Source of the DNA: Porphyridium purpureum | Lineage: Eukaryota; Rhodophyta; Bangiophyceae; Porphyridiales; Porphyridiaceae | Length of the DNA stretch: 64,000 bases | NCBI GenBank assembly: GCA_008690995.1 | Contig: VRMN01000001.1 | Span: 4,712,001 to 4,776,000, forward strand | Direction: 5' to 3' | Shown: one piece after another, positions 1-64,000 of the stretch | Position numbering within the stretch: position 1 is the stretch's first letter | Layout: each line of letters begins with the position of its first letter | Position numbers and translations under genes: made by a program | Notes under the pieces: model-generated | Told to the model about the DNA's origin: nothing | Databases searched by the model: none | Seen by the model: only the letters and a program-made list of their open reading frames with translations

Positions 1-3000
1 ACGTCCGCTCTTGCCAGGTTTGGGATGCGAGCGTGAGTCTTAGCAAGGCGAGAGAAATGTTGCTGCAGGAGAAGAGATTGTTTCACGATTGTGCAAAGCT
101 TGCTATTCTACTGACGAGTGGCGAGGGGAAGTACCTCTGGGCGAAACCGCGTGGAACTTCGCACAATCGGCAAGCGTACTTCAATCGTGCTTTCAGCTAT
201 TGCTGAATCACTCTGTGTCATATTGACGCGGGGATACGTGAAGTCGTGGGGCTGCGCCAGGGGTCCTCAAGAACATTCGTGAAATCGTGGTGCCATCTCA
301 ATTTTTGAGCAGTCGTTTTCCTCCTTTTCTTGAAAGATTTGGATCAATGGAGCACGGTCTGTGACCTGTGTCGGACTCTACAACGTGCACCGAGTCCTTG
401 AAGGCGCGTAATTTGCCAGATTCACTCGTCGCCGTGCACCTGCCGCGCATTTGTACTGGCGGACATCGAACACGGAGCGCCGCAGAACCAAATGTCCTGA
501 GCTTTTCTGCGCTCTTGACTTCGCTGTTCACTGTTGCAGTGTACTTGTTGCTGGGCTTTTCGTTGTCAAGCTCGACCCTTCCTTGGGCCAAAATCGTTCC
601 ATCCAGCTCCTCCCCTTCATGCTTCACGACACTGATACTCACTGATGACCTTGTGCTACACAGAGTCCGTCACTCTTCATGCTTGACCAATTCTGCTTGA
701 TTCTCCCGCAACTGTTCGCTCAAACGGACATCCGTTGCCAGCAACTATTGGAGGTCTCCGCCACCCCCATAAGTACTGCACCGAGCTGAGGAAGTGACGG
801 CTCAGAAGCGACGTCAAAGCGGCAAGCAAATGTCCGGCCTCCTTGAGAATGCAAAGGCACAGCACCAACGCAACTTATCCAACTGCAACGGGTCATCTGC
901 AAATGCTGTGAGAGGAAGGGCAGCCAGTGTTAAACAGCTTATCCCTGGCTTTCTTTGGTGTTGGCACAAAGACATCTCAGAAGAAGCCGCTGTAGACTAC
1001 TCCCTTGGCAGGATAGAAAAGTCACCAACTGCTTTCACAAGGAAATACGCTGGACTCTTGCATACTGTCAGGCACTGGCCGTGCGGAGGCATACCCACCA
1101 TGCAATGTTCTTTCGCAAAGCAGCCACGTCTTGCGCTGCAGTCTTCAGGACGATATTAAAGGGCGCTTTCCCCCGCGTCAGCTTCAGATCCCTCTCTGCT
1201 ACAGCATTATGAAGCGATACTTTTGTCCTACGCCAGTGGCCTTCAAAAGGAAAGGTTCACGCAAGCCTTTTCATTTCTACATGAATGCCCTGAAGCCCAA
1301 TGTCCACGTCCGGGTATTCCGACATGAAACTGCGAGATAAACCAGCGAGCGCTCCGGATCCCGTAAATTGCGAGCACGTGCGCGAACGAAGCCATTTTGC
1401 TCTAGTTTGGGGTACTGGGTCAATGTCGGTGCAGGCAGTCACGTTCGAGGAAAAAAGGAAGCAGACTGTGCTGGTGACTGCGGTGGAATTTTCGGCCGAC
1501 TGCACCTCCAAGAGATAACCAAAAAAATGGATCATGCATTACAATCGTCACAGACTCAACTTCAAAAGTCACGTCACCAACCCGTGGCTACTGGAATAAT
1601 TCATGACTCGAAGCCTCACCAATCCTCTGTGAGATGCATCTTCATCGGGCCTCAACACTTCGGCGCACAACGAGAACGCTTATCCATCTCCACGCTATCA
1701 CGTCAGTCTGTCAGTGACGTCAGACACAATCGTCAGCACAACACCCCACTTTGGGAGGAATCATGCTGTGCTTCTGTTGCAGGGCGTTTACGCATCCATA
1801 CAAAATTTGCCGACATGGCTCAGATGCCCATCTGGGAAGGAATTGAATGTCCTGTGCAGCTGCAGACGAGGGTAGAGTCTAATTCATGTAAGCACATTAG
1901 ACCACTCCACGTCTATCCCTGTCCCGGAAGCTTGGCTGCGCTGATATCTCCCAGGCACTTTCTTTTTGTGTTTGAGCTGTGAGAATGATCCATTTTCACG
2001 ACATGACCCGTTTTTCACGTTGCGCGTACAAGGAGCGCATTCTTTCCCAAATTCCACACAATGAGCTTTTGCAAAAAGACGTGCGGAAGTCTTCCTGAAT
2101 TCACACCATCTTCTTCGGATCATCAGCGAAGCGGGACCTTGACCTTCGCCTCGCCAATGAGCAGAGACTTGCGGGTTACTCTTTGGTGGCCTTTCGGTGC
2201 GGAACTCGGCTCGCTTTAATGACTCGATGCATTCCGAGTTTCGGCCAGAAGGCTCGCTGCTGCGCTGCCCATCATGCTCTGCATTTGGTGTTGCAGAGCC
2301 CGGCAGCTTGAGTGTGTTCCCCATCGACGGGTTACTGCTGCCAAACGCCAGTTCTGTCTGGTCTCACTCGCTTCTCATTGTGTACGTGCGTGCCTTTGCT
2401 GGTTGCCCGGCAATCTGAAAGTATTTCTTCTGTAGGATTGTGTGTCTTTTTGATGCTGTCGTTTCTGTGACTGCTGCAAGCGTTCTTGGCTGCGCCTTGA
2501 AAGTGCTTGAGAACCCCTCTGCGCACAGCTACTCCCTTTTATCCTGCGTACGTCTTGAATCCAACAAGCAAGACGTGACCAGATGCGCACCTGTGTTGTG
2601 TCATGTGATTCCGGATGGCCACTAGGTAAGTGAGCAAGTGCGGAAATCATGGTGCTTCACGAATAGCGAGATTAGCGATCTTCTCGCATGGATATTGTGA
2701 TACTCAACGGAAGATGCGATGCAAGTTGCGTCCAAGGTCTGCCGTGGTGAATGTTTGGCGCACCGTGTGTCGTGACAGTTTTCACATAATCAAAGGTCCT
2801 TCCCGCCGTCGAAGCAATCAACAGATACTTTGCACGTCGGCCCAAATTATTTCCCTCCAGACAGGATTGTTTGCGAAAGCAGTGGCGTGTAGGAGCCTGC
2901 ACGTGTCATCGGAATCAAGCGCCATGCCGTCACGACGTCATCTCCAGTCCGAGCCAAGCATGCATGTGCAGCATCAAAGCACTCCGCTGCTCGTTACCAG

Positions 3001-3282
3001 CCTGATTCTCATGTCACCACCGGCATTGTCGTCATGCGACGGCTCAGAGCAAGCGCTCTGTCCTGACATTCAAGAGTGCCTCAACTTTCTCTGGCACCTC
3101 CGAGCCTCCTGCGCGCAAAACAGTCGACCACCGCGACCGCTGTAGCTGTACAACTGGAGAGGAGAAACTGTACACCCCGACAGTGTGTCCAGATAATGCA
3201 GCATTATAATGCAATGGCGCATTGGCAGACTTGGAATGGGCGCGGTGCCAGGGGTTGGTGGTGGTGGTGGTGGAGTGAGGTA
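1..3282. other. Gene-free left flank (no supportable gene)
   Basis: No frame here shows a recognisable domain, and the open frames are short, overlap on both strands and have no consistent composition. Base composition looks closer to even than in the gene-dense part. The last ~140 bases (from about 3145) hold the promoter motif pair of the SART1 gene. The rest could be intergenic, a non-coding RNA locus or a decayed element; nothing seen distinguishes these. Confidence 0.5.
3145..3173 (+). promoter_or_regulatory. GCTGTAC/ACTGTAC motif pair upstream of SART1
   Basis: GCTGTAC at 3145-3151 and ACTGTAC at 3167-3173 lie 110-140 bp before the chosen ATG. The same heptamer recurs upstream of many genes here, so I read it as a promoter element. 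No TATA box is visible nearby. Confidence 0.5.
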
Positions 3283-4980
3283 ATGCTGCGGCACGGAAGG
3301 GCGCAGATGGATGCGAGTGACATTGCGCAGAGGCTCGAGGCGGGACAGAGCGAGACGCTGCGTCTGCGAGACCGCGGAGTGCTTCAAGGCGGGCCGGATG
3401 GTGACGAGGATGAGTTTGAGCCCGAGCACGCGCTGACAGCGTCGGCAGCGACGCCGGGACCGACCGCACAGCTCGCCGATTCGGAAACAGTGAGCCATGC
3501 GTGGGACTCGGGTGATGCGCAGGTGCTGGTCAAGGTTTTTGGAGGCCCGCGTGGACGTCCAGAGATCGGCGGTGCGCTTGAATCGCATCAAAAGCATGCG
3601 CACGTCGCACAGGATGTTGCACTGAGCGACAGCACGCGCGAGTTCTTGGCCCATGTCGCCGGAGAAGCAGTTGGTACGGGGCCTTCGGTAAGCCTGGGAG
3701 ATGCGCATCTTTCGTTCGGAGCAAGCAGGCCTTTCAAAAGCAAGAGCAGGAAGCGAAAGACGCGCTACAGTGGAGTGTTGTCTGAGCTGTTGGCAACTGA
3801 CGAACCGGGTGAGACGCACAGTAGTGCTGCTGCATCCGCACCGGATATTTCTGGAGTGCGTGATGGACAGACAATAGACGATAATTTGTCTGCCAAGGAG
3901 ATGCAGATGCGCGAGCTGCGCGTAGCGGTTGCTCAACCTGATCGCCCGGACACATTGGGCAACCATAGTGATGGCGAAGGGGATACTGAGGGCAAGGAAA
4001 TTCAAGCAGCGATCACCCGAGCGCGCCAACAGGTGTATCAGTATCAATCAAGTACCCAGCCGCCTCCTTATGAAAGGCCAACTGAAGAGGTGGTAGATGG
4101 CGCAACTGGCCAGAACCCACCACTGAACATAAGCACAGGTCAGACGCGTGAAACAATATTTGTGTATGATCCGGTAGAACTAAGTCTTTATGACGTCGGG
4201 GTGGTTGACGAGCAAGTAGCCGAGGACGGCACAAGAGACAAGGTGTCTCCTCGCAGCCCAGGCGCAAATCGGACCGACGATTTGGCTCGGCCAGAAACAT
4301 GTACCAAGAAAGATGATTCCCGAGATTTCAAGCTGAAAGCAGAGCCTCACGAGTTGCCAGGTCCAGAACAGGAGTCGGAACCAGTGCGCATACCTGATAG
4401 AGTGGGTGGACATGCCTCGATTGGGGTAGCATATGCTCTAAGTCACCTGCGTCACCATGGTGAGCTTGTCACGAAGAGCCATGACGCGGGAGATAGCAGT
4501 GAGGGTGACGAGGCACCCGTGGAAAGAAACAAACGGATGAAGAAGATTCAGCTGGAGTACGTTGACGAATTTGGGCGCAAATTGTCACAAAAGGAGGCGT
4601 TCAAGCACCTGAGCCACAATTTTCACGGGACGGTCCCCGGGAAACAGAAACAGAAGCGTCGGTTGAAAAAATACCTTGCAGAACTTGAGACCAAGGCAAA
4701 ACTGGTGAGCGGAGACACGCCGCTTCATTCTCTGGAGGCTCTGAAGCAGGAAACGGAGGCAAAAGCACAACCTCACGTTTTGTTGTCTGGTTGCGCCGCG
4801 TTCGGAAACGGGACAGACGCCGAAGCAATTTCATTCGACGCCCAGGGGCGGACACATGGCATACCGAAAACAGAACGCATGAAGGCGCAGTCAACCGGTA
4901 ATCTAGAGATACCACGCGTCTCGTCCACAGGCGCGGATGAAGCGAACAAGCCATTTCGTCTAGACCTGAAGAAAGCGTAA
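3283..4980 (+). CDS. SART1: SART1 / Snu66 family tri-snRNP protein
   Basis: Likely component of the U4/U6.U5 tri-snRNP, needed for spliceosome activation in the nucleus. The diagnostic part is the C-terminal third (about residues 420-500 of 565): YVDEFGRKLSQKEAFKHLSH, then a basic stretch, then a DTPL motif and a VLLSG ending block, all in the order known for SART1/Snu66. The N-terminal two thirds is acidic, low-complexity and poorly conserved, as in other SART1 proteins. The open frame extends upstream only from a GTG codon and through a Gly-Trp-rich run encoded by a GGT repeat, so I start at the ATG after that repeat; 3307 is an alternative. Its presence in such an intron-poor region shows that a tri-snRNP is still kept. 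Confidence 0.85.
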   Translation: MLRHGRAQMDASDIAQRLEAGQSETLRLRDRGVLQGGPDGDEDEFEPEHALTASAATPGPTAQLADSETVSHAWDSGDAQVLVKVFGGPRGRPEIGGALESHQKHAHVAQDVALSDSTREFLAHVAGEAVGTGPSVSLGDAHLSFGASRPFKSKSRKRKTRYSGVLSELLATDEPGETHSSAAASAPDISGVRDGQTIDDNLSAKEMQMRELRVAVAQPDRPDTLGNHSDGEGDTEGKEIQAAITRARQQVYQYQSSTQPPPYERPTEEVVDGATGQNPPLNISTGQTRETIFVYDPVELSLYDVGVVDEQVAEDGTRDKVSPRSPGANRTDDLARPETCTKKDDSRDFKLKAEPHELPGPEQESEPVRIPDRVGGHASIGVAYALSHLRHHGELVTKSHDAGDSSEGDEAPVERNKRMKKIQLEYVDEFGRKLSQKEAFKHLSHNFHGTVPGKQKQKRRLKKYLAELETKAKLVSGDTPLHSLEALKQETEAKAQPHVLLSGCAAFGNGTDAEAISFDAQGRTHGIPKTERMKAQSTGNLEIPRVSSTGADEANKPFRLDLKKA

Positions 4981-5046
4981 TTGCATGTTTCGGACAAGTC
5001 GTCAAACAACCTTTATTAGTGATTGTTGAGATACACAGCGGTGACT

Positions 5047-8000
5047 TCAAGGGAGCGTGATTCGCTTGTTCGATTTTAGCAAGGCTACAACTGCGCGGTC
5101 GAAGCCGTGTGCCAAGAGCACATTTACGACGGAGGCAACAATCACAAGCAGCGGGAACGAGAGCGGCACACCCCAGGCGACCAACTTGGACATTCCTTCG
5201 TCCGTTACAAGGGGCAAGGTGTGAATATATTGCGGCAAGCGCTCGAGCTGGAAGAATTCATTCCACGCGGGCACAAGCTGCGAGGCGAGCGTGAGATTCC
5301 ACACCGCAATGCCTGCAAGCACGTTACGCAAGTACTTGTTGTCGCGGATGCCCTGCATAAAGGGACGTCCCTTGTAGTTCGTCACAAAGACAGATACTTG
5401 CTGAAACGTAGAAATCAGAAAAACGACCGTATTCAGCACATTTGGCGTATAGAGTCCTTCGATGTCGGGCTCGAAGTCGTCGCCGAGATGTGCCTTCGCC
5501 AGCTCCGTCAAGTACACGAGAAAAGAAAGATGGATCACAAACTGACCGAGCAGTGAAACAAATAGTGGCGGGCTGAAAATAGAACTGGCTGGCCGCTCAA
5601 ACGACAACTTTGTCAAGGGCTGAGAGCGTGAAATCATGAAGAAGACCATGGCTGATGCGACGCCCACCACAGTCATTTGCCGATCCCCAAGCTTAACGCC
5701 TTCCAGGTAGAGCACGGACAGCCCATAAGATGAAATGAGGCAGTTGAGCGCCAGAATTTGATACATTTGTAGCGTTGTTGCCAGTGTGCAGCGTCCCTGA
5801 CGGATGATGTTGACGCAGCTATCAATCGTCATTCGCTTTGACGTAAAAGGCGACGCGATCGACGCATCGCCGAGTTTGACGAGTGGTGGACGGTCCTCAC
5901 CCTCATCCTGCATGTCTTCCAGCTTCTCGCTCACTTCCTCCAGCTTGCTAACAAACGCCGGCTTTCTCTGCGTGCCAAGTGTAGAAACACTGCTGCCTGT
6001 ACTAATATTTTCCGAACTTTCATCTCGTTTCGCTTCCTTGCGCGAGCGAAGGCCGCTTGCGCTCGGCTGCTGACGCTTCGACGAGGGACCACTCCCACCT
6101 GTCATCGACGCTGAACTCACCGCCGATGCCTTAGTACCTTCAGCTGCATTTTTCGATGCATTTGGCATGACAGCGTGAGATAGTAAAGCCACGCCCACAT
6201 GAGCTTGCTTGAGCGCCCCCACGTCATTGGTCCCGTCCCCACACATCAGCGTACAAAGACCAGAGTCCTTTAGCGAAGTGAGGACAAGCTCCTTTTGATT
6301 GGGACGCATACGCGCAAAGACTCGGAACAGGTGCATACGGGTGAGCAAAAACGTCCACGCGTCAGGGGCGAGCTCAGATTCCAACAGTCTCAATATATCA
6401 CCCGTCATGCACAACGAGTAGTCCTGTGCAAATGCATCGAGCTTGAATACGTCCAGCTTACCACGCCTCTTGCCAGTCTGAATCGAGACCCAACTGAAAT
6501 CGTGTTTTTGGTCCTCGGTACAAAACCCCTGTTCCAAAAATACCATGGGCTTCACGGAGAGGCTCACTGCTCGAGCCACGTGCGCAGCAGTCAGCAGCGC
6601 ATCGCCAGTGATCAACATGACCTGGTGATTCGCTTTCCGAAGTGCCTTGATCGCGCTGGCTGAATCTGCACGCAAGGGACACTCAAAAACAATGAAACCA
6701 TCAAAAAGAAGTCCCTGCTCGAGCGCTTCGCGTTTCATGGCGCGCACAGAACTCAAGCTATTCGCTTCTGACGATTCTATCTCTCGATGTGCCAAAGCCA
6801 GCACACGAAAACCCTGACGCGCAAGTTGACCGGCGGTTTCAAAATATCCTACCGGAACCTCCTTTAGCAGCGTGCCAACCATTTCAGGCGAGCCTTTGAG
6901 CAGCGCGCGGAATCGGCTACACTGCTCATCTAAAGAGACAATCGTACTCATGCGCTGCAGTGCCGACAAAAATTTAAATCGTTGCACAATTTTGGCAACC
7001 ACTGCAGATCCCTGGACTGGCTCGTCGTTTCCAGTGGACTTGTATTTCGGAGGGATGACCACATCGTTTCGGCTCAGTGTCCATTGAACTGATTGCAGCG
7101 CTTCAAGTTCAAGTGGATCACCCACCAATTCACGCTCTAGCCATGCCAACGAGTTGCACCCAGCGAGCACCAAGCTGGCATCCCAGGGCGCTTCGTGTAC
7201 CGGAATCAGCACCGGTTCACATGGCGCACTCGGTGACACGAGCGACACACATACACCCACGGCCCTGATTTGATCGGTCGTCACGGTTCCTGTCTTGTCG
7301 AAACAGCACACGTCCAGCATACCGGCGAGCGGAATTCGGAACGGTTCGGTACAAAAAATAGCCATTCTCGACAGTGCGACAAGCGACGTGTTCACTGCGA
7401 GAGCGAGCTGCATCGGAAGTTCGGGCGGGATGACAGAAGTCACAATTAGAATACAATGGAGCAGCAGCTCATATCGAGATCGGGACTGATCCAAAAGGCC
7501 TTGCCTCAAGACATACGCGGATGCGGCCGATGCAAAACAGAGCAGAAACACAATAAAACCGGCCGCTTCCTTGGAATTTGCACTCACGGCTTCCTGAGAG
7601 TACATGATAGTACGCATCAGCTTTCCCTGCGAAGAGCCAAACCCGGTGCGTATCACCATGGCTAGACAGCCGTCGTGGACAGGCATTTTGACAACAGTCG
7701 GCCCGCCTTCGCTAGGCGCGCCCGCAGTGCCTGGCGTCACAGTGAGCACAATGGTGCCGCCGAAAAGGACGTTGCTTTTATGCTCATCGTGAATGGCCAG
7801 TCTTTTGCCCTGGCTTCCGCTGTCGGCTTGTTCGTCCTCCAGTAGCGCGATGGCCTCTTTGACTAGAGGAATGGACTCTCCCGTAAGCATGGCTTCATTC
7901 ACAACCGCAGTCCCGCTCAGTAGAAGCATGTCACACGGTATGACGTCTTCCGGGCTGCGCGAGCGTGTCATGCAAACCACGTCGCCTGGCAACAGATCCG

Positions 8001-8994
8001 CACTGCTGAGGGACATCCACTTGTTGCTCGCTGAACGGTAGCTGTTTGCACTGCTGCTTTGCGCGGACGATGACGATAGAACCGCATTCCTCCGCAACGC
8101 CATGAGCGTCTGTGGCGCGTTGCGCATACCACGCAGCTCCTGCAACGAGCGAAGGCGTCCTTTGACTGTGGTGGCCTCGAAGATCATCATCATGGCCAGT
8201 GTCATGAGAGAGTAATACCAATACTCATCGAGCATCCAGAGAAGCACACAAAAAACCTGAAAGACAAAGAATGGCGCCAACAGGTGCTCTGAATACATTT
8301 CCCAGAATGTCGGAGTGGGGATGTGCAGCTCGTTTTTTCCATGCACTGCCTGCACATCCGCGAGCAGCTGCTCGCTGGCTTCCGCCAGTGACAACGGGCC
8401 GGAACCTTGAGCCGCGAGTCGGTACGCCTGCAAGAGGTCCTTTTTCGGAAAATGTACTTTTCTGAACGCATCCTGCTGCTCGTCGTAGACGAACAAACGC
8501 TTTTGGAACCAAAACGCGTGGCAAACACGAGGCTCGATGCACTTCTGATCGCTCACTTTGGCCACGGCGTCCCTGCCGAGGTCTGGCATGACATGCGTCA
8601 ACGATGACCTCTGCATGCGCACGACAGGTTCAATGGCGGCCTTCCCGCGATGGCGCACGGGCACAACATGCACGTGGGTGGCTGCCTGGATGTCCTGCGG
8701 CGCGGTGAAAGCCAGCCGCGCGCGAGCACTCACAGACCAGTGCTGCACGAGGAACAGCAACGCCTGCCCGGCCAGGAGCACAGCGAGCAGAAACGCCGCC
8801 CAGAACATGGGCAACGGGAACACAAACGTCACGCACGATGCCAGCACCTGCACCACCGCGCTCGGAAGCGCGTGCGCCACTGCCCATCTCCGTCGCTGAC
8901 GAAGCAGGCGGATCGATCCGACGCTCTGCGCGTCCGTCCGCACCGCCGCCATTGCCCTCTGCGCGTCTCTCCGATCTTTGCCGCGCCGCGCCAT
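5047..8994 (-). CDS. P5A-type ATPase (SPF1/ATP13A1 family)
   Basis: Endoplasmic-reticulum P-type ATPase. Characterised P5A members (Spf1, ATP13A1) remove mis-inserted transmembrane helices from the ER membrane. The 1315-residue protein has the actuator motif TGES, the P5A-specific PPELPM in M4, the phosphorylation motif FDKTGTV (Asp near residue 565; most P-type ATPases have DKTGTL), a KGSPE nucleotide-binding motif and the hinge GDGTNDVGALK, with the expected extra N-terminal membrane segments. A Ser-rich insert follows the hinge motif, a typical place for P5A inserts. The ATG at 8994 is the first one after an ACTGTAC pair at 9037-9056; the open frame beyond it begins with GTG. It converges on SART1 with 66 bp between stop codons. 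Confidence 0.95.
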   Translation of the reverse strand: MARRGKDRRDAQRAMAAVRTDAQSVGSIRLLRQRRRWAVAHALPSAVVQVLASCVTFVFPLPMFWAAFLLAVLLAGQALLFLVQHWSVSARARLAFTAPQDIQAATHVHVVPVRHRGKAAIEPVVRMQRSSLTHVMPDLGRDAVAKVSDQKCIEPRVCHAFWFQKRLFVYDEQQDAFRKVHFPKKDLLQAYRLAAQGSGPLSLAEASEQLLADVQAVHGKNELHIPTPTFWEMYSEHLLAPFFVFQVFCVLLWMLDEYWYYSLMTLAMMMIFEATTVKGRLRSLQELRGMRNAPQTLMALRRNAVLSSSSAQSSSANSYRSASNKWMSLSSADLLPGDVVCMTRSRSPEDVIPCDMLLLSGTAVVNEAMLTGESIPLVKEAIALLEDEQADSGSQGKRLAIHDEHKSNVLFGGTIVLTVTPGTAGAPSEGGPTVVKMPVHDGCLAMVIRTGFGSSQGKLMRTIMYSQEAVSANSKEAAGFIVFLLCFASAASAYVLRQGLLDQSRSRYELLLHCILIVTSVIPPELPMQLALAVNTSLVALSRMAIFCTEPFRIPLAGMLDVCCFDKTGTVTTDQIRAVGVCVSLVSPSAPCEPVLIPVHEAPWDASLVLAGCNSLAWLERELVGDPLELEALQSVQWTLSRNDVVIPPKYKSTGNDEPVQGSAVVAKIVQRFKFLSALQRMSTIVSLDEQCSRFRALLKGSPEMVGTLLKEVPVGYFETAGQLARQGFRVLALAHREIESSEANSLSSVRAMKREALEQGLLFDGFIVFECPLRADSASAIKALRKANHQVMLITGDALLTAAHVARAVSLSVKPMVFLEQGFCTEDQKHDFSWVSIQTGKRRGKLDVFKLDAFAQDYSLCMTGDILRLLESELAPDAWTFLLTRMHLFRVFARMRPNQKELVLTSLKDSGLCTLMCGDGTNDVGALKQAHVGVALLSHAVMPNASKNAAEGTKASAVSSASMTGGSGPSSKRQQPSASGLRSRKEAKRDESSENISTGSSVSTLGTQRKPAFVSKLEEVSEKLEDMQDEGEDRPPLVKLGDASIASPFTSKRMTIDSCVNIIRQGRCTLATTLQMYQILALNCLISSYGLSVLYLEGVKLGDRQMTVVGVASAMVFFMISRSQPLTKLSFERPASSIFSPPLFVSLLGQFVIHLSFLVYLTELAKAHLGDDFEPDIEGLYTPNVLNTVVFLISTFQQVSVFVTNYKGRPFMQGIRDNKYLRNVLAGIAVWNLTLASQLVPAWNEFFQLERLPQYIHTLPLVTDEGMSKLVAWGVPLSFPLLVIVASVVNVLLAHGFDRAVVALLKSNKRITLP

Positions 8995-9036
8995 CGCGCA
9001 CGCGCGCGCGCGCACCACAAGAAGAACCGGTGCGCA

Positions 9037-9056
9037 ACTGTACCTGGAAACTGTAC
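9037..9056. promoter_or_regulatory. Double ACTGTAC between divergent P5A ATPase and SET genes
   Basis: Two exact copies, at 9037-9043 and 9050-9056, sit 43 bp upstream of the P5A ATPase start and about 215 bp upstream of the SET gene start. The whole divergent spacer is 277 bp, so both genes probably share this control region. Confidence 0.55.
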
Positions 9057-9271
9057 CGCGCGCGTGGTGGGCAGGTCAGCGGGAGCGCCAAGGAGGAGAC
9101 GCAAGCTCAGTGAGACAAACACGCCGACGCGCGTCCCGCTGGATCGCGTGTGCGCAAGTGTGCACGTGTGTTCACGGATTTGAGCGGAGCGCGCATGTGG
9201 ACACGTGCCTTGTAAGAACGCCTCACTGATTCATCCGTCGCAGGCGCCACTGCCCGTGCTGCTTGGCAGCC

Positions 9272-11074
9272 ATGGTGGCATGGGCATTCTCCGGGTTCGA
9301 TGCAGTTCGCGCATACCCATGGAAGGTTGGGGGAACGGACGGACACGTTTGGGCACATGCGCGAGTGGCGGGTACATGGCGATCGAGCAGAGTCTCTTCG
9401 AGAGTGAGTATTCTACAATGTAGCAGCAAGGCGCCTAAATCAAAACTCCCATCGAAGGCGAAGAACAAGAGCGTGCCAACGTCGAAATCGAACAAGCCTG
9501 CGGGCGTGGGCGCGTTGGAAACATGGGCAAGTCGCGTTGGCATCCAAGTAGAGCCATCCCTGAAGTTCTCCAAGTCAGCGTTGAGCCCGTCGGAATCAGG
9601 CTCAAGCGAGTCCGTCGAGCTCGGCGTGTACTCGGTGTCTGACACTGTGCTGCGTGGCGCCAGCAGGCCATTGATACGAGTGCCCGCGGAGCTTACGTTC
9701 TCCGTGACGAGTGTGGATAGTTCGAACCCGTTGCGCCGATTCGTGAGTAACCAGTACTACCGCGCAGCACCCTGGTGGCTAAAGCTCGCATTGCAGGTCT
9801 TGTTTGAGCGTTTTGGAGGCTACGCAACAGATTTGCAGACGTACCTAGATTTCCTGCCGTCCAAATTTAACACGCCGCTGCACTGGAAGAAGGACACTCT
9901 TGCGAATCAGTCGCAGTATCCACCGCTTGAGAAAGCCGTCACGGCGCAGCTGCAGTCCTACCAAAGCTTTTACACGGGGTTCCAGGCAGCCGCGCAGGAT
10001 GGATATGCGGACAAGGTGTCTTTTGAACACTTTGTGTGGGCGATCGAAGTGGTGCGCTCGCGTGCATTCAGTGGTGACTGCGAGCCCGCTTCGTTCAAGC
10101 AGAGGTACCGCCTGGTTTTGTTTATTCTGTTCTTGTCGTTCGGATTTGTTTCGCTTGGATTAGGCAGCCCAGAGGATGCATTGAATGGCGGTGCGGCTGC
10201 CATTTCGTCGATTTTGGCATTCGACATTATTTATCCTCGCGTTACGAGGGCGCTCGATCCAGCGCAGGCGCTGAAGCGTTATGCACTGTGTCCCGGTGTG
10301 GATTTGTTCAACCACAACTCGCGTGCTGTATCAGACGTCACTTTTGAATACTTCTTCGACCGCTTCGCGGCGTGCGTGTCCTATAATTACAATTATGCAA
10401 AGGGCACCGAGGGAGGGAGCCGGGATAGAGTCAGCGCGGGGAGCGAAGTCTTCATTTCGTACGGCCCACAAAGCAACGACCAGCTCTTGCAATTCTTTGG
10501 CTTTGTAGAAGAAAACAATCCGAATGACACGTACGTTCTGGCGGAATCTTTCGCAGACTTCGTCCTTCTTTTCGACGACGTGATTGCAGAGGCATTTGAC
10601 GTGGACGCGGCTGCACGCAAACAAGCGTACGAAACATGCGCGAGCTTGAATCTTCTCAACGCTGGTCGCGTGGTCGTCAAGCGCCCGTTCGACCCGCTGA
10701 CTGAAGCGCCGCAAGTGGGCCCGAGCCATGCCGCCAACATGTTCGTTACATTGTTGGATTCAGCCAGTCGCCCGTGTCTTCGAGCATTTATTGCCTCCCT
10801 CAAAGGGCGAGAGGTGACGCTGCAGACCGCGCGACAGTTCACTGTTGCGTCGCCGGAACTCGATGCCGACGGCACGCGCTTGATCAGCATGGTGTGCGCG
10901 TCTGAGCTAGACCGGAAGCCAACCTCTATCACGCAGGACCTGTCCACTCTTGCCGCACTGGAACGAGGTACATGCGACGCGGAGAAGGCATTAGCGCTCC
11001 GATTCCGCGTCGAAAAAAAGCGCGTCCTATCTCAAATCATGTCAGTTGAATTGGCACAAAAAGGCCGGAAATAA
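9272..11074 (+). CDS. SET-domain protein lysine methyltransferase, Rubisco-LSMT-like, probably plastid
   Basis: Predicted SAM-dependent protein-lysine methyltransferase of the Rubisco large-subunit methyltransferase/SETD3 group. A split SET domain is visible: DLFNHN near residue 343 and ISYGPQSNDQLLQFFGFV near residue 395, the two SAM- and substrate-binding blocks, followed by a helical C-terminal part like the LSMT substrate-binding domain. The N-terminus MVAWAFSGF is followed by a Ser/Arg/Lys-rich stretch, fitting a red-algal transit peptide with a Phe core. The frame extends 9 bp upstream only to a TTG, so 9272 is the first ATG. An internal hydrophobic segment near residues 280-325 is unusual for soluble SET enzymes. 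The substrate cannot be told from sequence. Confidence 0.8.
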   Translation: MVAWAFSGFDAVRAYPWKVGGTDGHVWAHARVAGTWRSSRVSSRVSILQCSSKAPKSKLPSKAKNKSVPTSKSNKPAGVGALETWASRVGIQVEPSLKFSKSALSPSESGSSESVELGVYSVSDTVLRGASRPLIRVPAELTFSVTSVDSSNPLRRFVSNQYYRAAPWWLKLALQVLFERFGGYATDLQTYLDFLPSKFNTPLHWKKDTLANQSQYPPLEKAVTAQLQSYQSFYTGFQAAAQDGYADKVSFEHFVWAIEVVRSRAFSGDCEPASFKQRYRLVLFILFLSFGFVSLGLGSPEDALNGGAAAISSILAFDIIYPRVTRALDPAQALKRYALCPGVDLFNHNSRAVSDVTFEYFFDRFAACVSYNYNYAKGTEGGSRDRVSAGSEVFISYGPQSNDQLLQFFGFVEENNPNDTYVLAESFADFVLLFDDVIAEAFDVDAAARKQAYETCASLNLLNAGRVVVKRPFDPLTEAPQVGPSHAANMFVTLLDSASRPCLRAFIASLKGREVTLQTARQFTVASPELDADGTRLISMVCASELDRKPTSITQDLSTLAALERGTCDAEKALALRFRVEKKRVLSQIMSVELAQKGRK

Positions 11075-11148
11075 AGTCGTGAGGAATGCGGTGGACTAGG
11101 TGACGAAGACGATGTTTGGCGAAGGTGAGAGGGGCAGGGCGCGCGACC

Positions 11149-12684
11149 ATGAACTCTGTCTCGTCAATAAGTAGTCTAGACGCAGACTTCCTGCGGCGCA
11201 AGTCGGCGAGTGAGGGTGGGTTTGGTGCGCGGCGGCTGCGGTACACAGGGATCGATGGGATTAAGGGCTGGGTTGGCGTAAAGTTTCTGTTCTTCTTCTA
11301 TGCTGATCGGTATGCCGTTGTCGAGAATGAGTACTTGACACTGTATGAGGACGAGAGCATGAAGAAAGTGGTTTGGGCTGGCTCGTTGCACGGTGCACAG
11401 GTGGCGCGAGGAATGGCGGGAACCGACATTGTGGTCTGCACGGTGGACGATGCGCGGCACTCAATCCGGCCTCCGGTAGGAGCTTTCTCTGATTGGTGGA
11501 CAGTCGTCAACCAGGCCGCCGCGCTTAAGATAGAAAAGTTTTACAAGTTGTGCGGGTTGCTTGGGCAGGGCTCCTTCTCGCGTGTGCGGCTTGCCAAGGA
11601 CCTCCAAACAGGTCAAGAGGTTGCAGTCAAGATCATGCCGCGCTCCTCGTTAAAGTCGGACCTCAATGTCCTGCAGCGGCGCGAAATTGCTGTCATGCGC
11701 GCCATCGATCACGAAAATATTGTGAAGCTGATTGATGTGTTTGAAGGCCCCAAGCGCATCTATTTTGTCCTCGAGTATGTCCGCGGCGGTATGCTGTACG
11801 ATTACATCCTCCGACGGTCAGAAATTTACGAGCATGAAGTGCGTCGGATATTCAAGCAAATTCTGCTGGCGGTCCGCGTGTGCCACGAACATGGCATTGT
11901 ACACCGCGACCTCAAGTTGGACAATATTATGTGCACGTCACAGGAGAAGGACACAGACATCAAAGTCACTGACTTTGGGCTCGCCGGGCTGATTGACGGT
12001 GTCCGCATGATGCACTCGTTTGTGGGTACGCCTCTTTACATGGCCCCGGAGCTCCTGGAACTCAAGCCGTACGACGAATCTGTGGACATGTGGTCTTCGG
12101 GCGTCATTTTGTACGGATTACTCACGGGCACCTTTCCCCACCGAGGTGAGCGTACCCGAGAAATTCTCGAGTCTATCCAGACCAAGGACTATGGCTTGCT
12201 TCCACCGAGCGCCAGCGAAACATTGTCAGACGATTGCCAAAGCCTCGTTTATTCGCTGCTGCAGTACAACCCGAAGAAGCGCCTTTCCGCCTCCGCGGCA
12301 TTACACCATCCGTGGTTCTTGAGCACGAACGACGACTTTGCACAAGGCCGCGTGTCGAGTCTCAAATACGTACTTGGCACGGACGATCACGATTTGTTGG
12401 TCATGTTCCCGAACGGCAAGCTGGCCAAGAATTTCCATGTGCCGCCTGCCGCTCCGCGCGACTCGCTGACCGCACAGGAAAAGTTCCGCGCATCTGTCCG
12501 CAGCATGATCGCAATTAATCGCATGCAGGCCATGGTCTCTGTAGAACGGCGCAAGAAGCTGCGGACGCTTTTTTTCTCCGCGATGGCGTCGCAAAGGCTG
12601 TTGTCTCTCGCCACAGGCCTGTCTGCCCAGCGGCTGCTTCAAAGCTCGCAAGATCAGCAGCCGGAAAGCTCTCTACCGTCTTGA
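11149..12684 (+). CDS. PH-domain Ser/Thr protein kinase, CAMK-like
   Basis: A 511-residue protein with an N-terminal pleckstrin-homology-like domain (about residues 35-130, ending in a DWWTVVNQAAA helix) directly followed by a complete kinase domain (about 133-395). Kinase landmarks: glycine loop GQGSFSRV, VAVKI lysine, HRDLKLDNIM catalytic loop, DFGLAG, and APELL with a CAMK/SNF1-like activation segment. The C-terminal tail is basic and helical and could be regulatory. PH domains usually bind phosphoinositides, so membrane recruitment followed by phosphorylation is the inferred mode. Start chosen at the ATG beginning MNSVSSISSL; the frame upstream has no domain support. It lies head-to-tail 74 bp after the SET gene. 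Confidence 0.85.
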   Translation: MNSVSSISSLDADFLRRKSASEGGFGARRLRYTGIDGIKGWVGVKFLFFFYADRYAVVENEYLTLYEDESMKKVVWAGSLHGAQVARGMAGTDIVVCTVDDARHSIRPPVGAFSDWWTVVNQAAALKIEKFYKLCGLLGQGSFSRVRLAKDLQTGQEVAVKIMPRSSLKSDLNVLQRREIAVMRAIDHENIVKLIDVFEGPKRIYFVLEYVRGGMLYDYILRRSEIYEHEVRRIFKQILLAVRVCHEHGIVHRDLKLDNIMCTSQEKDTDIKVTDFGLAGLIDGVRMMHSFVGTPLYMAPELLELKPYDESVDMWSSGVILYGLLTGTFPHRGERTREILESIQTKDYGLLPPSASETLSDDCQSLVYSLLQYNPKKRLSASAALHHPWFLSTNDDFAQGRVSSLKYVLGTDDHDLLVMFPNGKLAKNFHVPPAAPRDSLTAQEKFRASVRSMIAINRMQAMVSVERRKKLRTLFFSAMASQRLLSLATGLSAQRLLQSSQDQQPESSLPS

Positions 12685-12706
12685 CGGTGCATGATCCTGC
12701 GCTCCA

Positions 12707-12729
12707 CTCTCTCTCTCTCTCTCTCTCTT
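12707..12729. repeat. CT microsatellite
   Basis: A run of about 11 TC units lies in the 160 bp spacer between the kinase stop and the HAD gene start. It is a simple repeat with no other visible structure. Confidence 0.9.
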
Positions 12730-12844
12730 GTTTTCTTATACATGTAAAGCCTTACCACTGATCGAAACGCACTGAGGTTGCAGAGTTCCTTTCCCCCTCT
12801 GCGGAAGGGGTGACGCGCTGACCGAGAAGCCCTCACCGGCCAGC

Positions 12845-13522
12845 ATGGCGCGTGCTGTGATCTTCGACATGGATGGCACACTTCTGGATACCGAGCCAAT
12901 GTACTTGGAAGCAGAAGGCAGTATTGTGCGTGAGGCCACTGGCGGAGACATCTCGACGATCACACATCTGCTGCTCGGGACGACGCCAGCAGACTCGGCG
13001 CGCATCGTAGTGGATCATTTCAAGCTTAGTATGAGCGCCGAAGCGTATCTGGAGGAGCGCTCGCATCGCCTGAAAAAGCTGATGCAAGCAGGCGTGCCCT
13101 TAATGCCCGGCATGGCTGAACTGCTTGCACACTGCGCAGCGATACCACTGCGGCTCGCTATTGCGACTTCATCGTCGCGCGAGCTCATGGAGATCAAGCT
13201 GAGGACGCACGCGGATGTGCGGCAGATGTTTGAAAGTATCGTTTGCTCGGACGACATTCCTCCGGGCCGCGGCAAACCATGTCCCGATACGTTCTTGCAG
13301 GCGGCGGGCGCTTTGCAAGTGCAGCCCGAGCAATGCCTCGTGTTGGAAGATGCGCCCGCCGGCATCCACGCAGCTCGAGCCGCTGGCATGAAAGTGGCAT
13401 GCATAAGGAATCCGCACGTTTCGGCTTCTATCTACGCGGATGCCAACCCCGACCAGCTTGTGGATGCATGGCTCGAGATTGACCTTGCGCGCTTTGGCAT
13501 TGAGCCTTTTGGCGTTGCATAG
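12845..13522 (+). CDS. HAD-superfamily phosphatase, HDHD1/pseudouridine-5'-phosphatase-like
   Basis: Cytosolic HAD hydrolase of 225 residues with all four catalytic motifs: I, FDMDGTLLDTEP (nucleophile Asp and acid/base Asp); II, IATSSS; III, the Lys in GKPCPDTFLQAA; IV, VLEDAPAGIHAARAAGM. The helical cap lies between motifs I and II (subclass I). Sequence flavour is closest to the HDHD1/GS1/GPP group, whose members dephosphorylate pseudouridine monophosphate, glycerol-3-phosphate or sugar phosphates; I cannot choose among these. It is complete and converges on the next gene with only 28 bp between stop codons. Confidence 0.85.
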   Translation: MARAVIFDMDGTLLDTEPMYLEAEGSIVREATGGDISTITHLLLGTTPADSARIVVDHFKLSMSAEAYLEERSHRLKKLMQAGVPLMPGMAELLAHCAAIPLRLAIATSSSRELMEIKLRTHADVRQMFESIVCSDDIPPGRGKPCPDTFLQAAGALQVQPEQCLVLEDAPAGIHAARAAGMKVACIRNPHVSASIYADANPDQLVDAWLEIDLARFGIEPFGVA

Positions 13523-13550
13523 GGCAGATTTAATGTTCCCTACTTCTTTG

Positions 13551-14522
13551 TCAGTATCGATCTGTGTAGACGACGCTCACCTGCGCAATGGCATCGATAC
13601 CCCCAACCAAATTACGCACGTCTGTAAATCCCACCTGGGTGAGGTATGCCGCAATTTGCGCGCTGCGCACGCCGTGGTGGCACATGACGATAGTTTCAGT
13701 GTTCTTATGGAATAGTCTGCCGCTCTCCACGCTGTCAGCCCACCTTTCGTACTCGGACATGGGGAGAAGCGTAAAATGCGGCAGCTTGGCATAATCGAGC
13801 TCATGTCGCTCGCGCACGTCGATGAGCTGCATACTTTCACGGAGTTCATCGATCTCAAAACGCTCCAAGAACTCCTGTGCAGAGATGGCGCCCGGGGCCG
13901 CGCGCCGCTGCTGCACCTCAAGCACGTGCCATCCGAATGACGACTCGAGCACAAGCGGCGTGTTGTCTGGATGACTGGTATCGAAGAGAGCGTCATTCAC
14001 TGGAGCGACCATTTCGCCGCGGCGAACCCAACCCAAGTCACCACCCTTTGCCGGGCCACTGGGGCACTTGGACATCGTTTTTGCAAGCGAGCTGAACAGC
14101 TCTGGCTGCGTCACCAGCTGGCTTTGGCACGCCTCGGCCATTTCGCGTGTTTCCAGTAAGATATGCCGTGCGCGCACGACCTGGTTCATGCTCCGACTCT
14201 GCGTATTCGATGGCGCACGCGATGCCTCTGTCCCTTCGCGTCTGCCAGCTGAAACCTGTCGCGCAGATATGTCTTCACCGAGTTCCGAACCTTCATCCAT
14301 GCCGCTGCTAGCCGAACACATTAGGCGCGACAACCGTGAGCGACAACATCCTGGCGGATTCAAAGAGCGACCCACGTTGCCCGCGACACAGAGCCTGGCG
14401 CGAGGCAAACCGCGCGCGCCCTGCCAGATACCCACGTCTGCGCGCACAAAGCCTAGCCTGCGCGCCAGCTGCGCGGCCGTCGCCGCCACAAACTCTGCCT
14501 TCATCTCCTTCGGTCTCGCCAT
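13551..14522 (-). CDS. Parvulin-type peptidyl-prolyl isomerase fused to rhodanese domain, plastid
   Basis: Two-domain protein of 323 residues. A PpiC/parvulin domain (about residues 112-200) begins with VRARHILLETREMAEAC and ends with SSFGWHVLEVQQRRA. A rhodanese domain (about 215-320) contains LIDVRERHELDYAKL and the active-loop segment IVMCHHGVRSAQIAAYL, which holds the expected cysteine. The same order occurs in plant chloroplast PpiC-rhodanese proteins (Arabidopsis STR12 type). The N-terminus supports plastid import: the second ATG, at 14504, gives MKAEFVAATAAQLARR, matching the Phe-based transit motif of its neighbours. The first ATG is 14522; both are plausible. It shares a 312 bp divergent spacer with the UVR-ApaG gene. 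Confidence 0.88.
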   Translation of the reverse strand: MARPKEMKAEFVAATAAQLARRLGFVRADVGIWQGARGLPRARLCVAGNVGRSLNPPGCCRSRLSRLMCSASSGMDEGSELGEDISARQVSAGRREGTEASRAPSNTQSRSMNQVVRARHILLETREMAEACQSQLVTQPELFSSLAKTMSKCPSGPAKGGDLGWVRRGEMVAPVNDALFDTSHPDNTPLVLESSFGWHVLEVQQRRAAPGAISAQEFLERFEIDELRESMQLIDVRERHELDYAKLPHFTLLPMSEYERWADSVESGRLFHKNTETIVMCHHGVRSAQIAAYLTQVGFTDVRNLVGGIDAIAQVSVVYTDRY

Positions 14523-14587
14523 TCTTGCCTCTGGCGCTCCTGTCCGCCACGACGCCTTCGAGAACGCACGTCGATGTCCAGCGCCAC

Positions 14588-14626
14588 ACTGTACTCCGCC
14601 ACACGAAAATTCACGCGAGGTACAGC
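14588..14626. promoter_or_regulatory. ACTGTAC and inverted GTACAGC pair in divergent promoter
   Basis: ACTGTAC at 14588-14594 and GTACAGC (complement GCTGTAC) at 14620-14626 face each other in the spacer between the parvulin-rhodanese and UVR-ApaG genes, 66-84 bp upstream of the former's ATGs. Nothing else notable is seen in the spacer. Confidence 0.5.
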
Positions 14627-14834
14627 CACGATCTCCATAAATGGTGCTGTTTTGTTATGAAACAGGTGGAGCTTGTGCGGCACTCGAAGGGAAGGTGCGA
14701 AAGCGTGCAGGTTGTGCGTGCGAGTGGCCGTGGGTAAGGCAAGTGGGAGTTTCATGTGGGTCTTTTACCAGACGCACAAGCAACCACAGCACCGAGGCAA
14801 CGACGTGAATTTGTTCCCTGCGTTCTTATTTCGC

Positions 14835-15872
14835 ATGGCGAGCGGCTCCCTCAGCTGTTTCACGGCGCCGCCGTGCAGTGGCGTGCGGAATGGAAGGCAG
14901 ACAGCGCAACACGAGCGGCTGAGCTGCCCGCTGGAAAAGGCGGCTGCGCATCGGTTGCCCGTCAGGGCGAGGCGTAGCGTCGGCCCCGGCGTGAATGGAA
15001 CGCGTTGTCGGTGGGTCATGTCGGCGTCGTCTGACTCGACCGCGGAGCGTGGAGACGCACCGGCGCGCCCTGCGTATTCGGGCGTGCTCGGCGCAGAGAA
15101 TGGCGAGGCAATATCAACCGCGGGAGAAAGCGTCGACGAGCGGCTGCGGCTTTGGGAGCAGGTGGAACTTTTAGAGTTCAGCCTGGAAGCTGCCATCAGA
15201 ACAGAGCAGTTTCAAGAGGCCGCGTCACTGCGCGATAAGATTCGCGTGCTGAAGGAGTCGGACCCGTACGTGCAAGTGGAGCGGCGTTTGGAAGCCGCAG
15301 TGCAGAACGAACAGTACCAGGAGGCTGCGCGGCTGCGCGACGAGCTCCAGAAGCTCTCACCGCCGCCCGACCCGAAAAAGGAGCGCCTAGCGAACGAAAA
15401 GGCCTCACGCCTGAAGAGCGCGCCGCAGACGGCGTCGCGCGCGTCAGAGGGTGTTCTGGTTGAGGTCAAAAGCTATTACATTCCGGAGAAGTCCAAACCT
15501 TCCAACAGCTACTTTGTGTTTGGCTACCACATCAAGATCTCAAACACGGGCTCTCCGAAAGGTATGGTGCAGCTGGTGCGGCGCCACTGGAAAATCTGCA
15601 CGCGCGAGGGCGACGAGTCGGAAGTGAAAGGGCCTGGCGTGGTTGGCCAACAGCCGGTGCTGGACAAGGGCGAGTCCTTTGAGTACGACAGCATTTGCCC
15701 CATCCACTTGAAAACGACGGACGCCAAGTCGATTGCCGCGGGCCAGCAGCTGGGCTGCATGGAAGGCACGTACTCGTTTGTCGGCGGCCCGCTCGGGAAC
15801 GAATGGTTTGACGTGGCGGTCCCACCGTACGGCTTCTTCCTCCCCTCCGCGCCGTCTAGCAGCTCTGACTAG
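14835..15872 (+). CDS. UVR-domain plus ApaG (DUF525) protein, probably plastid
   Basis: A 345-residue protein with two tandem UVR motifs (about residues 113-140 and 153-180; EFSLEAAIRTEQFQEAASLR and the parallel AAVQNEQYQEAARLRDEL) followed by an ApaG/DUF525 beta-sandwich (about 205-342; SNSYFVFGYHIKISN, HWKI, YGFFLPS). UVR helices mediate protein contacts, for example in Clp and UvrB/C partners; ApaG domains occur in F-box and adaptor proteins. An adaptor or regulator in the plastid is a reasonable inference, not shown. The ATG at 14835 gives MASGSLSCFTAPP, a plausible transit peptide with Phe at position 9. The longer frame upstream (ATG at 14754) lacks domain support. Confidence 0.82.
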   Translation: MASGSLSCFTAPPCSGVRNGRQTAQHERLSCPLEKAAAHRLPVRARRSVGPGVNGTRCRWVMSASSDSTAERGDAPARPAYSGVLGAENGEAISTAGESVDERLRLWEQVELLEFSLEAAIRTEQFQEAASLRDKIRVLKESDPYVQVERRLEAAVQNEQYQEAARLRDELQKLSPPPDPKKERLANEKASRLKSAPQTASRASEGVLVEVKSYYIPEKSKPSNSYFVFGYHIKISNTGSPKGMVQLVRRHWKICTREGDESEVKGPGVVGQQPVLDKGESFEYDSICPIHLKTTDAKSIAAGQQLGCMEGTYSFVGGPLGNEWFDVAVPPYGFFLPSAPSSSSD

Positions 15873-16319
15873 AGGCCCAGCATGCGTGGGATGCCACCAC
15901 CCCTACTACCCCCCCAGCTTCAAAGTGTGATGCGGGCATACACCGCGCAGTGTAAGCGCACGTGTACTTCGGCGCGTGTGGGGTTTGAGCTCGCCAAGGC
16001 CGAAAACAAATCGCAAATCCCGTTGGTTGGCCGCGTGAAATCTGGAGTCGAGATCAAGCCACTGTACACTATCAAGAAGCACGTCTTTGATAGGAAAGTA
16101 AAGCGAGCCGGGCCTAATTCAGCGATCGCGCCGCGCGCGCCCCATGACACAGCGTGCGGTGAGCGACGGCTCGGGGAACGCGCGTGCGACCGCCGGGCGA
16201 GCGCCGGGAAAGAGCGCGACGTGCATCGACAGGCAGGCAATGCGAGCGAGCGCAAACGTTCCTGCAATTTGTGCTGCCGCTGCCATTGCTGCTGGTGCTG
16301 CTGCTTCTCCTGCTGCCGC
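15873..16319. other. Spacer with ACTGTACA motif and TGC-repeat leader
   Basis: An open frame runs through from 15882, only 10 bp after the previous stop, but I treat it as promoter and 5' leader of the MYB gene. It contains ACTGTACA at 16061-16068, the element found upstream of other genes here, and near 16263-16317 a TGC-rich stretch that would encode an implausible run of cysteines. Confidence 0.5.
16061..16068 (+). promoter_or_regulatory. ACTGTACA motif upstream of MYB gene
   Basis: A single exact copy lies about 250 bp upstream of the chosen MYB start, a distance within the range seen for other genes. Its position argues that the frame extending back to 15882 is not translated. Confidence 0.4.
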
Positions 16320-18686
16320 ATGAGGATGAGCCGCGAAAATAAGGCGTTGGCTGACCCAGTACGTCCTCACGATCTGAGCGCTGCTGCGCAGTCTGCGACA
16401 GACGCCCTGCCGCAGCCAGGTCTGGCCTCCGTCCACGAAGCGGGCGAGGCCACAGTGGCTGGGCATTGGGTGTGCAGGGAACGCGCAACGGATGCGGATA
16501 TGAAGGCAGGAGCGGCGCAACCGGACCATACGAATGACTCGGACCACGGAAAGCATGATATCACACATAGCGGCACAGGTCCCAAGGCAACCACTCTGAT
16601 GCTTGCTCATGACGACCATCTACGTGATCTACCAGCGAAGCAGCAGAGCGGTCAGCAAGGCAATGAGCGTGATGCGAGCGATCCAAACGTGGAGCCGGAA
16701 GACAGGAGAAGTCGCGATCAAGATCTTCACCAGAACGAGCCGGGCAAACAAAAAGTACGGGAAGCGACACAAGCAGGTGCACCGGCAGCAGCAAATTCCG
16801 TGTGCCAGCAGGACGGGTCAAGAACGACCACAAACAAGGCGGATCCGCGTGCGTGCGAGAGCAATGCACAGACGCACGGGCAGGACACGCTAGACGGAGT
16901 GACGAGCAGTGCCAGCGGCACAGCGACGGAAAAGCAAGAACTCAAGCGGCGTCGGTCCGAGACGCACCTGCAGCCACACGAGAGGGAGGAGCAAGGTGAT
17001 GAGCGCGAAAGGAAACGTTCAGTAGATAGAGCGGGAGGCGATGGGGATCCGGAAGGTATGTATTTAGACATGGATATGGACGTGGAACTGGACGTCGATA
17101 TGGACTTCGATGTAGACATGGATTTGGATCTGAACAACAACCATCTTCAGACAAACTTTTATCATCATGATGATGATGACGATGACGATGATGGCGAACA
17201 GACCGAAGACGATTCGGATTTAGACACGGGTTCGTGGCGAGCAGAGGTTCGAGGTGATCGAGAAAGCCGCAGCGACGGAATTCTTCAAGTACGGAAGAGC
17301 ATTTTGGACCAGGTTATTGTCCAACAGCAGAAACGTATTGTTGAACTTGAGCGCAAGATTTCAAGAACTCAGGAAAAAGTAAGTCGGATGCGCCAGTCAG
17401 CCGCCGCAGAGGCGGAGGGACGAAGAGGTGCCGTTATTTTGGCGAGACCGGCATCGTTCACGTTTGACCTTTCGGAAACCCAAAGCAAAAATCCACGCGT
17501 GCAGAGCAATGAGCGGCGGCAGCCTGCTCCGACTAACCATGTGTCAAAAGAGACAGAGCAAGAACAAGGTGCGGAGTCAGGCCAAGCAGATGGTGCCAAA
17601 CAGACTCGCTATTGGACTCAAGCTGAACACGACCGCTTTCTTCAGGCCTGCGCTAAGTTTGGAGAGAAAGCGTACGTCAGTATTGCGGAGTATGTTGGGT
17701 CTCGATCTGCAAAACAAGTTCGTACTCACGCACAAAAGTACGCCAAGCGGCTGGAACGAGAGCATGCCAGGCGACAGGAAGCTGCGATGTTTGCCATGCA
17801 AAGCGGAGCATCTGGTGGAATGCTTCGTGCGGCCATGGGTCTTTCGCTTCCAGAAAGTATCCGAACCGGTTCTGCTGTTGCTTCTGGCCCTGCTTGCACA
17901 AGCGCTCCGGCTGTGGGTTTTGGTGCTGCACTAGGGTCAACCTCAATACCATCTCCAGCTGATACCCTGACGACGCAGGCAGCCCCAGCCAACATGTCGG
18001 ATACCTTGTCAGCGCCTGGGTCTGGGTCTGCGCCAACGCATGGGTCTGCACCACCGTCTGTGCCAGCGCCTGGGTCTGCGCCAACATCTGTGCCGGCGCC
18101 AGGGTCTGCACCACTGTCTGTGCCGGCGCCAGGGTCGGCGCCAGGGTCTGCTACAACTTCTGCAACAACGTCTGCGCCAGCGCCAGCGCCAGCGACTGCG
18201 ACTGCGCCAGCGACTGTGCCAGCGACTGCACCAGCGCCAGCGACTGCGCCAGCGTCAGTGTCTGCTTCTGCGGCAGTGTCTGCTTCCCTGTCAGCGTCTG
18301 CTTCTGCGCCAGCGTCTGCGCAAGTACCAGGTGCAAAAAGCGATGCACCTTCTCAGCAAGCCCTAGACTTGATGAAAAGAGAAACAGTTTTGCCGGACAG
18401 GTCGATTGAAACAGGCAAGGAAAGTTGTGCATCGGCAGCAAAACCAGATTCAATATCAGAAAAAGCGCAAACGCTTGGCGTAGTGCCGGCGTCCGCCCCG
18501 GCGGGTCCGGCTGGTTGCGACACTGGGATGGTGACCAGCAAGAATGAGGCGGTTCTCGTCGATGCTCCCTCCCAACGAAAAGATGAAGCGGATAACAGGA
18601 CTCAGCAAGAGACCTCGGGCGATGCCAGTAGTCATAACCAAGCAGTTGCAGATATGCAGTCTGGCACTGCGGACACATCAAAATAG
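16320..18686 (+). CDS. Large MYB-related (SHAQKYF-type) nuclear protein with low-complexity tails
   Basis: One MYB/SANT repeat near residues 427-482 of 788 is recognisable: RYWTQAEHDRFLQACAKFG, then THAQKYAKRL, the algal form of the SHAQKYF motif that marks plant-type single-repeat MYB transcription factors. A coiled coil (QQQKRIVELERKISRTQEK) precedes it. The N-terminal half is acidic and disordered, with an MDMDVELDVDMDFDVDMDL run and a poly-Asp block near 17160-17195. The C-terminal half carries a long Ser-Ala-Pro repeat. Likely a DNA-binding transcriptional regulator; acidic and SAP-rich parts could be activation regions. The N-terminal boundary is uncertain; 16320 and 16326 are consecutive candidates. 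Confidence 0.72.
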   Translation: MRMSRENKALADPVRPHDLSAAAQSATDALPQPGLASVHEAGEATVAGHWVCRERATDADMKAGAAQPDHTNDSDHGKHDITHSGTGPKATTLMLAHDDHLRDLPAKQQSGQQGNERDASDPNVEPEDRRSRDQDLHQNEPGKQKVREATQAGAPAAANSVCQQDGSRTTTNKADPRACESNAQTHGQDTLDGVTSSASGTATEKQELKRRRSETHLQPHEREEQGDERERKRSVDRAGGDGDPEGMYLDMDMDVELDVDMDFDVDMDLDLNNNHLQTNFYHHDDDDDDDDGEQTEDDSDLDTGSWRAEVRGDRESRSDGILQVRKSILDQVIVQQQKRIVELERKISRTQEKVSRMRQSAAAEAEGRRGAVILARPASFTFDLSETQSKNPRVQSNERRQPAPTNHVSKETEQEQGAESGQADGAKQTRYWTQAEHDRFLQACAKFGEKAYVSIAEYVGSRSAKQVRTHAQKYAKRLEREHARRQEAAMFAMQSGASGGMLRAAMGLSLPESIRTGSAVASGPACTSAPAVGFGAALGSTSIPSPADTLTTQAAPANMSDTLSAPGSGSAPTHGSAPPSVPAPGSAPTSVPAPGSAPLSVPAPGSAPGSATTSATTSAPAPAPATATAPATVPATAPAPATAPASVSASAAVSASLSASASAPASAQVPGAKSDAPSQQALDLMKRETVLPDRSIETGKESCASAAKPDSISEKAQTLGVVPASAPAGPAGCDTGMVTSKNEAVLVDAPSQRKDEADNRTQQETSGDASSHNQAVADMQSGTADTSK
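18004..18325 (+). repeat. Coding minisatellite: Ser-Ala-Pro-rich tandem repeat in MYB gene
   Basis: Units of about 6 to 18 bases (GCGCCAGCGTCTGCG and variants) repeat for some 320 bp and encode APGSAP/SAPA runs. Every unit is a multiple of three, so length changes would stay in frame. Confidence 0.85.
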
Positions 18687-18971
18687 CCCTGTACGTCTGG
18701 GAATGACTGTACAGCTAGAAGAGGTGTCAGTGGAGAGCCCATTAATAGTTTGAATATACTTATGTTATTCCTTGTCATCTATGGTTGGCAGGTGGTGGGC
18801 CCCAATTTCTCAATCCTTACCGTGCTCATGCGATTCGATCGCCCGCGATAAAGCACACGGGCCATCCAACCTTATTGACTTTGTCGCGTGATTGCACGGA
18901 GAATTTCCAATTTGACAGCCATTCCATGGAGCACGAAACGAAATAAAGCCATTTGCGGAAATCCGCGCACT
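18687..18971. other. Convergent 3' spacer with unexpected CTGTAC pair
   Basis: Between the MYB stop and the HisD stop. It contains CCTGTAC at 18688-18694 and ACTGTACA at 18706-18713, directly after a stop codon. This is a place where a promoter element would not be expected, unless an antisense or non-coding transcript starts here. Confidence 0.5.
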
Positions 18972-20501
18972 TTACTCTTGCTTGAGTGCGTTGAGCCGAA
19001 TCGTCACTGCATTCTTATGCGCATCGAGCTCTTCCACTGCCGCCATGACCTCGACATGCGGTCCGACATTCTGTATGCCCTGCGCTGACAGTTTCTGCAT
19101 AGTGATGTATTTGACAAACGTGTCGAGGGACACACCGCCGTACATTCTCGCGTATCCGTATGTGGGGAGCGAGTGATTGGTGCCCGATGCATAGTCCCCG
19201 ACAGATTCCGGCGTGTACGGCCCAAGAAAGACCGAGCCGGCATTAATGATTCCAGCCACATACTTGTCGCAATCATCGCTTGGAATGCAAAGATGCTCAG
19301 GAGCATACTCGTTTGTAAATTTGAGTGCCTCGTCGACGTCTCGCACTTTCACCACAAGACTTTTGGAAATGGCAATTTTGGCAAACTCGGAGCGCGGCAG
19401 GACTTGCATCTGCTGGACCAGCTCGCGTTCCATGGCTTCCAAATCAAAGCCTGGCAAAACTACAGCCACGACTTGACTGTCCTTGCCGTGCTCGGCTTGC
19501 GATAAGAGGTCTGACACAACGAACGCCGGGTTCGCAGAGGCGTCCGCAATACAAAGCTGCTCAGATGGGCCCGCCGGCATATCTATCGCAACCATTGCTT
19601 CGCCAGAATTTTGAAGCAGCATTTTCGCGCTCGTCACAAACTGGTTGCCGGGTCCACAGATCTTGTCCACTTTTGGCACCGACTCGGTTCCGTACGCCAT
19701 GGCAGCCACCGCCTGCGCACCACCAGCTTTCAGGATTCTGGTCACGCCGCACTTTTTCGCAGCATACAAAACTTCTGGGCAAATGGATCCGTCTGCGCGC
19801 GGTGGCGTGGCCAACACAATCTCGGTGCAGCCCGCAATTTGTGCTGGTACGCCCAACATGAGTGCCGTGGACGGGAGCACTGCTGTTCCACCCGGTACAT
19901 AAATACCTACGCGCTCGATTGGTCGAGCGACACGAATGCACTCAATCCCAGGCATCGTTTCAACACGAATCTCTGCTCGCTTCTGTGCTTCATGGAACTT
20001 GTAAATGTTCTCGTACGCAACGTCGACGGCCTGCTTGGATGCAGCACTCATTTCTGACGCCGACGGCCAAGGGAGAGTGCGCGGATCTACCACGAGATCT
20101 GCTGCGGCCATTTCCACTTTGTCAAACTTGCGGGTGTACTCGAGCACGGCGGCATTGCCCTTGCTCTTTACATCCTGCACAATCGGCTTGACAATGGACA
20201 TGACGCCCTCGAAATCGATTTTCGGACGCAGAGTCAGATACTTGACCTGCTCGGGTGAAAGCGCGTGCATCTCGTACACCTTCATTCCGAAAGGCAACTC
20301 GGCAACTGCGTCCGGCGCCGCCGCTGCGCCCGGTGCCGGTTGTGGCTCCACGAGCACCATGCTCCACTTCGTCGACAACTGTCTCGATCTGCCGCTCGGT
20401 GCAAGAAAGCCACGCCGCGCAGACGCCGACAACCCGCGCTTGCAAGCCCAGCCCGGTACTCGTTGCACCGACGCACTGCCTCCGACCACAAACGCCATCA
20501 T
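18972..20501 (-). CDS. HisD: Histidinol dehydrogenase, plastid-targeted
   Basis: Catalyses the last two steps of histidine synthesis, L-histidinol to L-histidine with two NAD+, on a Zn-containing homodimer; in algae and plants it acts in the plastid. The 509-residue protein has [11 protein letters not shown], the [12 protein letters not shown] loop, DMPAGPSE and [11 protein letters not shown] with the zinc-ligand Gln/His, and the C-terminal block [14 protein letters not shown]. The frame extends to 20636, but ACTGTAC motifs at 20586-20633 lie inside that extension, so the start is at one of two adjacent ATGs (20501, 20498). These give [12 protein letters not shown], a Phe-based transit peptide of roughly 40-60 residues before the enzyme proper. 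Confidence 0.95.
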
Positions 20502-20585
20502 GTCGCCGCGCGCCTCCTCTCTCCACCTGTCCCAACGCTCCACAGCGGCCGCAAGCGAGCTCTCCCGCAGCACCGAGTCGTGAGC

Positions 20586-20633
20586 ACTGTACACCCGCGG
20601 TTCACTTAAAGAAGTACAGTGTGGACAGTACAG
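20586..20633. promoter_or_regulatory. Triple ACTGTAC-type cluster upstream of HisD
   Basis: ACTGTACA at 20586-20593, GTACAGT at 20614-20620 and GTACAGC at 20628-20633 lie within 48 bp, starting 85 bp upstream of the HisD ATG and just beyond the 3' end of the next gene. An AAACCCTA (telo-box-like) octamer follows at 20650-20657. Confidence 0.55.
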
Positions 20634-20669
20634 CACTTTACCAAAAACGAAACCCTACCGCGCAACACG

Positions 20670-21671
20670 TCAGCGTGAATCTCGCCGCTTGCGCTTGCCG
20701 CCCGCGTCGCGCTCCTGATGTGACGGTGTGGTGGTGGGGAGCCCGGCAAGGCAGTTGCTGGCCGCAAGGCAGTCGCGCTGTGTGCGGATCGGAGATTCAA
20801 TCAGCGGAACGACGCCAAAGTCGTAGTACACGTCGAGAATGTCTTGCGTGATCTGCTCAGCGCGCGCCTGGTCGCTGAGGTAGTCTGGCGAGAGCAGCAC
20901 ACCAGCCCAGCAGCGGAACCGCATTTTAGCCCGCCAGCTGGGAGTTGGGACGAACAGCGAGCCATAGATTTCGATGGAGCCGCAGGATTCAGGTCGCTGC
21001 ACTTGTAAAACTAGCGTGCGCAATGACTCAAGCCCTCGACGAAGAGCCTCCACATCGGTACCGAATTGCAGCCATACCGATTGTACGTGCTCAAGCTTGC
21101 GCGCAAGGCTCTCCGATTCTTGCGTTTCAGATACGTAGCCCGACGCGCTTTCAGGGAGAAGGTGAGAGTAGGGGTTGAACGCCGCCCCACAACTCGCGCG
21201 CAGTGGCGCGGGAAGCGAAGGAAGCAGCTCCGTGGCCCGCAGGCTTGGCATTCTCCAGTTTGTTCCACTCACTAATAGCAATTTTTCCACAGCACACGTA
21301 TGAGCATACTTCTCGAGGCAACGCATTACAGCGACACTTTGGTCGACGCCCTGATCCCGCACACGAGGGGGCCTGCCCTTGAATACTGAGCTGTTCTTGA
21401 CCGAGTAATGCACAGCCACATTCATGGGCAGCTGTTCAGCTTCGCGGCCCTGCCTTAACGCGGCGCATGCGAGCGGATTGAGGACGAGATCACCAGGTTC
21501 TTTGTGCACCAAGTTGAGCCCAGTGAGCTGAGCCAGGCCAGGCCGCAGCACATCGTTTACGAGTGTGCACACCTCTGCGACCGTTCTAAAATAGAGCTCA
21601 ACCCGGACACCACCACGCTCACGCGAGAACCGCTGTACCCGGCCCGGCGGCACGACTGCGTTTGGAACCAT
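20670..21671 (-). CDS. Uncharacterised protein, possibly MTHFR-like TIM barrel
   Basis: A 333-residue protein, probably soluble. Segments such as NVAVHYSVKNSSVF, EKLLLVSG, SVWLQFGTDVEALRRGLE, a VFVPTPSW loop and FGVVPLIES resemble, to my eye, the barrel of methylenetetrahydrofolate-reductase-like proteins of algae and plants, but the match is weak and no FAD-binding signature can be confirmed by reading. The C-terminus ends in a basic KRKRRDSR tail that could be a nuclear signal. A GCTGTAC element lies at 21632-21638, inside the first residues, which raises doubt about the start. It lies upstream of HisD in the same orientation, with 168 bp between the HisD ATG and its stop codon. Confidence 0.55.
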   Translation of the reverse strand: MVPNAVVPPGRVQRFSRERGGVRVELYFRTVAEVCTLVNDVLRPGLAQLTGLNLVHKEPGDLVLNPLACAALRQGREAEQLPMNVAVHYSVKNSSVFKGRPPRVRDQGVDQSVAVMRCLEKYAHTCAVEKLLLVSGTNWRMPSLRATELLPSLPAPLRASCGAAFNPYSHLLPESASGYVSETQESESLARKLEHVQSVWLQFGTDVEALRRGLESLRTLVLQVQRPESCGSIEIYGSLFVPTPSWRAKMRFRCWAGVLLSPDYLSDQARAEQITQDILDVYYDFGVVPLIESPIRTQRDCLAASNCLAGLPTTTPSHQERDAGGKRKRRDSR

Positions 21672-21910
21672 ACACCTTCACGCACACGACTTTGCGTCTC
21701 GCGACCTTTTCGGGTGGACAGTCCTTCCAAGTACCACACAAATTGGAAACGCAAGGGACACCTATGAACTGTATCGGTCCTACGGAAAAGGCCGCTTGCG
21801 CGGTGACCGCAACTTTGTCATGACTGCACCAGGGATTTAGCCTTTACATAATATCGCTAGCTATGGGATTCTCTCGCATGGTAGCCAAGGACAAAAAAGA
21901 ATGCCGTTGC

Positions 21911-22642
21911 CTAGTTCATGCGTCGCACGAGCTTATTGATCAGTTCTTCCCTGTTTCCAGCGTCTCCACCCTCCGCGAAATGCGTGACCTTTCCAACTCG
22001 CGAAAACCCACCCTTTGGTGTGTTCAGCTTGAAGGGCCGCAGAAAGTTGTTCGCGTATTTAAAGTTCGGTCCCACGGTGAAGATTTCGTGAATCAAATCT
22101 TCGGCGCATTCAATCCCTTTGCTCCCGAGAGCGCCCTCAATCACAGAGTTTGAGGACAGAGGAAGGCGCTGCCAAGCACCTCGCTTGCCAACCTTTCCAA
22201 AGCCGCGCTTGTACACCAGCTCGCGCACCGTCTTGAGGTTCGGGTAGCCGTATGCAATGTACGGCTCGACGCGTCGAAGCATGCGCAGTGTCGCGTAGTT
22301 CATCTTGACAAACACGCCATTGTGAAGCTGACGCAGACGCAGCAACCTCAGGATCTTCTTCTCCTTCGGCGGCACCTTGTTAATACCGCGAATGCGGATC
22401 GCAAAGACCAGCTTTTCGCCCGCGGGGACATAGATCGCCCCCGCGGCCTTTGCCTCGCGCTTCTTCTCAATCACTGATCGCTCGGCGGCCTCATACTCAT
22501 CCTGGTACTTGTTTGCGCGCTCCGTGAACGCAGTCGCCTGCGCCGCCTTCTTACTCGCTAACGCCTTGGCGTCCTCTGCCGCCGTTGCCGCCAACTTCTC
22601 GTTACGCGCCGCCTTCTTGGACGCGCTCTCTGGGAGACTCAT
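21911..22642 (-). CDS. RPL7: 60S ribosomal protein L7 (uL30)
   Basis: Cytosolic large-subunit protein of 243 residues, normal eukaryotic length. After a basic, Ala-rich N-terminal extension it has [20 protein letters not shown] and [15 protein letters not shown], then [20 protein letters not shown] and the KRGFGKVG block, all typical of uL30; the C-terminus ends [20 protein letters not shown]. Complete and intronless, whereas ribosomal protein genes in many eukaryotes have introns. It shares a 460 bp divergent spacer with the NDUFB10 gene. A TAGGGTTT octamer (AAACCCTA on its coding strand) lies about 200 bp upstream, as in telo-box-regulated plant ribosomal genes. Confidence 0.97.
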
Positions 22643-22840
22643 TCTTGCTTCGTGCTAGTCTTTCCCCACACAATCAAACCCACCTCTTTGTCACAACTTC
22701 TCTCAGGTCCGCGCCTCGTTTCCTCTCCAACCTCCCTCCCTTGGTGCCTCAAGCTGTGACAAGCGCTCTGCGTCCGTACTAAACCACGCCGCTTTCATTC
22801 TAACTCGTCGCTCGGCGCCGCCGGCGTCAAGACACTTCGT

Positions 22841-22848
22841 TAGGGTTT
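22841..22848 (-). promoter_or_regulatory. Telo-box-like AAACCCTA upstream of RPL7
   Basis: Reads AAACCCTA on the RPL7 coding strand, 199 bp before its ATG. In land plants this octamer co-regulates translation genes; its role in red algae is not established. Confidence 0.35.
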
Positions 22849-23102
22849 CTTCATGTAATGACATTACATTTCAATGCATTGCATGCCCCTGCTTTCGAGA
22901 AACCCTCAAAATAACTACACGGGTGAGTCTTGTTGAGGGTTTTGGAGATGTGCGTGATGAAAGGTTGTCAGGTGAAGAGGTGGTGGAGAGGGAGGGGAAG
23001 GAACGGAAGCGCACTTGCGGCGTCGTCTGAGGTCGAAGCAGCCGCACGGTGCTTGTGGGTGGGGTGGCGGACGCGCGGGGAATACACACGGGCGCAGCAC
23101 AA

Positions 23103-23429
23103 ATGTCGACAACCGTGGACAGGCCTGGCCACAAAAAGTATGAGCCGGTGCCGGACCGAAATTTGAGGCCTGGGGACACGGACGATGCGTTTGCGTTGAC
23201 CGAAGCAAGGGCCGAGCGCGTGCGTGAGCGCAAGGTGCAGGAGACGGAGATTAACTTGATGAAGGATAAGGTGAGGAAGTGCGCGTTGTACGCGGGCGTC
23301 AATAAGTTTGAGGATTGCGGCGACTTGGCGGAGGAGCTGTGGAACATGATTCGCGAGTACGACGCAAAGTATCCAAGCCCTATCATGGTCGCACCAACGA
23401 TTGGACCCCAGCCGGCCGCCAAAAAGTAG
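23103..23429 (+). CDS. NDUFB10: NADH dehydrogenase (complex I) subunit NDUFB10/PDSW
   Basis: A 108-residue accessory subunit of mitochondrial complex I. The core EINLMKDKVRKCALYAGVNK followed by FEDCGDLAEELW matches the conserved part of plant PDSW subunits, including paired cysteines in the KVRxC...C pattern. No cleavable presequence is seen, as expected for this family. The frame extends upstream to 23049 without an earlier ATG that has support; 23103 is the first credible ATG. It is divergent from RPL7. Confidence 0.8.
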   Translation: MSTTVDRPGHKKYEPVPDRNLRPGDTDDAFALTEARAERVRERKVQETEINLMKDKVRKCALYAGVNKFEDCGDLAEELWNMIREYDAKYPSPIMVAPTIGPQPAAKK

Positions 23430-23562
23430 GGGTCTTTGGTGCAAAGTGGCCTCTCCTTGTGCTGATGCCGTCGTAAGGGACTGTATTGTGCGGCACGGTT
23501 TCTCTTCATGAGTCGGCAACAAAAGATACGATCTTGTTTAACTTTTCATTTTTTCCTAACCT

Positions 23563-25110
23563 CTACGGGGGCAAGGTGCTACTTTCACTCGCACTGGGCG
23601 ATGCTTCGCCCATGTGCACATAATCAACTTCGAAGCCTTCAATGCGGTCCAATGCATACCCTAGGCCTTCAAGCTCGGCCATAAAGTCGCTTACGCGCAT
23701 GGAAGGCACGGCGATTGTGCCATTCTGTGTATCATGATTGGCCAGCGTGACTGCGGCGAGCGTGGCACCTACGATGTCGCTGACATCTGCCCCTTCCTTG
23801 ATACTAAACCCGACACGTCCCGACTGCAAGGTGCCAACAAGATAGTTGCATGCGCTCGCCTCATGCAAGACTTTCTTGATATCCTTGTACTCATCAAGGT
23901 GTGCGTTAGCGCGCACTGCCGGGTTTGCTGTGTACCTAAGCTTCCAAAATCGTTCGCGCCTGGCGAGCTGTTTCGGGTCCAAAATCACGCCTTCGGTCGA
24001 GTAGACCTGGATCAAAAGAAGCAGTCGATAAAAATTGAGCGTGTTGAATTCAAGCGCGCGTAACGATTCAATGCGGGACCACATCTGTAAGCATACATTC
24101 GCCGAAAACAGCAACCATGCGGCTCCACCGTTGTCGTGCGTCGCGGTACTGGCTACAACACCGACCAACGTTCCGGTCAAATCCGCGATGACGCTCTGAG
24201 CGTCACCTTTGGCCGTGACCTCCCCAATATTATCTTGGAGCGCCATTCTCCGGTTCACCGTGGCGCGCGTCGACACAAAGATAATTTGGGCGCATGACTT
24301 CAGCGCGTTTCCGCCAGCTGCGAGCGGCAGAAAGTACATGGGATACACCCTGGTGAGAATCTCTGCGGCAGTACCTGTATGATGAAGCAGATCCGCGAGG
24401 ACTCGGAATCGCTTGATTTCTGAGTCGAAGCGTGCCGCAAATCGATTTCCATACAGCAAACGTGCAAAGTTACCCACGCCGTCTTTTAGCACCCAGTTTG
24501 CCGCAACGGCGGCGGGAACCTCACCCGATGTCACGCCCGCCGCCTGCAGAAGCGAGGACGTGGCGAGCACTGCGTTTGTCGCCGTGATGGTATTGTGCAT
24601 AAAATGCCACTTGGCGTAGCGCCCATAGTACGGCGCCACTGCGCTCGGAAAGCCCTTTGGCAGAACCACTGAAGACACATTCCGTATCGCAAATTGCACT
24701 GATGCTGCGCGCCGAGTCTGCGTTTTTGTCCTTGCTACCATGCGGTTCACATTCACCACGTTTACGCTACCATCTTCGGCCAAGCGCAGATGCCTTTTCT
24801 TGGTCACCTGCGACACCTGGGTCAGACTACCTCGAGCTGACGGAGACTGCGAAGCAAATCCGGAGGTCATCGCCTCGCTGTCAGCTCTTAAACTCTCCGT
24901 CCTGGTGGCTGACGCCGGTGTGCTGCCCCTGGGTTGCGTTTCCTCGTCTACAGCAGCGCCACTGCTGTCTGGCGTCTGTCGCGCGCGCCGGCAAGTGGAT
25001 GAGCATGCTCGCGGCAATTTTGGCTTGGTTCCACATGTTACACCACGAAAGACGCCTCCGGACCCATCCGCGACCACCACAAACCCCATCTCCATCCGAC
25101 ACGTGCCCAT
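23563..25110 (-). CDS. RUS/DUF647 family protein (root UV-B sensitive), plastid
   Basis: A 515-residue member of the DUF647/RUS family, found in plants, algae and animals (C16orf58/RUSF1). The core FPSAVAPYYGRYAKWHFMHN and NWVLKDGVGNFARLLYGNRF, then RRMALQDNIGEVTAKGDAQS, is diagnostic. Plant members act in plastid- and vitamin-B6-linked UV-B signalling; the biochemistry is unsettled. Three ATGs compete (25110, 25095, 25089); the last gives MGFVVVADGSGG, matching the Phe-type transit motif shared by other plastid proteins here, so plastid location is inferred. The next ~90 residues are Arg/Ser/Thr-rich. Convergent with NDUFB10. Confidence 0.9.
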   Translation of the reverse strand: MGTCRMEMGFVVVADGSGGVFRGVTCGTKPKLPRACSSTCRRARQTPDSSGAAVDEETQPRGSTPASATRTESLRADSEAMTSGFASQSPSARGSLTQVSQVTKKRHLRLAEDGSVNVVNVNRMVARTKTQTRRAASVQFAIRNVSSVVLPKGFPSAVAPYYGRYAKWHFMHNTITATNAVLATSSLLQAAGVTSGEVPAAVAANWVLKDGVGNFARLLYGNRFAARFDSEIKRFRVLADLLHHTGTAAEILTRVYPMYFLPLAAGGNALKSCAQIIFVSTRATVNRRMALQDNIGEVTAKGDAQSVIADLTGTLVGVVASTATHDNGGAAWLLFSANVCLQMWSRIESLRALEFNTLNFYRLLLLIQVYSTEGVILDPKQLARRERFWKLRYTANPAVRANAHLDEYKDIKKVLHEASACNYLVGTLQSGRVGFSIKEGADVSDIVGATLAAVTLANHDTQNGTIAVPSMRVSDFMAELEGLGYALDRIEGFEVDYVHMGEASPSASESSTLPP

Positions 25111-25311
25111 CTCGACGCGTTCTCACAGAATCCCTCCACCTTCCTCGCCAACCCCATGGTTACGATCTTTCAGCAGCCCGCTGGAAATATCTTTGATCGG
25201 TTCTACCGACTCCCCGGACCGTTAAACCAGTGCGTGTCACAAATGCAACCAACGCTGAACCATGAGGGTTCCCACAGAGTTTGTGACGTGGGCGCGGTCA
25301 GAGGTACTGCG

Positions 25312-25319
25312 ACTGTACA
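25312..25319. promoter_or_regulatory. ACTGTACA upstream of RUS gene
   Basis: An exact copy of the recurring promoter motif, 200 bp upstream of the first RUS ATG. GAGGTACTGC ten bases before it may be a degenerate partner. Confidence 0.4.
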
Positions 25320-26205
25320 CCATATCGTTGGAATGCGTGGAAATGGCACACGCTATGGGAGGTTTCCCCCCTCTGGGCACGCTTGGAATCATCCACGCTC
25401 AAGCTTTCGACACGCCTGAGTGAAACCATACAAGGGTAAGTCCTCAACGCTTCTCTACCTCCTCGCAGCTTTTCTCCTGGACAGGTGGCACGACCGCTCT
25501 GGCATGCAGGCTCTATTCATGCCGCGTTCGGGTGGGGCGCCACACAAAGGATGTCACGAGGCTTCCAGCACGAGTTGCACTCAAAATTTGGCGAATCACG
25601 TGCACTGTATCGTGCGGACTCGACAACTTCAGCACGTTTACAGATTAGCGCGCCATTCATTCGTGTATAAGGCTTCCGCAAACCGCTTGGTTCACAGCGC
25701 ACATGTGCGCCGGTAGCGTTCCCAACAGGTTCCAGAAACATTGTTGCGAGCGCGTATGTACAGAGAGCAAACTGAAGATTTAGGGAGGCAAATTACTGAT
25801 TTTCGCGCGCGATATTCAGGTTTGAGTTTTCAGGTAGCACGTAAATAGATGAAAACGAAGGGAAGCTGCTAGGTGCATTAGCGCCTGAGGTTTGATAGAT
25901 TGAGAAGTTTCGAAACCTTTAGAAACACATGGAAGCCTGAAAACCCCTTGAAGCTGCCGAAGACACATGAAAGGTCTCGTCAAGGAATGGGGCCGTCCTA
26001 CCAGAGAGGAGTCGAAACGACGGATGAATTCGGTGCCAAAAGTGGCTTCGTTTGACAATGCGCGGATTATAGTGGCTTCGCGTAAAGGCCCGGGGCCGGT
26101 CGCGATAGATAGTGGCTATTCGTTCAACCCCAGTCGTCTAGAACCGTCCCCACTCTGCGCGAAATCGCTAAGCCGTTCCTAGAAACTTCTAGGGCGAGAC
26201 TACGG

Positions 26206-26223
26206 TTTCTAGAAACTTCTAGA
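26206..26223. promoter_or_regulatory. Heat-shock-element array, copy A
   Basis: TTC, GAA and TTC triplets follow at exact 5-base steps (26207, 26212, 26217), the HSF trimer binding layout. A second, less regular set lies at 26176-26193. Confidence 0.6.
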
Positions 26224-26533
26224 CGGGGAGAAATGACAATGATTTGCATTATCATTTCTCGTCGCGCCTTGCTGTCTTCAAGAGAAGGCACGGCTCTAAA
26301 AAGCTGTCGGGCAGGCCCAAACCAGCCCTTAATGCCTTGCTCGGAGAAAGAACAAGAAGGAGACGGAAGAAAGAGGCATACAGCCAAACTACTCGAAAAG
26401 TCAGCCGGTAAGGGAGAAAACGTAGAGGAAAGTGTTATCCGTTCGACCCCAGTCACCTAGAACGGTTCGGTTAATCCGAAACCGGTAAGCCTTTAAGCCG
26501 TTAAACCGGTAGACCGGTAGACCGTTGAACCGT

Positions 26534-26565
26534 TTCTAGAAGCTTCTAGAGGTTCCAGAAACTTC
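26534..26565. promoter_or_regulatory. Heat-shock-element array, copy B
   Basis: Triplets TTC/GAA/TTC/GAG at 26534, 26539, 26544 and 26549, then TTC/GAA/TTC at 26553, 26558 and 26563: two adjacent elements of four and three units, separated by a 4-base step. Confidence 0.65.
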
Positions 26566-26576
26566 TAGGCGTGCGC

Positions 26577-26607
26577 AGAAATGACAATGATTTGCATTGT
26601 CATTTCT
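26577..26607. repeat. Perfect 13-bp inverted repeat with ATTTG loop
   Basis: AGAAATGACAATG and its exact complement flank ATTTG. The same structure is at 26229-26259 in copy A with one stem mismatch. The centre contains the octamer ATTTGCAT in both copies. Conservation of a stem between otherwise diverged copies suggests function, either as a palindromic protein site or as an RNA hairpin. Confidence 0.7.
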
Positions 26608-27140
26608 CTTGGCGCCTTGCTGTCCCTGACGGAAGTAAGGGTATAAAGAGGCGACGCGCCTGCCCGGACTAGCCGGTCAGGTCTTGCTCGGAGACAGAAG
26701 AGGTAAGGAGTAAGAGAGTAAAGGCACAGCATTGGTAACAGAAAGAGCGAACAGGAAGGAGAGACAGATTTGCTGGTTGAATTGGACCGGAAATCGGACT
26801 TCTTCAACCAAACTTGCGAGCGAGCAGCGCGACTGCGGTGCGCGAGCGGATATCGGTCTGGAGTGTTGTTAAAAAGGCAGCTGGGGTTTCAACGTACCTA
26901 ATATCACCCTTCGCTGATCAAGGCCGATCCACTCCCTCTCACAGCCCCCGGCAAGTTGAATCCCCCTTCCTGCCCCTTCTGGCTCTTGTTCTGTTTACCT
27001 GTTGCCGTGCCGGTCGTCTGCGTGCGGTTTCGCGGCGGGTCCCGGTTTCCTCAGTTCGTCGCGGCCCAGTTTCTGGTCCCTGCTTATCGGTCCGGTTTCG
27101 CCTGAGTCGTTTCTCCAAGCGATCGCCCGCGCAGGTCAAA

Positions 27141-27162
27141 GTACAGTGAGCATAGGTACAGT
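27141..27162 (+). promoter_or_regulatory. GTACAGT motif pair upstream of PAH-repeat gene
   Basis: GTACAGT at 27141-27147 and 27156-27162 (complement ACTGTAC), 130-150 bp upstream of the ATG. Confidence 0.5.
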
Positions 27163-27292
27163 TACACATTTCGCGCTGGTTGGCGCCTCGGGTGTTCGGC
27201 GAGTTTGGCTGCCGCTTCGTCGGATAAAAGGCGCGCGCTTTCAGGACAACAAGGTGCGTGACGTGACGACGTGGTGGCTGGCGTGAACAACA

Positions 27293-29083
27293 ATGGCGCC
27301 TGGTCAACAAGCGCTGGGCGAACGGCTCAAAGCGGTCTCGGCATATGTGCAAAAAGTCTCGTCGGAGTACAGCCGTCAACCGCGAGTGCTGGAGCAGTTC
27401 CGCCAGATTTTGGATGTCATGAACGAGGAACTCGTCGACGCCGAAAATTTGGCTTCGAGTACAGGCCTTCGAAGGGCCTTGGTGCTGTTCAGCGAGAATG
27501 ATGATCTGACACGTGGCCTCTCGGTCTTCATGCCGCCAGGGTACTCGATTCAGGTGCAGAAGGATGCTCGCGCACAGAGACGGATGGCTGGCTACAACGG
27601 CCCGTCAGGTTCTTTTACCGTTTTGTACACGTGTCAGCACCCACCGGCTGCTCCAGTGCCTCGAGTAGCTGCCCATGTTCCTGAAAAGTTGGCACCGGGG
27701 AAAGATGCAATGGGGGCAGCCAAAGATTTACAGAACGGGCGCTCTCGGACTTTCGCCGCGCCAGAGGTGCACATGAGTCAAGCAAATATCGAGGCGGAGT
27801 CTCGCACAAACGACGCACGGCCTTCAAGAAATCAAGACGCAACAGCCTTTGCGGACAAAGTAAAGGCGCAATTCAGCGATCAGCCCACAGTTTACGAGCA
27901 ATACTGCAAGATTATGGAGGATTTCAGGTCAGGCAAGATTGGAGTGAATGGAGTGATTAAGTGCGTAATTCTGCTCTTTCGAAATCACATCAATTTGCTG
28001 GTTGCTTTCAACTCATTCATGCCGCCTGGCTACCATATTTCAGAATCTCGTGATAGCAAAGGTGTCATGGTGATAGGATTCGTTGAGCCGTCAGGAGCCT
28101 TTCACCCAGTGTTGCACAACGCTGTGCCTATTGTGAAAAGCCCAGAGCCAATTCGATTAGGTTCTGAATCGTCCCCACATGCATCAATTTGGCCGGTGGA
28201 TGCTACACAAAGTGCTGAGCGTGGGGCCAGGATGGCTTCTGGTTCGGTGGGGCGTGGTTCTGATGTAACCTCCGTACCAACGGCTCGGGTTTCGGAACTA
28301 CCTTTCAACAAGACTGTTGAGTTTCTGGAAAAGTTTGCACTTCAGTTTAAGGATCAAGAGAAAATCCATCTGCGATGTTTGGAGATTGCGGAAGAGTTCA
28401 AAGCGCGCAAGTTCGGACTCGTGGAAGTAATTCGCCGACTGAATGCCGTGCTCGTGGAAAATCGCTGCAAAGAACACAAGATGAGAATTGAGAGCTTCAA
28501 TCAAGTTCTTCCGCCAGAACTGAAAGTGCTGGTGTCCGAGGACGCTACAACAGGTGTCGTATCGACAAGTTTCCGCTCGCGCAACGAGACCCTGCTCTTT
28601 TCAAAGCATTTGAATTCGCATCGCGAAAACGGTGTGGGGAACAAACGGCCTTCCGCAGCGGAAGAAAGTTTCACCAAAAGCGGGTCCTCACATGCCCAGA
28701 AAATTGCCAGGACTACTGTGGACACACGCAAGAGCACAGGTATCTCGGATTGCTTGCCAAATCTTTCATCGTCGGATGTGGCTGGGTCCGAGGCTCGAAA
28801 AGAACTCGAAGATCTCATGATGAAGATGTCGAAATCACTTGAACGTGTCCAGGAGCAGAAAGAAAGAGTAGAAATTCAGCGCGCTGAGCTGGACAAGCTG
28901 AAGACCACAGTTGCGTCGCTTGTTGCCCGACTTCAATCTCAGGAGGCGACTAGTAACACGATACGCAGGGAGAACAAGGCGCTGGGGGAAATATTAAGAG
29001 AGCTTACCCAACGCGTGGAAAAGCTGGAACAGGGTGGATCAATTCAGGATGAGCCCGCCCTTACTCTCCGCTCAGTTCTTTGA
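27293..29083 (+). CDS. Sin3-like protein made of three PAH repeats and a coiled coil
   Basis: A 596-residue protein with three paired-amphipathic-helix repeats, each ending in the family's hydrophobic F.PPGY/PPEL turn: PAH1 about residues 14-85 (VLEQFRQILDVMNEEL...VFMPPGYSI), PAH2 about 185-255 (TVYEQYCKIMEDFRSG...FMPPGYHI) and PAH3 about 339-410 (EEFKARKFGLVEVI...VLPPELKV). A coiled coil follows (about 502-580). Canonical Sin3 corepressors are more than 1000 residues and have a histone-deacetylase-interacting region after PAH3; none is seen, and the frame ends with a normal stop. I infer a stand-alone PAH adaptor that docks transcription factors and dimerises. Nuclear location is assumed. 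ATG at 27293 is the first after the motif pair. Confidence 0.85.
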   Translation: MAPGQQALGERLKAVSAYVQKVSSEYSRQPRVLEQFRQILDVMNEELVDAENLASSTGLRRALVLFSENDDLTRGLSVFMPPGYSIQVQKDARAQRRMAGYNGPSGSFTVLYTCQHPPAAPVPRVAAHVPEKLAPGKDAMGAAKDLQNGRSRTFAAPEVHMSQANIEAESRTNDARPSRNQDATAFADKVKAQFSDQPTVYEQYCKIMEDFRSGKIGVNGVIKCVILLFRNHINLLVAFNSFMPPGYHISESRDSKGVMVIGFVEPSGAFHPVLHNAVPIVKSPEPIRLGSESSPHASIWPVDATQSAERGARMASGSVGRGSDVTSVPTARVSELPFNKTVEFLEKFALQFKDQEKIHLRCLEIAEEFKARKFGLVEVIRRLNAVLVENRCKEHKMRIESFNQVLPPELKVLVSEDATTGVVSTSFRSRNETLLFSKHLNSHRENGVGNKRPSAAEESFTKSGSSHAQKIARTTVDTRKSTGISDCLPNLSSSDVAGSEARKELEDLMMKMSKSLERVQEQKERVEIQRAELDKLKTTVASLVARLQSQEATSNTIRRENKALGEILRELTQRVEKLEQGGSIQDEPALTLRSVL

Positions 29084-31703
29084 AAGTCCCTACGTGGTCT
29101 AAAACCAGTATAACAGTTTTGTCCGAAAAGCAAGCGATCGACGACTCGTGGCCACGGCGAAGCATTTTGCCTGAGATCTGCGAAAGAGATGCAAAGCAAG
29201 TGATGAACTGTGACCCGAAAGAGACGTGTTGGAAATGCTTGGAAGTCTGACACCGTTAGACACATGGCTAAACGTGAGTAGACGCTCTCAGATCACACTG
29301 GGTTGTATTGGTGAAGAGCGACGACATTGAAGCAAATGAAGGGCACGGGCAACGTGACTATTTCGCACTAACCGGGCAGCAGGGTCTCGCGAGAATTGTG
29401 CGAAGAAGTCCAGGCCAGTCCCGTGCGCAAGCCTTTCCCTTCCGGGCGGGCCTTCACCGCAGGTATGTCTGGCTTATGAGATTGTCACGAGACTCCAGAT
29501 TCGGCCCGCGCTCAAGGGCATCCTTCGCCCTGGAATCGTAGGGGCAATACTTAGACCAGCCCTGCAAACGAATATTTCGTGCCTAAGACTTCCGTTCTGG
29601 AACCCGCAAGATGGAATGAGATTCAGAGTGAGAAGATGCCGGGAGGACTGATCCAACGTGACCCGATGTGGCACGAATCAGACGCAGACACAAACGGTCC
29701 ATAGAATAAGTACTCTCAGTGCAACATTGGGGCTGTCGAGGTCCTTCGCAAGATAGCGTGGGTGCTTGCATCGACCAGCTTCGAGGACCGCCGGAAAGAA
29801 TTCCTGGTTTTCAACGTGTATTGTCCGGTGCAGTGCGGAAAGGTCGAGTTACGCTACGACACTGCCTGCAGTCGTAATAACAAGATTGCCGGCGTCGCAC
29901 GGCCGATTAGACGTTTTGTCGCGGCACACGCGCTGTTTCCGTTGATGATGTTATTCAATTTGATCCTGTCCCGGCGAACGCGAGCAGAAAAGCCACCCAA
30001 CCTGAAATGATGTGACTGCCGAAGGTGGCTCACTGCCGCCAACCTAGTACTTTGTGCAGACTGCGGTTGCCTTGCTTCAGAATAGCTCTGACTAAATGCA
30101 AGCAAGGTCTCGCTGTACGCGAGAATGATGCCGCCGAAAGCAGTGAAGGAGCTATTCCAGGCGAGCATGGTGAGGCTGTGCGCATAGAGGAATCGGATCA
30201 TAGTGGGATCATCGTGCATGAGGCATGCCACGGTTCCATGCAAGCAACACTTCGAAACCATTCCACGTATGTGGAAGGGCTGGAGCACGGGTTCTCTTGC
30301 AATGACGGAGACGTTGCTGTGTCCAGGACGCGTGCTTGAAATGGAGGAGCGTTTGTCAGTACCTGCACGGCAGGCGTGCCATGATGCCGTACTGCCTTTG
30401 TCGGAGTTGTTTCGCTTGTGCGCCATTCAGCTATGTAAGAATTTTGTTGAAAGGGGTGCGCGGTGGCCGAAAGCGCGTGGCTTTGGCGACACAGAGACCT
30501 TTTCTGTGCAGCTGAAGATTTGAAAGTCAATCTTTGTTATTCTAATTCTAGAACTCGAAATCGTGCATGAGTTGGAAAGCACCAGAGCACTTCTGTGCTG
30601 CAGTGTTAGCGTCTTTCCGATCCGTATCGACGTCAACCCGCTGTCTTGCGAATGTCTTTCCGGCGCAGCGCATCAACCGCAGTGAGGCCAAAGAAAAGAA
30701 ACTACAATGGTCGTATCCCTCGTATACTCCGGTGTACCGAGGAACAAGCAACGCCATACTCCGTCGGCATCACGAGGACAACCCATTGGGCGTACGATGG
30801 TACCCATAATTTGCCCGTGAAGAAATTTCTGACCTCCATGTGTCATTTTCAGCACGGACGCCTTTTACCAGTTTGAGTCTCTACAAGAAAAGCCTGATCG
30901 CAAATATCACCTGCATATGCATGGAGACGTGCCCATCGTGGTAATTCTCTGACGAGAGATCTTGGTTCGTACAGGAGACGATTGATGCAGGATAGCGACT
31001 CGTTTGACTGAAACTATGCCACAGTCTTCGAGTCCATGCCTCGAGAGACCTCCGGTGCTCACGGCTCGACGACCGCAATCGAATCGTTCTTGAACAAGGC
31101 AATGCAATTCGTGTCTCCAGAGTGCATCATGTTTCGAAAAGTAAATCCGCATGTAGAGTCAGGGCCCTAATTTATGGCTGCTTTTGTACGAATTGCCGCG
31201 TAAAAGTTCCAAAGCAGGTGCATCGATCTAGATTTATATGAGGGAGGCCAATGAAAACTGGCATCGCTGAACTGCACTGATTCAGTGCACCGTGAGCGAC
31301 TCCTTCGTAAACATTCAAGCTCATGTCTATTATTGCCTCTATTGGTCTGTAGACGAGTCGTGTCACAGTTCGCACTAATTCGATCGCTCCAAACTTGAGC
31401 TGCAGACACCTGGGCGGTACGGAAGATGTGCAGCTCACGCCCAGCTCGATTGAGTTTGTCGTGCGAACAGAAAGCTCTACACCGGAAATTCTGTGTTTCC
31501 GAATCCAATGAATAGTTTGTGTGCTCTTGCCACTGATCAAATGTGAGGCCGCATGTTACAAAGTATAGTGCATACCATACGCCTTGCAAATGAAATATTT
31601 CTCTTTCTCTCTCTTTTTCAAGTCAGACTGTTCACACAATAACACGAGACGCCAGTAACCTATTTCACCTATGAAAGCCATATCGCACAATCCATAGAGT
31701 CTT
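29084..31703. other. Gene-free 2.6 kb spacer
   Basis: No frame longer than 190 codons and none with recognisable content. A lone GCTGTAC at 30112-30118 is the only known motif. I see no terminal repeats, target-site duplications or RNA-gene signatures. It may be a decayed element or house non-coding RNA; sequence reading cannot tell. Confidence 0.5.
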
Positions 31704-32756
31704 CTACTCCAACTGGCTGCTGCTCTCCAGATGCACTGTCAAGCGCTCAACAAGATCCCTTTTCTTCCCTTCAGTGCTGAGATTGTTCTGCTCCAAGATA
31801 CTTTTGAGCTTGGCAATCGTCAGGCTCTTGAGCTTCTTACTCTTGGCAAGCTCTACCAAGTCAAACTCGCCACTCTTCTTAGTCCCAAACCCTTTCTTCT
31901 CGAGTTTTGAACCCTTGTTCTTATTTTTCTTACCTTTCTTCTTCGACGCTCCGTCCGATTCCATGTCGGACGAGCTTTCCAAGTCTGAGCTCGAATCAAT
32001 ATCACTGTCCGTTAGAGAGATCAGCGTGCGCGGCTTGATAATGTCATCTTCTTGCGCCTTTCTGCTCGAGCGAATGTCGTCGATGAATTTGTTCATAACT
32101 GAACCGATGTCAATACCGGATGACTTTTGCGAAGCGGCACCTGCCGACTTTGTATCCTTCGTGGCTTGTGCTTCCGAAGTTGAGACAGAAACCAGCTTTT
32201 CTGCTACCTGCTTTGGTTCCGCGTCTACAGGAGCCGTGGCAGGCGCAGCAGGAGCCACTGCTGCGGCCGGGGCAGCTTTCGGGACGGCAACATGAGCGGA
32301 CTTTGGCGCCGGCTTTGGCGCCGGGGTCTTGAGCTTCTGCATTTGCGCTTCCCACAGCTTTTTCTTTTCAAGCGCGTCGGCGGCGATACGTTTCTGTGCG
32401 TCCATGTACTGCGCGACGCGCTCACTAGCTGCCGGGTCAGCGACGACAGATCCAATTGCGACCTGAGCGGCCTGTCCGTGCATGATCTTCTGATAGTCCT
32501 CGAGGTACTTTTTTTGCTGCGCCGCGCGGAACTTGACGAGCTCGCCCATCTGAGCCTGATCCGAGAACTTGAGCGGCGCAGCGGTCTCAGCAGACGCCGA
32601 CGAGAACTCGTACCGACGGCGATTACTGGCGCCCGCGCTCATCCTAACGGTCGCCGCACCGCGCGAGAGCGGCACGCCCCCCTGCGTGCCGCGCAGCACC
32701 GCCCGCCCGCTCGGCGCGCCACCGCACGCTCCGGCCACAAACGCTACTCCCTCCAT
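31704..32756 (-). CDS. SAP-domain protein, plastid-targeted, nucleic-acid-binding candidate
   Basis: A 350-residue protein whose C-terminal ~40 residues form a SAP motif (LKSLTIAKLKSILEQNNLST, then GKKRDLVERL), a helix-extended-helix DNA/RNA-binding module. The ATG at 32756 gives MEGVAFVAGACGG, the Phe-based transit peptide; upstream codons are inside the promoter region. After the transit peptide come a helical region with AAQQKKYLEDYQKIMHG, an Ala/Pro/Lys-rich linker, a Ser/Asp acidic block and a Lys-rich block just before SAP. Plant plastid SAP proteins bind nucleoid DNA; a similar structural role is inferred here. A GTACAGT lies 200 bp upstream. Confidence 0.72.
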   Translation of the reverse strand: MEGVAFVAGACGGAPSGRAVLRGTQGGVPLSRGAATVRMSAGASNRRRYEFSSASAETAAPLKFSDQAQMGELVKFRAAQQKKYLEDYQKIMHGQAAQVAIGSVVADPAASERVAQYMDAQKRIAADALEKKKLWEAQMQKLKTPAPKPAPKSAHVAVPKAAPAAAVAPAAPATAPVDAEPKQVAEKLVSVSTSEAQATKDTKSAGAASQKSSGIDIGSVMNKFIDDIRSSRKAQEDDIIKPRTLISLTDSDIDSSSDLESSSDMESDGASKKKGKKNKNKGSKLEKKGFGTKKSGEFDLVELAKSKKLKSLTIAKLKSILEQNNLSTEGKKRDLVERLTVHLESSSQLE

Positions 32757-33313
32757 CGCGTCCAACCACACCACTCCAATCCCACTCTCCGCCTCCCCCA
32801 ACACACGTCCCCGCTTGCTCGCTTCTGCTCCCTCGCCCGTCTCCTGCTGCAGCAACTCAGCTCAAATATTTGAATCTCCCGCACCACTCCGCGCGCGTCG
32901 TCCTATCAAATTCACCGAGTCTGAGTATGAAAAAAAAGGCGTCCCGCTCGGAGGAGTACAGTGCGGTTTGGGAAGTACTGTGACGCGGCAGCGGTGCGGC
33001 GTGCGGGTTGGTGAGCCGTGCGCTCGTGGCCAAGGTCCTGCTGCTGAGGAGAGCAGCCTGATGTGTCTCCGTGTTTCGCGGCAACAGCTGAGGTGGCTTG
33101 GACTGCATGGCATGGCACAATCGAGATACGAGAGACGATTTATTTTCGACATTTGTTCTTACAGAGTCACAGCTCTGCAGGGAAAGAAAAACAGCGTTCA
33201 CATAAAGCAGGCACAAGAGTGGCTTTGGAAGTCGTGCATACACAAAGAACAGGACCGCCAGACTTGCAGCGGCCTTTGCTCTTAAATGAAAGAGACCTTG
33301 GACAGTGACGAGC
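32757..33313. promoter_or_regulatory. Promoter region of SAP gene with GTACAGT
   Basis: GTACAGT at 32956-32962, with AGTACTG 18 bp further on. The remainder is the 3' flank of the Tyr/Lys/Asp repeat gene. No gene seen. Confidence 0.4.
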
Positions 33314-33808
33314 TCAGTATTTGTCCTTCTTGTAGTCGTCTTTCTTGTAAAAGTCATTCTTGTAGTCGTAATCCTTCTTGTAGTCATCCTTGTAGTCGTA
33401 GTCCTTCTTCTTGTAGTCGTCCTTATAGTCGTAGTCCTTCTTGTAGTCGTCCTTATAGTCGTAGTCCTTCTTGTAGTCGTCCTTATAGTCGTAGTCCTTC
33501 TTCTTGTAGTCGTCCTTCTTGTAGTCGTAATCCTTCTTGTAGTCGTAGTCCTTCGTGTAGTCGTAGTCCTTCTTGTAGTCCTTCTCGAAGTCGTAGTACG
33601 GGCAGTACTTGTAGTAGTCATCATCGTACCCATGGTCGTACCAGTATTCATAGCAATACTTGTAGTCATACTCTTCGTGACTGTTGCGCTCTGTGAGAGC
33701 AATGCCGGCCTCCATTTCCTCTTCCAGCTCGCCCGCTGCAGGCACAGCGTGCACGACGGCGAGCAAGAGCAGCGCCGCCACCAACAAGACCAACAGCGAC
33801 TTCAACAT
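33314..33808 (-). CDS. Secreted Tyr/Lys/Asp tandem-repeat protein
   Basis: A 164-residue protein. Residues 1-22 are a clear signal peptide (MLKSLLVLLVAALLLLAVVH, cleavage probably after VHA). A short acidic segment follows, then a region with two cysteines (YKYCYEYW, YKYCPYYD), then about 90 residues built from DYDYKKD/DYKDDYKKDY units: a charge-balanced, tyrosine-rich repeat with no other domain. I recognise no family. The composition suggests an extracellular matrix, cell-wall or adhesive protein that could be cross-linked through tyrosine. A TATA box (33975-33982) lies 165 bp upstream, pointing to strong or regulated expression. The repeat DNA creates a meaningless long frame on the other strand. 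Confidence 0.8.
   Translation of the reverse strand: MLKSLLVLLVAALLLLAVVHAVPAAGELEEEMEAGIALTERNSHEEYDYKYCYEYWYDHGYDDDYYKYCPYYDFEKDYKKDYDYTKDYDYKKDYDYKKDDYKKKDYDYKDDYKKDYDYKDDYKKDYDYKDDYKKKDYDYKDDYKKDYDYKNDFYKKDDYKKDKY
33330..33600. repeat. Coding minisatellite of the Tyr/Lys/Asp protein
   Basis: Units of 15 and 30 bases. Three near-identical 30-mers between about 33413 and 33502 encode the decapeptide KKDYDYKDDY. Units stay in frame. Confidence 0.85.
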
Positions 33809-33974
33809 GATGGCAGCAGCCTTGTTCTCTTCGTCCCAATATCCTCTACTCCTAACCTTCCCTTCTATCTCTCTCCCTGTTTCTCTCTTGCTCTCAGTGC
33901 TTCCTGTGCTCGAAGGTCTGTGTTGCGCTTGCCTGTGCCTTCCTGCGTCGACCTGTCCAGAGGGGCCGCCGCTC

Positions 33975-33982
33975 ATTTTATA
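33975..33982 (-). promoter_or_regulatory. TATA box (TATAAAAT) of the Tyr/Lys/Asp gene
   Basis: Reads TATAAAAT on the coding strand, 165 bp upstream of the ATG. An ACTGTACA copy lies a further 215 bp upstream (34197-34204). Confidence 0.6.
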
Positions 33983-34196
33983 GACTGCCAGGCAAGCGCG
34001 CTTTACACCAAACGCTGTGGCTTTGTTCGCACTGACGCTGGCAGAATGACACGAATCCTCATCGTGCGACCGGCAAGAATCCTCCACTCTTGCGAAGCTA
34101 CTCGTGCGTCCACATCTCGACCTCTTGTTGGTGTCTGCTCGGTTCCGCGCACCGAACTGCGGCACGGCTGTGGCACAACTCGGCGTCCAGACCACA

Positions 34197-34204
34197 ACTG
34201 TACA
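34197..34204. promoter_or_regulatory. ACTGTACA motif in 774 bp spacer
   Basis: The only recognised element between the TATA box and the DUF2147 stop codon at 34583; it is 389 bp from the nearest start codon. No gene is seen in the spacer 33809-34582. Confidence 0.35.
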
Positions 34205-34582
34205 CCCGCATTCTCTCAACCCGAGTTTGTTGTGAAGCCCCCGCGCCGAAATGATTTGCATAGTCGTGATAGCTCCGGCATCAACAACGGGCTATCCATG
34301 GGCATTCATTACTTCTAGCGCCGCCCTCCTCGAGTTGCGCGTCGCCGTGGTGACTCGCAAGTAGCCATCGAGCTCTAGCTGTAAGCTATCGTGACACTTG
34401 CACCTTCTCTCTGGTCTGCCGCAACGGCCTGACTTTATACACATCTACAATCCTCTGCGCGGAAAGATTCTACCAAAACAAGGCTTCATGGCACCTGCGC
34501 GTCCCAGAAAGCGCACGACCGAACAAACTGCTCGCATGGGAGGAAGGACGACCACGTCGTCAATGGCCGTCACCATCAATGA

Positions 34583-35164
34583 TCATCGCTTGCTGGGTAT
34601 CTTGCCCCGCTTCCACTTTTCCCTTTTGCACAGTAGGCCGCCGAGAATGCAGCCAGACACCTGCAGCGTCTGTCCGTCCTCAGAGAGTAAAAGCTGGGAC
34701 AGGTACGTTTTGCCGTCTCGCGCGTTGTAGATCGTCCCATGGAATCTGCGGCCATTCCGCTCACTCACGTGAAAGCCTGAGAGGACCTCGAGGCCCAGGA
34801 TCGGATGACTGCGCTTTGCCGGATTCTGGTTCTTGGTGTCCAGCTTGACTTTACCTTCGTCATCGCGAGGGAAACGAAGCCATGCGACGACTCCGCAAAG
34901 CGCTGGTGGTGGTGCCGACTTTTTCTCCCTCGGACGATCCGCTCCGTGTGACGAGGCTCTATCTGACAGCATGTGCTGGATCGCGCGCGTCCGACTGGCA
35001 AGCCACCCGGTCAGCGAGCTTAGAGCGTTTGGTGCGTCATGATCAACACGCTCGCTCCCACTCGACGGTTTCCACAGCCGCCGCTTCTGGCGATTACTCA
35101 CCTCCATGATGCGCACCATGGAGTCACCTGCTGGCAGCTCCCATACTCCACACACGCCGCTCAT
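34583..35164 (-). CDS. DUF2147 domain protein with internal insertion
   Basis: The second half (about residues 110-185 of 193) carries the DUF2147 hallmarks in order: LDTKNQNPAKRSHPILGLEV, a GFH segment, GTIYNARDGKTY and LQVSGCILGGLL. The N-terminus GVWELPAGDSMVRIMEV matches the start of the same fold. Between the two is an insertion of about 65 residues rich in Ser/Arg. DUF2147 is mainly a bacterial family of small secreted proteins of unknown function; here there is no signal peptide, so the product is probably cytosolic. A bacterial origin by transfer is an inference. A TATA-like sequence lies 191 bp upstream. Confidence 0.75.
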   Translation of the reverse strand: MSGVCGVWELPAGDSMVRIMEVSNRQKRRLWKPSSGSERVDHDAPNALSSLTGWLASRTRAIQHMLSDRASSHGADRPREKKSAPPPALCGVVAWLRFPRDDEGKVKLDTKNQNPAKRSHPILGLEVLSGFHVSERNGRRFHGTIYNARDGKTYLSQLLLSEDGQTLQVSGCILGGLLCKREKWKRGKIPSKR

Positions 35165-35354
35165 CTCTCCGTGCCGATCTCTACGCTCCTACCGCCTCCC
35201 TCGCTCCGTGCCTCCGTCGCAGCCTAGCATACCCACACCCGGGGTCGCTCGCCTGATATCTCGGAATCTCCCGATCGGTACTTCTCAATGCAGAATGTAA
35301 GCTACACAAAGTGTGTGGTGAAGCCGGAAGACGGGACAAGGCGCAGGAGATACC

Positions 35355-35360
35355 TTTATA
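35355..35360 (-). promoter_or_regulatory. TATA box of DUF2147 gene
   Basis: TATAAAGG on the coding strand, 191 bp upstream of the ATG and 100 bp beyond the transporter stop codon. Confidence 0.45.
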
Positions 35361-35458
35361 AAAGTATAAGCGACCTTCCCCTTCAAAGATCTACCTGCTC
35401 ATGCCTGCGGGTCACAGTACGCATGAAGCATCGGGGTGAGGGCTGCTTCAAACGACTT

Positions 35459-36526
35459 TCATCTTGCAAACGTGTAGATCTTGTCCGCAAAGTGCACGAC
35501 CAGGATGCAGATTGAAAGACCCACCATGAGCGCAATCTTGCTCGAGGAAATGCGGGGCGTTTTCGGTTCCTCAGTTTTAGACGTTGAGGAGACGGGATCT
35601 TCTTCCGACTTGTTGACATCCACTTGACCGGCCCGCGCCTTGGGCTGCTCGTACAAGGTTGACGCCATAATGCCCAGACACACGAGGATCATGCTTTGCA
35701 GGCCGAGATGCTGGTTCATAAATAGTGCGTTGATAACAATCGAGCCGATTTTGCACAGGATCCCAATCACAACGAACGTCAGCGCGCTCACCTTTGCACG
35801 CAGCGCCCACGACAAATAACTCATGCCATAACCGAGAACACACGTCGATCCCACTGCATAATAAACGCTGGCTGGCGCACTGCTGACAAACGATCCAATA
35901 TTATTCAGCTCGCCGGTTGCCAAAGCCAGAATGATTGCAGGGACGGCAGCGATAAGATTCGTGTATACCACGCGCCCGTACGTGGTCAGCTTGACGTCGA
36001 CAGTTATTTTCTTGAGGTACACCATGTCCACGGACAAGATCACGTAGTATAGCAAGCCCCACATCACGCCGGACAGCGAGATCTGCGGCTCGCGCACAAA
36101 GATAAATGCGGTGCAAACCGTCATGGCGAGAAGCGCGAACCAGGACTGCATGGAAGGCATAGCACGCCCGAGATAAATATAGTCGCCGATCGAGATGGCA
36201 AAGGGGGTGAGCGAGCGAAACAAGATGACCAAATCGACGCCGAGCGCGCTTAGCGCCTGCATGTTACTCCACAGGACTGCGTAGAAAATCATGACAACGG
36301 GCACGAATGCCTTGGCCTTGTCCATCTCCAGGGGATCGGTCTCGACCATCCTTACTAATGACAGAAGCGCGACCACGCCGTACGACGAAATAAACTGGAA
36401 AAACATCAGCATGTTTGTCTTTGGGAACTCGTTCAGCGCCCACTTGTTACACACCAACAGAAAACTACTGCACACCGCGTAGCCCATGACCAAGGGCAGA
36501 AGCCCGGCGAGACCCGCCGCGTCCAT
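35459..36526 (-). CDS. Nucleotide-sugar transporter (drug/metabolite transporter superfamily)
   Basis: A 355-residue membrane protein with about ten hydrophobic helices, starting MDAAGLAGLLPLVMGYAVCS and followed by LLVCNKWALNEFP, the N-terminal signature of the nucleotide-sugar/triose-phosphate translocator group. The late segment LTFVVIGILCKIGSIVINAL occupies the position of the GDP-mannose transporter substrate motif, so a Golgi GDP-sugar or UDP-sugar antiporter is the best guess. No transit peptide is seen, and the C-terminus is hydrophilic and then hydrophobic again (ALMVGLSICILVVHF). Secreted sulfated polysaccharide synthesis in such algae would need these transporters; that link is inference. 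Divergent from spermidine synthase. Confidence 0.82.
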   Translation of the reverse strand: MDAAGLAGLLPLVMGYAVCSSFLLVCNKWALNEFPKTNMLMFFQFISSYGVVALLSLVRMVETDPLEMDKAKAFVPVVMIFYAVLWSNMQALSALGVDLVILFRSLTPFAISIGDYIYLGRAMPSMQSWFALLAMTVCTAFIFVREPQISLSGVMWGLLYYVILSVDMVYLKKITVDVKLTTYGRVVYTNLIAAVPAIILALATGELNNIGSFVSSAPASVYYAVGSTCVLGYGMSYLSWALRAKVSALTFVVIGILCKIGSIVINALFMNQHLGLQSMILVCLGIMASTLYEQPKARAGQVDVNKSEEDPVSSTSKTEEPKTPRISSSKIALMVGLSICILVVHFADKIYTFAR

Positions 36527-36950
36527 CGCTCCCTCCGCTATCTCTTCCACCTGCTTTCCTTCCCACCTTCCGACACACACTCACCAAGCAACACCAAGTT
36601 TCTTGCCGCCTTCAAGTCCACGCTCTCACGTGGCAGTCGCACATCGCGAATCGCACTAGGAGAAACCGCAGCCCAGCCGCATTGTACTAGTAAACAGCCC
36701 CTTCTTTACAAGGAACTGTGAACCTGAAACCGATTGCCGTTATCGGTTGAACTATCGGTTCACGGAAAACACTTGTTGTCCGCGAGTTCGTTCGGCACGT
36801 AGGCGACGCAGGGGCGGACGAGGAGGGAGTCGTAGAGCTGGGCGAGTAGGGAACGGCGTGGCGCGCCACGGGGGGGAACGTGCAGGGAGAGACGCAGCAG
36901 AATAGCGAATTGGACGGGAGTAGGAAGGGGAGGCGGCGGTCGGGGTAGAG
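36527..36950. other. Divergent spacer, transporter / spermidine synthase
   Basis: 424 bp without a gene. Only a weak TTGTAC (36683) resembles the common motif. ACCGATTGCCGTTATCGGT near 36730 forms a short inverted repeat. Confidence 0.4.
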
Positions 36951-37838
36951 ATGGCGATGTTGTCGCGGATCGAGAATGGGTGGTTCAAGGAGAGGCCGAC
37001 GTTGTGGCCCGGGCAGGCCATGAGCTTGGAGGTGGACACGGTGCTGTACGCGGGCAAGTCGGAGTTTCAGGACGTGTTGGTGTTCAAGTCTGCCGCGTAC
37101 GGTAACGTGCTGGTACTGGATGGCGTGATTCAGGTCACGGAGCGCGACGAGTTCGCGTACCAGGAGATGATCACCCACCTCGCAATGTTTTCGCACCCAA
37201 ACCCGCAGCGCATCCTGGTGGTCGGCGGTGGCGACGGCGGCGTGGTCCGCGAGGTACTTAAACATGACAGCGTGCAGGAAGTTTACTTGTGCGAGATTGA
37301 TGAGACCGTCATTGACGTGGCGAAACAGTTTTTACCGTCGATGGCGTCCAGCTACAAGGATCCACGCGTGTCCATTAAAATCATGGACGGTGCGCAGTTT
37401 ATGAGCGAAAACCAAGACTTCTTTGATGTCATCATCACAGACTCGTCCGATCCCGTGGGCCCAGCGGACGTCCTGTTTAAGCCCCCGTACTTTGAAAAGA
37501 TGAACAGTGCGTTGCGCCAGGGCGGCATCATTTGCTCGCAGGGCGAGTGCATCTGGCTGCATCTGGACCTTATTCGCCCGCTTCTGGAGTCATGCCGCCT
37601 GATTTTCCCGAGCGTCTCCTACGCGTACACCACCATTCCGACGTACCCATCTGGTCAAATAGGATTCGTGTTGTGCGGTAAGAGCGCGGATACGTCCTTC
37701 TCAAATCCGCATCGCGTGTGTGAGCCTGGCTCGGCTATACAAAAGAAGCTGCGCTACTACAACCATGACATTCACAAGGCAGCATTCGTACTTCCAGAGT
37801 TTGCGCGACGGGCGATTGCCGGCGAAAAGGAAGAATGA
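36951..37838 (+). CDS. SPDS: Spermidine synthase
   Basis: Aminopropyltransferase making spermidine from putrescine and decarboxylated SAM in the cytosol. The 295-residue length is typical. Visible: GWFKERPTLWPGQAMSLEV, VLVLDGVIQVTERDEFAYQE (putrescine and gate-loop residues), the SAM-site VVGGGDGGVVREVLKH, the acidic CEID, the catalytic block IITDSSDPVGPA and ICSQGECIWLHLDLI, plus the C-terminal IPTYPSGQIGFVLC. Nothing is missing. The first ATG (36951) and an in-frame ATG two codons later are both possible starts. Confidence 0.97.
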   Translation: MAMLSRIENGWFKERPTLWPGQAMSLEVDTVLYAGKSEFQDVLVFKSAAYGNVLVLDGVIQVTERDEFAYQEMITHLAMFSHPNPQRILVVGGGDGGVVREVLKHDSVQEVYLCEIDETVIDVAKQFLPSMASSYKDPRVSIKIMDGAQFMSENQDFFDVIITDSSDPVGPADVLFKPPYFEKMNSALRQGGIICSQGECIWLHLDLIRPLLESCRLIFPSVSYAYTTIPTYPSGQIGFVLCGKSADTSFSNPHRVCEPGSAIQKKLRYYNHDIHKAAFVLPEFARRAIAGEKEE

Positions 37839-38298
37839 CATAAATGGACTTGGCTCCGACGTTCCAACCGTGCCGAGCCCGCTGGTCAATGACAAAATAA
37901 CCACGAATTCTTTTTGCTTTCTCGTTTTACTCCTTTTCAAGCCCTTCTCTTTCGTGCGCCGTGAAAGCAAGATCAATGCCTCCTGCCTGTTTTTCTTTGG
38001 ATCCTCAACGAGTAGACCCGAGCGCACACACTAAAGAGGCGCCTCAGTAGCAGCAACGTCAACCTTCACCAGATCCCAGACATTTGATGTCAAGTCAGCA
38101 CACGTCGTTAATCTACACACCCGCGTCTGTGCGCAGAGTATGATTCACTATTAAATCGCAATCACACAGCCTGTCTCGCAGAGCCTGTCTGTCCATGCAC
38201 GTATCACCCGGCAGATCCCCCGCTCGATCATGCATTCATCGAGTATTCTTCTAACAATTCTTGGGTCGGCATGACTGTACATTCGCACGCTCGCAAAC
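37839..38298. other. Convergent 3' spacer with ACTGTACA
   Basis: 460 bp between two stop codons. ACTGTACA at 38274-38281 lies 18 bp from the neighbouring stop codon, a second example of the motif at a gene end. No gene seen. Confidence 0.45.
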
Positions 38299-39462
38299 TT
38301 ATCCTGGACAAGATCTGCAGCTCTCCAGTCGGATTCGAAATTCCTCCACTTCGCGATCGAGTGCCGCGTGCTCCTCTGGCGTGATGTCGTCAAATCGTAT
38401 GTCATCCTCTATTTCCTGATCCATCTTGAGAAGACTTTCCAAAGCTGACTCAAGAAGCCCAGTTGCACCCGTCGCATCACAGTCGGCGCTGCTGTCAATG
38501 TCCTGGTCCTCTTCGTCCTCCGCAACATTTTTCGCAATATCTACAATGAGTCTCTCGCTTCTGTCGGCTGCGTAACCCCTCTCCGGAGCCGCCGTGGCCA
38601 GATTGGTGCCTGCACAAGACTTTTTTGTGTCTTTCTTCTTCCCATTCTTCGCGTGAATAATATGCTGGGCGCTTTCCGCAGAGCCAAGCTCGGTCTTATC
38701 ACCCTGGACCGCCGCCCGGTTTTCTTCCTGATGCCCATTAGACGACACACTTTTGGACTTGTTCTTTCTTTTCTTCGATTTGGTCTTGCGTTTCTCTTTA
38801 CCGCCTTGCGGTTTCTCACCGATGAAGGAGAGCAGATCATCAATACTGCGGTCGTCTTCCACCTGACCAGCTCCATTGCCGCGACGCAGAGACATACTGC
38901 CAGATCCCTTGCCTGAGAGATGACCGAGGCCGTCTCTTCTGTCTGCTAGCGAGAGACCCGTATCACAAATGTCTAAAGGCCCGTCTGGTCGGTTGTCGAG
39001 CTCGTCCAGCATACATAGCATTTTGCGGGCCGCGAGCTTGCGCTCGAGACGCCTGCGCAACTGACATCGTCTGCACATGGAACAAGACGAATCGCCGTCC
39101 CCGTGTGCCGAGTCGACATCGTCATCATCCATCAGTTCGTCGACGTCATGCTCATCCTCGTACACATCTTCGCCATACTCATCCACGTCGAGTGGAGGTA
39201 CCCCGGAGGATGCAAGATTTTTGCGTGCAGCGGCCGCCGCCGCGGCAACGTTGATGGAGTTCATCTCTGCCTTTGTCATGACGCACCAGTCCAGCGCAAA
39301 TGCGGACTGCAGCAGTTCCGGATTCCGAATGCACTCCAAGAACTCACTTTCCATGCTTCTCTCACCGGGAAACGCGCCCATCATCACATCGCCCGGGCCC
39401 CTCTCTGCACTTGGCACGCGCGAGAACGTTGTCCCACAACCCTTCCGCTCTTCCCGCTCCAT
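38299..39462 (-). CDS. Unrecognised acidic protein with small Cys cluster
   Basis: No family recognised in this 387-residue protein. It has an Asp-rich block followed by a CSMCRRC cluster and a highly basic helix (RRRLERKLAARK), a Lys-rich region (about residues 228-245) that looks like a nuclear signal, and acidic ends (DEEDQDID; DQEIEDDIRFDDITPEEH). The patterned acidic-basic layout fits a nuclear scaffold or chromatin/ribosome-biogenesis factor, but this is only composition. Codon use and reading frame are clean over the full length, which supports a real gene. Confidence 0.6.
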   Translation of the reverse strand: MEREERKGCGTTFSRVPSAERGPGDVMMGAFPGERSMESEFLECIRNPELLQSAFALDWCVMTKAEMNSINVAAAAAAARKNLASSGVPPLDVDEYGEDVYEDEHDVDELMDDDDVDSAHGDGDSSCSMCRRCQLRRRLERKLAARKMLCMLDELDNRPDGPLDICDTGLSLADRRDGLGHLSGKGSGSMSLRRGNGAGQVEDDRSIDDLLSFIGEKPQGGKEKRKTKSKKRKNKSKSVSSNGHQEENRAAVQGDKTELGSAESAQHIIHAKNGKKKDTKKSCAGTNLATAAPERGYAADRSERLIVDIAKNVAEDEEDQDIDSSADCDATGATGLLESALESLLKMDQEIEDDIRFDDITPEEHAALDREVEEFRIRLESCRSCPG

Positions 39463-40063
39463 CTCTGTGGAGCGCGTCCGCTACGTCTCACACTTCCTCA
39501 CAACCAGGCACAACCACACGCCGACGCGACGAGCGCTGAACTCACCGCTCTCATGCACACACCTGTCACACCGCTCTGCGCCGACGCCCACACGCACATG
39601 CACATGCACTCTGTTTATGGAGGCAACGCAATACTGCCGGTCCTCTCCGACTGCGTACACCGGCACCGCCCCTCTCTCTATCTCTCGCGCTCTCTTTCTC
39701 CTTCCCTCGTTGGTACCGTCTTTGTTCCCCAGACCTTTCCTTCTCTCGCAGGCCCACGCGCCTTGTTGAGCACGAGTTGTGCAAAAACAAACAAACCACA
39801 ACAAATCACATGTCGCGCTTCGCAGTTTCTTCTATAAAAGGAGCACGGGCTCCTATTGAAACGCGCGATCTTGCTCACGCTCCAAAAAATAACGTGTTGT
39901 TTAACGTTATTTTTAACGGTGTACCCAAGCGGTTTGAAGTTGTGTGCGGTGTGAGACGGAGAGCAGGGCGTGGGAATGTCAGGAGCTACAGGTTGGTGAG
40001 AGAGTGTTTGCTGCTGCTGCTGTGTGTGTGTGTGTGTGGGTGGAGGAAGGAGGAAGAGCCACG
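39463..40063. promoter_or_regulatory. Divergent promoter with TATA box and inverted repeat
   Basis: TATAAAAG at 39833-39840 faces the VAP gene, 224 bp before its ATG. AATAACGT (39888-39895) and ACGTTATT (39904-39911) form an 8-bp inverted repeat downstream of it. A short GT microsatellite lies at 40021-40037. No gene seen. Confidence 0.45.
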
Positions 40064-40933
40064 ATGGATGCGTACTTGGCAGTGAACCCGAGCGAGTTCA
40101 ACTTTGTCGTCGGGGCCAGCGCCCTGGCGGTCGTCAAGTTGTCGTTGATGAACGTGCACGCGTCAGCACCGGTCGTGTTCAAGTTGAAGACAACCAACCC
40201 AACACGGTATTACACGAGCCCGACAGCGGGCGTCGTCGCTCCGGGGCAGGAAGTGGTCGTGGACCTTGCGCTAGAAGTGGAGCCGGGTGAGGATCTCTCC
40301 GATCGCGCAAAGACAAAGAATGATAAGTTCTTGCTCCAGGTGGTGCCGGTCGAACCGGGAGAGGAGCCCGCGCTCGGCGCCGATCCCGCCGCGTTTTTCA
40401 AGGATATGAGTCCGGAGAAGGAGGCGAAGATGGCCGTTCAGAAGTTTAAATGCACGGTTGTTGTGCAGGAGCCTACGGCGCCACAGGTCGGCACGGCGGC
40501 GCGCTTGGAAGCCGCTGTAGATGCCGTGTCGTCACTCGCGGTTGCCACACCTATTTCCTCGCTCAGCACGGCGGCTAGTCCGCAGACTGGAACGGCGGCG
40601 ACGCAGAACAACAAAGTAGGCCCTTCAGGATCGAGGCAGACCGCTGATGCTGTTTCAAAGGCCGGCAAGAGTTCAAGCGGTTTGGCAGGTCTCAAAGCAC
40701 GCCTTGCACAAGAAGAGAAGGAACTTCAACATTTGCAGACGCGGCTCTTTGCGGAGCAAAAGCGCGACGAAGTTGGAGCTCTTCACCGCGTCAGCTTCAA
40801 CGGCATTCCGATAGGCAGTAACACACGATGGCACGAGACTCTGAGCGGAATCCCGCTCGTTCATGTGATTGTGATGTGCGCGGTAGCATTTCTCTCGATG
40901 GGGTTGTTTTTGAGACGCAGCGACGACTTTTAG
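40064..40933 (+). CDS. VAP: VAMP-associated protein (VAP), ER tail-anchored
   Basis: A 289-residue VAP-type protein: an N-terminal MSP domain (about residues 5-130, starting LAVNPSEFNFVVG and including VVFKLKTTNPTRYYTSPTAG), a variable Ala/Ser/Thr linker, a coiled coil (KARLAQEEKELQHLQTRLFA, about 207-232) and a C-terminal membrane anchor (LVHVIVMCAVAFLSMGLFL, about 265-284) with basic residues after it. VAPs sit in the ER and recruit FFAT-motif proteins to membrane contact sites. ATG at 40064 starts the domain directly; the longer frame upstream is leader. The C-terminal third of this window also encodes a bridge-like lipid transfer protein, another contact-site factor, but they are not neighbours. 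Confidence 0.92.
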   Translation: MDAYLAVNPSEFNFVVGASALAVVKLSLMNVHASAPVVFKLKTTNPTRYYTSPTAGVVAPGQEVVVDLALEVEPGEDLSDRAKTKNDKFLLQVVPVEPGEEPALGADPAAFFKDMSPEKEAKMAVQKFKCTVVVQEPTAPQVGTAARLEAAVDAVSSLAVATPISSLSTAASPQTGTAATQNNKVGPSGSRQTADAVSKAGKSSSGLAGLKARLAQEEKELQHLQTRLFAEQKRDEVGALHRVSFNGIPIGSNTRWHETLSGIPLVHVIVMCAVAFLSMGLFLRRSDDF

Positions 40934-41240
40934 CAACCTGTTGGTACACATATTTATTCAGAGGTCGTGCACAGCGTGGCATATCCTTTTCGGTTGGATG
41001 CAAAACCTGTGCAGTGCGTCGACACACATGGCTGATCAAAGGAACCAACACGCACTTGACGAGCCCTCAAAAGAAAAAAATTGATTTGGGTTTCTGTTCC
41101 TGGCTATTTCCACGCCGATGGTGAACGGTACCTCGGGCCTTTGCTAGCCCGCTTTTCCCCAGGCATTCCTCTCCTCGACGGGTGGCGCACAAAGTTAGAC
41201 TTAGACTTAGTTTACACGTTCCGTTCCGACACTCCGGTCT
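40934..41240. other. Convergent 3' spacer
   Basis: 307 bp with no gene. A short TTAGAC direct repeat occurs near 41193-41207. Nothing else notable. Confidence 0.5.
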
Positions 41241-42509
41241 TCAATACACAAAGGGGAACAAAACACGCAGCAGATCTGTGCTGCTCACCGCACCGATAGG
41301 GATCCCATGCGGATCCAAAACCCAGAGCACGCTCGCCTTGTTCTTTTCCATGCTCGACATGCTCGCAAATATACTTTGCTTCAAGGCGATCGTGGTGAAC
41401 ATGGGCTCCTCGTAGAACTCTGGGTCCACTGCGTTGTCGTCAGTATGGCGACGGCTCTTTTCTTCTTGCGTGCGTTTCGTGGCGTACACTTGTTGTAGCG
41501 TCCATTCGATCTTGCGGTGAAACGCGTTGCGCTTGCGCGTCGCGTACGCAAATTTGACGTCACTCATGGTTAGCGTAGAGACAAGCCGCGAGGTCGCTGG
41601 GTCAACGACGGCAAGGGCAGAGAGCTTGAGCTCGTACATGAGTTCGAGCGCGTTCACAAGAGGCTCATCTGACTTGACACCGGCCACAGCCTTGGCATGC
41701 AGTCCCACAGACTCAAGTGAGCGGCTCAAACACGCTTCAAGCTGACTCGAGGCGAACTCCTTTTGGCTGGCCACTTGCAGGAAGAAGCGAATGGTGTCTG
41801 TCTGGGACACAGTGGCAACGATGCTAACCTGCTCGGTCACCGGGTCGATCTGCGCAATTGAGACGCGATGCACGCCTAGCGTGCAGTAGTCAACCAACTT
41901 GTCCATCGTGTCATCCATCCACAAAATGACGGGCCGGCTAAGCTCAGAGTGGTCATTTTCATGGTTATGCACGTGTGTCACGTACTGACCGACGGTCGTT
42001 GGCATCGACAAGTCTGGCTGGTGGGCGTGAGCTCTGCTCCTGTGGTCATTGAGCAAAGCCTTAATGTCTAGATGCTGGTCTTCCTCCGTCGACGCGCTCC
42101 TCGTGTGCGGCATCGATCTGAACTTTGCCTCGTCATGCGCGTCAGCCCCATTTGTCTGCGCCAACGCTTTCGATGAGCTGGTGAGATCCTGCACGCTGTG
42201 GACGCGCGGAAGTGCCTCCAGGGTGTAAAACACGAGCGTGCGGTAGCTGAAGACGCCAATAAACTGCGCCAATCCGCGGTCACTCTTGGACGAGTCGCGC
42301 ACCACGAGCGAGCGCACCCTAGCCTCAATGAGCCGCTCGCACGCCTTCTCCAGCAGGGTATCTGCGTCGAGCACGATGGGGACGCGCTCCGGCGCGCGCG
42401 CGCGGTCGCGCCGGAGCGTGTCCAGCGCGTCGCGCACGCGGAACGCGCGCCAAAAGCTGCGCAGGAAGTGCGCGTCCTCTGCGCTCCACCCGCCTGAGCG
42501 CTGCGACAT
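41241..42509 (-). CDS. Four-CBS-domain protein, SNF4/AMPK-gamma-like
   Basis: A 422-residue soluble protein with four CBS motifs in two Bateman pairs: one near the N-terminus (IVLDADTLLEKACERLIEAR, ending in FSYRTLVFYTLEAL), one around residues 190-260 (VILWMDDTMDKLVDYCTLGV), one around 280-335 (SALAVVDPATSRLVSTLTMS) and a C-terminal one (AVSSTDLLRVLFP). Such quartets bind adenine nucleotides and, in AMPK gamma/SNF4, sense energy state for an SNF1 kinase. It resembles plant SNF4-like CBS proteins more than metazoan gamma. Start at ATG 42509 (MSQRSGGWS); upstream frame encodes a CA-repeat-derived Cys/Val run and is rejected. Confidence 0.82.
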   Translation of the reverse strand: MSQRSGGWSAEDAHFLRSFWRAFRVRDALDTLRRDRARAPERVPIVLDADTLLEKACERLIEARVRSLVVRDSSKSDRGLAQFIGVFSYRTLVFYTLEALPRVHSVQDLTSSSKALAQTNGADAHDEAKFRSMPHTRSASTEEDQHLDIKALLNDHRSRAHAHQPDLSMPTTVGQYVTHVHNHENDHSELSRPVILWMDDTMDKLVDYCTLGVHRVSIAQIDPVTEQVSIVATVSQTDTIRFFLQVASQKEFASSQLEACLSRSLESVGLHAKAVAGVKSDEPLVNALELMYELKLSALAVVDPATSRLVSTLTMSDVKFAYATRKRNAFHRKIEWTLQQVYATKRTQEEKSRRHTDDNAVDPEFYEEPMFTTIALKQSIFASMSSMEKNKASVLWVLDPHGIPIGAVSSTDLLRVLFPFVY

Positions 42510-42972
42510 GTCGGCACGCACGCCGAGTCCCTCGTCTTCTGCGTCCTTGTCTCCCCCCCTTCTCCCACCACACACACACACACATGCATTCACGCACGCT
42601 CTCACGCACGTCGCTGCTCCTCCCCCGACGCCTCACTATCCGCAAGACTTGCGCCATCGAATCCAACCTTTTTTCCCGCTGTACCGTGCCGGTTCCCCTG
42701 TTCCCCTTACTCCGTCCTTTCCGAACACGTCATGGTCACGCCCACCCAAATAATAAAACAAGCGCGTTTTATCAGACCAACAGTACACCCCGGCCGAGTC
42801 CGAACTTTGGAGTCGACGTTCCGAAGCTTCGCCGGATTTCGGTCACTGTGCGGCGAAAGGCGCCAGAAGTGGATGCCGGTTTCTTTTCATTCGGCTATCC
42901 CGTGGCTCTATCCTGGCAGAGGCGCGCGCGCGTGCGCGTGTGTGTGTGTGTGTGTGTTGGTCCGTGGACCAC
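42510..42972. promoter_or_regulatory. Upstream region of CBS gene with GCTGTAC and microsatellites
   Basis: GCTGTAC at 42678-42684, 169 bp upstream of the CBS ATG. A CA run lies at 42573-42585 and a GT run at 42937-42957. No gene seen. Confidence 0.4.
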
Positions 42973-44013
42973 TCATAGGCACATGAAAGATGTGGCCAGA
43001 GGCAGGCGTGAGGGCGCAGGCGAGTGCGTTGTGAAAGGAAGAGTGGGGACAGCGCGCGCGGACGCCTTGGCGCGGCGGCTGCTGCGGCGGCGCTTGACGA
43101 GCACGGGCTCGAGGGTCTTTTTCACCGCCTCGTATGCACCGAAGAAGATGGCGCCGCCGAGCGAGATCCATAGCACGCGCGGCACAATGCCCTGGAATAA
43201 CGCCTGCGGGCCTTCCTCGGCAACAATGACACGGAAGCCTTGCATGACGGACGACGCCTCTCCGGTCATAATCCGGGTCTTCACGACGTCAAACGGTGTG
43301 GTGGCGGCCGCGGAGATGGCGCCAGCGCACGAGCCGCACAGCGACGACTCCCACGTCTTGAGCGCACGCTTATTTCCGCGCCGCGCTAGGTACGCGCTCC
43401 GCTGTCGCTTGAGCGCCTCGTAGATCGGAAACTGCATCATGTCAAACGGAAGCTCCCGAGCGACCAAAGACAGGTAGCCCGTGTACAGTCCGCCGATGCC
43501 CTGCTCAGCGAGCACACCGCGGACTGCGTCGCGCCCCGAGCTGTACAGCCCCGCCTGCACCAATTGCTTGACCGTTTCGAACGGTGTGCGCACGACGCAA
43601 GAACTTAGATCACCCCCAATGGCACCAATCACACTCGCCACATTGGCCCAGTCACCCTGAGGGAACAGCTTACCTAGCACATCGCTAGCGCACCTCTTCG
43701 AGATATCGTACGCGCCGAAAAATACCGCGCCACCAGGCGCAGACGCAATAAGCGCCGGCTTGATCCCCGCATACACACCCTTGAAGAGTTCGGCCGGCGG
43801 CGTCCTTGTCTGCAGTCGCGTTTTAATCGTATCGAGTGGAAATAGCGACATGTCCACTGCGATCCCCGCTGCCGCGCCAGACACCAAGCTTTGCCAAAAC
43901 GATTCGGACGCGCCGAGCTCCGTTGCCTCCAAAGCCTCGGCAGCCTCCGCCGATTTCACGCTTCCATCCTTCTCGCGCTTCGAAGCGCGTGCACAGAGCA
44001 CCACCTTTCCCAT
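42973..44013 (-). CDS. SAMC: S-adenosylmethionine carrier (mitochondrial carrier family)
   Basis: A 346-residue carrier with three repeats. The signatures are FPLDTIKTRLQ, RTPFETVKQLVQAG (in place of the usual PX[DE]XX[KR] block of repeat two) and TPFDVVKTRIM. The segments ALIASAPGGAVFFGAYD, RELPFDMMQFPIYE and GIVPRVLWISLGGAIFFGAYE match plant SAMC and human SLC25A26 closely. It exchanges SAM for S-adenosylhomocysteine across the mitochondrial inner membrane or plastid envelope; plant homologues do either, and the N-terminal extension does not settle which. ATG at 44013 gives MGKVVLCARASKREK; another ATG exists at 44040. The C-terminus has a long basic/Arg-rich tail. Confidence 0.88.
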   Translation of the reverse strand: MGKVVLCARASKREKDGSVKSAEAAEALEATELGASESFWQSLVSGAAAGIAVDMSLFPLDTIKTRLQTRTPPAELFKGVYAGIKPALIASAPGGAVFFGAYDISKRCASDVLGKLFPQGDWANVASVIGAIGGDLSSCVVRTPFETVKQLVQAGLYSSGRDAVRGVLAEQGIGGLYTGYLSLVARELPFDMMQFPIYEALKRQRSAYLARRGNKRALKTWESSLCGSCAGAISAAATTPFDVVKTRIMTGEASSVMQGFRVIVAEEGPQALFQGIVPRVLWISLGGAIFFGAYEAVKKTLEPVLVKRRRSSRRAKASARAVPTLPFTTHSPAPSRLPLATSFMCL

Positions 44014-44276
44014 TCTGTCTTGAACTAAACAGATCGTCACACCCGCTCAAGCAACTTAAATCGCTGCTTCCCTTCGCGGTCTTCCGATCACCGCCTGCTC
44101 AATCTCTGGTAGACTGTGTGATGCACAAAATAGCGATTTGCCTTGAAGTCACGCCGACGGATCAGTCGGGGCTGCTGTTGGTGACAGGTCCGCCCGGGGT
44201 TTCTGAAGGAGAGCAGGGCTGCGGTGCGATTGCTTGGCTGCATAGAGGAAACTTCCGGAATATGTGTTTATGTGAG

Positions 44277-44909
44277 CTAACGCAAATCCGAATCCGACAC
44301 TTTCGCGGACTCGGGGTCTGGCGTGCCGAGAGTGCCCTTCTGCACTTCTGAAATCACGGTCTTGGGCGCAGTTTTACAGTGCCGCCGGTCGAGGTTCTTC
44401 TGCCGTATCTCATGCTCGTGGAGCCTGTCCAGGACGTCTTGCGGAACGCTGAGCCCTTGCAGCTGAGCGTTCTTTACAAGTTGTGTCTGCTGCGCGAAGC
44501 GCAGATAGCGGGGCTTCAGAATCAAATCGATTTGCTCGGGAGGCAGCTCGCTAATCATCTTCAACGCGCCCAGTACCTCTGTGCCATCGCGATACCACTG
44601 AACAAACAAATCGTCGGCTTCCTCTTGCGCGGGACTTTTTCTGCGCGCTTTACTGTTCCAGCCTGCCTGTATGCCTGCATTGTGTGTGAAGGCGTGACCA
44701 GCACCTCCACCCGACCCCGATTCTGCTCCCATCTGCGAATCTGACTCTGCTGCCAGAATCACCTTTGCCTGCCACGCTCGAAACCGAAACGCGTCCTCCA
44801 CATTACTCTTCATCTTGATCGCCACAAACCTTGGGAACACGCGCACCACGCGCAGGAATTCGCGGTACAAGACGCGCGTCTGCTGCGCCGCAGACAATGC
44901 CCTCGCCAT
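44277..44909 (-). CDS. LYR-motif protein (complex I/III or Fe-S assembly accessory type)
   Basis: A 210-residue protein starting MARALSAAQQTRVLYREFLR. The LYR tripeptide at residues 14-16 is followed by a conserved Phe in RVFPRF, the hallmark of LYRM proteins, which bind mitochondrial acyl carrier protein and help assemble respiratory complexes or Fe-S clusters. The family is usually 80-130 residues; this one has a Gly/Ser-rich insertion (about residues 60-80) and a long helical C-terminus. Which LYRM subgroup it belongs to is unclear. ATG at 44909 begins the domain. It is divergent from the phycobilisome linker gene across 425 bp. Confidence 0.75.
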   Translation of the reverse strand: MARALSAAQQTRVLYREFLRVVRVFPRFVAIKMKSNVEDAFRFRAWQAKVILAAESDSQMGAESGSGGGAGHAFTHNAGIQAGWNSKARRKSPAQEEADDLFVQWYRDGTEVLGALKMISELPPEQIDLILKPRYLRFAQQTQLVKNAQLQGLSVPQDVLDRLHEHEIRQKNLDRRHCKTAPKTVISEVQKGTLGTPDPESAKVSDSDLR

Positions 44910-45034
44910 CACGCACCACCCCCGCCTCCGCACATCCAGCGCCAGCGCACGTCGTCGCAAGCAAGCAAACACACCCAAGCACACCCCGCCGCGCCCCCCT
45001 CAAACCAACTTGCGTGCGTACACTCCCGACCTCT

Positions 45035-45068
45035 GCTGTACCTCTTCCCAACTGTACGCTGGCTGTAC
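45035..45068. promoter_or_regulatory. Triple [AG]CTGTAC cluster in LYR/linker divergent promoter
   Basis: GCTGTAC at 45035, ACTGTAC at 45051 and GCTGTAC at 45062, all in the same orientation, 126-160 bp upstream of the LYR ATG and 267-300 bp upstream of the linker ATG. Confidence 0.55.
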
Positions 45069-45141
45069 CTTTCCACTGAACACTGCGCGCGCATCTCCGC
45101 ACTGCGCCCGCTCGAGATCCTCGAGGTTGTGTGCATCTTCA

Positions 45142-45147
45142 TATAAA
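45142..45147 (+). promoter_or_regulatory. TATA box of phycobilisome linker gene
   Basis: TATAAA, 193 bp before the linker ATG. A TATA box fits the very high expression of phycobilisome genes. It lies on the linker side of the CTGTAC cluster. Confidence 0.55.
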
Positions 45148-45334
45148 CGAGCGCAGATTTAATACGAAGCTGTGGACGCACGCGTTTCGGATTTCCCAGA
45201 AACGGGGCCGGACATGGTGCAGGAGCATGAGTTGGAGGGACTAGGCGCTGCGAGGAGCGACAAGGTTTAGTGGCCGAAGTGGAGAGCAAGCGAGCGCGTG
45301 TGTGTGTTTGAGCGTGGGCAGGACGCGAGCAAAG

Positions 45335-46246
45335 ATGGAGGCAGTTGGGTTTGTGCACGTGGGAGCGTGGCGCGTGGGATCGTCGTCTGCGGCGGCGGCG
45401 GCGGCGGGAGTGGCCGGCAAGCGCTGCGGTGCCTTGCCAGTCTCGTTCGGCGCGCATGCGCCGCGTCGCGCGGCCTCTGCGTCGCAAGTGAAGATGATGG
45501 CCTTCTCGAGCATCCAGAATGTGCTCACAGATGCACCGTTGGGCACACCGTCTGCGATGGGGTTCTTGGATGAGCGTACCGAAAAGCCGTTGATGGGGCC
45601 CAGCGAGATGGACGAGCTCGTGTACGCAGTGTACAAGCAGGTGTTCGGAAACGCTCACATCATGGAGAGCGAGCGTGCCGAGCTGCGTGATGCAGAGTCG
45701 CTGTTCAGGTACCTGCGCGACGTGCGCGAGTTTGTGCGCGCGCTGGCAAAGTCGAACGCGTACACGTCCAGGTTTCTGCAGGGCAACCAGCAGTACAGAT
45801 TTTTCGAGCTCAACTTCAAGCACCTGCTGGGCCGCGGACCGCGCTCGCTGGAAGAGATGGCGTCGCACTCTGCGCTGTATGCGGAAGGTGGCTTCGAGGC
45901 GGTGATCGATGCCATCCTGGACAGCGACGAGTACGCGCAGGAGTTTGGCTCGACCGTTGTTCCGTACTGCAGATTCAAGGGCGAGTACCCGACAAACGAA
46001 GAGTTCAACCGCATGCTCGTGCTCAAGGGTGCGAACTCAACTTCTGACAAGGCGGGCAAGGGCCGTTCCAAGCTCTGCTACTCTATTGCCGCGGGATGCA
46101 GCCAAAATTGGCTCTCCATGAGCAAGGCGCTTCCGTTTGGCACCGAAAAGGGAACTGGATTCAACCTCATCTCCAGCTCGCGAAACCCGGCCGCACGGCC
46201 GCGCATCGGAACCAAAATTCCGGGCGGTGTTGTCTTCAGCTCCTAG
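45335..46246 (+). CDS. Phycobilisome rod linker polypeptide, plastid-targeted
   Basis: A 303-residue nuclear-encoded linker that organises phycobiliprotein rods on the thylakoid surface. One phycobilisome linker domain (pfam00427 type) spans about residues 85-215: ELVYAVYKQVFGNAHI, LRDVREFVRALAKSNAYTSR, NFKHLLGRGPRSLEEM and ILDSDEYAQEFG. Residues 1-50 form a transit peptide (MEAVGFVHVGAW, then Ala/Gly/Arg-rich). No CpcD-like (pfam01383) domain follows; the C-terminal ~90 residues are basic, Ser/Asn-rich and end KIPGGVVFSS. It is probably a phycoerythrin- or phycocyanin-associated rod linker; subtype not decidable here. This gene is the best single clue to a red algal source. Confidence 0.95.
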   Translation: MEAVGFVHVGAWRVGSSSAAAAAAGVAGKRCGALPVSFGAHAPRRAASASQVKMMAFSSIQNVLTDAPLGTPSAMGFLDERTEKPLMGPSEMDELVYAVYKQVFGNAHIMESERAELRDAESLFRYLRDVREFVRALAKSNAYTSRFLQGNQQYRFFELNFKHLLGRGPRSLEEMASHSALYAEGGFEAVIDAILDSDEYAQEFGSTVVPYCRFKGEYPTNEEFNRMLVLKGANSTSDKAGKGRSKLCYSIAAGCSQNWLSMSKALPFGTEKGTGFNLISSSRNPAARPRIGTKIPGGVVFSS

Positions 46247-46460
46247 GCGGATGTGCATGTAACTCTCACGGAAGCATTCTCGGCTGGTTTCGATGACCGC
46301 CAAGCTGCGTTCGCCTCGCAGTTGTGCGCATGACGCGCAGATGCCCAACTGAACCATTCAGATAAAGCACAAAAATAGTTCTCGGCTGCAAACGCGCCGA
46401 ATGTCTCTCGGCATTTTTTATGACAAGTTTTCCGGAACCCGCGACTCTTTACTTTGGCTT

Positions 46461-47486
46461 TCACAGCATACACCTACTGATCTCTTCCGCGGACTTGAGC
46501 GTCCGCAACACGTATAAAAAGTCACGTATGACCATGCCTTCTTGCATGGCCTCCTTCTCTGCCACGGTGGCCGGCCGGTCGGGTGGCCGCTGAAGCAGCT
46601 CGCCGCCCCAAAACTGCGGATACCGACTCATCACTTCAACTACATGCCTAGCGTATGCATCGTGCTGCGTTGCAATGCGCAATCGACCTCCCGGTCGAAG
46701 CTTGGCCAGAAGCAGCTCCACAAACAGCGGTCGAATGAGACGACGCTTCGCATCCTCTGGGTGCGAAAACTCGTCCGGGAAGAACACGCACACTTCGGCC
46801 AGGCTGCGGTCCGGACACATCTCGTTCAACGCGTTAAACACGTCGCCGTGGTACAGACGAACGTTGCGGAGCGTGCGGTAGCGCTCCAGCAAGATGCAGC
46901 AGTCGGCGATATTGGGGTGCTGCACCTCGACACCAACAAAGTCGGTGTCTGACCTCGTGCGGGCCATTTGGATGAGGCTATCTGGAGGATTGCCGAATCC
47001 CACATCTAGAACCACGCCTCCGTACCCGACAGCATCTGCGCCACGACCAAATTCGGCCTCAAAATCCCACGGCTCGAGAGGGTCAAAGTCAAGCCCGTAC
47101 TCGTCCCAATTGTTGCGCAAGGCGTAAAACTGCGGCGGGAATAGCGTCTGCTCCTGCACCAGATACGACCGGAAGCGCTTCTCCAGCGACTCCTCGCGTA
47201 TCCGCGCACGCGCCGTTTTACTCGAACCCGCGGACGGTTTGCGCGAGATGGCAGGGCCGGCGCTCTCGCGGTCCACGGGATAGCGCGGCAGTCGTTTCAC
47301 TTTCCCCGCCGCACCCACTTTGAGGTTGCGGTCTGGATCAAACCACCGCGGCTGTCGAAATCGTTGTGACAAGTTGCCGCTTCCGGGATTTTCACCTCTG
47401 TTTGCGTTCGTCATGGCAAGTTGGCGCGGTTGCGCGCGCCGAGCAAGCGCAGAGGTGCCGATGAAAGCACAGCCTTGGTTATCCAT
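46461..47486 (-). CDS. TrmB: tRNA (guanine-N7)-methyltransferase, bacterial TrmB type, plastid
   Basis: SAM-dependent enzyme forming m7G46 in tRNA. The 341-residue protein has a Rossmann core with LDVGFGNPPDSLIQMA (SAM loop), FVGVEVQHPNIADC, LYHGDVFNAL, FPD followed by RRLIRPLFVELL, and LRPGGRLRIATQH. The highly conserved FPDPWPKKRHxKRR block of TrmB reads FPDEFSHPEDAKRR here. The SAM loop is also altered (usual GxGxG reads GFGNP). Catalytic competence is thus uncertain. The first ATG (47486) gives MDNQGCAFIGTSALARR, matching the local Phe-type transit motif, so plastid targeting is inferred; 47414 is the alternative start. About 120 residues of basic extension precede the enzyme core. Confidence 0.85.
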   Translation of the reverse strand: MDNQGCAFIGTSALARRAQPRQLAMTNANRGENPGSGNLSQRFRQPRWFDPDRNLKVGAAGKVKRLPRYPVDRESAGPAISRKPSAGSSKTARARIREESLEKRFRSYLVQEQTLFPPQFYALRNNWDEYGLDFDPLEPWDFEAEFGRGADAVGYGGVVLDVGFGNPPDSLIQMARTRSDTDFVGVEVQHPNIADCCILLERYRTLRNVRLYHGDVFNALNEMCPDRSLAEVCVFFPDEFSHPEDAKRRLIRPLFVELLLAKLRPGGRLRIATQHDAYARHVVEVMSRYPQFWGGELLQRPPDRPATVAEKEAMQEGMVIRDFLYVLRTLKSAEEISRCML

Positions 47487-47611
47487 CTGCCCCGTTTCAA
47501 TTCTATTCCGCTCCTTTCACGACGCGCACACAGACGAAACTTTTCCCACGGTTGCGGTGCAAATTTATTGAAGCTGTTGGGCTGGCTCAGAATTTCGCAT
47601 TGAGGTAAACA

Positions 47612-48946
47612 TCATTCGCCGTGAAGAAATGCCGCTGCGTTCCGATCTTCCCGGTCGGCTTGACGCGACATGGCTGCGTACTTGTCGGACTGAAGTCCAA
47701 GCACAAAGTCACGCAGGATCATCACGCTGTGCACGAATTGCTTGGTTGCACTCTGGTGCACTGACTGCTTGGGCATGCTTGAGCTGGAGGCCGCCGATTT
47801 AGCATGCAAGCTAATGTCAGGAATGTACAACTCCTCGATACCTTGATCGACGCCCTTTGCGCTGCGTTCGTTGTACTCGAGAATCAGCTGGTCGATGGTC
47901 GGCGCGGCGTTCGCTGGTGCAAACTCGTATGCGTCCCTCGCTACGAATGGCGCGCACACGCGGCCCGTCTTGGGATGGATGCAAAACGGAGATTTCAGCA
48001 AATGGTTGATCTCCTTAGACACATTGATATCTAGTCGCGGGTACGTGTACCGGAATAAAATGTACTCCGCAGTGCCGGGGCACGCGGTGCGCAGTTCTTT
48101 CTCCATGTACATCCACTTTTCCTCCGGCGAAAGTCGTCCACCATTTTTCTCCAAGTAGCGCTGGATTTTATCTGCCGTCGCTGCGTCAGGAACCAGCCGC
48201 AACACGTTTTGCAGTGCTTGCGGCTCGTCCAGAATCCGCTGCTCATTCAGAACGAAGTCGAGGAACGTGCGCTCAAGGATGCGCGTCTTTGCGCGCTGCA
48301 GCATGGGGTGCAGCGGAAGCGAGAAAGCCCTCGGTACCGTTTCCTTCCTTCCATTCTCCGCCGAGTCAAAGCGCAGCGCGAGATACTCGGCGATCGCCGC
48401 ACGTGCCTCGTTCGATAGGGCGCGCGCTCGTTCGTCCGCGACCCAGCAATGCATACCGCGGCGTCCCGAGTACACAAACAGGATGTGCTCAAAGCCGAAA
48501 TCTTCTCGCAGCGCCATGTCAAGCGTTTGGGCAGCCACGGCCATGTACGTCCAGTTTCGGTCGGTTTCATCCACGGGCGAACCGCCCTTGAGCGCGGCCA
48601 TCACGTCCTCGTAGTCGGTCATATCAATATCGAACACGAGCTCTTTCTCGACCGGCACAAGCGGGACGCTGAACAGCCCGCGGTCACGCGGCGGCAAGTT
48701 GTACACAGCACCAAAATCAATCTTGATCGGCTGCCGTTCCTTGAGCGCCGCATGCAACTCGTCCCTGCTCGCAAAGGAGCGGAATCGCAAATAAATATCT
48801 CCCAACAGCGTAAAAGAGACCTCACGCTTCGCAAAGAGGTCGATATCTGGACGACCATACGCCAGCCACGCGTGCATTGTCTTGATTGGGAACAACTTGG
48901 CATAGTACCACTTCAAGTTCCCGAGCGACACGCCGTTGGACGCCAT
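47612..48946 (-). CDS. PRIM1: DNA primase small (catalytic) subunit
   Basis: Synthesises RNA primers for DNA polymerase alpha in the nucleus. The 444-residue protein is complete: YYAKLFP N-terminus, SRDELHAAL, the metal-binding ELVFDIDMTDYEDV (Asp106 and Asp108), the active-site stretch FVYSGRRGMHCWVADERA, and the SPFCIHPKTGRVCAPF block. Length is near the family norm (about 420-450). One ATG starts the domain directly. Its 3' end lies 125 bp beyond the TrmB ATG, same strand. Confidence 0.96.
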   Translation of the reverse strand: MASNGVSLGNLKWYYAKLFPIKTMHAWLAYGRPDIDLFAKREVSFTLLGDIYLRFRSFASRDELHAALKERQPIKIDFGAVYNLPPRDRGLFSVPLVPVEKELVFDIDMTDYEDVMAALKGGSPVDETDRNWTYMAVAAQTLDMALREDFGFEHILFVYSGRRGMHCWVADERARALSNEARAAIAEYLALRFDSAENGRKETVPRAFSLPLHPMLQRAKTRILERTFLDFVLNEQRILDEPQALQNVLRLVPDAATADKIQRYLEKNGGRLSPEEKWMYMEKELRTACPGTAEYILFRYTYPRLDINVSKEINHLLKSPFCIHPKTGRVCAPFVARDAYEFAPANAAPTIDQLILEYNERSAKGVDQGIEELYIPDISLHAKSAASSSSMPKQSVHQSATKQFVHSVMILRDFVLGLQSDKYAAMSRQADREDRNAAAFLHGE

Positions 48947-49341
48947 CGCACCAGCTGAAAGTCAATCTACCCAAGAAGTACCCGAGCGCTTCCAACACCA
49001 CCAAACTGCATACGCATACCTAGCAAGCCAGGCAAGCACCACGTGACCCTCCAACCCGAAGTTCCGTCAGTGCTCTTCGTCGCCTCATGAGCTCCGACCT
49101 CTTACCCCCCTGCTCCCCCGCCACGACTCTCTGGCGCATCACCAGCCTTTTTGGCGCGAAAGCTGAAACTCAGTTCAACCTCCAGTACCCTCACTGAACA
49201 CTGAATGTACACTTATACTGTACCTCCGTGAGAACCCTAATTCGTGTTGGCTGAGCGATGTGCGAAGAGAAGAAGAGGAGAGAGCGTGAGGGGTTGGGTT
49301 GGGTTGGGTGGGTTGTTGCTTGATTGCGTCGGGGGAACAAG
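48947..49341. promoter_or_regulatory. Divergent promoter, primase / coiled-coil gene, with ACTGTAC
   Basis: ATGTACA at 49205-49211 and ACTGTAC at 49217-49223, about 120 bp upstream of the coiled-coil gene start. GAACCCTAA (49232) is a telo-box-like partial match. No gene seen. Confidence 0.45.
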
Positions 49342-50145
49342 ATGATGCAACTGAAGAAGCTGGGTTCGGCGCTGCGGCGAGAAACAGAGCAGCTGTCGTC
49401 CAAGTTGCAGGCGATTCCAATGGACGACCTGGCTTCCTTCCGTGCGTACATGGAGGGCAAGGATCACCCGCAGTTGTACGCCGAGGATACCGAGCTGCGC
49501 ACATCCATGTCGGACTTGCACGGCGCGCTGCAGGCGGTGGCCGCGCTGCAGCATGCCATGGATAATCAGGCCGCCGCGTTGCGCAACGAGCAGGAATCGT
49601 GGAAGGCGCTGGGCGAGCTGGTCAGCGTCACGGGCGCCTCTAACGCGTACGAAAGCGCCGTGTCGGAGGACGTCGTCGCAACGCAGATCAATTTGGGGGC
49701 CGCGCACGTCGTTGTGTCCTCTCACATCGATATGTTTACTGCCGAACTTGGCGCGCCCGTGCGCGAGATAAACGAGTCTGCCACGGGGCGCTTTGAGAAC
49801 GTCATTCGTTCGCAAAAGCAGTTGTACCAGGAGCACAAGCTCAAGTACTTGGCTGCGAAAAAGCAGCTTGTGTCAGCGGACTCTCAGCAGCGTATGGAGC
49901 AATTGCAAGCAGAAGTGTCTGAGCACAAGGCCGAATGGCAGGTGCTCTCACTGAGCCTGCAGAAGGAGGCAAACGAGCTCGCACAAGAGCTGGTCGAAAA
50001 GATGTCTGCGTTTCTGTCCGACTATGGGATGTCGCGCTCGCAGCATGGCGCATCATTGGAAAATACACTTTGTATTGCAGATTCGGATGCAGAACTGGCC
50101 AAGTCACAGGCAGCGTCGGCCGCGGCGGCGCAACCGGCTCAGTAG
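49342..50145 (+). CDS. Helical coiled-coil protein, possibly BAR-domain
   Basis: A 267-residue, almost entirely helical protein starting MMQLKKLGSALRRETEQLSS. The middle (EINESATGRFENVIRSQKQL, then a Lys/Tyr-rich helix) and the long third helix resemble a BAR-domain dimer, which senses or bends membranes, but no signature can be proven by reading. No membrane segment or targeting peptide. The C-terminal ~25 residues are Ala/Ser/Gln-rich. The frame extends upstream only to a TTG, so the ATG at 49342 is used. Its stop codon is 21 bp from that of the convergent methyltransferase gene. Confidence 0.6.
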   Translation: MMQLKKLGSALRRETEQLSSKLQAIPMDDLASFRAYMEGKDHPQLYAEDTELRTSMSDLHGALQAVAALQHAMDNQAAALRNEQESWKALGELVSVTGASNAYESAVSEDVVATQINLGAAHVVVSSHIDMFTAELGAPVREINESATGRFENVIRSQKQLYQEHKLKYLAAKKQLVSADSQQRMEQLQAEVSEHKAEWQVLSLSLQKEANELAQELVEKMSAFLSDYGMSRSQHGASLENTLCIADSDAELAKSQAASAAAAQPAQ

Positions 50146-50166
50146 AGCGTCGCCGGTAGCTAGATT

Positions 50167-50853
50167 TTAGTTGTTTATCGTCGTGTCTATGGATCTCAGC
50201 TTGTAGCATTTGAGCCTAACCATTTTTCCGCGCTCGGTGGGTGTCTCGTCAGCAAACTCGAGCTCTATCTTTTCCGGGTCGACGAGCTCGAGCACCGGGC
50301 GCTTATGAGGAGTGATAATGACTAGCCTGGCGCTCACACGAAGCAGTGCGTGGCACACTGGCCATAGCAGCGCTTCTGGTGCCAGGTGCAGCGCGAAACT
50401 GCACACGCACGCCGAAAACCGCTGGTGTGGCGCTACAACCTCATCCAGAGCACCGCGTGCCACGTCTTCGAACGAAAATTCCCAGTCCAACGGGGTGCCA
50501 GTGCGAAGCGCGAAAGCATCTGCCGTAAAAGGGTCACATGCTAACACTTTCCTGTCTTCGAAGCGACCGCCACGCGCGTTCCGTTGCAACGCCAGCGTCA
50601 CCTCGCCACTGCCTGCGCAGAAATCGAGCGTGCGCGAATAATCAACACGCGTCTCATTTGCTCGAAGAAGCGCCAGCACTTGTGCCTCGTGTGGATTCTG
50701 ATATTGTGCGCCATATTTCTCATAGTACTCCGTCGCCGAGCCGCACGCCGCGTACCGGTCTCGCACACCGCTGCAATGACCGACGTCGACGCCTGCGCCG
50801 ATGTGGCTCCCTGCAGTCAAATGCGTCTGCTTCTTCTTCTTCTTGCCAGTCAT
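50167..50853 (-). CDS. Class I SAM-dependent methyltransferase, substrate unknown
   Basis: A 228-residue protein starting MTGKKKKKQTHL. Motif I is LDFCAGSGEVTLALQ (about residues 75-90), followed by VLACDPFTADAF (acidic loop), ACVCSFALHLAPEALLWPVC (motif IV region) and ARLVIITPHKRP. A conserved-looking YGAQYQNPHEAQ precedes motif I. I cannot match it to a named subfamily. The Lys-rich N-terminus could be nuclear or nucleolar. The longer frame upstream starts with TTG and is not used. It ends 21 bp from its convergent neighbour. Confidence 0.7.
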   Translation of the reverse strand: MTGKKKKKQTHLTAGSHIGAGVDVGHCSGVRDRYAACGSATEYYEKYGAQYQNPHEAQVLALLRANETRVDYSRTLDFCAGSGEVTLALQRNARGGRFEDRKVLACDPFTADAFALRTGTPLDWEFSFEDVARGALDEVVAPHQRFSACVCSFALHLAPEALLWPVCHALLRVSARLVIITPHKRPVLELVDPEKIELEFADETPTERGKMVRLKCYKLRSIDTTINN

Positions 50854-51120
50854 TTCCGGCGCCCGCGCGCGAAACGAGAATGTATTTGCCTCCAAAGACT
50901 CCGTTTAGTTTTCAACGCTCTACAGATTATACGTTCGACTTTCACTAAGGACGCAAATACCTCAGCTCGGTTGCGGGGCTGGGAGCGCATGACGTCCTCC
51001 ATGCTGCGCGCGCATGCTACCTGTGCCGGCCTCTGTTGTCACGAGTGCATTCCTTGAACTTGTGCAAACAGTTTCCGCTTTGCCGGTCAGGGAGTGAATG
51101 ACTGGTGCAGAATGCGCGGA

Positions 51121-51795
51121 CTAGAAGAAGGCAGGAAGGCAGCCAGCACCGCGGTTTCTTCTGGTTCGGACTGGCTCTGGAGCATTCTTCTTGCCGGTGA
51201 CACCGCTGCGCGAGCGGCCAATCTTTGAGTTTTCCTTTCCGGTGTACATGTTTGAACGGATCGCGTCGTCGAAAAGGTCTTTCAGCCCGACGGGCACTTC
51301 TCCTCTGGCAGAGCACTCGTGGTACGCAATCGCTCCAATGCGGCGCGCGCATTCTTCTCCTTCTTTGGTGCTGATGGGCATAAGGTTTCGTTTGGCCATT
51401 TTGGCGAGCTCCTCCGGGTCCTTGCGCAGGTCGAGCTTGGTCCCCACCAGCATGACCTTGGCATCGGGCGCCTTTTCGCGTACCTCCTTTATCCAGCGCT
51501 TCTCGACATTGGCGAAGGAGACTGGGTTTACCAGTGAAAAAGCAATAATGACGACCGACGCGTCAGGGTAACTCAACACACGCAGAGACTCGTAGTCTTC
51601 TTGGCCTGCCGTGTCTACGATCTGCACGCGGGTCTTGACGCCGTCCACCTCGATGGTCACGCGATAGTCGTCGAAAACTGTTGGAACATATGATGTCGGG
51701 AAATCGTCCGTCGCATACCGGTACAGCAGGCATGTCTTTCCGACTGACCCGTCGCCGACCTCGACAATCTTGATCACGGAGACTCCGTCGTCCAT
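51121..51795 (-). CDS. Rho-family small GTPase with atypical C-terminus
   Basis: A 224-residue Ras-superfamily protein. G1 is VEVGDGSVGKT (residues 11-21), switch I YVPTVFDDY (Rho effector type), G3 DTAGQEDYESLR, G4 GTKLD and G5 SARG (usual SAK/SAL). The Rho insert region is present (DPEELAKMAKRNLMPIS). It should control actin or polarity in the cytosol and at the membrane. The C-terminus is basic and ends GAGCLPAFF: the single cysteine is six from the end rather than four, so a standard CaaX prenylation box is absent. Rac-type palmitoylation or loss of membrane anchoring are both possible. Confidence 0.9.
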   Translation of the reverse strand: MDDGVSVIKIVEVGDGSVGKTCLLYRYATDDFPTSYVPTVFDDYRVTIEVDGVKTRVQIVDTAGQEDYESLRVLSYPDASVVIIAFSLVNPVSFANVEKRWIKEVREKAPDAKVMLVGTKLDLRKDPEELAKMAKRNLMPISTKEGEECARRIGAIAYHECSARGEVPVGLKDLFDDAIRSNMYTGKENSKIGRSRSGVTGKKNAPEPVRTRRNRGAGCLPAFF

Positions 51796-52724
51796 GGCGT
51801 CAGTTTGTCTGTGTTGTGTTTCCGCGTCGGGCGTCTTCGGGCTGTTTGCTTATCTTGCTCTCGGCCTTGACAAACACCTGCTCTTTCCTCAGCGTTCACC
51901 GTCTGCCTGTGCTCGGGTGTGTTTCAGAGCGTCCCCGTGAACGAGAGATCAACCCACTCTCACGCCTTCTGCCTTCCCTTCAACCTGTGTTGACGTTGCG
52001 GCAGAGACGTCGAGACTGTATCCATCCACGCGTGAGGGCACGTCTAGATCCTGCCGAAGTCCAGGTAGTACTTATACCCTTCACATGCGCGGGAGCAATG
52101 AGGCTCGCAGCGATGCGGGCCCTTCTTATCGCAGGTTGTGACCATGCTTCCGAACGTGTCTGTGCGCACTTGAGCTGCGCCCGTAATTCACGCCACGCCA
52201 TGCACATGGCTGTTCTGCTTTTTGCGCTCGTGCACTTTGCGCCGTTTCAAACGCGCGGTGGTCCGTTACAAACCAACTCTTGCACACACAGTTCGAACAT
52301 TTGAAACGCACGTACGCGGCGGCGCCCCCCCCAATTCTACTACCACAAAACCTACAAAGGACTGGACACACCGCACCACTTTTGGGCTAGGGTTTTGTGA
52401 ACCGAATAAGCAATTGGGCCGCGTTTGCAGCAAGTAAACTTCCAAGCCAAATGCTCAAAGCGGCCATGCTTGGATTGAGTCATGATGGCCATGTAATGCA
52501 TGACAGCGATGGGGTGTTCTCTATCATCGGTTAATCACTGTACTTACAACTGTACTTATAAATGTCCTTTTGTACAGTGCGATGGCGGAAGCCGGTTGAT
52601 GGAGGGTGCGGAGAGGGGGGAGATGGCGAATAGTTGTGGCGGTGGTGACAGAGAAGAGAACGGAAGACGAGGTGGCTAGAGAAGCGCAGTGGAGAAAGGA
52701 GAAGACACGCAGGGTAGGTATGCC
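51796..52724. promoter_or_regulatory. Spacer Rho / CBS-pair gene with triple ACTGTAC
   Basis: 929 bp without a supportable gene. TAGGGTTT at 52388-52395 (AAACCCTA complement). Three motif copies at 52537-52578 form the densest exact cluster in the window, 147-188 bp upstream of the CBS-pair ATG. A short out-of-frame ATG at 52720 overlaps the start context. Confidence 0.5.
52537..52578 (+). promoter_or_regulatory. Triple ACTGTAC cluster upstream of mitochondrial CBS gene
   Basis: ACTGTAC at 52537-52543 and 52549-52555, then TGTACAGT at 52571-52578 on the opposite strand, all exact matches. Confidence 0.6.
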
Positions 52725-53447
52725 ATGGGCGCGCGGAAGGCGCTTGCGCTGGTGAGAAGTCGGGGCTGGTGGTGGTGGAAGCAGGGTCAGGTGGCGAGGT
52801 TTTCGTCGGTTGAGGTTGCGGATGGCGCGAGTTGTGAGCATGGACAGGCACATGCGCATGGAGCGCAGACGGAAGAGAGCAGTAGTCTTGCGAATATCAC
52901 GCCATACTTCAGTAAGGTGTCGCAGATCATGACGGGAAAGAGCCTGGAGGTGATGACCGTGGCGCCAAATGCAACGGTATTTGAGGCCATTGAGCTCATG
53001 GGGAGGTCGCGCGTGGGGTCGCTCTGCGTGGTGGAAACGAGTGAGGACAGGGTGAAAGGTCCAGCAGACAACGGCGAAGATGCAAGCAAAGCCCGCATGC
53101 AGGAGAGCGGGTTGAGAAGGAAAGATAAGCTGGTCGGGATTGTGACTGAGCGCGACTATCTGTGCAAGGTGAGTCTTCTGAACCGTTCGGCAAAGAGCAC
53201 GCTGGTGAGCCAGATCATGACGCCTGCTGATAAGCTCGTGACAGTTACGCCAAACACGTCGGCTGGAGAATGTATTCGTCTGATGAGGGACCACAGCATA
53301 AGACATTTACCCGTATTGGAAAATGGCGAACTTCTGTGCGTGCTTTCGATACGCGAGCTGCTTGGCGCGATAGCCAAAGATCACGAAGAACAAGTGCGGT
53401 ACCTCCAAAACCAGCTCATCAAGCTTGCTACCCTGCTGCAAACTTAG
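52725..53447 (+). CDS. Mitochondrial CBS-pair protein, CBSX3-like
   Basis: A 240-residue protein with one Bateman module: CBS1 about residues 65-150 (VSQIMTGKSLEVMTVAPNAT...GIVTERDYLCKV) and CBS2 about 165-220 (VSQIMTPADKLVTVTPNTSA...RHLPVLENGELLCVLSIREL). CBS1 contains a Ser/Gly/Lys insertion. The N-terminus MGARKALALVRSRG plus a Trp run and VARFSS looks like a mitochondrial presequence. Single CBS pairs with such targeting resemble plant CBSX3, a thioredoxin regulator; bacterial homologues resemble it too. First in-frame ATG is 52725; an upstream ATG at 52720 in another frame overlaps it. Confidence 0.83.
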   Translation: MGARKALALVRSRGWWWWKQGQVARFSSVEVADGASCEHGQAHAHGAQTEESSSLANITPYFSKVSQIMTGKSLEVMTVAPNATVFEAIELMGRSRVGSLCVVETSEDRVKGPADNGEDASKARMQESGLRRKDKLVGIVTERDYLCKVSLLNRSAKSTLVSQIMTPADKLVTVTPNTSAGECIRLMRDHSIRHLPVLENGELLCVLSIRELLGAIAKDHEEQVRYLQNQLIKLATLLQT

Positions 53448-53988
53448 TTGGGACAGCGAGCTGCAATAAAACACGGATTCTCGGTTTGCCGATGTACCTC
53501 TTCGTCGCGCGCGACTCGTACGGGGTGCTTGAAGTTGCCCTTTGCAAAGCATCTTGCACGAGCATCGGTGTCGTGCTCGAGGAAAGTATACGAGAAAGTG
53601 AAAACACAGGCCTACTGGGCTTTGCTCGGGAGAGACATCGTGGAGAGTCACTGAAGCCATGCTAGGCTCGTGGGCATTGGAAAGAGAGAAGAACAAATGC
53701 CCATGACGCCAATTGGGTTTTCAACACATGCGCTGTTGAGACAGATTGCAAGCCGCACTTGTACGCGTGTCGAATCACGCAGCCGCTCAATACTTTTACG
53801 TTAAAGAGTTAGACGTCAGCCCTAAGTAAGTATTTACAAATAATGAAACAAACTCTGCTCCTCGATTCAAACGCCGCGGCATGACGACAAAATGCCAGTG
53901 GCCGACCACATTCCTGCGGCATAAACACTCTGCGACCGAAAAGAGCAAAATTAGGAACAACTTTCTCACTCGCTCTCTCTCCCGCACG
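53448..53988. other. Convergent 3' spacer
   Basis: 541 bp between the stops of the CBS-pair and C2H2 genes. Short frames only, no motif recognised. Confidence 0.5.
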
Positions 53989-55467
53989 CTACATACCCTG
54001 CTCGCTTGCGGCATCTACCTCTCGCCCGCGGTGCCTTGTGGACATATGATGATTGCAGTTGTACTGCGTGCTGAAACGGCGATCGCAGAATGCGCAGCGA
54101 AACTCGTACATCTGTTCGTGAACGACGCGGATATGCTTTCCGAGATGCCACTTGGAGCTAAATTTGCGGTCACAGCTCTCACACCCGTACTTCCGAATCT
54201 CGCGGTGAATGGTGCGCACGTGCCGTAACATGTTTCCCTTTCTACAAAATGTGGCTCCGCACTCGCGGCAAGTCAGATCGTCGTCATTCAGATCACCGCC
54301 GTCCGATGATACGATGTCTTCGGCTTCTGGATCGTCGCTGTTCTTCATGCTATCGATGTCCATCATGATTTCCATATTCGGATGCATCTGTGGAAGTTTC
54401 TTCAAAGACTGCACCACACTGGCGTACTTGCCAATCTTATCGTGAAGCAGCTCCACCAAGTAGCATCGATACTTCTTGAAAGAGTCAAGACGCAACTCGG
54501 TGGCGAGATGTTCCGACCGGTACCCTTGACCGCCGATGTTATTTTCAAACATGTGCAGGCTTGACCCGTACTGTTCTCTGCCAGAACGCACGCGGCAGTA
54601 CATGTGGGCGTACAGGGCAAGTTCGCGTTGGGATGCCTTTCGAGCATATCGCGAGAGACGAAGTTCGAGTGAGGCGCTGCGCAAAGAAAGCTGCTCCCTG
54701 GCCCAATCGAACCACGCAGAATTGCTCAGGCCTGCTGGCGGTGCCGTTTTGGCGGTCGGCACACACGCGCACGCTTGCAGGTGAAGCACACAATGCATAC
54801 AGACAGGTTGGTTGATCGTACCTTCAGTACAGCGCTCGACATCTTCCACTTTCGGTACCGCGATCTCATGCATGTCCAATGCGCTTCTTCTTGTATTTAA
54901 GAGTACGTGCGTCGCACCCACGGGTCCTTCTTTGAAGATGCGAAGCACCAAAAGCAGCGCTTTGCCTCCATGCAGCCGGAAGTGGTAATAAATCTCAACC
55001 ACAAACTTGCTCGCGAAGGACACCGCCAGACGGTAGCTGTACGGTGACTCCAAGGCGTGGCCAAATATCCGACTGTACACCGCGCCAGCTTTAGATATAC
55101 TTGCAAGCAAGTGGCTGCTGCCGAGCTCAAATCGAGGCACCACTAGTGACTCAGAATACCACAATGTCCGTGCCAGCTCGGCATCAGTTTGTTCCCGCTG
55201 AGCTTGGGCGCCGGCATGCGACAAAGGGGCTGCCACGGCTGGTGAGTCGAACAGGTTGCATTTCACGCAAAGGTCCGTGTCCTGATTCTGAGCCCAAAAC
55301 GGATCGACGTCCGAAAAGAGCACAGGGTCGCGTCCTGCGGTACCATCCGCCGCAGTTAGCCACTTGCCCACGTCGGCATTCTGCTCAAAGACTTTCAAAA
55401 GCACCGTTTCTGCCGACACTGGCGACAGCTCGTGCTCCGCTCGAAAAACATACGCGCCGCTAAACAT
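53989..55467 (-). CDS. C2H2 zinc-finger protein (three fingers)
   Basis: A 492-residue nuclear candidate. Three tandem C2H2 fingers lie near the C-terminus (about residues 395-480): CRECGATFCRKGNMLRHVR, CESCDRKFSSKWHLGKHIR and CAFCDRRFSTQYNCNHHM, joined by short linkers close to 28-residue spacing. The first ~390 residues form a folded but unrecognised domain with CVKC and CMHC cysteine pairs and SYRLAVSFASKFVVEIYYHF. An acidic stretch (DDPEAED, DLNDDDL) precedes the fingers. Likely a sequence-specific DNA-binding regulator. ATG 55467 (MFSGAYVF) used; the frame upstream starts with GTG and is Arg-rich leader. Confidence 0.85.
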   Translation of the reverse strand: MFSGAYVFRAEHELSPVSAETVLLKVFEQNADVGKWLTAADGTAGRDPVLFSDVDPFWAQNQDTDLCVKCNLFDSPAVAAPLSHAGAQAQREQTDAELARTLWYSESLVVPRFELGSSHLLASISKAGAVYSRIFGHALESPYSYRLAVSFASKFVVEIYYHFRLHGGKALLLVLRIFKEGPVGATHVLLNTRRSALDMHEIAVPKVEDVERCTEGTINQPVCMHCVLHLQACACVPTAKTAPPAGLSNSAWFDWAREQLSLRSASLELRLSRYARKASQRELALYAHMYCRVRSGREQYGSSLHMFENNIGGQGYRSEHLATELRLDSFKKYRCYLVELLHDKIGKYASVVQSLKKLPQMHPNMEIMMDIDSMKNSDDPEAEDIVSSDGGDLNDDDLTCRECGATFCRKGNMLRHVRTIHREIRKYGCESCDRKFSSKWHLGKHIRVVHEQMYEFRCAFCDRRFSTQYNCNHHMSTRHRGREVDAASEQGM

Positions 55468-57662
55468 CCTCCGAGCGCGAGGCTCCAAGCGCGCTCGCGC
55501 GCGTGTACACACGCGGAGCACCCCGCAACCCGATCCTCTGTGCGCGTCTCGGCGCTCCCTCGTTCTTTCGTCTGCTTCCTCGGCTTGCTGCTTAGACCTG
55601 CTCACGCGCCGCTCCCCCTCCTGGCCGCGCCTCGCGCGTCGTCTGCGTCTCGTGTCAGGCCTCCCGCGCTCACTGGTACCTGATCTTCAAGTTGCAATCC
55701 GTTCCGTTACCTTCCCCGCACAGCCTGGCACGCCCTTCGTCGCGTGTGGCAGTCATTCGCGTACACACGCCCTTGCGGTCACCCGTCGGACCTGCAACGG
55801 GATGCAGCAGCGTCGAGATACATCCCCGCATGCACGTCCCCGCCATGCGCGCTCCCTCCCCCCCGCACTTGATTTTATAACCCCACCATACCCATGACGG
55901 GTGCGCACGTGCGCAAGTGCGCCAGGGGTGGCAGTGTGGCGGTGTCGCCGTGCGGCAGACCTGGAAACGCTGCAGTGCTTCCTTTTTCCTTTTCTCCTTC
56001 TTTGTTTTCCCGCTTTTGCATATTGCAGCCAGAGCGCGCGCCAAGAGCGGGCACACACCCACCAAATAAACCCGAATAAGGCGAAATAAACGGAAATAAG
56101 CCCAAATAAACAGAAACGCGCACGCAACATATCAGGCGGGAGGGTGTGGGTGCGCCTGTGCCCGTGTGTTCATGTTTGTTGCGCTTGTTGTGAGAATAAA
56201 AAGCGTGTGTGCCCAAAGTGCGCGGATGCTCCTTTTCGAGTGCGTTTGTGTGTATGGGAAGCTTTAGTGTGCTAAGAGGGGGAACGCTCTGTAAACGAAG
56301 CGGATCTGTGTGTTTTCGAATTCGTTCCCCCCCCCCCCTCGGCTCCTCATTCATTCATTCAGAAATTCAGAACACAGATCATACACCCTTGTGCCAACAA
56401 ACACAGACACACACACACACTCTCTCTCTCTCTCTTTCTATCTCTTAGTGCAAGTGTCGAACCACACACCTTTTGCGCAATGGTGGTAAAGTTGTAACAC
56501 AACACGAACCATAAAAATGGCACAAAATGAGGACACGCATGCACGCGACACCCGGGGAAAATTAATGGAAAATACTCGTCGAAAGTGGACCGCGGAAATT
56601 CACGCAGCTGGCGGAGGTACAGTCTGAGCGCCGTCGTTCGGCGTTGGCGCAGCGCGATAGCGAGAGAAGTGTCTGCTCGACGCTTTAAGATCGCGCTCCA
56701 GCTGGAAGGCGCGCGCCGAAACGCGCGTGCTCGCTCCCGCGCGTGCGTGTGAATGCGTGCGCCAGGTCATCTCCAAGCCAGCGCCATCGCTGCTGGCGTG
56801 TGCAGCTCGCACAGACACCGTCGCAAAGCCTTTCAGACGCGCGTCGGCCCGTGTTCAATTGCGAAACACCCGAGTGCGACGCGGTGGATGCGCAATTCTT
56901 CTCGCCATCCGTCATATCTCGCAGCGCGAAAACGGAGTGTCCTGAACGCAGCGCTCCATTTATGCCAGTACCCCATGCCGATGCTTCAATGCAGCTCGAA
57001 AAGCTCTGGGCGCACCGAAACCCTCGCCGGCGCTTCAGTGCGTTCTCTACGCCGTCACGTCCGCGTGACTGCAAGCCAATAATCCACTGACCCGTCAAAC
57101 CAAGAGGGTCCCTTTCCGGTGAATCAAGTCCCAGAGTTCAGCATTGCGCACCGACAATGCAGCATGTTCGCGAAATTTCTTACGTACGATCTGCGCACGG
57201 CGCGCGGGGAGAAGAAGCATTTAGTTGAGCACATTCCTATCAAACGTGCGCTACATCGAGTGCAATCAAAACAGTCCCCGTACTCTTCCCACGAGCAGCA
57301 CATCGCTCAGAAAACCGACCAAGGAAAGAAAATGCCGCCGACCGGACTGATGGCGACGGTTTCATATCTGCGCCGAGCTCTCTGTCCAGTGGAAAAGTAA
57401 GCTGATCTCGGATAAGCACATCCACTGCGTATCCACGCTGGCGGGTGGACGGCTCCAGCAAGCCTCAACCTAAAATTCATACGAAGAGAGCATGCCTCTC
57501 TGGCCATTCCATGACATGTTCCTTCCCAAGACGAGGGTCAGCACAAACTACAAAAGCGCCCTTTGAAAAAAATTGGCATAAACACGATAGTTAAATAGAG
57601 AGCGACGATCAAGCCGCTGCGCATGCTGTTCAAGGAACGAAAAGTACCCGTGACATAGCTTG
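55468..57662. other. Gene-free 2.2 kb spacer with phased A/T array and simple repeats
   Basis: No supportable gene. It holds a TATAAAAT on the minus strand (55872-55879), a five-unit array phased at exactly 10 bases (56064-56110), a poly-C run near 56328-56338, CA then CT microsatellites (56408-56437) and a GTACAGT at 56617-56623. The last could serve an unrecognised transcript. Confidence 0.55.
56064..56110. repeat. Five AAATAA[A/G] tracts at exact 10-bp spacing
   Basis: AAATAAA, GAATAAG, AAATAAA, AAATAAG, AAATAAA begin at 56064, 56074, 56084, 56094 and 56104, separated by C/G triplets. One tract per helical turn predicts intrinsic DNA bending. Confidence 0.8.
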
Positions 57663-58220
57663 CTAGTCCAAGAAAAAGGACAAAAGTACCAGCGCTCCGA
57701 CAATCGCATACTTGACAACCCCGCTTTCGTTCAACAAGATCGTGAGATATCCTGCATACGGAATGCTGCCGACGGCGCGACCGACCAAGAAGTCGCGCGA
57801 GAGGAGATCGCGGCCGTCGTACAGCGGGGCGTCGTCCACAAAGTTGTTATCGCCCTTGGTCATGATCTGCTCCGACTCGATCCCCCGGGCGTGCACGCGG
57901 ATCACGCGGTGGATAATGGGCACTTCCCGACCGGGAATTTCGTACACTACGATGTCGCCCGTGCGAAGCGGCGCGTTCGAGTTCCAGAGGAACATGATAT
58001 CACCGCGGCGCATGCCCGGCAGCATCGAACCGCTGAGAATCACCACCACGGGACTTTCGTTGTCCGCCACGAACATGCATACCCGGTAAAAAATTAGCGC
58101 TGTTGCGAGCACCTGCGCAACCTGAATGGCCTGAAGCAAATAATACCGACTGCACAGCTTGGATACAGACTTCCGAACGTCTCTCCCGTACTCCACCAAC
58201 TTGTCTACCATAGACCCCAT
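57663..58220 (-). CDS. SEC11: Signal peptidase complex catalytic subunit SEC11
   Basis: ER membrane serine protease that removes signal peptides. The 185-residue protein has one N-terminal membrane helix (about residues 32-52), box B SGSMLPGMRRGDI with the nucleophile Ser65 (usual SGSMEP reads SGSMLP), box D PIIHRVI with catalytic His104, and MTKGDNNFVDD with the acidic residues, then the C-terminal membrane helix. The His in place of the bacterial Lys marks the ER type. Standard length. Divergent from the cyclophilin gene across 202 bp, so two secretory-pathway genes may share a promoter. Confidence 0.96.
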   Translation of the reverse strand: MGSMVDKLVEYGRDVRKSVSKLCSRYYLLQAIQVAQVLATALIFYRVCMFVADNESPVVVILSGSMLPGMRRGDIMFLWNSNAPLRTGDIVVYEIPGREVPIIHRVIRVHARGIESEQIMTKGDNNFVDDAPLYDGRDLLSRDFLVGRAVGSIPYAGYLTILLNESGVVKYAIVGALVLLSFFLD

Positions 58221-58422
58221 CTCGATCTACCCAGAAGTCTCTTCTCCCGCGCTCAGTGCGATGCGCGGCGTTCTGCGCTCCTGGAAATCAACCTCTCAAG
58301 CGTCCGTGACTTGAACGCATCCCAGCGAATCGGTGCTCTTAGTTTGTCGTGCGACCAGTCACTCCAAAGCTGTCTGGTTCGGGTACGGGTATGTGTGTGC
58401 GTGTGGATGCTCATGTGCGAAA

Positions 58423-59256
58423 ATGGCGAGCTACTCGGCATTCAGAGCGCGGATGGCCAACATTCCCGTGCGGAAGCTGGTGGCAGGTGCGTTCGTTCTC
58501 AAACTACTAGCCTTGCTCGTTGCGTTGGCGATGGTGGCTTTCAATGTCACTGGGCCGCAGGCTGGGCTGCTGGCGAAGATACCACGCATGGGCTTCCATC
58601 CACAGTTGAATGTAACGGTTGAGGAGCGCGAGGCGTGCCGAGAACACAGCGGTGTCTGGCAGGACATCGGGCTCAAAGTGGGCTACGGAAAGTCGACGAT
58701 TTGTGTAACGCACATTGTGTATCTCGACTTGGAACAGAATGGCACGGCGATGGGCAGGCTCGAGATCGCTTTGTTCGGTAGCATTGTTCCCCAGTCGGCC
58801 AGTAATTTCGCCAAACTCGCGACGTGCGAGATGGCTAAAGCAGACCCGAAGAAGAACGCGCACTTGTGCTACCATGGTGATTCGTTCCACCGCATCCTGC
58901 CTGGGTTTGTCGCGCAGGGTGGCTCGCACGCCACGGGTAGAAGTGTATTTGGAGGTACTTTTTCGGAAATGAAGGAGCCCAAGCATCACTCCTTTCTGTC
59001 ACATGCAAGCAGGGGCGTGCTGGCGTGGGCCGAGTTCCCTATTGGCTCTCAATTTTATATTACGCTCAGTCACGACCACAACTCTGGCCCAGCATACCTC
59101 GATGCCAATCACGTTGTCTTCGGCTACGTGATGGCCGGTGAAAGTGTTTTGGACCTCCTGGATTCGACACCGCTCAACAAGGAAGAGCCAAAGAGCAAGA
59201 TTTGGATCGTTGACTCAGGACTGCTTCCGCTCAGTTCCCACGAGACGACAAGCTAG
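58423..59256 (+). CDS. Membrane-anchored cyclophilin (peptidyl-prolyl isomerase), secretory pathway
   Basis: A 277-residue type II membrane cyclophilin: a short basic N-terminus (MASYSAFRARMANIPVRK), one membrane helix (about residues 22-45), then a lumenal cyclophilin fold with the catalytic FHRILPGFVAQGG, the QFYIT strand (most have QFF/QFFI) and VVFGYV. The Trp that gives cyclosporin binding is not found where expected (residues before VVFGYV are LDANH). Likely folding helper in ER or Golgi. Two out-of-frame ATGs (58391, 58412) precede the chosen ATG in a GT-rich leader and could act as upstream frames. Confidence 0.88.
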   Translation: MASYSAFRARMANIPVRKLVAGAFVLKLLALLVALAMVAFNVTGPQAGLLAKIPRMGFHPQLNVTVEEREACREHSGVWQDIGLKVGYGKSTICVTHIVYLDLEQNGTAMGRLEIALFGSIVPQSASNFAKLATCEMAKADPKKNAHLCYHGDSFHRILPGFVAQGGSHATGRSVFGGTFSEMKEPKHHSFLSHASRGVLAWAEFPIGSQFYITLSHDHNSGPAYLDANHVVFGYVMAGESVLDLLDSTPLNKEEPKSKIWIVDSGLLPLSSHETTS

Positions 59257-59415
59257 CGATCTCGCACACACGTGTAAGAGTTGAGCTTTGAAGTCTGTAT
59301 TAAAGATGACTACTTTAATTACGAAATCCAGTCTCAGAAGCTGAAGATTGCATGACTCACTCTCACACACCGACTGTCTCGCCCACCCAATGAATGTCTC
59401 ATGTGAACCCTTTGA

Positions 59416-60258
59416 TCACCACTCCAAGTCGCACAGAGCTTTCGAGAACAAGTAATCCCTCTCATTCACGACGGCAATGCCGTCTTTAAGCTGCACCTTC
59501 CATTTGTCTGGCTTTCTCATCACCTTTTCATACTGTGCCAAAATTAAGTTGCCGGTCTCCGGCTCCTCGCCGATTGCATCATCTGGGTCGTCGTCGCCGC
59601 CATCCATATCGTCATCGCTGTTGAGCGGTGGCTCGCTATCCGAGCCATCATCTTCGTGTTCTCGCTTCACTCCTTTCCCATCCGCCACCGCACCGGACCC
59701 TCCCGCGCTTGCGCCTGGCCCAGCACCTTGCTGCTCGTACTCGCTGTCTTCATCATCTTCGTAAAGCCCATCCATTTGCAACACCAGCTGCCACACGTTC
59801 TCCGTCTCGCGTTTGCGTGACATGCTAGGATCGTCTGTTTGACACCGTGTCTCTAGACTGCCAGTTGCGCGGGATGACGCGCGCTGCGCAGAACCACTGG
59901 CGTGCGCGGACTTTGGGAGTGACCGCACGACGTGCCGGGCGTCCTCACTATGCCGCGCCGCCTCTGCGAACGGAGCGCCATATTCACTCAAATTGCGCAT
60001 CCACAACTCACGCAACTTTTCGACGACCATCTCTGCGTCCGTCACGCGTCCACCCGCCGCGGTCTGCTCGACGCGACAGCTTGCCTCCATCCGGCTCCAC
60101 TCTTCGCGCGTGCCGTCCAACGTGTCGCGCACCACGCGCTCCACACGCACCACCGCATCTCCATCCCGTTCAGCTCGCACACATGATGTACTCTCAGAAT
60201 TCTCCCCGCCGGCCCCGTCCCGCACCACCGTAATCCCTCCCCTCGCTTCGTGCTCCAT
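59416..60258 (-). CDS. TFIIA-L: Transcription initiation factor TFIIA large (alpha/beta) subunit
   Basis: A 280-residue nuclear protein with the two conserved ends of TFIIA-alpha/beta. The N-terminal four-helix part contains VVEKLRELWMRNL. The C-terminal beta part runs from an acidic block (LNSDDDMDGGDDDPDDAI) through NLILAQYEKVMRKPDKWKVQ and ends KDGIAVVNERDYLFSKA. The middle is Ser/Gly/Ala-rich and variable, as usual. It stabilises TBP on DNA. The family's usual length is about 270-400. Divergent from prefoldin 5. ATG at 60258 (MEHEARGG) is the first in frame. Confidence 0.93.
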   Translation of the reverse strand: MEHEARGGITVVRDGAGGENSESTSCVRAERDGDAVVRVERVVRDTLDGTREEWSRMEASCRVEQTAAGGRVTDAEMVVEKLRELWMRNLSEYGAPFAEAARHSEDARHVVRSLPKSAHASGSAQRASSRATGSLETRCQTDDPSMSRKRETENVWQLVLQMDGLYEDDEDSEYEQQGAGPGASAGGSGAVADGKGVKREHEDDGSDSEPPLNSDDDMDGGDDDPDDAIGEEPETGNLILAQYEKVMRKPDKWKVQLKDGIAVVNERDYLFSKALCDLEW

Positions 60259-60641
60259 TGTCTTCTCTCTCTCTCCCTCTCACCTTCCTGCGCTTCCTCT
60301 ACCGCCACCAACCCGCAAATCTCTTTTGAACCAACTGCGAGAAAAGCAAGCAACGCGATGCACGTCCAATGTTTATCGGTTTATCAGATCAAACGGTTTA
60401 TCAATGAAACGGTGTTTTTTTACTGTGCTTGAGTTAACGGTTACATGTCCATAGTCTGTACGTATGTGTGTCACACTCGACAAGTGCTCAGAAATTGTGA
60501 TTCAACGGGGAGGTTTTGATATGAAGTGAGAAATAGCGCGGGGCAAGAGAGCGCTTGGTGTGGTGGGGGTGGTGGTGGGTAAGAGGGGAGGGATGCGTAG
60601 GACAGCGGGGGTGGACGAGGAGGAGGAGGAGGAGGGGCGAG
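60259..60641. other. Divergent promoter, TFIIA-L / prefoldin 5
   Basis: 383 bp, no gene. TCTGTAC at 60455-60461 is a one-base variant of the common motif. An AGG trinucleotide run precedes the prefoldin ATG (60618-60636). Confidence 0.4.
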
Positions 60642-61112
60642 ATGGCGGTGCAGGGGGGCTCAGTTCATTTGGGCAGCTTGTCGATTGAGCAGCTGCAGCA
60701 GCTGCGTAAGGCGGGGCAAGATGAGATCGAGGATCTGTCCCAGTCGCTGGCGCAGCTTCAGAACGCCGTGTACCGGTTGAATAATTCTAAGCACGCCGCC
60801 GGCGAGTACGCGACGTTGCAGGCGGGGAATGAGATTCTCGTGCCCATGACCCCCTCTGTGTATGTCCCGGGATCGGTCATTGCGCAGCAAAACCTGCTCG
60901 TTGATCTGGGTACGGGATACTACGCAGAGATGACCGTGCAAGAGGCAGAGGCCTACTTTGCGCGCAGAGTCAAGACTGTAAAGGAGCAAATAGAAAAGGC
61001 AACACAGATGCTGAGTCAAAAGAGGCAGCAAATAGAGGCGATCACGATTGTGCTCCAGCGAAAAACGATGCTCGCAGCCGGCGCGGCGCCGGCCGCGGCA
61101 GGCTCGTCGTAA
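60642..61112 (+). CDS. PFD5: Prefoldin subunit 5 (alpha type)
   Basis: A 156-residue alpha-type prefoldin subunit of the hexameric cytosolic chaperone that delivers actin and tubulin to CCT. N-terminal coiled coil (LSIEQLQQLRKAGQDEIEDL), the conserved linker EILVPMTPSVYVPG and LLVDLGTGYYAEMTVQEAEA forming the beta hairpin pair, then the C-terminal coiled coil. A long N-terminal frame upstream from 60555 is GT- and AGG-repeat-derived and rejected. Complete, typical length. Confidence 0.95.
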   Translation: MAVQGGSVHLGSLSIEQLQQLRKAGQDEIEDLSQSLAQLQNAVYRLNNSKHAAGEYATLQAGNEILVPMTPSVYVPGSVIAQQNLLVDLGTGYYAEMTVQEAEAYFARRVKTVKEQIEKATQMLSQKRQQIEAITIVLQRKTMLAAGAAPAAAGSS

Positions 61113-61459
61113 GTCTTCGTCGCAAAGTTGCCGCGCGAACGAAGCATGTTCGCGGATTTTAACCCCACAGCATCTGCGCTATTAGACCCATACAGGTACA
61201 AGGGGCCGCGTGGCTGTGCTCATTGGTTTCTCATTTCACTCCAAAATATGGTTTCTGGACGGAGCTTTGATACGCGATATTCGGCATCGACGAGGAATAA
61301 GCGTCACCAACAAATCATCCTTTTTTCTACAAAGCGTCAGGGTAGGTGGACAAAGAAAGAGCAACACACGGAAACCTATCAACAGACCGAGCGCCACCTG
61401 TCCGACGCAGAAATCTATACAAAGCGGCTTCTCCGAACCCGTCTACCTCTAAAATCTCA
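61113..61459. other. Convergent 3' spacer
   Basis: 347 bp between the stops of prefoldin 5 and the BLTP2-like gene. Nothing recognised. Confidence 0.5.
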
Positions 61460-64000
61460 TTAATCCGTCACACCAAACAGTAGACTGATAGCAGCGCGCC
61501 GGCGCTCCTCAGCCGGAATCGCGCGCGGCGGCTGGAAAAGAAGTTCCAAGCAGTCCTCGATCTTCATGCAGTTCGGATCTTGCACATCGAGGGGCTCATC
61601 TTCCCCGCGGTGCAACGACGACCGCTCTTCCGGGCTCGTCATACTCAAAGATCTCGTGAGCTTGCGCAGGTTTCCACCACCACCGTCTGCCGCGTCTTTC
61701 TCCTCTAGCCGCTGCTTGACATTCACGCGGCTTCGGAGCGACGCGCGCAAGCCACGCTGGTTGCTCTCCTTCTTCTCTACAGTGTTTTTGCGCCCAAACA
61801 TGACGTCAAGCTTTTGGCGCGACCAGGCCGCTAGCGCCTTGCGAATGGCTGCGGAAATGTAATCGCGCTTCACCTGCTCAAAGAAATTCTTCCACGCCCA
61901 TACTTTGCTATTGTACATAGTTGACGGGAAAGAAATCTCCATGTTCTGCACATCCAAAAAGCCTTCGTGCCTCGATTGCTCCTTTACCCGGAAAGAAACA
62001 TTCAGCGTCACGTCCCCAATATAAATATACTTGAAGAAGATCGACGTCTCGGCGCGCGTACGCATAGTCTCCACGTTTTCGTCGGGTCGGTACCTGTTTC
62101 GAATATTGGCCAACCACGACCCTGCCTCATCCGCACCTCCCCCTGTACCGCCAACACTATCAGACCTCACAATACCTGACCCGCCTCCATTCGACTTCTT
62201 CCCGCCCGCTTTCTCCTCTTTCGCGTGGTTGCCTCGCTTGCCCACAGGACCGTCATCGTCAACATCTAGCGCCGACTCCGTGGACAGAAGGTCATCGTCC
62301 ATGCCATTGCTCAGGTCAGCTTCGTCGTGCGTACCAGAACTGGAACGGCCTCCGAACAAAAAGAGTTTCATCGAGCGAATGAGGTGGTTGCTGAGAGACG
62401 CGTGAATCGGCAGTACGTGTATCATGAAGCTGTCATAGACTGCAATTCCGCCAATGCGCTCGCTCTGCGTGCCGCGGCATAGAAATGCCACTGGAGTTTC
62501 GTCTGAAGCTTTGATTTCGCTGAACAGACGCTTTCTCCTCTGTTCGTCTGCCACATTTGTGGCCAGCACAATCGAGTTGCGATTCTTGCGGTGGTGTGCA
62601 GAATTTGCCGCCTCCAGATTCACAATGGCAATGTCGGCAAAAGTGAACTCCTGGCTCGTCACCTTGCCTACGTACAGGATATGCTTGCACACAAGCTCAT
62701 CCATGCGCAGTTCAAGAAAAGGCGTGCTTGACAGCGAGCTCTTCTGCTTGAGCTTCCAACTCCACGCGTCAAACGAGTACGACAGGAACATGCTTGGAAA
62801 AATCTCATCCGCTTGCGCGCTGCTGGAGTGGTGCTCCTTCTTAATAAAGGTAACAAGCGCACGAAGCTTGGCAAAGTATTGCCGGCGGACATCGTAGACG
62901 CTGACACCAACGGGCTGAATTTTCATGAAATCCGCAACATAGTGTTTTTGACCCGTATCTACGGCATAGTCAAATAATCGCACCACATCACGAATTCGAG
63001 CAGCGTGCACCAGGAGCTCGGACATTTTTGCGCTTTTGATGTCAGCCAGTTGCAAGCTGTACTTGATGTTGGCCAATTCCTCCTGTACGAGCGCGTTGAA
63101 GGGATTGCGCTTCATCATGATTTTGCGCACAACGTCGAGGATGGTCTGGAACTGCGTGGACGTTGACGTTACACTTAGCGCTGGTATGTTGATGAGAAGT
63201 TGCGCGGCGCGAGAGGCCACCTTCCCACTTTCCTCCATGGCTGCTGGTTGTACAAAGCACATCAACAGCGTAAATGGGTTTTCTGTGATGACCTCGAAAC
63301 GTCCCTTGCGTGCCAGTGGTTGTGCGAGCTCAGAGCGCAAAGAGCGGTCCACCCAATAAGTGCCGTATTGGAAAAGATCGAGCGACCTGGTCACTGCAAA
63401 AATCTCAGCACCTTCAAGCTCCATTTGAAACTCCTTCTCGTTCAGCAGCTCGTCTGATTCTTTGCCGACCACACGAAGTGTCATTTTCTCCGAAGCAAGC
63501 ACCGCGATGCTCGGCATCTCAGCCGCCTTGAATAGAACCTGCTCGTCAAAGACCTGGATCGAGAATATTGGCACCCGCTTGAACGCTTCAGCCATGGCAA
63601 GCGACTCTTGCGTGCGCACACGAGAAAAGGTAAACGGATCCTTCTCGTCCACGGACCCAGTAGAAGGGAGCCGCGACTTCTCTGAAGGGTCCGGCTGCTC
63701 CATTTCGCGAAATAAGATGCGAAGGCTACCTGCGCCCCGGTCGCCAATCCACGCGGGAGCCGCGAGGTCACTCACAGATATTGGTCCGTCTCCCACCCCA
63801 TCGTAATCGTCATCCTCGCCATTCTTCTCACTCCCGGCCGCATGGACGAACGCTGGGTCCAGCATATGCGGTCCGGCAAAAAACAGATCTCGCTCAGCAA
63901 ATGCCGGTGGCCAGGCAACAAACACTGCGTCGCGTCGGTCAGGGCTCCATATGAAGCGAAGCGTGTATACCTGAATCGTATTCTGGAACGCGTCCTGCTC
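61460..64000 (-). CDS. Bridge-like lipid transfer protein, FMP27/Hobbit/SABRE (BLTP2) type, C-terminal part; gene runs off the window
   Basis: 846 residues of the C-terminal end; the frame is open to the window edge, so the start is not here. The edge reads VYTLRFIWSPDRRDAVFVAW. Family landmarks, judged by eye: that R/WSPDRRD segment, LFREMEQ with the following acidic linker, and the closing block ETMRTRAETSIFFKYIYIGD, then SFPSTMYNSKVWAWKNFF and KRDYISAAIRKALAAW, as in FMP27/Hobbit/SABRE proteins. These rod-shaped proteins conduct lipids at ER-plasma-membrane contacts; plant and fungal members affect growth and polarity. Low-complexity inserts (Gly/Ser-rich, about residues 545-620) interrupt the rod. 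Full family proteins exceed 2000 residues. Confidence 0.8.
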   Translation of the reverse strand, partial: EQDAFQNTIQVYTLRFIWSPDRRDAVFVAWPPAFAERDLFFAGPHMLDPAFVHAAGSEKNGEDDDYDGVGDGPISVSDLAAPAWIGDRGAGSLRILFREMEQPDPSEKSRLPSTGSVDEKDPFTFSRVRTQESLAMAEAFKRVPIFSIQVFDEQVLFKAAEMPSIAVLASEKMTLRVVGKESDELLNEKEFQMELEGAEIFAVTRSLDLFQYGTYWVDRSLRSELAQPLARKGRFEVITENPFTLLMCFVQPAAMEESGKVASRAAQLLINIPALSVTSTSTQFQTILDVVRKIMMKRNPFNALVQEELANIKYSLQLADIKSAKMSELLVHAARIRDVVRLFDYAVDTGQKHYVADFMKIQPVGVSVYDVRRQYFAKLRALVTFIKKEHHSSSAQADEIFPSMFLSYSFDAWSWKLKQKSSLSSTPFLELRMDELVCKHILYVGKVTSQEFTFADIAIVNLEAANSAHHRKNRNSIVLATNVADEQRRKRLFSEIKASDETPVAFLCRGTQSERIGGIAVYDSFMIHVLPIHASLSNHLIRSMKLFLFGGRSSSGTHDEADLSNGMDDDLLSTESALDVDDDGPVGKRGNHAKEEKAGGKKSNGGGSGIVRSDSVGGTGGGADEAGSWLANIRNRYRPDENVETMRTRAETSIFFKYIYIGDVTLNVSFRVKEQSRHEGFLDVQNMEISFPSTMYNSKVWAWKNFFEQVKRDYISAAIRKALAAWSRQKLDVMFGRKNTVEKKESNQRGLRASLRSRVNVKQRLEEKDAADGGGGNLRKLTRSLSMTSPEERSSLHRGEDEPLDVQDPNCMKIEDCLELLFQPPRAIPAEERRRAAISLLFGVTD

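Follow-up and report, generated by a model that had tools for sequence, protein, structure and literature searches.

The window (the whole stretch of DNA analysed here, 64 kb of the Porphyridium purpureum genome) contains exactly 22 matches to the heptamer ACTGTAC, both strands counted. The first-pass annotation, which had singled out the word as a likely promoter element, put the number at about 22, and the coordinates that it named are among our matches. Genes in the window are named from modelled open reading frames (ORFs) with family and domain scans, which covered 30 of its 32 ORFs. By the ORF model, 18 copies are intergenic, three lie inside ORFs (16061, 43483, and 55072), and one (3167) falls in the end stretch ahead of the first modelled gene. 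Thus, the word is mostly non-coding, as claimed, but three copies rather than two lie in ORFs, the additional one being 16061. Sixteen of the 22 sites precede a modelled ATG by no more than 300 bp. The sites are as follows.

3167..3173, plus strand: 29 bp 5' of the ATG of a SART-1-domain ORF (3196-4980)
9037..9043, plus strand: direct pair with 9050 (gap 6); divergent promoter of a P-type ATPase ORF (5047-8994) and ORF 9272-11074
9050..9056, plus strand: second of the direct pair with 9037, same promoter
14588..14594, plus strand: divergent promoter of a rotamase/rhodanese ORF (13551-14522) and an ApaG/UVR ORF (14754-15872)
16061..16067, plus strand: inside a modelled MYB-domain ORF (15930-18686), close to its uncertain start
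18706..18712, plus strand: between convergent gene ends, 20 bp past the MYB stop codon; not promoter-placed
20586..20592, plus strand: -91 of histidinol dehydrogenase (18972-20501, minus strand)
20614..20620, minus strand: -119 of histidinol dehydrogenase, second copy in the promoter
25312..25318, plus strand: -208 of a UVB_sens_prot ORF (23563-25110, minus strand)
27141..27147, minus strand: -152 of a PAH-domain ORF (27293-29083)
27156..27162, minus strand: -137 of the same PAH-domain ORF; direct pair with 27141
32956..32962, minus strand: -206 of a SAP-domain ORF (31704-32756, minus strand)
34197..34203, plus strand: -227 of ORF 33314-33976 (minus strand)
38274..38280, plus strand: between convergent gene ends; not promoter-placed
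43483..43489, minus strand: within a mitochondrial-carrier ORF (42973-44013)
45051..45057, plus strand: upstream of a phycobilisome linker ORF (45335-46246) and divergent ORF 44277-44909
49217..49223, plus strand: divergent promoter of the primase small subunit (47612-48946) and ORF 49342-50145
52537..52543, plus strand: -188 of a CBS-pair ORF (52725-53447)
52549..52555, plus strand: -176 of the CBS-pair ORF; followed by one base and then TATAAA at 52557
52572..52578, minus strand: -153 of the CBS-pair ORF
55072..55078, plus strand: within a C2H2 zinc-finger ORF (53989-55467)
56617..56623, minus strand: gene-poor stretch, nearest modelled ATG more than 1 kb away

Several sites have companions. 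A GCTGTAC begins 32 bp from the site at 14588. Telo-box-like words lie in the histidinol dehydrogenase promoter (-156), which also holds GCTGTAC (-133), and at 49233 near the site at 49217, which in addition has ACTGAAC (49193) beside it. The linker promoter contains a cluster of GCTGTAC (45035), ACTGTAC (45051), GCTGTAC (45062), and ACTGAAC (45075), followed by a TATA word (45142). When the C2H2 protein of the window was used as the query in a search for homologues, it matched only itself.

The abundance of the word exceeds chance by more than had been supposed: the first-pass annotation expected about eight copies in the window, whereas 100 dinucleotide shuffles averaged 3.34 copies, with 8 as the highest count. 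In the whole genome (22 Mb), ACTGTAC occurs 6,320 times and the reversed word, used as the control, 3,088 times. We then turned to a held-out region of 200 kb (C1), outside the DNA in which the word was noticed, where 59 copies are intergenic, 7 coding, and 1 in an end stretch; coding and upstream densities in these 200 kb were not equal (intergenic versus coding odds ratio 13.1, p = 2e-17). The comparison of upstream with coding and 3' sequence that had been proposed earlier, run on C1, gave 15.1 copies per 10 kb in the 400 bp upstream of genes, 4.8 in the 400 bp downstream, and 0.58 in coding sequence. By type of spacer, the C1 densities per 10 kb were 2.8 (convergent), 7.1 (tandem), and 10.5 (divergent). 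Among the 8,055 intergenic 7-mers of C1 the word ranks third, with two CA-repeat words above it. Over 264 kb, 77 intergenic copies were found against 9.2 expected, the top z of the intergenic 7-mers, and divergent intergenic DNA was the densest (11.8 per 10 kb); this comparison of classes excludes the end stretches (4,803 bp, two matches). At the level of genes, 39 of the 97 with at least 150 bp of upstream sequence carry the word (7 of 104 ORFs, with less than 150 bp upstream, were dropped from this set, which was also used in the TATA tests), and 16 of these 39 carrier promoters hold two to four copies. Of the 72 ORFs in C1, family scans covered 48: 18 of the 24 that carry the word and 30 of the 48 that lack it.

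Counted once each, 71 sites are upstream of a modelled gene, and for 39 of them the nearest ATG is 100-300 bp away (24 at 100-199 bp and 15 at 200-299 bp). Tandem spacers provide a clean test of position, as each site there can be owned by one gene only; in these, the density was 15.8 per 10 kb at 100-199 bp and 36.1 at 200-299 bp, compared with 0-10.4 elsewhere within 1 kb. The peak sits upstream of a G-rich 5' leader, from whose base skew, together with TATA, we infer the position of the transcription start. As for orientation, 32 sites point in the same direction as the gene and 39 in the opposite direction (p = 0.48), and in tandem spacers only, 17 and 12 (p = 0.46). A count that assigned the sites in divergent spacers to both genes gave 45 and 53, and such double counting biases toward equality; the once-per-site recount upholds orientation neutrality and agrees with the earlier claim that the word is used either way round. 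A fixed orientation with a narrow position was absent, the sites being spread over about 200 bp as measured from the ATG, not from mapped starts.

The doubling of copies noticed in the window proved to be a property of the genome: direct pairs within 30 bp number 890, against 10 for the reversed word, itself half as common. Convergent pairs within 30 bp number 303 (control 1) and divergent pairs 245 (control 4). Direct gaps of 0-1 bp occur only 3 times (control 1), against about 57 expected if gaps were even. Among the matches listed, the smallest gap was 2 for direct pairs (100 of 890), 5 for convergent pairs (50 of 303), and 1 for divergent pairs (50 of 245). Short tandem arrays account for some of the direct pairs with a gap of 2. 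The near-absence of gaps of 0-1 bp suggests that a putative bound protein covers about 9 bp, and such a protein would set the minimum spacing. Flank information is chiefly at -1 to +3, with a preference of about M-ACTGTAC-H-Y-M, and therefore the copies are not spread repeats; beyond this the flanks of the 77 intergenic copies share almost no sequence. The variant ACTGAAC occurs 29 times against 8.7 expected, and lies within 400 bp in 15 of the 39 genes with ACTGTAC but in none of the 58 without. Both GCTGTAC and ACTGAAC look like functional variants, and ACTGAAC would presumably be bound by the same protein.

The suggestion that genes lacking the word often have a TATA box instead was not borne out, as TATAWA is present in 7 of the 39 genes with ACTGTAC and 10 of the 58 without; the two are independent. 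Genome-wide, there are 73 matches in which ACTGTAC precedes TATAAA by at most 30 bp (control 11), and 30 of these are copies of one LTR-like repeat, in which an inverted ACTGTAC pair directly precedes TATAAA. When the 30 copies are collapsed to one, 44 matches remain, against 26 downstream of TATAAA (control 15); this contrast is weak (44 versus 26, binomial p = 0.04; against the controls, Fisher p = 0.10), and the counts suggest that the word tends to precede TATA and not to follow it. A few of the motif-TATA matches have one TATA in common. In two of the 30 repeat copies (one pair), a minus-strand ACTGAAC replaces the second ACTGTAC. Another element, an RT-bearing ORF (L010) lying between two copies of a 253 nt repeat (774-1026 and 5940-6192), has an ACTGTAC nearby (C1:110581) but outside its repeats; therefore, the word is not found in every such element.

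Carriage may also differ between gene classes, as small samples from three families hint. Of 14 loci for the 20S proteasome, 11 carry the word, a larger share than the 39 of 97 in the whole gene set (p = 0.009, uncorrected). The proteasome sample comprised 16 loci, of which L032 and L033 were counted as one and L044, the weakest match and a non-carrier judged HslV-like, was set aside; with L044 the count is 11 of 15. The ORFs for RPN6 and RPN7, the only 19S genes seen, lack the word (0 of 2), and with them the count becomes 11 of 16 (p = 0.055). For Sm/LSM genes, 13 of 18 matches were fetched and one carries the word; L053 and L055 have less than 170 bp of upstream sequence, and the start of L056 is uncertain. 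One unfetched match (C1:1692183) has three copies about 180-210 bp upstream of the match edge and was counted as a carrier, giving 2 of 12 assessable. This differs from the 20S loci (Fisher p = 0.005, uncorrected), whereas the LSM genes alone do not differ from the background (p = 0.20). Three of the seven LHC genes fetched (of ten matches) have the word within 400 bp, a divergent promoter common to DnaJ and BAG-domain ORFs contains it, and other carriers are desaturase, aquaporin, Mre11, RFC subunit, YbeY, and DapB ORFs. The claim that the word is not pathway-specific thus holds for the diversity of carriers, but sits less well with the difference between the 20S and Sm/LSM genes. Cyclin paralogues (L012) were rejected for footprinting, because their coding sequences, 99% identical, diverged too recently to be informative; nor are they independent carriers. 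The C1 ORFs for a formate/nitrite transporter and a carbonic anhydrase lack the word; these are gene types, not necessarily the C1 genes themselves, given as being among the top-expressed in the part of PMC10866757 available to us.

That ACTGTAC is a promoter element, as first proposed, is well supported at the level of sequence, because of the held-out enrichment, the peak at 100-300 bp, the much higher density in divergent than in convergent spacers, the clustering, and the minimum spacing. We consider it probable (about 80%) that the word is the site of one abundant putative protein that binds DNA sequence-specifically; a proximal activator or a general regulatory factor seems the likeliest kind. 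This protein would contact double-stranded DNA as a single unit spanning about 9 bp, with the longer reach toward the 3' side, either alone or in small homotypic clusters. Its sites would lie in the 200 bp or so before the transcription start, regardless of orientation and ahead of any TATA box, and binding would make promoters, many of them divergent, accessible or active; activation seems likelier to us than repression. Against this reading we counted that only 39 of 97 genes are carriers, that RPN6, RPN7, and the highly expressed gene types lack the word, that the TATA contrast is weak after the repeat is collapsed, and that tandem arrays make up some of the direct pairs with a gap of 2.

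Part of the original proposal, a TATA-less core or proximal element, survives in the proximal reading. A core element that replaces TATA in the manner of an initiator or DPE, and sets the polymerase a constant distance away from the start, would also be common, promoter-restricted, and near the inferred start; it was rejected as very unlikely in view of the neutral orientation, the spread of about 200 bp, and the multiple copies per promoter. The independence from TATA and the inverted pair before TATAAA in the LTR-like repeat likewise argue against a TATA-less core element. A signal acting at the RNA level in 5' or 3' UTRs, such as a UGUA-type binding site, would account for the TGTA within the word and for the sites near gene ends (18706 and 38274), but we rejected it as highly improbable: strand preference is absent, convergent spacers, the home of 3' UTRs, have the lowest intergenic density, the peak is upstream of the 5' leader, and the spacing rules hold between copies on either strand. 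Dispersed repeats or an intergenic mutational bias would fit the 30 LTR-like copies and the tandem arrays. As a non-regulatory explanation of the word this is scarcely credible and was rejected on the dissimilar flanks, the reversed word being half as common, the contrast between divergent and convergent spacers, and the exclusion of short gaps.

The two remaining alternatives concern what the protein would do. It might regulate a pathway, namely proteostasis or housekeeping modules, in a role analogous to that of yeast Rpn4 and PACE rather than as a general factor. The 20S enrichment and the DnaJ/BAG-domain promoter favour this, but RPN6 and RPN7 lack the word, the LSM genes alone are at the background level, the samples from the three families are small, and the carriers extend from desaturase to DapB; we regard it as unlikely. 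It is possible, at clearly less than even odds, that a general regulatory factor acts mainly by excluding nucleosomes at shared or divergent promoters with no gene-class meaning. The density in divergent spacers, the orientation-neutral sites, and the functionally mixed carriers agree with this; the difference between two gene classes and the lack of the word in over half of the genes do not.

Returning to the proximal factor, a more inclusive picture is possible but, taken as a whole, less likely than not: ACTGTAC, a word without a known binder, would dominate regulation in the nuclear genome of a red alga. One lineage-specific protein would read it as the counterpart of the yeast general regulatory factors and would control about 40% of genes, most of the proteasome core among them; an LTR retrotransposon would have captured the word to switch its own promoter. 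We found no description of an ACTGTAC element in open papers on Porphyridium or red-algal promoters, judged mostly by title, and the papers that matched the word itself were unrelated by title. The promoters of this algal group are almost uncharted, and a dominant word with rules of position and spacing offers a testable way into a first transcription factor code for red algae. PMC12770821 names merolae in this connection. P. purpureum is a host for recombinant proteins, for which, in the part of PMC10866757 available, whole upstream fragments of 500-1500 bp serve as promoters. The rules of ACTGTAC also offer a route to compact synthetic promoters.

Among known systems, the yeast PACE element, bound by Rpn4, resembles ACTGTAC in its enrichment at 20S proteasome genes (here 11 of 14). 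However, its sequence is unrelated, and ACTGTAC is absent from the RPN6 and RPN7 ORFs and has far more widespread carriers. The telo-box AAACCCTA is a plant element; in P. purpureum, AACCCTA is enriched in intergenic DNA and co-occurs with ACTGTAC, but the two are separate words and the telo-box probably belongs to another factor. The copper-response element of Chlamydomonas has a GTAC core bound by the SBP-domain protein CRR1. ACTGTAC also contains GTAC, but the core is not invariant, since ACTGAAC breaks it and is still enriched. Table 3 of PMC4827209, as far as available, gives an SBP count of 0 in P. purpureum. Our search of this genome for SBP domains gave 0 matches, but so it did in every control genome. 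The Plasmodium AP2-G motif shares the GTAC core as well. AP2/ERF proteins are reported to be absent from P. purpureum in the available part of PMC4827209. In yeast, sites for proximal-promoter factors are known in TATA-less promoters (PMC3170328, in the part available). Unlike those sites, ACTGTAC is independent of the presence of TATA; like them, it is a proximal motif near gene starts.

The genome searched comprised 22.16 Mb in 46 contigs. Open reading frames (ORFs) were modelled by self-training on the sequence, with introns ignored; there were 32 in the window, which encodes a phycobilisome linker, and 72 in a held-out region (contig C1, positions 100001-300000). One ORF of the latter aligned with all 496 residues of PDB 1ddz, a carbonic anhydrase of Porphyridium purpureum (1,136.9 bits), and we treat the genome as that of this species.

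The first-pass annotation had counted about 22 copies of the heptamer ACTGTAC in the window, mostly outside genes. We found exactly 22 (18 intergenic, 3 coding, and 1 in an end stretch), against 3.3 expected and a maximum of 8 in 100 shuffles. That annotation had also proposed comparing upstream and coding densities. In the held-out region, intergenic and coding densities proved unequal: 59 copies fell within 77,707 bases of intergenic and 7 within 120,820 bases of coding DNA (odds ratio 13.1, p = 2e-17), with 1 more in an end stretch. The two regions together contained 77 intergenic copies, against 9.2 expected under a second-order Markov model, the top z value among intergenic 7-mers; ACTGTAC ranked first in the window alone and third in the held-out region alone, behind two CA-repeat words. 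Genome-wide, it occurred 6,320 times and its reversed word, the control, 3,088 times.

In both regions combined, the density per 10 kb was 11.8 in divergent, 7.0 in tandem, and 2.9 in convergent spacers, and 0.62 in coding sequence. Counted by gene, it was 5.9 at 0-50 bp before the ATG, 21-32 at 100-300 bp (four 50-bp bins), 3-9 at 300-500 bp, and 7-30 beyond 550 bp. The last rise occurs because sites in divergent spacers count for both genes; when each of the 71 sites was assigned once, to the nearest ATG, it disappeared (8, 24, 15, 2, 1, 4, 3, 6, 0, and 1 sites per successive 100 bp, with 7 more farther than 1 kb away). In tandem spacers by themselves, the density was 15.8 per 10 kb at 100-199 bp and 36.1 at 200-299 bp; the density past stop codons was 0-10. 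The site is orientation-neutral, with 32 copies on the same strand as the nearest gene and 39 on the opposite strand.

About 100 bp before the ATG are G-rich (GC skew 0.26-0.34; farther out, 0.17 and falling). This stretch is probably a 5' leader some 100 nt long, which would place the ACTGTAC peak in the roughly 200 bp upstream of the transcription start. Three of seven LHC genes have TATA words at -133 to -152, positions that would fit a start at about -105 to -120. Within 100 bp upstream of the modelled ATGs of both regions, GAGAGAG occurred 45 times in sense and 0 times in antisense orientation, a bias suggesting a strand-specific purine-rich 5' leader.

Pairs of ACTGTAC copies within 30 bp were about 60- to 300-fold more frequent than those of the control, whereas the single word was just two-fold more frequent. 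Direct pairs at gaps 0-1 numbered 3 (control, 1), against about 57 under an even spread. In the flanks, G is rare at +1 (5%) and a pyrimidine (C or T) occupies +2 in 87%; a gap of 0 puts A and C at these positions, both of which are allowed, and therefore sequence preference alone does not explain the scarcity of such gaps. Among the matches listed (100 of 890 direct, 50 of 303 convergent, and 50 of 245 divergent pairs), the smallest gaps were 2, 5, and 1, respectively. This asymmetry fits a putative protein that would span the 7-mer and reach about 2 bp past it in the 3' direction. The one-letter variants most in excess were ACTGAAC (29 versus 8.7 expected), GCTGTAC (43 versus 15.4), and ACTGGAC (22 versus 9.6). 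ACTGAAC was present in 15 of 39 genes with ACTGTAC and in 0 of 58 without, a pattern that would fit a weaker site bound by the same putative protein.

The earlier remark that genes without the heptamer often have TATA boxes did not hold as a contrast: TATAWA was found in 10 of 58 such genes and in 7 of 39 with ACTGTAC, and is thus independent of it. Genome-wide, ACTGTAC lay within 30 bp upstream of TATAAA 73 times (control, 11) and within 30 bp downstream 26 times (control, 15). Copies of a single 39-bp stretch (ACTGTAC, 7 bp, GTACAGT, 12 bp, TATAAA; one pair of copies has GTTCAGT in place of GTACAGT) account for 30 of the 73 upstream matches; among the matches listed, they form 13 neighbouring pairs 6,177-6,211 bp apart:

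C1:1068536 and C1:1074725, pair of 39-bp stretches, spacing about 6.2 kb
C2:35684 and C2:41877, pair of 39-bp stretches, spacing about 6.2 kb
11 other pairs, spacing about 6.2 kb

We infer that these stretches are LTRs of a retrotransposon of about 6.2 kb, with an inverted ACTGTAC pair before the TATA box; a probable LTR retrotransposon family would use the host promoter word. With the 30 copies collapsed to 1, the counts were 44 upstream and 26 downstream (binomial p = 0.04; tested against controls, p = 0.10). Judged by its placement, ACTGTAC therefore works whether or not a TATA box is present.

ACTGTAC was present within 400 bp upstream of 39 of 104 ORFs (23 with one copy, 16 with two to four). 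Carriers comprised 11 of 14 20S proteasome loci against a background of 39 of 97 (p = 0.009), 2 of 12 assessable LSM/Sm loci (p = 0.20 versus background, 0.005 versus 20S), and 3 of 7 LHC genes; as these p values are uncorrected for the three families tested, gene-class selectivity is a hint. RPN6 and RPN7 both lacked the word, and with them the proteasome total was 11 of 16 (p = 0.055, uncorrected). In the held-out region, carriers included the divergent pairs DnaJ/BAG and DapB/YbeY and the genes for Mre11, an RFC subunit, a desaturase, and an aquaporin; among the non-carriers were two pseudouridine synthases, carbonic anhydrase, a formate/nitrite transporter, and a mitochondrial carrier. Some proteasome and LSM matches recurred on a second contig with identical score and frame length (C34:54967 and C38:30097; C22:604419 and C23:19692), which suggests that the assembly contains duplicated contigs or haplotigs.

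Two other words were in excess in the combined regions. AACCCTA, which is telo-box-like, had 22 intergenic copies (2.8 expected; 16 in divergent and 0 in convergent spacers) and 0 coding copies, and its presence was associated with that of ACTGTAC (odds ratio 4.7, p = 0.007):

window 20651-20657, AACCCTA, clear upstream word
window 49233-49239, AACCCTA, clear upstream word
held-out C1 region (loci L009-L028), AACCCTA, clear upstream word

A locus that we judge to be an HslV-like proteasome-family gene (L044; C11:658176, minus strand) lacks ACTGTAC; between -156 and -174 it carries three telo-box-like words at 9-bp intervals. The heat-shock-element-like palindrome TTCTAGAA had 8 intergenic copies against 0.6 expected; a scan found none within 700 bp before the modelled ATGs.

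The best account of ACTGTAC is a proximal binding site of an abundant putative factor. Counts in the text and Table 3 of PMC4827209 give P. purpureum 0 SBP, 0 AP2/ERF, and 60 C2H2 proteins, the last being the largest class; a C2H2 or MYB protein is thus a reasonable first guess, no more. Titles and abstract openings yielded no published description of ACTGTAC. Elements of this type are known; the interest of ACTGTAC lies in its dominance, its spacing rules, and how little is known about promoters in red algae.
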